Source: a virus
Virus record (IMG/VR): IMGVR_UViG_3300009790_002236
Coordinates: 1 to 27,890 of that record
Direction: 5' to 3' (one strand)
DNA length: 27,890 nucleotides
This document shows positions 1 through 27,890 of the stretch, in pieces (position 1 is the first letter of the stretch; the number at the start of each line of letters is the position of its first letter). The notes beneath the pieces were generated by a model. That model saw only the letters and a program-made list of their open reading frames with translations, was not told where the DNA came from and did no database searches. A program made the position numbers and the translations under genes.

Positions 1-380
1 GTATTAGTAGAATCTAAATCACCAGTGATTGCTTGCTTCATATAGTATGCAAGACGCTCATGAGCATAAGCAGACTGGAATACTTGTAAACGAATGTGAA
101 GTAGAATATCATTAGCACCAAGATATCTCTTAGCAACATTTACTGTATGGAAATTACCACCAGCTCTCATATCCTTAATAAATTCTGTCAATATTTGTGA
201 CAGGTCAGTCTTACAACGTAAAGTACCAGCACCAGTACCATCTTGGTTTCTAGGCATATCCAAAGCAAGATCTGGATACTTCTGAAGCATATCGTAAGAT
301 GCTTTATCTACGATAGGACCAGCATTCATTTCAACTAATTCAGCAGCATCTTCATACCTATACTTACTTGCTGCACCAAT
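1..380 (-). other. Alpha-helical module B (left edge of window)
   Basis: Begins with KYRYEDAAELVEMNAGPIV and continues with YDMLQKYPDL, a Cys-Asp pair (RCKTDLSQI) and DMRAGGNFHT, then AKRYLG. Position by position it matches helical module A: RY, AA, L.E.N, then P, C..D, D.R.G.N, A..Y. It is followed by VFQSAYAHERLAYYMKQAI. The gene runs out of the window here. Confidence 0.65.
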
Positions 381-3300
381 TCTATTTGTATAGATGATGT
401 CATCAGATGCATTATGATTATTAACTGGGAATAATTCTTCATAGTAACTGTAAACTCTACCACCAAGGAATTCTGTAGGTGGTGATAGTTTACTAATTGA
501 TCCTAAATGATCTATTGGACTTGCTGAATTTGCATCTTCCAATGTATCAGTAACAATATCAATTAAGTTTTCAATCGTAGTTGTAACATCGGCACAATCC
601 CTATGATTGTAATCCATAACAGTAATGGATCTACTATCAGCAGAAACAAATCTATGTTGTTGTAATACTTGCTTAACAGCACCAGGAACTGCACTATCAA
701 ATGTATGTTGACTTGCAGGACTATATGTAATATTATTAGAACTAGCATTACCAGTATATGTGTGACCATAATCACCACCAGTTGTTATAACTGATCTACT
801 AATAGAATTGGTAGCAGCTGGATTACCAGATACAAATGTATGACTAGCAATATTAGTTGAAGGTATAACGTCAAGAACTTGTACTTCAAAAGTATATCCT
901 GTAAGATTAGTAGGTAGAACTTTCAACCACTTACCACTAGCAGGGTCTTGAGGACGTGGATATGTATGCAAAGTAGCAAAGTTATCCTTACTGCAAACGA
1001 ATGATAATGAATTATCGTCAAACTTAACATATTCACCTGCATCCATATTATGAATTATATTAGTTGTAATCCTCATTATACCTGTGTAGGCATTATATAC
1101 TGCCCCAACTGGTGTATATTTCTGATATACAGAATATAAAATGTGTTCACTAGTATTACTAATAGCACCATTAGATACGTTAATAGTAATAGTAGTTGAA
1201 GTTTTAGCAGTAATTGCGTGTGCCTTATTATATCCCCAGTCACTTGTACGTGGATAGTAATGAACTGTATTACCACCATCCTGAGCACAAATAAATCCAA
1301 ATGCCTGTTTAGCAACTTTTACACTATCACCAACATCAAGATCGTGAGCACCAATATCAATTATCAATTCACCAGTAGTAGGTTCAAACGCAGTTGCAGA
1401 ACCAGCTACTGTTGAAGGATTGTAACCCTTAATAGGAGACTTACCAACATTAACTTCAATAGTACCGTTCTGAGCTCTGATACCATTTGTCTCTGCAGAC
1501 ATAAAGAAGTGAGTTGAAGTATCTGAAGATATTCCTACATTAACTTCAAATGTATCATTTGTCTTATTAGAAATCTCCATCCATCTTCCAGATGAAGGAT
1601 CTGTAGGACGTGGATACTTATGATCTGTTGTATAACCATCTAAGAAACATCTAAATGTTAATGACTCATCAACAATTTGGATGTAATCTCCATTGCTAAG
1701 ACCATGACTTGTAAGTGTAATTTCCATTACTCCAGTTGAAGGAGTAAATGTAGCACCACTTGCAGTACCTGAATTATAGAATACATCAGTAACTTCAATT
1801 GATTTACCACCACCATAAGGATCGGAAGCTCTTGGATATGTCTTAGTGGCACTGTTGCCATCCATATCACAAGTAAACTGTAAACTATTATCAGCAATAA
1901 CAATACTAGAACCTTTACGCATTCCATGCTGTCCTATTGCCATAGTCAAATTACCAGTTTCAGCATCATAAGTTGCACCAGTTGGTGTAAATGTCTGGTT
2001 AGTTCCAGGAGTACCTACATTAACAGTTACAATAACACCACTAACATTAGTAACTTCTAATTCTTTACCTGCTGCACGAACATCGTGTCCAGGTCTAGGA
2101 TAAGACTTAACGGACTGGTTATTGTCCATTGCACAAGTAAATTTAATTGAATTGTCATCAATGGTGACCAAATCACCAGCAACTAAACCACTATTAGGAA
2201 TAGTCATCTCTAAATTACCACTAACTGTATTGTAAGTGGCAGTCTCAACATTCAATGCTTTATAATTTCTATTTGATCCAAAATCAGTTGTTCCTACATT
2301 AACGGTAAATGTATCTGTATTGAATTTTGTAATTGGTAATACTTGCTTATAAGAAGGATCAGTTGTACGTGGATAGGTATGATTAGTAGTACCATCATCC
2401 ATTTCACAAGTAAATGTTATTGAATTTGCATCAATAGCAATTGCCTTTCCTTTCTTATGGAAACAAGCTGGATCTGCACCAGTTAAAGTATGTGTATAAT
2501 TACCACCAGTTCTAATTACTGCCCTTGTTAATCCATTAGCAGTAGCAGACTGGAATGCGTGAGTAGTTGTATTTGAAGATACTCCAACATTAACAATAAA
2601 GGTATCTTTAGTAACACTAGAAACTGGTATATACTTTCCACTAACAGGATCAGTAGAACGTGGATAAGCGTGATCTGATTGTTGACTATCTTGATCACAA
2701 CGGAATGTTAATGAACCATCAGCAATCCAAACCAGATCACCATCCTCAAATCCGTGGTTAGGAATAGTGAGAGTCATGGAACCAGATGCAGGAGTAAATG
2801 CTGCATTAGTTACAGTAAACTGCTCTCCACCAGATTGGAATTCGTGTGTATAATCACCACCAATTGTGAATGCTTCCAAACTACTTCCATCAGGAGTACC
2901 AGTATTCCAAATGTGGGTATATTGTCCACCACACTTAATAGCATTTGCAGCAGCAGATTGGAATACGTGTGTAGAAGTATTTGAAGATATACCAACATCA
3001 ACAGTAACTACACCAGTTGGTCTACTGAATGCAAGAGGAACAGCAGATACGAAAGTATGTGCAGAGGTATCACTAGATCTACCAATGAAAACATCGAATG
3101 TATCTGTCTGTACATTGAATAGAGGTAACCATTCATAGAAAGAAGGATCTGAACGTCTTGGATATGAATGATTAGTTTGATCATTATCCTTAGCACAAGT
3201 AAAGGTTAATCCACCTTCCTCAATCATAATCTTATCATTTGCCTTAACTATTCCATTAGCAGCTCCAGCAGTCCAAATGTGAGTTGACTGATCAGAGATC

Positions 3301-6300
3301 TTTTGCTCACCAAATAAATTACCAGCAAGAATTCCGAAGGTATTCTGTGTAACATTAAAGATTGGGAAGAACTTACCACTTAAAGGATCAGTTGGTCTAG
3401 GATATGAATGACTAGTACTATTACCATCCAAAGCACAGGTGAAGGTTAAAGAATTATCTTCAAGTTTAACCATATCACCATTTTGGAATCCGTGGTTAGC
3501 ACAAGTAATTTCTAATACACCTGTTGTAACATTAAATGCTGTACCAGATTCTGCTTGCTTAGTAGTTGGAGCAGTATAATTGTGTCCTGGTTTTGTTAAT
3601 GTTAATACACCTGTTATTGGATTATATGCTGCAAGATCTGGTGTGAATTGCGTAACCTTAACATCCTGAATAAATGTTGCTGTATTATATGCATAGTCAG
3701 CACCACCAGGAGCATTAGAACCAGCTGCACGAGGATATGTCTTATCTGTTGTTTGTCCATCAAGATCACAACGGAATGTTAATGAATCTTGCTCAATGAA
3801 GATGGAATCACCAGCTCTAGTGATAGCATTATCAACACAACTTACAAATGTATGAGCATAATCACCACCAGTAATTACAGCACCAGTAGAAGCAGCAGTT
3901 AAGACGAAATTATGTTGACCGTTATGACTAATTGCAGTGTTTGGTGACTCGTTAACATTAATAGTAATAGTTGTTGCATCTGCAGCAGTAATTGTACAAG
4001 CAGTATTGTATGCATAGTCAGCATTATTATTGTTATTTGTATTAGCACCGTATGATCTTGGATATGATTTTTGAGTACTGAATCCATCAGCACCATAATC
4101 ACAAACAAAGACTAATGAATTATCCTTTAATCTAATACTTGTTCCTATTGAAAGACTATGTGAACCAATTGTAAGTACTAAATCACCAGTTCCAGAATCA
4201 TAAGTTGCATTAGTAACATCAAAATCTAATTGTGGAGAAGAACCGACCTGAACAGCAAATGTGTCATCAGTTACAGTACCAATAGACATCCACTTTCCAG
4301 ACTTAGGATCAGTGGATCTTGGGTAAGTATGGTTAGTGCTATTTTGGTCTAATGCACAAGTAAAGGTTAAAGCATCATCAGCAATTTTAATCTTATCCCC
4401 TACCATAAATCCGTGGTTAGGAATAGTAACAGTCATTACACCAGTTGCTGCAACATAACTTGCTGTTGTTGCTGTATGTCTAGTAGAATCTTTAAGCCAA
4501 TGGTTACCCAAAGTAAGATCCATAATACCTGTAGCAGGATCATAATCAGCACCAGAAGGTTGGAATGTAGAGAACTTACTAGTTCCAACATTAACAGTGA
4601 AAGCATTATTATGCTGCTTAATAGCACCATTTACTGCAGAAACAAACTGGTGAGTGTAACCACCAAATGTAGTCTTACCAACATACACATCAAATGTAGT
4701 ATTAGTTGAAGCTTCTACAACACTCCATCCATTCCTATAAACTGGGTCAGTCTTACGAGGATATGCGTGAGTTGTAGCATAACTATCTTTACCACATCTG
4801 AATGTTATAGCACCTTCTTCAAATCTAACTAATTCACCAGCAACCTTAACTGCAGAAGATGTAGTTAAACCTACACAAGTATGTGAACTAAGATCTTGTG
4901 AATAACCTACAAACAATTCAAAATCATTAGTGGTTACATTTTGTGCCTCAATCCACTTAGCATATGCAGGGTCTGTTGCACGTGGGTAGAAATGGTCTGT
5001 TGTTTCATCATCTAATCCACAACGGAATACAAATGCACCATCTACAAGTCTACACAAATTACCATTATATACCTGATGACCTGGTGATGTAATCTTCAAC
5101 ATTCCAGTTGCAGGATCATATTCTGCAAATGTTACTGTTCTAGTACTTGGTGGATTTAATAATGCACCAATCGTAACAGTCATCATACCTGTTACTGGAT
5201 TGTATGTTGCATCTGTTGCAGTTCTATCAATTTCAGATATACTGATAACATCTATCGCAGTTCCACGAGCAGGGTCAGTTAATCTTGGATATTGGTGTTG
5301 ACTATTATGTCCATCCATAGCACAAGTGAACACAAATGCACCATCTCTAAGTCTAATGCTATCACCAACCATTACATTAACGTGTCCATTAAATCCAGGA
5401 GAACCAGGTGCTTTAGTACCAATTACCAAATTACCATTTAAAGGTTCATAAGATGCAGTAGTAACATCAAATGTTTTGTTATGAGTCTTACCAACATCTA
5501 TAGTAATAGTATTATCTTTATGAACTATTCCATTTGGTGATGCAGACTTGAATGTATGTCCAGAAGTATCTGGTGATTTTTCAACATTAACATCAAAAGT
5601 ATGAGTAGTGAGGTTAGTAATCTTATGAAGTCTACCGCTAGTTGGGTCTGTAGAACGTGGATATGAATGTTGTGTCTTCTTATTATCTAACTCACATTCA
5701 AATGTAATTGAATTATCAACAATACGTACCTTATCACCGTAACTAAATCCGTGATTGTAGACAGTAACTGTCATTACACCACTAGTAGGATCATAAGATG
5801 CAAAGGCACAATCGTGTGTAGTTCCTTCATATAAAATAGGAATACTATCGTTATAGATGTAATCTACATCTCTTGGATAATACTTGGTTGATTGTAATCC
5901 ATCCATAGTACATTTGAATGGAAGACTTCCTTTAGCAACCTTAATATTAGTACCTGCTTTTAATCTATGCTCGCCAATAGTCATCTTAAGTAGACCTGTT
6001 GATCCACTATAAGTTGCAGCAGTTGGGTTATGAATAACGTCTGGTGTCTTACCAACATTAACTCTAAATGTTGTTGAGTTAACAACATCTACATTTAACC
6101 ATCCTTGACTTGCTTCATCGGAAGCTCTTGGATACTTATGCTCAGATCTATTTTGATCCATAGTACAAGTAAAGGTTAATGATTCATCTTCTAATAAAAC
6201 TTGATCATTCTGTAGTAATCCGTGAGCACTAGATGTTGTAGCCTCAAAAATACCAGTTGCAGGATCATATGTACCACCGTTAATTGATATTGAAGTTGGA

Positions 6301-9300
6301 CCAAACAAACCGTGTGATGATTTGGTTATTACTAAATCACCAGTCTTAGCATTATAAGTTGCATTGGTTGGTGTTAGTTTAGTAGTATTTCCACCACCAT
6401 CTTCAGTAATAGATGTATCAAATGTCTGTTTTAAACCGTGATGACCTTGAACTTTCCATTCATCGTTAGTTACGATGAAGTCCAACATCTGCTCTAATTT
6501 ACCATATGTCCAGACAGTTTCAATAACTTCCTTTTCAACATTAAGAAGTTGAACATTATTAACATCTGTTCTATTAACATAGTAAGATGCTGCATCCCAA
6601 ATCTTATTATTAGCACCATTACGTAAATCGGTAGCAATAGATCTGCAAATATCTTTAACATCATCTTGACAGTTTATGCTACCATTAATAACAGTGAAAT
6701 CTGGGAATTTCTGTTCTAGTAGATATACTGCCTCTTGAGCAATAAACTCTAAGTTTTGCTCTATTAATGTAGCAGCATTTTTGTATCTGTTACTATTTCC
6801 AACAAAACCTTTAGAAACTGCTCTACCAACATTAACTGTAATTGTTGTACCAGTTGCAGCAGTAATTGCTATTGCAGTGTTGTATGCAGGATCAGTTGTA
6901 CGTGGATAAGTATGCTCTGTAGCGTGAAGATCCTTAGAACAAGTGAACTTCAACTTATTAGCACCAATGGTTACAGTATTAGATGTTGTGTAACTATGAG
7001 AACCAATTAGAAGTATTAAATCACCTGTCTCTGGATCGTATGATGCATCAGTAACATCCTTTGTAGTACCATCATTAAATGTAAGAGCTGAACCAGCAGT
7101 TCCACCAACATAAGTATGGACTCCCACATAACGTACACTAGAGATTATAGAATCATTATTGAAGTATTCACCCTTAGTAAATGACTCAGAACCAGACCAA
7201 TCATCAGTCCAAACTTGTCCGTCTTCACCATCAAGGTGAAGTAATAGTTTTGTATTAATATCACCTTGGAATATACCAGATGGAGTTGCGAATGCTGATG
7301 TATAACGAGCAACATCAGATACTCTAATTTCATCAAAGTGTCCAGAATATCCAGTAGAACCATCACCTGCAATACCAATAAACATTGGTTTAGCAGCATA
7401 TGTTGTATTATCAGTACCAGTTCCAGCTTCAACACCATTAATATAAATTTTACCAGTAGTACCTTCTCTTACATAAGCAATATGATACCAAGTATCAGCA
7501 GCTAATGTAGTTCCACCAGTAGTAACAAGATCACTACCATTAACATTCAAACGAACTTGACCACTAGACATATACAGTCTAAGAGCAACTTCAGTTGCAC
7601 TAGCTGCTCTAGTATCAATCATATCTACTGTTCCTGTTATCGCAGCCGCAACAGGTCTACAGAAGAATTCTACAGTAAAGTTACCAGTACCAAAAGCAAT
7701 TTCACTATTTGTAAGTTCGTAAATATAGTCATTTGCTGCTGCTAGATACAGAGATGTTTTTCCAAATTTCTTTTGATCGGTATCTAATTGAGCACCACCT
7801 TCAAATGTGAAGTTAAAATAGTCTTGACCATTAGATTTAGATCTACCAATCTTACCAAGGAATACTATATTACGTGCTTGATTATATCCAATAACTTCAG
7901 CTTTTGTATCACGACTTCTAACTACTTGACCAGATCCAAAGAATCCAGTTCCTTCTTTATCATAGAAAGCTAGTTTTCTAACTCTTCCTTCTTCACCAGA
8001 AATAAAATCTCCAACGTTATTACCATATTCAACTTTCCAATTCCTTACCATTTCTTCTAGCTGGAAATCACCAACTTTATTATCAAATGGAATTACATAA
8101 TTATTAATTTGTTCATTAGCAGGGAAACTAGAATCAAAGTTAGTGACATAATCATTAAAATCAACAATACTTACTTGAGACTTAGAAATATCATCTAAGA
8201 CAATATTTGGATATGATGTGGATGTAATTCTATTGAATAATAGTCCGAAGAATGAAGATCCAGGAGAAATATCAACCTGTCCAATAAATTCTTGAGTTAC
8301 AGGATCTTGATATGCACTGGTTGCAGTAACTGTAGCAACAACACCAGATCCAGCACCAATAATAACATCATTCAACTGAATATTAAAGAGACCTGGAGTT
8401 GACTGATATGTACCAGCAGTCTTACTTAAAGTAAGATCATTAGTAACCTTAATATCAGTACTATACATTGGAGTATCTTCTGTTTGTGAAACAGGAGTTG
8501 TTCCAACCTGACCTCTAATTACAGTCAATGTAGTTGAATTTACATTATCTGTTATAGATTGAATTTCAAATATCTCAGATCCAAATCTAAAACTATCATT
8601 TTCATTTAAATCAATTGTTCCAGCAGGTAGTGGAATTTCTCCACCTTCAAGAGGAATTACTTCAAATGATGTGGTTGATGCACCTATAGCATAACGTAAC
8701 TTACAAACTGGAGTTTCAGAACCAGTTTCTAAGTTAATAGATTCCACCTTAGCAGTATCTCCAGCTAAGTTAGTTACAGTCTCACCAAATGTGAATAGAC
8801 CGATATTACTAACATCTACTTCAGAAGCTAAATTACCAGAGAATCCAGTTGCAGAAACAGTACATAACTCTTGAGCAATAAAAGTTCCCTCAGTAATATA
8901 ACCAGTAATAAAGTTACCAACAACTTTAACTACAGTAAATCTAGCACCAGAAGCAGTACCAACAATAGTATTACCAAGAGTAGGATAGATACCACTTACA
9001 TTAGTAAATGTGAGTTCTCTAGTTTGTATTGTACTAATACTGATGTTAGCATATTTAACACTTGCTGGTGGTTTTGGTGGTTCAGTGAATACAATAGAAT
9101 CTTGTAAAATGTTAAATGCAGTACCTGGATTCTGTACAACACCATTAAGAACAATCATCAACTGGTTTGCGTTAGCAACAACAGTACCACCATCAACAGT
9201 TAGAGGGAATGATGTTCTTTCACCATCAAATAGATGGTCAATATTATCAACTCTCTGTACAACAGATGTCAAAATATTCTCAGAAGATGTCAATCTCTTC

Positions 9301-12300
9301 TGTCTGAATAGTACTTCTGTATTATTAAACTCTGTATAAATTGGTTCAACAAGAGCAAAACTTTGAATATTTGGAACAATTGCCTCTTGAGCAAGTTCGA
9401 CTGATTTAGTTAACTGGAAGAATGTCTCTTTATTAGGAATTTGACCATATTCATTCAAGTTCAACTCACCAAACACCTTAAATGATGCAGGGTGAACATT
9501 CCTGATTAGAATCTCTTTCCACTCACTGATAGAAACAGCAGACTTAACAGCATAAGAGAAGTCCTGATAGTAGTAAGAGTCTTGGATCTTCTGAATAATT
9601 TCAGATGGTTTACCAACATCATCGATGAATTGACCAGTAGTTTTAGTGATAGAACCAATATCTAGAACACCACGAGCAAACTTAAGGTCACTAATAGTAC
9701 CAGAAGACTTAGAAATAACACCAGTTAATTGTTGACCTTCTGAAAAATCACCAGTGTAATCTACAATCTTAAGAATTCTAGGTCCAATCTGCCAACCAGA
9801 GTTAGTAGAAACATATCCAGTTGCTGTTGCAACATCTAATGTATCACCCTGATAAACCATTTCACCTTCAAGGAAGGTAGAAGTAACAACGTTAGCAGTA
9901 GCAGCACCACCAAATGATTCAGTTAAAATACTTTGACGACCTTCACCAGCGTTAACGAAGGAAAGAGCATCTCCAAGTTCTGCGTTTTGTGGAGTAATAG
10001 CAATCTTTAACTGATCTGGTTCTAATGAATTTAAAGTACCAGCAATAGCATAATAAGTAGTACTTGGATTAAGACGACCTGTTGCACCAGCAGCAAGTGG
10101 GAAATCAGCACCATCTCCAGTATCAGTTACCTGAACACTAACTTCAGCACCATTTGGAATACCGTGTGGATAAGCAAATTGTAATAAACCTAAGTCTAAG
10201 TTAACAACATAGTTGAATGCAGATCTCAAACTTACTTGTGGTGTTGATGAATAACCAGCACCTGGATCTTTAACCTCAATATTATCTAATCTACCATTCT
10301 TAATTGTTGCTTCAGCAGTAGCACCAGATCCACCACCACCTTGAATTATTACAGTTGGTGCTAATGAATATCCAGAACCTGGATTTGTAACAGTGATACT
10401 TTCAAGTATACTTGTAGAAGTTAACTGAGCATTTAATGGGAATGTAATCTCAGGACGTAATGTATAGTCGTGAGGATAATCATAACCAAAGTTATTGTTC
10501 TTAAGTTTCTTAATCTTACCAACTTTATCACCTTTAGTGAAGATAGATGCTTCAGTACCAAAAGGAGGAATAACAACAGTCAATTCTGCACCAGATCCAG
10601 CTAATCCTGAACCAAGAATTCCTTCCACACCCTCAACATCAATCGTTGCAGTGGTATATCCTTTACCTGGAGATGTAACTACACAATTTTGAATCTGTCC
10701 TGGAATTGTTATACCTTCTGCATCCTCTCCGTCAGCAACGGTAATTTGAACAAATCCACCTTCACCATCACCAGCAATAGGTACTCCATTATAAGTTCCT
10801 ACAGCATATTCAGTACCTGGTTCAACAATTTGTACTCTTTCAATCTTTCTTGTAGATGCAATATCAGTAACAATAGGTAACTTAGTATAGAAACCACCTG
10901 GGTTAATAATACGAATATCACCAATAGATCCAACTGCTTTCTCAGAACTTGTAGTATAAGATGCTTGTAAAATATCAGCATTCCCTTCTGGTTCATTTAA
11001 AAGAGGGAACTTAAATGTATCTGCACCACGAGTAATTGTTGCACCAGCAATAGAACTTATAGTAAATGTACCTGTATATGGAGAATCTGTAACATCTAAG
11101 TAACTGCCAGGAATAATAGGTGAATCATCACCAGTTCTACCTGGATCAAAGTAATATGAAATATTAGTAACAATTTCTGTATCTATCTTCAATTTAACTG
11201 AAGGTATGACAGTACCACCACCAGTTATACCAGGAGTACCAGTTCTTTCAATAGAGTTGAATGAATACTCCAACTTATAAAGATTATCCTTAGCAAATGA
11301 TAAGTTACCACCAACTAAAGATGAATGACTTAGATCGAAAATGTACTGGTGTCCATAGTACATTTTTAGAACAGGTGATTTAACAAAAATATTAACAACA
11401 CCTGCATTTGATGAAGGAGAAGTTAAAGCAGCTTGTGGTAATTTGTAAGTAAATTCTAATGGACTTACTACACTTTCAACTGGGAAAGCACCATCATACT
11501 CATCATATACAGAACCACCATATGTCTGATCTGGATTACCATCAACATATATCATTTCACCTTGATTTAAATAATGACTAGTACCAGTAATAACATAAAC
11601 TTCATCACTATTATTAACCGCAGTTACTTGTAATATCTTCTTCAAATTAGAAATTAAGGTGATTTTAAGAACACCAGTTAAATTTGTAATTTGAGTTGTA
11701 GTGTAGTCTGCATTAAATGATATATCACCAGAATTTAAATTAATAACAGATCCAACGATATATGCAGAACCACCAGCAACTTCATCTATTCTTATAGAAT
11801 AATCATCATCAGCAAAAGGTTTGAATCTTGCATATTGATTTAAGTTATTAGTTCCACCAATATCAGCAGTAGCATCATAATCTGCTAATGCAATATCAAA
11901 TGTTCCAGGAGTTGTATTATCAACTTGAGCAAAGGTATATCCCTTCATCTCATTAACATCATTTGGAACTGGTCCAACAATACCAAAGGTATCTTGTTCG
12001 TTAAACTGTTCTGTAACTAATGTTCCTGTATTTAAATCATCAGTCCAAGTATTAATATTAACAGCACAATATACCTTATTATTAATGTTATCTACTCTAA
12101 TAATGTATCCACTATTGACGAATGCACCAGTATTAATATTGTTCAATCTCAACTTAGTACCAACTGTAAATAAGAAGGATTGATTAATTGTCAATTCTTG
12201 AATATTATCAATCTTAGTTGTATTAGTAACCTTAAAGTAATACCTATCTTTAATATTTGCAGATATCTTTAATTTCTGAGAACCAGGAGAAGGTACTGTT

Positions 12301-15300
12301 GCTGTTCTAGAACTCCAAAGATCATTTGTATAAGTCAAGGACTCAGTATCTTGAGTCATTGGTGCATCTGCATCATCAAAGTCTAGAGTCTGAAGACCCA
12401 TATCACCTAGTGCAAAATCACCCTCTCCAATAGTCAATACAGAACCAGTAACAGGAGTTACAGCAGTTCTAACAAATCCAAACTGAGTATTTGTCTGTAG
12501 ACCTTTATCACCCAATCTACTAGCATCAGCATTCTTATCTACCTTTAATCCCCAACCAACATAATCGATATAATCATATCTTGTTATATTATTAGTCCAC
12601 CAAGCAGTATCTGTCCAAGCATAATCAAATGCATAAGAAGCTACAGGTGGTAAAGTTGTTATATCAGAAGGAACAGTAGGAGTAACTGCTCTATTTCTCA
12701 ATCTAATATTATCAATCCAGAATTGACCTTGATAATTCTGATTGAAATCTACAGCAGTAGCACCAAAACCAACCTGATTACCAAAGTAAAGATCCTTAGA
12801 ACCAAAAGAAGTATTTGATAATGTACCACTAATTACTTCAATATTATTAATGAATGCTTTAAATACGTTACCTTCTTTTCTTACAGCAACAGTTTGCCAA
12901 CTATTGTCTGCGTACATATTATTCTGAGACGATGATTGTCCAGAACCATTAATTAACTGAGTTGTGCTATTGGTAATAACCATTTGCAACTCACCACTGG
13001 AATTATCATATCCCAACCAGAGTCCACCAGTAGCATCTCTAGCACCACCAATACCCATTAAGGTTTGAACATTCTGTGATAAAGTCTGAGATGCAGATGC
13101 AGATTTGTATACAAAGAACTCTAAAGTCCAATCATTTGCCAATACTGTACCTAATTCTGAACCTGCTACCTTAATATAAGAATTTGTCCAACTAGCACTA
13201 GAACCTGAAGGATCATAACCATAAATCTTTGCCATATTATCAGCAAAGGTTATAGCATTACTTCCTCCAACTGAAGTCATTGTATAATGACCTGTTAAAT
13301 CTGTTTGCTCATTAGCAGCAAAATCAAAGACAAACTCATTTCTATTCCATTGAGTCTGACCATAAACGTGAACATCACCAGAATTATCTGCATTAATTGT
13401 ATGTGCAGTAATACCTTCTATATTATTTTTATCAAACTTATTAGTAGTATGATTCTTAACAATACCATTATATCCAATCTTAACAGTATCAACAGTCTTC
13501 TCGAATGTTACATTATTATGTCTAGTAAATGCAATATTGAGATCACCAAATATATCAATTGATGTATCATTAACAAGGTTTATATCTCTTCCAGGAGCAA
13601 CATAACGATAATTCCATAAAAGAGTGCCCGATTCATTAAGTTTACCAACCCAGAAACTATCTCTAGTTACATCATCAGATTTAAGTCTTAATGTAGCAGC
13701 AACATAAAATTCATTAAATTCATCTACAACAAGACTGGTATCGATGAATGAATATAGAACTGTGTTAAATTCTTTAATCCAATCAACATTAATTGCATTA
13801 ACACCAATAGTTGCCTTACCAAATGATACATTAATATCATCACTAGTTGGAGTAGATGCAGTCTCCATAGTAAAGTATACTGTTGTGCCAATAATGACCA
13901 TATCAGTAATTTTTTCAGACTTATTAGTAGAAACAAGTTTTCTCTTAATTGCAAAGTTACCTAATGTATCGATTGAAGCAATAAATGCATCCCAAGGATT
14001 ACTGGAGTTGGTATTAGTATAACCAGCAATAACATAACGAGTATCGGATAGTTTCTTTAATGAAGTAACATAATCTCCACGTGTTGAACCAGAAATACCA
14101 GCATATGCTTTTTGGAACTGTAAAGTAGCAGATAATCCATTATCTGCTTGATTATACTTACATAGAATGATGTCTGGGTTATATGCATCCAATAAGTTAC
14201 CATTTGGTTTGTTAACACCAACTACCCAAACTTCATTTCCATTAACATCTAATTTGTTAAATTCTGTATAGTATTGCCCATCTGTACTTTCTAAAGTCTT
14301 CTCCCATTCTTTAACACCAGTAGCAGACAATTTTGCTAATAAAGCAACAGTATTTCCAACAGCATCCTTTGTTTTACCACATAAGAAGACTTCTTTACTA
14401 TCGTTTATTTGTATATCATTAATCTGAACATAATTTTGATTTTCTAATTTAGAAATATAGTAATCTGCTTTTTTGAATACCTGTGGATGTGATAGTATAA
14501 CACGAGGGTTTGTTGTATAACCAGAACCAGAATTAATAACATTAACAGTATTAATAGCACCAACATTAGATACAACAGCCTCTAATTTACCACCCGAACC
14601 ATCTCCATCAATAATAATTTCTGGTGGAATTTCATCACTATACCCAGATCCAGGTTGATCTATAATAATTTCTTCAATTCCCTTATACTGACGAACAATA
14701 AATGTCTTGTTCGTATTTTGCATAATAGGTGTGTAATCAATAAACACAATATCATTAGGAACTAGATTATGTGGAGATCCAGTCTGTAAAACACCATAGT
14801 TATTGCCACTAATATTTTCAAAACCATATGAAGCAACATTCTCACCTTTAATCTTAGATATACGAGCAGATACTCCTGTTCCATCAGTATCATCATTATT
14901 AAATACTAAACGGTCATTAACCTGATAGTTTTTACCAGAGTTTTCAATAGTAAATCCAGTAACAGAAGCATCTTCAAATTTAGTAGTAGTCTCAACTTCA
15001 ATATCAACTTTAGAATCAAATTTAACTTTAGGGAAGTAGTCAAATAATTGTAGAGGAGCCTCTTCAAACATTTGATCTGGATCATCAATCTCGTCTTGAG
15101 TTATGATACCATCTCTATTTTCATCTTCTACTTCAAAGAGTAATGTTTCACCAGCTTCAGTTGTTAATGCTGCTGTAGAAGCATTAGGAACCCTATCGAC
15201 ATCAATATCTACATTCTCATATGGGTCTCTATAACGTACAACTCCAGTAGGAATATTTTGCTGAACAGCATCGGCACTAAGATTCCAAGCATCAACTACA

Positions 15301-18300
15301 GAGTTGAAACTAGGTCCAATAACATATGGGAATACTGGATTACCATTTTCTGTAGCATCAATAGTTACAAAATAACAATATCTACCTTCTGGAAAATCAG
15401 GTGTTTTACAAAAACGACCATTATATTGATCCAGATCACCTAATCCGAAAGTATACTTATAATCTTCTACAAAGTTACCAGCAGGTTCTTCTGTTAATAA
15501 AGGACCAGCAGTTCTATTTGGAACAGGATTAGTGGTTATATCATAAACTAATTCTGTTTTAAGTTCGTAAGAACTATTCAATCTTACAGTTGAAGATGAT
15601 TGATCTGTTGGGTCAGTATAACCATAAGGACCATAAATCGGGTTACCATCAAATGCCCAACCTATAATTGGAGAGTGTGATTGCTGCTCTTCTTTCTCTA
15701 AGATCTCACCACCAGCACTTGTAAATAAGTTATCACCAAGGATATACCTCATTCTCTGAGGGTTAGATAAGTGAGCATACTCACCACCATATTCATTATT
15801 ATATCCAGTAAATACAGAACCTTTAGCATCATCAAAGTTAGATGTAGCCTGTAGGTTATAATTCCATTGGAATACATTAGCAGTGAATGTTGCATTCTGA
15901 CCAACAGAAGTTAGATTAATTACTGTAGTACCTTGAATATACCCAATACCTCTGTTAATAATTTCAATTCCAGTTACCCTACCAGCATTTTCACCATCAG
16001 TATCAATAGTTGCTCTAGCAATAGCACCGAAACCATCACCTTGAATGGTTATTTCTGGAGCAGTAGTATATCCAGATCCAGCAGAAATGATAGCAATAGA
16101 TATTATTCTACCATTATTAACAATCGCCTGTGCAACAGCACCTTTACCAGAACTTAGAGTTATATTAGGACTTGATGTATATGAAACACCACCATTATTA
16201 ATACCAATAGATTGAATTGGTCCACGAACACTAGCAGTACCAGTTGCACCCTGTCCACCACCACCAACAATAGTAATCTGTGGTTGTGAGGTGTATCCAG
16301 AACCTCCTGTGTTAATTAGAATACGTGAAACTTCACCTTTAGTGATAATAGCAGTTGCAGCAGCACCTGAACCGCCTCCACCAACGATTGAGACCAATGG
16401 GGATGAAGTATATCCAGAACCACCAGCAGTTACAGTAACTTCACTAAGAGAACCATTAACTACAACACTCGCTGTTGCACCAGATCCACCACCACCGTCA
16501 ATAGTAATTGCAGGAGGAGAAGCAGCATCATATCCAGAACCAGCATCAGTAATAGTAACATCAGTTACAGCACCAAATGTTTTGGCTAAAGTTGACTTAT
16601 AAGACCAGATTGATACACCATTTACCCAAGTACCGACAGGACCAGGATTAATATCATTCTTAGTTGAAATTGTAGTAGGTACTTTAGGAAATCTATTTAA
16701 TTTACGCTGGTTACCTGGAAGAAGAGCAGATCCTGGGAAAGGACCAATTTCATAGTTAGGAATACCAGTAGCAGCAACATAAACGTAATTATCATTAAAA
16801 AATGAGTTTTGAACGTTAGTAGTATATGGACTTATCGCATTACTTATTGCACTATTAACAGATTTACCTTTATTAAGGTCAACAGATACTAAAATATTAC
16901 CCTGTGGTATAACAGTAGCAGGTTGAGGAAGATTATACTGGAAAATAGTATCACTATCTCTAGATGTTACAAGGAATGTTCCGTTATAAACAATAGGGTT
17001 AGCACCATAAATTGTAACCTGATCTCCAACTAAAAGACCGTGATTATTTGAACAAGTTATAGTTGCAGACTGATCATTAATACCACCATAAGTTACAGAT
17101 TGAACTTCGATTAATTTTTTAACGTTATATAACCAAGTTGTTAATTCTGACCCAGTTCCAGTACCACCAAGCTTAGAAACTGTTAATTTATCTCCAGGTA
17201 AGTAGTAAGAACCAGTATCAGTTAGAGTGGTTTGTTGAGCATCAACAATACCAACAATATTCATTTGTACTTCTTGAAGAGTATCTTTATTAAGATAAAC
17301 CCTAAAATTGGAAGTTACTTCAGTAGCAGAATCCCAATCCTCTACTACACCATTAACTGAACGAGTACATTCAATGAACTGGTTAAGTGATTTTTCCTTA
17401 TATTGAACTAATTCTGCACCAGATCCTGAACCAATCAAAAATTCTCCATTCCTTTCAGGCCAACCAATTGTAGAGTCAACAGTTATAATTGAACTAGTTG
17501 CAGATAGTGGTTCAGCAAGTTTTGTCTTATATGGAACAGTAAATGACCCAGTAATAGTTTCTTCAGAAAGAACTAATTCAAATATCTCAATTTCAGAAGT
17601 CTTAATAGAAATAAAGTTTTCTACTAAAGCACTAGCACCTTTAACGTTAACATCAGCAATATCTTCCTCTTGTATTAAAAGAGCATCCTTAATATTAACA
17701 GATTCACCACTAACTAAAGTTGCACGAAGAATTGTATCAATAGACCAAGTAGCATCAGAAGGTTTAATAATCTGATCTTTTGGATATGATATACTTACAG
17801 TTTCTCCATATAGTAACTTAAACAGATATGCAATACTAAATGAAGTTCCTTTAGATGCATAGAAGTCTTTAATGGTCTTAATTGCTGTTCTAACATCAAT
17901 TTGAGAGTAATCTAGACTTGGAACATCTGGTAAAAACTGTTCTGTATACTTATCAAGTAATCTTTTAACAAATAAAGCATCTAAACACTTAATTGCAGTA
18001 TTTTCTGCGTGAGAAGCAACAGTAGTTTCATTAGAGAATACAGCATTACCATCTTCACTATATTCTGTAATACCACTAGCAGCTCTAGCACATCCTTCAA
18101 ATTTTGCTTTACTATACCCAGTACCATTCTGATTTACTGTAAATCCAGTAACTTCATTAAGACCAACTATTCCAGAAGCTTCTGCAGAAGGTGGTGCTTG
18201 AATGAAAATAGTTGGAGGTTCAGTTGCACTATATCCACTACCAAAATTGGTTATATTGATATCAATGATTTGTCCATTGAAAATAGAAGCAACTGCAGTA

Positions 18301-19952
18301 GCACCATTACCACCAGCATAGTTACCAAGTTGATCTACTCTTTCATCAACAATATAAACAGATGGAACGTCTTGATATCCACCACCACCATCTAAAAGTT
18401 CAATATTCGTTACTCTTCCATCACCATCAACCTTTGTTTGTAAAATCTGAGCACCAACTGGATCTACAACGGCAATTCTAGGAACACCGACATATCCCTG
18501 ACCAGCATTTAGTACATTAACACTTGTAATTCTACCATCAGTTAAAACTGCTTGTAATGATGCTTTAATACCATTTTCCTCAGTTGGAGGGTCAACATAT
18601 ATTGTTGGAACAGTTGTATATCCAATACCACCAGAAGATACAGCAACAGAACTAATAGTTCCACTAGACATCACTGGAGTGGCAAGTTTACCGCCTCCAG
18701 GTTGCCTGAAAGTAAGTCTAGGTGTAAATGTATATCCACTACCAGAATTGATGATTTCTAGTCCACTAACAGCACCATTAGTAACAGTTGCTTTAATGAC
18801 TGCTGATGTAGAACCTGGTTTCGTAGGTGCTTGAACATCAACTAAAGGTGGGTTTGTATCACTATATCCATATCCACCATCTAGAAGGGAGACACTCTTA
18901 ATACCATTGACCAATGCAGTAGCAGATGCACCAGTACCTTCTGGAGCATTAATGGATACCTTTGGAGGATACTCAAACCTATAATTAGATCCAAAATCAC
19001 TAGTAGTAACTCCAGTTAGAGTTCCAGCATCATCAATTCTAGCATAACCTACAGCACCTGTACCGAAAGATGGAATTGGTGCTTCAATAGAGAATAATGA
19101 TAGGAATCTACCGTTTAAAGGTGTCTCTTTGAATATAAACTGATCACCATCAATATAAAAATCTACTTTTGGAATTAATAACTGTTTATCGTAAATGGCA
19201 AGAACATACTCATCGATAATTGGCTCATACCTAACACCATCACGTGTCATAGTAAATTGACGTTTACCCTCACCAAAACTATTAGATAAGTTATCAATAG
19301 GTTGTATAACACTCTCAACAAAACCACTCAAGTATGTAATATAAGTACCTGATGTATCATCAGCATCCAATTTCTGTCTAGGTGCTTCAGTGTATACAAT
19401 ATCAGTACCATCTATTTCATAATCAATACCTGGAATCTGTAAAACACCATAATTTTGCACTATTAAATGCTGTGCAGAAGGTGGTGCAATTGGATTATTC
19501 TGTGAAATTAATGAAAATCTTCTCTGAGTACCATCAAACAAACTTAAAGGACTTGCAAGACCTGTCCACTTTAATTTTACTTGCTCATAGGAAATACCTG
19601 GAGTAAGAGATATATTTGGGGAAGCAGTTGTTTTTTCATAATAAATTACCTCATCACCAATCAAAATAGATCCATTTTTCTCCAAAAATGAATCAACACT
19701 CTCTACAACAATCGTATCATCAGTTATTTTAACAGTCTCTACAACTTTAGTCGCACCATCAAGAATTCCTATATCCAGTTTATCAATGTCAAGATATTGG
19801 AGGAAATTATTTAATAAATTTTGCCCTAATCCAGTTTTCTCCTGAGATCTATAATAATATTCAATGAATTTATTAAAGAGAGGATACTCTTGCTCGACAA
19901 AAGCTGGAGTCTGAGTAGAGACTTGTTGAGATACTTTATTGATATTTGCCAT
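1..19952 (-). CDS. Giant modular tail/baseplate-associated adhesin (partial, at least 6,650 aa)
   Basis: One uninterrupted frame runs from an ATG at 19952 to the left edge, so the C-terminus is missing. The frame was checked at widely spaced landmarks (15659, 13130, 8039, 6908, 962) and all share one phase. The N-terminus reads MANINKVSQQ. Approximate residue map: 1-240 mixed helical head with EQEYPLFNKFIEYYYRSQEK; 306-590 first GSGY repeats; 666-725 helical segment with IKDFYASKGT and LFKLLYG; 1125-1340 second GSGY cluster; 1395-1551 YHYH domain; 1826-2203 propeller-like region; 2208-2421 LamG-like fold 1; 3005-3243 third GSGY cluster; about 3456-3480 segment with YYYQDFSYAVKS; 4041-4251 LamG-like fold 2; 4306-6373 YPR repeat array, interrupted by a helical module at 4385-4498; 6525-6650 second helical module. 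It lies 5 nt behind gp6, so it is probably coexpressed with the baseplate. No clear Shine-Dalgarno is seen, which suggests coupling to gp6 translation. A virion adhesin or fibre is inferred from the lectin-type domains and position; no enzyme active site was recognised. Confidence 0.93.
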   Translation of the reverse strand, partial: MANINKVSQQVSTQTPAFVEQEYPLFNKFIEYYYRSQEKTGLGQNLLNNFLQYLDIDKLDIGILDGATKVVETVKITDDTIVVESVDSFLEKNGSILIGDEVIYYEKTTASPNISLTPGISYEQVKLKWTGLASPLSLFDGTQRRFSLISQNNPIAPPSAQHLIVQNYGVLQIPGIDYEIDGTDIVYTEAPRQKLDADDTSGTYITYLSGFVESVIQPIDNLSNSFGEGKRQFTMTRDGVRYEPIIDEYVLAIYDKQLLIPKVDFYIDGDQFIFKETPLNGRFLSLFSIEAPIPSFGTGAVGYARIDDAGTLTGVTTSDFGSNYRFEYPPKVSINAPEGTGASATALVNGIKSVSLLDGGYGYSDTNPPLVDVQAPTKPGSTSAVIKATVTNGAVSGLEIINSGSGYTFTPRLTFRQPGGGKLATPVMSSGTISSVAVSSGGIGYTTVPTIYVDPPTEENGIKASLQAVLTDGRITSVNVLNAGQGYVGVPRIAVVDPVGAQILQTKVDGDGRVTNIELLDGGGGYQDVPSVYIVDERVDQLGNYAGGNGATAVASIFNGQIIDINITNFGSGYSATEPPTIFIQAPPSAEASGIVGLNEVTGFTVNQNGTGYSKAKFEGCARAASGITEYSEDGNAVFSNETTVASHAENTAIKCLDALFVKRLLDKYTEQFLPDVPSLDYSQIDVRTAIKTIKDFYASKGTSFSIAYLFKLLYGETVSISYPKDQIIKPSDATWSIDTILRATLVSGESVNIKDALLIQEEDIADVNVKGASALVENFISIKTSEIEIFELVLSEETITGSFTVPYKTKLAEPLSATSSIITVDSTIGWPERNGEFLIGSGSGAELVQYKEKSLNQFIECTRSVNGVVEDWDSATEVTSNFRVYLNKDTLQEVQMNIVGIVDAQQTTLTDTGSYYLPGDKLTVSKLGGTGTGSELTTWLYNVKKLIEVQSVTYGGINDQSATITCSNNHGLLVGDQVTIYGANPIVYNGTFLVTSRDSDTIFQYNLPQPATVIPQGNILVSVDLNKGKSVNSAISNAISPYTTNVQNSFFNDNYVYVAATGIPNYEIGPFPGSALLPGNQRKLNRFPKVPTTISTKNDINPGPVGTWVNGVSIWSYKSTLAKTFGAVTDVTITDAGSGYDAASPPAITIDGGGGSGATASVVVNGSLSEVTVTAGGSGYTSSPLVSIVGGGGSGAAATAIITKGEVSRILINTGGSGYTSQPQITIVGGGGQGATGTASVRGPIQSIGINNGGVSYTSSPNITLSSGKGAVAQAIVNNGRIISIAIISAGSGYTTAPEITIQGDGFGAIARATIDTDGENAGRVTGIEIINRGIGYIQGTTVINLTSVGQNATFTANVFQWNYNLQATSNFDDAKGSVFTGYNNEYGGEYAHLSNPQRMRYILGDNLFTSAGGEILEKEEQQSHSPIIGWAFDGNPIYGPYGYTDPTDQSSSTVRLNSSYELKTELVYDITTNPVPNRTAGPLLTEEPAGNFVEDYKYTFGLGDLDQYNGRFCKTPDFPEGRYCYFVTIDATENGNPVFPYVIGPSFNSVVDAWNLSADAVQQNIPTGVVRYRDPYENVDIDVDRVPNASTAALTTEAGETLLFEVEDENRDGIITQDEIDDPDQMFEEAPLQLFDYFPKVKFDSKVDIEVETTTKFEDASVTGFTIENSGKNYQVNDRLVFNNDDTDGTGVSARISKIKGENVASYGFENISGNNYGVLQTGSPHNLVPNDIVFIDYTPIMQNTNKTFIVRQYKGIEEIIIDQPGSGYSDEIPPEIIIDGDGSGGKLEAVVSNVGAINTVNVINSGSGYTTNPRVILSHPQVFKKADYYISKLENQNYVQINDIQINDSKEVFLCGKTKDAVGNTVALLAKLSATGVKEWEKTLESTDGQYYTEFNKLDVNGNEVWVVGVNKPNGNLLDAYNPDIILCKYNQADNGLSATLQFQKAYAGISGSTRGDYVTSLKKLSDTRYVIAGYTNTNSSNPWDAFIASIDTLGNFAIKRKLVSTNKSEKITDMVIIGTTVYFTMETASTPTSDDINVSFGKATIGVNAINVDWIKEFNTVLYSFIDTSLVVDEFNEFYVAATLRLKSDDVTRDSFWVGKLNESGTLLWNYRYVAPGRDINLVNDTSIDIFGDLNIAFTRHNNVTFEKTVDTVKIGYNGIVKNHTTNKFDKNNIEGITAHTINADNSGDVHVYGQTQWNRNEFVFDFAANEQTDLTGHYTMTSVGGSNAITFADNMAKIYGYDPSGSSASWTNSYIKVAGSELGTVLANDWTLEFFVYKSASASQTLSQNVQTLMGIGGARDATGGLWLGYDNSSGELQMVITNSTTQLINGSGQSSSQNNMYADNSWQTVAVRKEGNVFKAFINNIEVISGTLSNTSFGSKDLYFGNQVGFGATAVDFNQNYQGQFWIDNIRLRNRAVTPTVPSDITTLPPVASYAFDYAWTDTAWWTNNITRYDYIDYVGWGLKVDKNADASRLGDKGLQTNTQFGFVRTAVTPVTGSVLTIGEGDFALGDMGLQTLDFDDADAPMTQDTESLTYTNDLWSSRTATVPSPGSQKLKISANIKDRYYFKVTNTTKIDNIQELTINQSFLFTVGTKLRLNNINTGAFVNSGYIIRVDNINNKVYCAVNINTWTDDLNTGTLVTEQFNEQDTFGIVGPVPNDVNEMKGYTFAQVDNTTPGTFDIALADYDATADIGGTNNLNQYARFKPFADDDYSIRIDEVAGGSAYIVGSVINLNSGDISFNADYTTTQITNLTGVLKITLISNLKKILQVTAVNNSDEVYVITGTSHYLNQGEMIYVDGNPDQTYGGSVYDEYDGAFPVESVVSPLEFTYKLPQAALTSPSSNAGVVNIFVKSPVLKMYYGHQYIFDLSHSSLVGGNLSFAKDNLYKLEYSFNSIERTGTPGITGGGTVIPSVKLKIDTEIVTNISYYFDPGRTGDDSPIIPGSYLDVTDSPYTGTFTISSIAGATITRGADTFKFPLLNEPEGNADILQASYTTSSEKAVGSIGDIRIINPGGFYTKLPIVTDIASTRKIERVQIVEPGTEYAVGTYNGVPIAGDGEGGFVQITVADGEDAEGITIPGQIQNCVVTSPGKGYTTATIDVEGVEGILGSGLAGSGAELTVVIPPFGTEASIFTKGDKVGKIKKLKNNNFGYDYPHDYTLRPEITFPLNAQLTSTSILESITVTNPGSGYSLAPTVIIQGGGGSGATAEATIKNGRLDNIEVKDPGAGYSSTPQVSLRSAFNYVVNLDLGLLQFAYPHGIPNGAEVSVQVTDTGDGADFPLAAGATGRLNPSTTYYAIAGTLNSLEPDQLKIAITPQNAELGDALSFVNAGEGRQSILTESFGGAATANVVTSTFLEGEMVYQGDTLDVATATGYVSTNSGWQIGPRILKIVDYTGDFSEGQQLTGVISKSSGTISDLKFARGVLDIGSITKTTGQFIDDVGKPSEIIQKIQDSYYYQDFSYAVKSAVSISEWKEILIRNVHPASFKVFGELNLNEYGQIPNKETFFQLTKSVELAQEAIVPNIQSFALVEPIYTEFNNTEVLFRQKRLTSSENILTSVVQRVDNIDHLFDGERTSFPLTVDGGTVVANANQLMIVLNGVVQNPGTAFNILQDSIVFTEPPKPPASVKYANISISTIQTRELTFTNVSGIYPTLGNTIVGTASGARFTVVKVVGNFITGYITEGTFIAQELCTVSATGFSGNLASEVDVSNIGLFTFGETVTNLAGDTAKVESINLETGSETPVCKLRYAIGASTTSFEVIPLEGGEIPLPAGTIDLNENDSFRFGSEIFEIQSITDNVNSTTLTVIRGQVGTTPVSQTEDTPMYSTDIKVTNDLTLSKTAGTYQSTPGLFNIQLNDVIIGAGSGVVATVTATSAYQDPVTQEFIGQVDISPGSSFFGLLFNRITSTSYPNIVLDDISKSQVSIVDFNDYVTNFDSSFPANEQINNYVIPFDNKVGDFQLEEMVRNWKVEYGNNVGDFISGEEGRVRKLAFYDKEGTGFFGSGQVVRSRDTKAEVIGYNQARNIVFLGKIGRSKSNGQDYFNFTFEGGAQLDTDQKKFGKTSLYLAAANDYIYELTNSEIAFGTGNFTVEFFCRPVAAAITGTVDMIDTRAASATEVALRLYMSSGQVRLNVNGSDLVTTGGTTLAADTWYHIAYVREGTTGKIYINGVEAGTGTDNTTYAAKPMFIGIAGDGSTGYSGHFDEIRVSDVARYTSAFATPSGIFQGDINTKLLLHLDGEDGQVWTDDWSGSESFTKGEYFNNDSIISSVRYVGVHTYVGGTAGSALTFNDGTTKDVTDASYDPETGDLILLIGSHSYTTSNTVTIGANKLKFTCSKDLHATEHTYPRTTDPAYNTAIAITAATGTTITVNVGRAVSKGFVGNSNRYKNAATLIEQNLEFIAQEAVYLLEQKFPDFTVINGSINCQDDVKDICRSIATDLRNGANNKIWDAASYYVNRTDVNNVQLLNVEKEVIETVWTYGKLEQMLDFIVTNDEWKVQGHHGLKQTFDTSITEDGGGNTTKLTPTNATYNAKTGDLVITKSSHGLFGPTSISINGGTYDPATGIFEATTSSAHGLLQNDQVLLEDESLTFTCTMDQNRSEHKYPRASDEASQGWLNVDVVNSTTFRVNVGKTPDVIHNPTAATYSGSTGLLKMTIGEHRLKAGTNIKVAKGSLPFKCTMDGLQSTKYYPRDVDYIYNDSIPILYEGTTHDCAFASYDPTSGVMTVTVYNHGFSYGDKVRIVDNSITFECELDNKKTQHSYPRSTDPTSGRLHKITNLTTHTFDVNVEKSPDTSGHTFKSASPNGIVHKDNTITIDVGKTHNKTFDVTTASYEPLNGNLVIGTKAPGSPGFNGHVNVMVGDSIRLRDGAFVFTCAMDGHNSQHQYPRLTDPARGTAIDVISISEIDRTATDATYNPVTGMMTVTIGALLNPPSTRTVTFAEYDPATGMLKITSPGHQVYNGNLCRLVDGAFVFRCGLDDETTDHFYPRATDPAYAKWIEAQNVTTNDFELFVGYSQDLSSHTCVGLTTSSAVKVAGELVRFEEGAITFRCGKDSYATTHAYPRKTDPVYRNGWSVVEASTNTTFDVYVGKTTFGGYTHQFVSAVNGAIKQHNNAFTVNVGTSKFSTFQPSGADYDPATGIMDLTLGNHWLKDSTRHTATTASYVAATGVMTVTIPNHGFMVGDKIKIADDALTFTCALDQNSTNHTYPRSTDPKSGKWMSIGTVTDDTFAVQVGSSPQLDFDVTNATYDSGTGDLVLTIGSHSLSIGTSIRLKDNSLVFVCDYGADGFSTQKSYPRSYGANTNNNNNADYAYNTACTITAADATTITINVNESPNTAISHNGQHNFVLTAASTGAVITGGDYAHTFVSCVDNAITRAGDSIFIEQDSLTFRCDLDGQTTDKTYPRAAGSNAPGGADYAYNTATFIQDVKVTQFTPDLAAYNPITGVLTLTKPGHNYTAPTTKQAESGTAFNVTTGVLEITCANHGFQNGDMVKLEDNSLTFTCALDGNSTSHSYPRPTDPLSGKFFPIFNVTQNTFGILAGNLFGEQKISDQSTHIWTAGAANGIVKANDKIMIEEGGLTFTCAKDNDQTNHSYPRRSDPSFYEWLPLFNVQTDTFDVFIGRSSDTSAHTFVSAVPLAFSRPTGVVTVDVGISSNTSTHVFQSAAANAIKCGGQYTHIWNTGTPDGSSLEAFTIGGDYTHEFQSGGEQFTVTNAAFTPASGSMTLTIPNHGFEDGDLVWIADGSLTFRCDQDSQQSDHAYPRSTDPVSGKYIPVSSVTKDTFIVNVGVSSNTTTHAFQSATANGLTRAVIRTGGNYTHTLTGADPACFHKKGKAIAIDANSITFTCEMDDGTTNHTYPRTTDPSYKQVLPITKFNTDTFTVNVGTTDFGSNRNYKALNVETATYNTVSGNLEMTIPNSGLVAGDLVTIDDNSIKFTCAMDNNQSVKSYPRPGHDVRAAGKELEVTNVSGVIVTVNVGTPGTNQTFTPTGATYDAETGNLTMAIGQHGMRKGSSIVIADNSLQFTCDMDGNSATKTYPRASDPYGGGKSIEVTDVFYNSGTASGATFTPSTGVMEITLTSHGLSNGDYIQIVDESLTFRCFLDGYTTDHKYPRPTDPSSGRWMEISNKTNDTFEVNVGISSDTSTHFFMSAETNGIRAQNGTIEVNVGKSPIKGYNPSTVAGSATAFEPTTGELIIDIGAHDLDVGDSVKVAKQAFGFICAQDGGNTVHYYPRTSDWGYNKAHAITAKTSTTITINVSNGAISNTSEHILYSVYQKYTPVGAVYNAYTGIMRITTNIIHNMDAGEYVKFDDNSLSFVCSKDNFATLHTYPRPQDPASGKWLKVLPTNLTGYTFEVQVLDVIPSTNIASHTFVSGNPAATNSISRSVITTGGDYGHTYTGNASSNNITYSPASQHTFDSAVPGAVKQVLQQHRFVSADSRSITVMDYNHRDCADVTTTIENLIDIVTDTLEDANSASPIDHLGSISKLSPPTEFLGGRVYSYYEELFPVNNHNASDDIIYTNRIGAASKYRYEDAAELVEMNAGPIVDKASYDMLQKYPDLALDMPRNQDGTGAGTLRCKTDLSQILTEFIKDMRAGGNFHTVNVAKRYLGANDILLHIRLQVFQSAYAHERLAYYMKQAITGDLDSTN
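835..7050 (-). repeat. 19-copy YPR protein repeat array (end of giant gene)
   Basis: The core unit reads roughly 'Y-x-P-x-T-G-x-(M/L)...HG(F/L)..GD.(V/I).(I/L).D.SLTF.C..D......H.YPR.(T/S)DP......(I/V)....(T/D)TF.VNVG'. The conserved YPR falls near nt 6908, 6134, 5879, 5664, 5291, 4988, 4766, 4325, 4065, 3739, 3407, 3163, 2669, 2378, 2105, 1840, 1620, 1259 and 962 (within a few nt). Spacing runs from about 216 to 494 nt; the long unit near 6500 is stretched by helical module A. A second element, with consensus H.F.SA...AI, fills many of the longer units. The copies are diverged enough to be old, yet near-identical 20-nt stretches persist. Confidence 0.88.
6460..6800 (-). other. Alpha-helical module A (insert in repeat array)
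   Basis: About residues 4385-4498. Starts with RYKNAATLIEQNLEFIAQEA, followed by YLLEQKFPDF, a Cys-Asp pair (NCQDDVKDI) and DLRNGANN. It is rich in Leu/Ile/Glu/Lys and predicted helical, unlike the beta repeats around it. It separates the first YPR unit from the remaining eighteen. It aligns with module B near the left edge. Confidence 0.7.
7200..7830 (-). other. LamG / concanavalin A-like domain 2 in giant protein
   Basis: About residues 4041-4251. A textbook LamG-like order is visible: FGKTSLYLAAANDYI, FGTGNFTVEFFCRP, VDMIDTRAA, LRLYMSSGQVRLNVNG, WYHIAYVREGTTGKIYINGV, KPMFIGIAGDG, GHFDEIRVSDVARYT and LLLHLDGEDG. It is better conserved than domain 1 and lies just before the YPR array. Confidence 0.88.
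10220..10945 (-). repeat. GSGY beta repeats, cluster 3 (in giant protein)
   Basis: About five copies: IINPGGFYTKLP, IVEPGTEYAVG, TSPGKGYTTATI, TNPGSGYSLAPTV and KDPGAGYSSTPQV. Some are separated by longer inserts than in clusters 1 and 2. The same turn chemistry makes a shared origin likely. Confidence 0.75.
12690..13330 (-). other. LamG / concanavalin A-like domain 1 in giant protein
   Basis: About residues 2208-2421. Features of the Laminin_G_3 or LamG-like jelly roll appear in order: WTLEFFVYKS, LMGIGGARD, WLGYDNSSGELQM, WQTVAVRKEGNVFKAFINN, LYFGNQ and FWIDNIRLRNRAVTP. Folds of this type usually bind glycans or proteins, fitting a cell-surface recognition role. Confidence 0.8.
13345..14475 (-). 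other. Propeller-like repeat region in giant protein
   Basis: About residues 1826-2203. Short blades alternate strand-rich text with phrases such as VFLCGKTKDAVGN, LLAKLSATGVKEWEKTL, YVIAGYTNTNSS, AFIASIDTLGN, FWVGKLNESGTLLWNYRY and VHVYGQTQW. The 'G.T....D.....K....G...W' rhythm resembles SBBP- or PQQ-type beta-propeller blades. I count roughly 5-6 blades. It may be a binding or spacer domain. Confidence 0.55.
15300..15770 (-). other. YHYH-type domain in giant protein
   Basis: About residues 1395-1551. The segment SHSPIIGWAFDGNPIYGPYG followed by Y is the signature of the YHYH domain family, whose hallmark is an 'AFDGxPIYGPxGY' stretch. Downstream, GRFCKTPDFPEGRYCYFVTI and NPVFPYVIG fit the end of the same domain. 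The family occurs in bacterial secreted proteins and, to my recollection, in marine phage structural proteins; its biochemical role is unknown. Confidence 0.8.
15920..16580 (-). repeat. GSGY beta repeats, cluster 2 (in giant protein)
   Basis: About six copies, the most regular in the protein: DAGSGYDAASPP, AGGSGYTSSPLV, TGGSGYTSQPQI, NGGVSYTSSPNI and SAGSGYTTAPEI. They are joined by Gly-rich linkers such as GGGGSGATA. Two further copies lie at about 14700-14500 (PGSGYSDEIPP and NSGSGYTTNPRV). The period is close to 40 aa. Confidence 0.85.
17780..17955 (-). other. Helical baseplate-type segment in giant protein
   Basis: About residues 666-725. Contains LPDVPSLDY, then IKTIKDFYASKGT, then IAYLFKLLYGE. 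This aromatic, helix-forming stretch differs from the surrounding beta repeats. I recall similar wording in large tail proteins of other myoviruses, but could not search. It may be a structural core near the attachment end of the protein. Confidence 0.5.
18185..19035 (-). repeat. GSGY beta repeats, cluster 1 (in giant protein)
   Basis: About eight degenerate protein repeats of roughly 35-45 aa. Each has a short beta strand, then a Gly turn of the type GSGY, then a proline and another strand. Examples are LLDGGYGYSDTNPP, IINSGSGYTFTP, SSGGIGYTTVP and NAGQGYVGVPRI. Most are followed by a Gly/Ala-rich stretch and a V/T-N-G turn. The pattern suggests a stacked beta structure acting as a rigid spacer. 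Confidence 0.8.
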
Positions 19953-19957
19953 CTAAT

Positions 19958-21997
19958 TTAAAAACAACTAGAAGTGAGTGAACCTGTATTGGTGATTGTT
20001 GATACTTCTACTAAAGTAGGAGATTGATTAAAGACCGTTGGTGTCAAACTATTTAGAGGTACAGTAGGAGGAGGTGTTGTTCCTGTTGGTGCTACTGTTA
20101 CTTCTGGATTGACAACATTTATAATAGTTCCAGGTGTTGATGCTGGAATTGTAGAACTGTTTGAAGGTATAAACAGAGTTGGTAACTGCAAATCTGCTGG
20201 TAATAGAGAAGGGTCAATGACACTTCCAACACCAGTTACAGCGTCTGTAAGGTTCAAATTAGTAGATGTTGGTATATTATTACCAGCACCAACAATATTG
20301 ATTGGACCTACACAGATTTCACCAGTATCATAGTTTATAGATCCTGCATTCTCATTCGTATAAACTTTCTTATTTCCAGTATTATAGAATGTTCTTAGAT
20401 TTCCGAAACCGTCATCTTCAAATTGTTGATCTATACCAGGTCTATCTGCTGTTCTAAAGTTACCAGATAAAATAACAGGTTCTTTCTTACAAACACTTGA
20501 AGTCGATGATGCTGCTCCAGTATTACTTGGGGCACTATTATATAAAGAAGATCCAGTTGATATGCAATAAGTATTAGTTTGATTTGTTTGAGGCTTAATG
20601 TATTTCAGTAATGAAGTCTGAACAGAAACGTCAGTAATAGCTCTATCAGACAAAGTAATTGCCTTTTGGAATTGTTGATTTCTAAAGGTAGAGTTAAAGT
20701 TATTAATCTGTGTTTGTGTTGCCCAATTACCAACTGCAGACTGAATATTACTCTTAATTGCAGATGTATTGCTAGTTACTCCAGTATCATAAAGAGCAAA
20801 CACTTTAGGATAAACAAACAACTCATCTGGGTCAATAACTACTGGGTCAATAGATGCCATAGCATAACTTCTAAGGTCTGCAGCAATTGTTTTCTTTGTT
20901 GCATCATTCAAAGAAGATCCAGTCTTTGTTTTAACTGCTATGTAAACTTTACCGTAAATAGGTGGATTTAATGAATCACCACCATAAGCAATAACGGAAT
21001 CTGCATTAGAATAGATTTTTTTAGTGATTACAGCATAATCCTGTGCTGTAACTGCTCTGTATTGGGAAGAATAGTATCTAGGAGCCATATACTTGATAGA
21101 CTCTACAGATTCTGGAGTAGTACCAAGTTGTGATCTCTCTTTAACGTGTAATTTAACGTCAGCAACGTTATATGATATACCCAAACTATCAATAAGATCT
21201 CCAGTATATGAAAAATCAGTAACCTCATTAGCTTCTGAACCAGAAGTAACCAAGTATTCTAAATTAATAACCTCACCATCTTTAACCTTTCTACCAACAC
21301 TATCATCACCAAATCTAACCTCATATCTCATATCCTCTCCTTCAGAAAGGAAGAATACCCTTGTATTGGCAGTTAAATTAGTAACTGTATCAACTAAGTT
21401 ATAAACATCGGATGTAGTAGAAGATTCATTGGGTTTAACTGTAACATTTAAAGTTCCCACATCAGCATCTTGAGTAGGAATTTTATAAGTCTGTGATTGG
21501 AATGTATTTACCAAATACTCATAATTCATAATGGATCCTTCACTAACCGCCAAATTATCAAACTCAGCAGCACCAGTTGTAGTATTAACTTCTACAGTAG
21601 TGTCTGCCATAATATTCCAAACAAAATTACCCCCAGTAGCTACAGCACCTTTCTTCAAGGTGACACTACTAGGATAAGATCCATTAGTTTGTGTTGTTTG
21701 AACATTTAATTTTAAACAAGCCTTAGATGCAACAATAGATCTAGGAACATAATTTAATAACTTTGCAATATTAACAATATTGTCTCTAACAGTAGCAGAA
21801 GGTAAAAATGCCTCATTCATTGCCATATTAGCATTGAATGCGGTATAATATGTGTTATATGCCAACGTATCAATCAAATATGATAATGCAGACCCTTCAA
21901 AATCATAATCACTAAATTCATTCCTAGTTCTTAAGTAGGATTTGATAGACGATTTTATATCATTAAAATCTAATGCTGTTAAATTATTCGGTTGCAT
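19958..21997 (-). CDS. gp6: Baseplate wedge protein gp6
   Basis: 679 aa, close to the roughly 660 aa of T4 gp6, which forms the wedge ring of the baseplate. The start MQPNNLTALDFNDIKSSIKS, the LDTLAYNTYYTAFNANMAMN-type helix (here SYLIDTLAYNTYYTAFNAN) and the phrase LLNYVPRSIVASKA are characteristic of T4-like gp6 of cyanophages. Mid-protein, EDMRYEVRFGDDSVGRKV and the run from PRYYSSQYRAVTAQDYAVI, with an IYSNADSVIAYGG continuation, match the gp6/baseplate J-type core. The last roughly 70 residues are rich in Thr, Pro, Ser and Asn and look disordered. The ATG shares one base with the gp25 stop (TAATG), as expected for coupled wedge proteins. Assignment is firm; the C-terminal tail could be a lineage-specific addition. 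Confidence 0.93.
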   Translation of the reverse strand: MQPNNLTALDFNDIKSSIKSYLRTRNEFSDYDFEGSALSYLIDTLAYNTYYTAFNANMAMNEAFLPSATVRDNIVNIAKLLNYVPRSIVASKACLKLNVQTTQTNGSYPSSVTLKKGAVATGGNFVWNIMADTTVEVNTTTGAAEFDNLAVSEGSIMNYEYLVNTFQSQTYKIPTQDADVGTLNVTVKPNESSTTSDVYNLVDTVTNLTANTRVFFLSEGEDMRYEVRFGDDSVGRKVKDGEVINLEYLVTSGSEANEVTDFSYTGDLIDSLGISYNVADVKLHVKERSQLGTTPESVESIKYMAPRYYSSQYRAVTAQDYAVITKKIYSNADSVIAYGGDSLNPPIYGKVYIAVKTKTGSSLNDATKKTIAADLRSYAMASIDPVVIDPDELFVYPKVFALYDTGVTSNTSAIKSNIQSAVGNWATQTQINNFNSTFRNQQFQKAITLSDRAITDVSVQTSLLKYIKPQTNQTNTYCISTGSSLYNSAPSNTGAASSTSSVCKKEPVILSGNFRTADRPGIDQQFEDDGFGNLRTFYNTGNKKVYTNENAGSINYDTGEICVGPINIVGAGNNIPTSTNLNLTDAVTGVGSVIDPSLLPADLQLPTLFIPSNSSTIPASTPGTIINVVNPEVTVAPTGTTPPPTVPLNSLTPTVFNQSPTLVEVSTITNTGSLTSSCF

Positions 21998-22422
21998 TAT
22001 TCAGGTCTCTGTAGGACAAACTTGACTTCTTCAACAATAGGTATACCAACAACTTGATAAACTATAGTAACAGCGAGTTTTGAATTTTCTCCATAAGGAA
22101 CTACCACTACGGATCTCAACTGTACTCTTTTCTCATACTGATTAATTGTATTTATTATTTCATCCTTAATTGTATCTGCTGTGAATCCATCTAAAGGTTC
22201 AAACAGCAACTGCATTACTTGACACCCCACATTTTTGTTAAATGGAATCTCACCAGGTGAAGTCATCACCAAATTCCTCAAAGCTTGTTTAATAGAATTC
22301 TCATTTTTAACTATAGAAACATCATTGGTGAAAGGATTTCTACCAAATGCCATTCCAATATCTTTAAAAGATCTTGACTTATTAGATGCTAAATCTGCAC
22401 TAGTTAATCTTTTTAATGCCAT
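21997..22422 (-). CDS. gp25: Baseplate wedge protein gp25
   Basis: 141 aa, near the usual length of the GPW/gp25 family (T4 gp25 is 132 aa). It joins wedge to sheath and is related to the TssE/gpW assembly fold. The family core is visible at residues 43-78: IKQALRNLVMTSPGEIPFNK, then NVGCQVMQLLFEPLD. The N-terminus FKDIGMAFGRNPFTNDVSIV is the expected lead-in. A C-terminal ferredoxin-like strand pair ends in EEVKFVLQRPE. Its start overlaps the SET-gene stop by one base, and its stop overlaps the gp6 start by one base. No anomalies seen. Confidence 0.95.
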   Translation of the reverse strand: MALKRLTSADLASNKSRSFKDIGMAFGRNPFTNDVSIVKNENSIKQALRNLVMTSPGEIPFNKNVGCQVMQLLFEPLDGFTADTIKDEIINTINQYEKRVQLRSVVVVPYGENSKLAVTIVYQVVGIPIVEEVKFVLQRPE

Positions 22423-22709
22423 TAAACTTCATAAAAGGTGTATTTCAGAAAGAGTTCCTTCATAGGGTCAATATCCTCTAATACAGTTATAAAATACCTG
22501 TGAGGTTCATATTCATACTTCGCACAATTAGGATGGTCACTATGGTTTATAAAACCGCCTAGTGGTGTCCTTATAATCTCTTCACCTAATATAATATGGG
22601 ATAAACCTAAAACAGTTCCAGATTCAAGAGGTCTTCTTGTAAATATCCCTTGACCAGCAATAGGACTATCCGATATGAATAATCCGTCTGGTAATGCCCT
22701 ATAAGTCAC
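22422..22709 (-). CDS. Small stand-alone SET-domain protein (putative protein methyltransferase)
   Basis: 95 aa, all SET domain. Visible motifs: GQGIFTRRPLESGTV at 19-33 (AdoMet-binding edge, usual form GxGxF.....I..G), LGGFINHSDHPNC at 50-62 (NHS...PN core) and ELFLKYTFY at 85-93 (usual E-L-x-x-x-Y). SET proteins methylate lysines, or in some cases other groups, using AdoMet. This copy is minimal, with short pre- and post-SET parts, so it may be weakly active or depend on a partner. The frame opens at GTG (22709) after a three-codon mini-ORF; an in-frame TAG at 22730-22728 limits upstream extension, leaving only rare ATT start alternatives. It ends in TAATG with gp25. Target unknown: a virion protein or a host protein are both possible. 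Confidence 0.85.
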   Translation of the reverse strand: MTYRALPDGLFISDSPIAGQGIFTRRPLESGTVLGLSHIILGEEIIRTPLGGFINHSDHPNCAKYEYEPHRYFITVLEDIDPMKELFLKYTFYEV

Positions 22710-22717
22710 AATATCAT
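22706..22717 (-). other. Three-codon mini-ORF overlapping the SET start
   Basis: An ATG at 22717 sits about 7 nt behind GGAG (22728-22725), an ideal ribosome site. It reads ATG ATA TTG TGA, and its stop overlaps the GTG start of the SET gene (GTGA). Ribosomes loaded at the ATG would terminate exactly where the GTG could restart them. The GTG itself lies about 15 nt from GGAG, too far for efficient direct start. Confidence 0.5.
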
Positions 22718-22731
22718 TACTAATCTCCTAT

Positions 22732-22739
22732 TATTTATC
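22732..22739 (-). promoter_or_regulatory. Possible T4-type late promoter, 7/8 match
   Basis: The minus strand reads GATAAATA, one base from the T4 late consensus TATAAATA. It lies in the 46-nt gap between ho1 and the SET gene, the widest gap between genes here. It sits only 3 nt before the GGAG ribosome site, so a transcript started 5-6 nt downstream would begin within the ribosome site. That weakens the case. Confidence 0.35.
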
Positions 22740-22755
22740 GGGTTTTCACTAACTT

Positions 22756-23448
22756 TTAACTACCAGTGATATAACCCCATAAAACTTTCCAGAATGACTT
22801 ACTAGCATCTCCTTGAATTTCATCAAAAAGGTACATATTAAGACGAAAAGCATAATTTGCTTCATTAATTAGATTATTTGTGTCGTGTTCGTTTATATCC
22901 AAAGAATCTAAATCAGCACGATACCCTTCTTTAAACTTTTTAGCATCAGGTACTCTAGGAAACTCATAAAACATCAAACCTGATCCTTTAGCTGGTTGTA
23001 ATGCTTTCTGTGCTATACCCTTAAGGATCTGACCACCAGATAGGTCACCTATGTACCTAGTATAGTGATGTGCTATCAAAAGATAAGGATCATTTTCTGC
23101 TATCTCATTAATTCTATAGCAATATGTATTACATGCTTCCGAGGGTATTACTTTATCTCTCCACATAGGTCCATAATAATATCTAAGATCTTGTTGAAGA
23201 AAAGCAGTACGATTTAATATTGCTTGGTACTTATGTAAGACCTTAGCAAGAGGATCTTTGGTTTCCTTTATCCTTTCCTCCATTGTTTCATAAACATACC
23301 AAAAGTTAGTAAGTAACTTACGGTATTCTTCTTCATTTACAACACCTTTAAGAAAACCTCTAACAAATTTAGTGTTTTCTGCAGCAGAATGTGATTTTTT
23401 AGTTCCTTCCTTTAATTGCTTAGAAAGTGGTACTTTAGGTAATGTCAT
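22756..23448 (-). CDS. ho1: Heme oxygenase (phage ho1)
   Basis: 230 aa, close to cyanobacterial HO1 (about 240 aa). It cleaves heme to biliverdin IXalpha, CO and Fe2+ with reduced ferredoxin, the first step to phycobilins. The opening LKEGTKKSHSAAENTKFVR at 12-30 carries the proximal heme-ligand histidine, H20 here, and FLKGVV follows as in the cyanobacterial enzymes. The distal helix GDLSGGQ is at 134-140. YGPMW, PYLLIAHHYTRYIG and the ending FWKVLWGY are also family-like. All expected active-site segments are present, so it is likely functional. A biliverdin reductase partner (pebS or pcyA in known cyanophages) is not in this window. Its start overlaps the preceding oxygenase gene by 14 nt, and a 46-nt gap follows. 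No clear ribosome site is seen. Confidence 0.96.
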   Translation of the reverse strand: MTLPKVPLSKQLKEGTKKSHSAAENTKFVRGFLKGVVNEEEYRKLLTNFWYVYETMEERIKETKDPLAKVLHKYQAILNRTAFLQQDLRYYYGPMWRDKVIPSEACNTYCYRINEIAENDPYLLIAHHYTRYIGDLSGGQILKGIAQKALQPAKGSGLMFYEFPRVPDAKKFKEGYRADLDSLDINEHDTNNLINEANYAFRLNMYLFDEIQGDASKSFWKVLWGYITGS

Positions 23449-24004
23449 GACTAGAAATAATGCTAGGTTGTTCAGTTAAAAAAATGTTTCCAGATATAGC
23501 AATCCGACCTTTAGAATAATTAGGTGGGACTTTATGATCTAGGTCGCTATTAAAAATAACAACGTTTCCTTGTTTTGGTTCAAATTTGAGATTAGGTTCT
23601 CTAAAGATTAATGGTGCAGAACCATCAGGTACAGTTACATAATACGCAAATGAGTAATTTCCTACCATTGGAGTAGGTGTATCACGGGAATTTGAATTCA
23701 TTAACCGTAATTGATCAGGAAAATGGTTATGCCAATCAATCTCTTCACCATCATTTATATAATGTACACCCCACATTTCCGCAAACTTTTTAGTTTCTCT
23801 ACCTACAAAGTCCTCATCAATCCTTTTTCCTATCCATCTAATAAGGGATAATGCCTCTTGGGATCTCTGATGAAGATCCCATTCAGTCATAAGACAAGTA
23901 GCTTCCGTGGGTTTCCCCAATGACTTATCATTATAAGTCAATATAAGAGATTTTAGAATAGGATTAACTTCTTCTGCTAGTGGATAACTGTATTCCTTTA
24001 TCAT
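23435..24004 (-). CDS. 2-oxoglutarate/Fe(II)-dependent oxygenase-like protein B
   Basis: 189 aa. It has the layout of the 2OG-Fe(II) double-stranded beta-helix fold: WGVHYINDGEEIDWHNHFPD at 78-97, with H92-N-H94 as candidate proximal metal ligands, then FAYYVTVPDG, GNVVIFNSDLDHKV with distal H157, and R167 ten residues later for the 2OG carboxylate (GRIAISGNIF). The HxH in place of the commoner HxD/E, and the SGNIF ending, resemble the family annotated as 'putative 2OG-Fe(II) oxygenase' common in marine T4-like phages. Substrate unknown; protein or small-molecule hydroxylation are both possible. Its ATG overlaps the previous gene by 4 nt (ATGA). It shares the ending H...R-I-S/A-I-S-G-N-I with the neighbouring 260-aa protein, so the two are probably ancient paralogues. 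Confidence 0.75.
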   Translation of the reverse strand: MIKEYSYPLAEEVNPILKSLILTYNDKSLGKPTEATCLMTEWDLHQRSQEALSLIRWIGKRIDEDFVGRETKKFAEMWGVHYINDGEEIDWHNHFPDQLRLMNSNSRDTPTPMVGNYSFAYYVTVPDGSAPLIFREPNLKFEPKQGNVVIFNSDLDHKVPPNYSKGRIAISGNIFLTEQPSIISSHDIT

Positions 24005-24783
24005 ATCTCAGATGGCATAACCTTACTGCTATCTAAAGCAATATTACCAGAAATACTAATTCTATCCTCTTTACAGTTATAGTACGGATGTACTGCGTGT
24101 TTTAAGTCAGAAGGGAATAATAACATAGTACCTTCATATGAAGGTGATAAATTATACCCAGTTGACTTGATTTTACCTAAAAGATCCAAATAAAAGAACT
24201 CAAAAGCAGAAATTAACTTATGATTAGAGTTAGCAGCAATTGGATTTTTATTTTGCTCATGGAAATCCGTTGGAATTTTTAACCATATAACAAAACTCCA
24301 AACACCGTAATGTTCGTGCGGAGGTTGAAATTCATTTTCTTTTTGGTAATTAACCCACCAAGTATTAAGATGATACGGATGTTTTAAACTAACAGGAGTA
24401 CCATGACCAATATTATCAAATTCTTGTTGATATCTAGTAATTAAGGGATCTAGAACGTTCATAAAGAACCAATCATCTTTATCCTGTAATTCCCAACTAG
24501 AGTCAATAATACCAGCTAAAGTGGGTTTTGCGTCACGCACACCCTTTGCTTCCGCTACACGTTCCCAAATAAACTCTAATTGAGCTGGTTGGAGCTTAGT
24601 TTCCAACCATCCGAGATTATGTGGTCGTATAACCAATATATCACCTAATCTACAAGCACCTTCACGCCTTCCAGAAACCATACTGGCATTACTATCTTTC
24701 CCAATTCTATTGATGGAGGTTTCTATAGGTGGTAATTCACTAGGAGAGGACGGTGCATCCATCCTCCCTATCATTCTCACCAT
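24001..24783 (-). CDS. 2-oxoglutarate/Fe(II)-dependent oxygenase-like protein A
   Basis: 260 aa. After about 40 polar N-terminal residues comes a mixed helical region (TKLQPAQLEFIWERVAEAKG), then a jelly-roll catalytic part: WWVNYQKENEFQPPHEHYG at 142-160, with H156-E-H158 as candidate proximal ligands, WSFVIWLKIP, GTMLLFPSDLKHAVHP with H229 (or H232) as distal ligand, and R241 in RISISGNIAL for 2OG. The order matches the 'putative 2OG-Fe(II) oxygenase' type with HxH. Related to the next gene, but about 70 aa longer, mostly at the N-terminus and in a loop at 172-215. The start ATG overlaps the 48-aa gene's stop (TAATG), with a purine-rich GGGGGCAAGG just upstream. M4 and M8 are alternative starts. 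Substrate not predictable. Confidence 0.75.
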   Translation of the reverse strand: MVRMIGRMDAPSSPSELPPIETSINRIGKDSNASMVSGRREGACRLGDILVIRPHNLGWLETKLQPAQLEFIWERVAEAKGVRDAKPTLAGIIDSSWELQDKDDWFFMNVLDPLITRYQQEFDNIGHGTPVSLKHPYHLNTWWVNYQKENEFQPPHEHYGVWSFVIWLKIPTDFHEQNKNPIAANSNHKLISAFEFFYLDLLGKIKSTGYNLSPSYEGTMLLFPSDLKHAVHPYYNCKEDRISISGNIALDSSKVMPSEI

Positions 24784-24929
24784 TAACCTTGCCCCCGATA
24801 CTTCTTACCCTTCTTATTTCGTGAAGTTGCACTGATTACAGTGTTTTGACTTCTGCCTTGACGAGTCTTTTTAGGTTTTGCAGGAACGTAATTCCCACTA
24901 TCATTCCATGCTCCTGATGCTTTTGCCAT
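24783..24929 (-). CDS. 48-aa basic hypothetical peptide
   Basis: A 48-codon frame starting at 24929, just 2 nt after the PAAR stop, and ending in TAATG with the oxygenase gene. It begins MAKASGAWNDSGNYVPAKPK and is Lys/Arg-rich, with KKTRQGR and NKKGKKYRGQG. No hydrophobic segment or cysteine is present. The tight fit between two genes and the coupled stop/start support it as real. The composition suggests binding to nucleic acid or to an acidic virion surface, but no family was recognised. Confidence 0.7.
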   Translation of the reverse strand: MAKASGAWNDSGNYVPAKPKKTRQGRSQNTVISATSRNKKGKKYRGQG

Positions 24930-24931
24930 AA

Positions 24932-25477
24932 TTAAATTCCAATGTATACATTTGAACTACTACCTGCAATTACTGATTTGCAAGGATACTCAGTAGTTCC
25001 GTTTCCTAGTGGATCTCCAACCCTTGCTACATATCTACCATTAATTTTAACGGACTTTGATGTAGCAAATGCTTTACGTTTATGCCCTACAGAGGGTTCA
25101 CGTCCAGCATTAGTTCCAACAGTACAGTGCCAACCAGGTGATTCTTCCGTATGTGAGCAATTATCACTAGAAGATTTTGTAGTATGCGTAGTATGTGTTG
25201 GATGAGGGATGAGTTCATCTCCATCTAATATAGGTATTTTACCATTAATTACGATAGTTGACAACTGTGTTCCTGAATCAGGAAGTTGTGGGGTTGGTTC
25301 CCACCAAGTTGTAGCATCCATCTCATCAACGGTTTTTGGTACTATATTAGGATCTGTCGCTGAGTGTGGACAATTAGAAAGAGTTCCACCTCCAAATCCT
25401 GGATGATGTATAGAACCAAGACCAGTACCGTGTCCAGTACAAGATCCTGTATATACTGCTATTGCTTGAGTACTCAT
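24932..25477 (-). CDS. PAAR-motif spike-tip protein
   Basis: 181 aa. The C-terminal half has the PAAR pattern: VKINGRYVARVGDPLGNGTT, then a Cys (C166) and VIAGSSSNVYIG at the end. PAAR proteins fold into a metal-bound cone that caps the baseplate spike and pierces the cell surface; T4 gp5.4 is the counterpart. The N-terminal part also looks spike-like, with CTGHGTGLGSIHHPGFG and INGKIPILDGDELI. A His/Thr-rich stretch HPTHTTHTT (92-100) with C107, H109, H117 and C118 is a plausible metal site. It is longer than the roughly 95-aa minimal PAAR because of the N-terminal and central parts. The start overlaps the preceding stop by 4 nt (ATGA), and GGAG lies 10 nt upstream (25491-25488). Confidence 0.85.
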   Translation of the reverse strand: MSTQAIAVYTGSCTGHGTGLGSIHHPGFGGGTLSNCPHSATDPNIVPKTVDEMDATTWWEPTPQLPDSGTQLSTIVINGKIPILDGDELIPHPTHTTHTTKSSSDNCSHTEESPGWHCTVGTNAGREPSVGHKRKAFATSKSVKINGRYVARVGDPLGNGTTEYPCKSVIAGSSSNVYIGI

Positions 25478-27831
25478 GGTAGATATTCTCCAATATTATA
25501 GGGATTGCCGTGTGCCTCAATAGCATCACTCCATACGTTAGCGGATTTTGTTAATGAATTCCACATAGGTAATACACCTGTAGCAGTCCAAGTTTTACAA
25601 CCAGATCCAAGTAACGGAGACATACTATATGTAGTTACCGTATTTCCGCTAGTATTATCAACATTTCCTGTACTGGGTGGACCACAACCAATATGTCCAC
25701 ATCCAAAATCCTCTGGGACGCATTTTAGCGTTACTGTAATGTTAACTTTCTTCCTTCTATCCGCACGATACTGTCTCATAGGATATTTTGTATATGTTGA
25801 TGCGTGTGGAAGACTACTAAAACGTCCTTGTGCGGATTCTACCAATCTTTCTCTGTTTAAAGCGAATGATCTAGTGCTTTCTTGCGAAATATCTTGTAAA
25901 TCTTGCGTTCTTAACGCTTGATTCCGTTCTTTTTCCTCTAAAACGAGATTTTTCCAAAATGAATCCAAATCACTGTTCTTTAAGTAGTCCAAATTGTATT
26001 TTACCATCACAACAGGGTTTAAAGGGTCTACAACAGGGAAATGATACAGTGCTTGAGGTGTATTTTGCACTCTATTAAGGTCTGGATCTTGTTTTACGTC
26101 AATATTTGGTACAGTGTCGTAACTTACTTGCTCACTTTCCTCATTTTCATAGCATAAAACAACTTTATCCAACATTTCTGAGGTTACACCACCAGGTAAT
26201 GAATCTATTAATCCTTGTGTGTATGCAAGATCACCAGCATCATATGCATCAAAAGGTATTACTGTAGTCTCTTGCTTGAATACATTCCTTACATACACCT
26301 TCGGAGGGTTCGCAGAAGAGTATCCAGTGCCTCCTAGATCAACTTTAATGGCAGTCATTACTCCATTAGTGAAAGATGCCTTACAAGTTGCCTGTGACCC
26401 TGTAACAAGGTATGGTGGAGTGATGATAACTTCGGGTTGTCTACCGTATTGATTCCATCCACCACCTCCATCAATCAAGGTTAAATCCGTAACTATACCA
26501 TTTACTACCGTTGAAACAACAGCAGGTTGCGTAAGTATGTTAAAAGTGTCTGGAGCGTTGGAATCGAAGTCAATTGTCTCATATTGGACGGATTTATCCA
26601 AAAATTCGTAAAATCCGACCAAAATTGCCCTATTTTGCACCATCCAGCCCGCTTTTACGGTGATTTGGTGACTTCTTGAGCTAGTATATTGCGTTTCTTT
26701 AGCAAAACTACTTCCATTTCCATCAATATATGCAATATGGTACGGAAAATTGTCTAAATCTGTGTGAAAAACACGTGTAATTGTATGCCCATTTATCGTA
26801 TCTCCAGCTCTTAATACATCAAACCCAGATTGCCCTTGTGTTGCTTGATAAGGTTCTACCGCCTTCACTCTTAAGTTTAAATTTAATACGGTAGTACTAT
26901 TATCAGGTAAGGTATGTGTATACTCTAATGTAAACGTTTGACTGGTAGAATAACCAGTTCCAGGTGATAAGATCTCTGTTATAGTCCACGAAGTACCTGA
27001 GAACGTTGTGACCGCCCCACTATCGTCATATACTGCTTTAATTTGTGCCTTAATTCTAAACCCTGTGGATGCTCCTGAGTTTAATTCAAAGATATGGAAG
27101 TCATTAAAAGATTCGTCGCCAGCCTGGTAAGGGTTATCTCCGCTAATATACTCAGTTGGTATAGCTTCATTACCATTCCATACATCAGTCCACGTGGTTC
27201 CGTCGTCAGAGACCTCAAAATCAGAAACTCCATTAGGTAATGTGGTTGAAAGGGAGTCATAACTAAATGCAATCTTCTTACTGAGGGTTCCAATAGCAAA
27301 TAGAGTAGGATGAGGACAATCTGGATCAGAACAACCGCATTCCTGAGTTCCATCGTCTACCGTGTAAGATATTGTGGTCGTCGCTGGTGTGCAAGCAAAT
27401 GAACCACAAGGATAACAAGTATCCGTAGACGATGAAGCACCAGTTTGTGTATTAGTTACAGTCTCTGTCTCAATATGATAGCAAGGTGTTCCTACTACTC
27501 CTGCATCATTAGTAGTATCGTAAATGTATGAAAACCAACTATCAGCAAACCCATAATCAAAAGATAACTCGTTGGGGTAGTAATCAAAGTATAATGTCTC
27601 ACCACAAGCAGATTTAGTATACTTACCACAGTTCGCAGCACTACTTGAAGTCAATCCGAGTGAATCATACATAATCGCCTTTCCCTCCCTTCCAGGGACG
27701 TTATAGGCACCTGCACGTATGATATTCTCAGGATACTCACGAAACTCTACTAATGCAACACCCTCACCTGTACCAGGTTCAAATCTTTCGCACGAAGTCG
27801 AACTGCAATCGTTTTCTGGACTACATCCCAT
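25474..27831 (-). CDS. Cys-rich probable virion structural protein (785 aa)
   Basis: 785 aa, no family firmly recognised. Three regions are visible. Residues 1-175 hold 12 cysteines, in groups such as CYPCGSFAC (139-147) and CGCSDPDCPHP (165-175). Residues 180-520 are beta-rich with three GSGY-type turns (SPGTGYSTS, DGGGGWNQYG, LGGTGYSSANPP) like those of the giant protein. Residues 610-700 are charged and helical (NLVLEEKERNQALRTQDLQD), and the tail has CGHIGCGPPS (711-720), ending WSDAIEAHGNPYNIGEYLP. It directly precedes the PAAR gene with an ATGA overlap, and follows a strong late promoter and ribosome site, so a baseplate or spike role is inferred. ATG at 27831 is chosen for its GGAGGTG at 27847-27841. 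The shared Gly-turn module ties it to the adhesin. Confidence 0.85.
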   Translation of the reverse strand: MGCSPENDCSSTSCERFEPGTGEGVALVEFREYPENIIRAGAYNVPGREGKAIMYDSLGLTSSSAANCGKYTKSACGETLYFDYYPNELSFDYGFADSWFSYIYDTTNDAGVVGTPCYHIETETVTNTQTGASSSTDTCYPCGSFACTPATTTISYTVDDGTQECGCSDPDCPHPTLFAIGTLSKKIAFSYDSLSTTLPNGVSDFEVSDDGTTWTDVWNGNEAIPTEYISGDNPYQAGDESFNDFHIFELNSGASTGFRIKAQIKAVYDDSGAVTTFSGTSWTITEILSPGTGYSTSQTFTLEYTHTLPDNSTTVLNLNLRVKAVEPYQATQGQSGFDVLRAGDTINGHTITRVFHTDLDNFPYHIAYIDGNGSSFAKETQYTSSRSHQITVKAGWMVQNRAILVGFYEFLDKSVQYETIDFDSNAPDTFNILTQPAVVSTVVNGIVTDLTLIDGGGGWNQYGRQPEVIITPPYLVTGSQATCKASFTNGVMTAIKVDLGGTGYSSANPPKVYVRNVFKQETTVIPFDAYDAGDLAYTQGLIDSLPGGVTSEMLDKVVLCYENEESEQVSYDTVPNIDVKQDPDLNRVQNTPQALYHFPVVDPLNPVVMVKYNLDYLKNSDLDSFWKNLVLEEKERNQALRTQDLQDISQESTRSFALNRERLVESAQGRFSSLPHASTYTKYPMRQYRADRRKKVNITVTLKCVPEDFGCGHIGCGPPSTGNVDNTSGNTVTTYSMSPLLGSGCKTWTATGVLPMWNSLTKSANVWSDAIEAHGNPYNIGEYLP

Positions 27832-27840
27832 TAGTAGTTA

Positions 27841-27847
27841 CACCTCC
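27841..27847 (-). promoter_or_regulatory. Strong ribosome binding site of the 785-aa gene
   Basis: GGAGGTG ends 9 nt before the ATG at 27831. It is the best Shine-Dalgarno in the window; later genes mostly rely on overlaps. This fits the first gene of the late unit. Confidence 0.85.
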
Positions 27848-27853
27848 AAGTGA

Positions 27854-27890
27854 CTATTTATAGGATGCCTCTGCGTTACCCTCTGCTAAC
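27854..27890 (-). CDS. Possible C-terminal end of the upstream gene (partial)
   Basis: Read from the right edge, one frame gives LAEGNAEASYK and then TAG at 27856-27854, so the stop would lie inside the late promoter (TATAAATAG). Another frame ends earlier, VSRG then TAA at 27878-27876. Both are too short to identify. The first is preferred because it uses all available sequence. Confidence 0.35.
   Translation of the reverse strand, partial: LAEGNAEASYK
27855..27862 (-). promoter_or_regulatory. T4-type late promoter
   Basis: The minus strand reads TATAAATA exactly, the T4 late promoter -10 element recognised through gp55 with gp33 and gp45. It lies 23 nt before the start codon, giving a leader of roughly 18 nt that contains the ribosome site. 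It probably drives most of the genes to the left, since no terminator is seen. Confidence 0.75.

Follow-up and report, generated by a model that had tools for sequence, protein, structure and literature searches.

A giant baseplate gene of marine cyanophages probably encodes a gp7-type wedge protein with a split core

The giant gene of an IMG/VR viral contig (IMGVR_UViG_3300009790_002236) probably encodes a divergent gp7-type baseplate wedge protein in which the conserved core is split into three colinear blocks. The stretch analyzed, referred to here as the window, is the entire contig of 27,890 bases, so the missing end of the gene had to be taken from relatives. By homology, the gene is of an already-known kind, its product belonging to a family of giant tail-baseplate proteins that marine cyanophages (Kyanoviridae) encode; what is new here is the gp7 identity, the anatomy of the protein, and the recognition of an internal array as the source of its length. 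T4-like cyanophages rank among the most abundant viruses of the ocean, and the giant gene occupies about 14% of such a genome. Current database labels for it are “virion structural protein” or “head and packaging.” A split gp7 would place the gene in the virion and would trace its length differences to an internal array. Features are collected in Table 1.

Table 1. Features of the window; aa numbers refer to the giant protein
Feature	Position	Strand	Evidence
Giant baseplate protein, probably gp7-type, N-terminal 6,650 of ~8,224 codons	3..19952	-	ORF and relatives; stop outside window
Putative gp7 core block 1 (aa 5-59), helical	19776..19940	-	phmmer with Desulfovibrio phage 7757 protein, E 0.009, weak alone; colinear with blocks 2 and 3; stronger in S-SZBM1_208
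Putative gp7 core block 2 (aa 684-738)	17739..17903	-	phmmer E 2.4e-8 to 7757; hhalign to T4 gp7 E 1.5e-6
Putative gp7 core block 3 (aa 3454-3500)	9453..9593	-	phmmer E 1.4e-12 to 7757; hhalign to T4 gp7 860-916 E 0.007
XD/gp10-like docking domain, copy 1 (aa 133-214)	19311..19556	-	HMM cross-detection between copies
XD/gp10-like docking domain, copy 2 (aa 219-291)	19080..19298	-	AF2 model vs CBA120 TSP4 185-254: Z 8.5, 2.6 A, 70 residues
XD/gp10-like docking domain, copy 3 (aa 3567-3649)	9006..9254	-	HMM cross-detection between copies
Gly-rich beta repeats within insertion 1 (aa 300-620)	18093..19055	-	AF2 pLDDT ~90 over aa 350-590, all beta; no firm fold match
Gly-rich beta repeats, second cluster (aa 1120-1350)	15903..16595	-	Translation
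YHYH domain (aa 1359-1534)	15351..15878	-	PF14240 E 3.2e-31; 109 bits vs curated cut-off 25
Possible beta-propeller (aa 1830-2200)	13353..14465	-	Weak: PF18764 E 0.012, below cut-off
LamG-like domain 1 (aa 2257-2425)	12678..13184	-	PF13385 27.6 bits, exactly at cut-off
LamG domain 2 (aa 4083-4216)	7305..7706	-	PF13385 E 2.8e-18, 66.9 bits, above curated cut-off
YPR array: 19 full all-beta units and fragments (aa 4294-6382); helical module near aa 4390-4510	807..7073	-	HMM; AF2
Helical module after array (aa 6433-6650)	3..656	-	51-57% identical to cultured cyanophages
gp6 baseplate wedge, directly upstream of giant	19958..21997	-	phrog_219 E 3.8e-228
gp25 baseplate wedge	21997..22422	-	phrog_261 E 3.3e-60
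Two conserved function-unassigned genes between gp25 and oxygenases	22422-22709, 22756-23448	-	phrog_28741, phrog_17328
Two 2OG-Fe(II) oxygenase genes, 4-base overlap, within baseplate cluster	23435-24004, 24001-24783	-	
PAAR spike-tip protein	24932..25477	-	phrog_281
Baseplate wedge subunit (phrog_719)	25474..27831	-	E 2.4e-266

One unbroken frame in a known cyanophage family

An earlier note, made from the window sequence alone, had described one minus-strand frame of nearly 20 kb that is still open at the window edge, and this description is borne out. The frame begins with ATG and runs for 6,650 codons without a stop, while the other five frames of the same DNA contain 318 to 1,032 stops each. 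In 50 shuffles, open runs reached at most 193 codons, and at this composition a stop-free frame has a probability of about 10^-221. Codon-position GC (about 0.47/0.43/0.15) is even along the whole length, and dN/dS is about 0.20, 0.11, and 0.25 against the related contigs L007, L038, and L037, respectively; most substitutions are thus silent, and by this measure the frame is under purifying selection. An independent contig from a separate dataset (L037) matches 18,240 bases of the window at 99.6%, and L007 matches 9,780 bases up to the window edge at 96.2%, both with 0 gaps; L006 has the last 3,260 bases in common at 99.7%. No stop or frameshift was found in the relatives examined. Judged from contigs, not reads, an assembly error is neither needed nor likely to account for the giant frame.

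The stop that was expected to the left of base 1 was located in L006 (TAA), L007, and L008, where the frame continues for 1,824 residues beyond window residue 6401. Reconstructed through these near-identical sister contigs, not read from the window contig, the full-length protein would have about 8,224 aa (about 886 kDa), of which the window portion is, on this estimate, the first 81% (the N-terminal 6,650 codons). In a related record of 179,402 bases, the giant frame has 8,394 codons (about 25.2 kb, or 14% of the record), in agreement with the earlier view that the gene takes up a large share of its genome. We found no usable yardstick for the largest phage gene in the literature and therefore make no claim to a record.

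A tblastn search with the first 500 aa returned 327 phage records, cyanophages without exception. In S-SSM5, S-SM1, P-RSM4, P-SSM4, S-P4, Syn33, Syn19, and S-RS29, a homolog of 6,171 to 7,312 codons lies directly after gp6 and ahead of gp9 (6,180 aa in S-SM1 and 6,603 aa in P-RSM4), and the homolog S-SZBM1_208 has 6,619 aa. Relatives are encoded in 486 IMG/VR stretches, and 14 of 17 long IMG/VR records contain both gene ends in a single frame (7,938 to 8,458 codons). The search among phages that the earlier note had advised revealed homologs in cyanophages. The gene is neither new nor singular: the P-SSM4 homolog (YP_214641, 7,312 aa) is a public record, and its GenBank label is already gp7. 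The window gene shares with the family (phrog_701) an unbroken frame exceeding 6,000 codons, homology through the N-terminal half, and a position directly downstream of gp6 and ahead of gp9. P-RSM4, S-SM1, and similar Kyanoviridae relatives are 70 to 71% identical to it across the first ~4,070 aa.

The PHROGs category for the giant (phrog_701, phrog_19630, and phrog_18802) is “head and packaging,” which conflicts with its baseplate position. In S-SZBM1, a second gene labeled “baseplate wedge initiator” (L138:4260-6107, 615 aa) had no gp7 core match, and its label looks doubtful for that reason.

A probable gp7-type core split by insertions

The three putative core blocks occur in T4 order; about 620 residues are inserted between the first two and about 2,700 between the last two, and an extension of about 4,700 residues follows. 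Direct matches between T4 gp7 and the giant are confined to short blocks, and the homology is made firm by two proteins that bridge them. The bridging protein from Desulfovibrio phage 7757, which is 587 aa long, aligns with T4 gp7 residues 641-892 over 243 columns (hhalign E 5e-6), and as a query it found gp7s in the phage collection. As a control, its first 300 aa were searched against 286 ORFs from nine loci (stop to stop, at least 100 aa; Z=1e6) plus the reversed giant; only giant frames and Sinorhizobium phage phiM7 gp92 were listed, the window frame at E 9e-18. The gene for phiM7 gp92 (1,006 aa) immediately follows one of gp6 type; in the protein, blocks 1 and 2 lie together and block 3 about 800 aa later, and the insert between blocks 2 and 3 consists of Gly-rich repeats. 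These proteins form a graded series, from the compact 7757 and T4 forms through phiM7, with one insertion, to the cyanophages, with two insertions and a long extension.

The sole meaningful PDB sequence match of the N-terminal part was T4-like baseplate gp7, at a weak E of 0.5 for the single sequence and 0.1 for the profile. The Pfam models Gp7_helical, Gp7_5th, and Gp7_6th, all three of which match T4 gp7, found no match in the giant. In an AF2 model of aa 1-800, the gp7 helices were unfolded (pLDDT under 50), the structures listed for it did not include a T4 gp7 chain, and Foldseek returned no PDB match under E 0.001. Because of the missing Pfam matches, the weak block 1, and the unfolded helices, we file the protein as a remote gp7 homolog. 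It has the core blocks in the gp7 order, and its gene adjoins gp6.

Gene order around the giant is also that of a baseplate cluster. Its gene follows gp6 after a gap of 5 bases and precedes gp9, comparable to gp7-gp8 in T4; beyond its stop, L006 and L007 encode a gp9 homolog (PF07880) and then a gp10-like wedge protein. The latter (L007:15761-19777, L006:9242-11674) bears its own YHYH domain and YPR unit, and so adjoining wedge proteins have modules in common.

A published survey reported gp7 to be absent from these phages and stated that VrlC replaces gp7 (PMC7029224), and gp7 has been placed among the genes of the non-cyanophage core (PMC3037559). The split core, if correctly recognized, contradicts the reported absence. 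In blastp, phiM7 VrlC had no match to the giant, to the wedge protein encoded in the window, or to the gp10-like one.

The earlier note had read the gene as a very long adhesin that starts at the baseplate. It was right that there is a single giant, baseplate-linked gene with lectin-like modules, but the protein appears to be a wedge-building, divergent gp7 with the modules inserted into and after its core. A long tail fiber or adhesin with no relation to gp7, joined to the baseplate only by its N terminus, would explain the LamG, YHYH, and repeat domains, and XD-like domains are known in tailspikes too. We nonetheless consider it unlikely, given the three colinear gp7 blocks across aa 5-3500 and the gene order. 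Its conservation profile also argues against such an adhesin: the N- and C-terminal parts are conserved, and the variable part is the internal array, not a C-terminal tip, since the ~1,340 aa after the array, as read from relatives, are 54 to 60% identical to those of cultured relatives.

A second alternative, that one translated chain is cut into separate baseplate, fiber, and lectin proteins, would suit the modular make-up and the presence of a prohead protease in T4-like phages. Virion mass spectrometry, which the earlier note had proposed for finding the peptides, exists for homologs: the S-SM1 homolog (T4-GC969) was found in virions (PMC3037559), and the S-SZBM1_208 protein was reported as a baseplate wedge initiator, for which 71 peptides gave 13.5% coverage (PMC9146016). 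The published peptide lists give coverage of whole ORFs, which is not proof of one intact chain, but S-SZBM1_208 is a single 724-kDa entry in the published table (PMC9146016). Cutting would also split one fold, as the halves of the gp7 core lie 2,700 aa apart, and relatives carry the frame uninterrupted. On balance, we regard a polyprotein as quite unlikely, and a single gp7-type chain is assumed below.

Added domains and the YPR array

Most of the modules named in the earlier note (helical head, Gly-rich repeats, YHYH, LamG, and YPR array) were recovered. Its propeller is weakly supported, and Pfam and PDB sequence searches of that region gave nothing firm; the note had overlooked one of the two LamG domains, the XD-like copies, and the split core. 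The XD-like domain is a beta domain of about 75 residues in five copies, of which copies 4 and 5 (about 7915-7991 and 7994-8079) lie beyond the window in relatives. HMMs of single copies detect the others. For a model of copy 2 (aa 214-294), which has the expected beta-jellyroll of about 70 residues, the ten best-ranked structure matches were all phage tail proteins (7rfo_B, Z 8.5; also 9f4b_FA); the other copies are tied to it by sequence. A profile of all five matched a PDB capsule depolymerase (E 1e-7). Judged by position, the CBA120 TSP4 stretch matched by copy 2 is the XD2 region, the fold of which is common to T4 gp10 and docks other trimers (PMC8825819).

The YPR array appears to be the main source of length differences among these phages: between conserved flanks there are 2,150 aa here versus about 225 aa in S-SSM5, and larger arrays go with longer proteins. 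Counting HMM matches above 10 bits, fragments included, we found 21 in the window and a further 2 in L006, 13 in P-SSM4, 11 in S-P4, 7 each in P-RSM4 and Syn19, 2 each in S-SM1 and S-SSM5, 1 each in Syn33 and S-RS29, and none in S-SZBM1_208. The literal YPR motif occurs 19 times in the window and twice more in L006. Units within the giant are 34 to 55% alike, while many match the unit at the counterpart position in relatives at 50 to 70%, which indicates that the array is old, with some reshuffling. TRF detected no tandem DNA repeat; the array is visible in the protein only.

A two-unit AF2 model was compact and all beta (pLDDT 88.5). The unit model matched the inserted barrel of phage endosialidases (phi92, K1F) at Z 8.0, 2.2 A over 78 residues, with 22% identity, a borderline result tied with unrelated barrels (Uba1). 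We discounted the Foldseek match to Uba1, since that barrel arrangement is a common one.

Assembly can be misled by repeats and the evidence comes from contigs, not reads, but an array produced by collapsed or chimeric repeats is hardly credible given such divergent units with no DNA repeat, the agreement of separate contigs with 0 gaps, and the retention of most units in order by more distant relatives.

Proposed function and comparison with known systems

In T4, gp7 is present as one chain per wedge. With that copy number, one giant chain would be built into each wedge, its core joining gp6, as gp7 and cyanophage virion proteomics suggest, and the inserted material would project from the baseplate. 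From their folds, the five XD-like domains may dock fibers or neighboring baseplate proteins, while LamG, YHYH, and YPR may form a binding or spacer surface facing the host. Our best reading, which draws on structural models, is that the giant would act as the wedge backbone, dock fibers, and bear binding modules, presumably with an adhesive role. The array may serve as a spacer, as a multivalent binder of glycans, or as the place where host recognition varies.

Tentatively, and with somewhat less than even confidence, we postulate that gp7 was not lost in marine cyanophages but grew, by nested insertion at two fixed core points and by C-terminal extension, into a single polypeptide of up to ~0.9 MDa per wedge. 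One chain would then build the wedge, dock fibers via five gp10-type XD domains, and bear its own lectin and a repeat array whose unit number varies between lineages. On any split-gp7 reading, the core would still have to fold despite a 2,700-aa insertion within 280 aa of core. If true, a nested-insertion gp7 would merge jobs that T4 splits among gp7, gp10, gp11, and gp12. The series formed by 7757, phiM7, the cultured cyanophages, and the window clade offers a way to study the growth, through insertion, of an essential part of a machine.

T4 gp7 (1,032 aa) likewise adjoins gp6 and has the three conserved blocks in the same order as the giant. Its core, however, is contiguous and C-terminal, with about 100 aa between blocks 2 and 3, in contrast to the two large insertions and added C-terminal extension of the giant. 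The 7757 protein and phiM7 gp92 have a gp7-type core like that of the giant, but compact or with a single insertion. CBA120 TSP4, T4 gp10, and RaK2 gp528, the last with five predicted XD domains (PMC10253068), resemble the giant in the predicted XD fold, and RaK2 gp528 also has multiple copies per chain; here, unlike in those proteins, the domains sit within a gp7-type wedge protein. The inserted barrel of endosialidases is the nearest phage structure to the YPR unit model, and in the giant it would be repeated about 20 times. With the giants of cultured cyanophages, the window protein has in common the gene position, the split gp7 blocks, and the conserved C-terminal ~1,340 aa, but it has about 21 YPR units versus 0 to 13 and about 8,224 aa versus 6,171 to 7,312. 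S-SZBM1_208 is more distant, with 45.6% identity over the first 2,259 aa, and it too sits directly after gp6.
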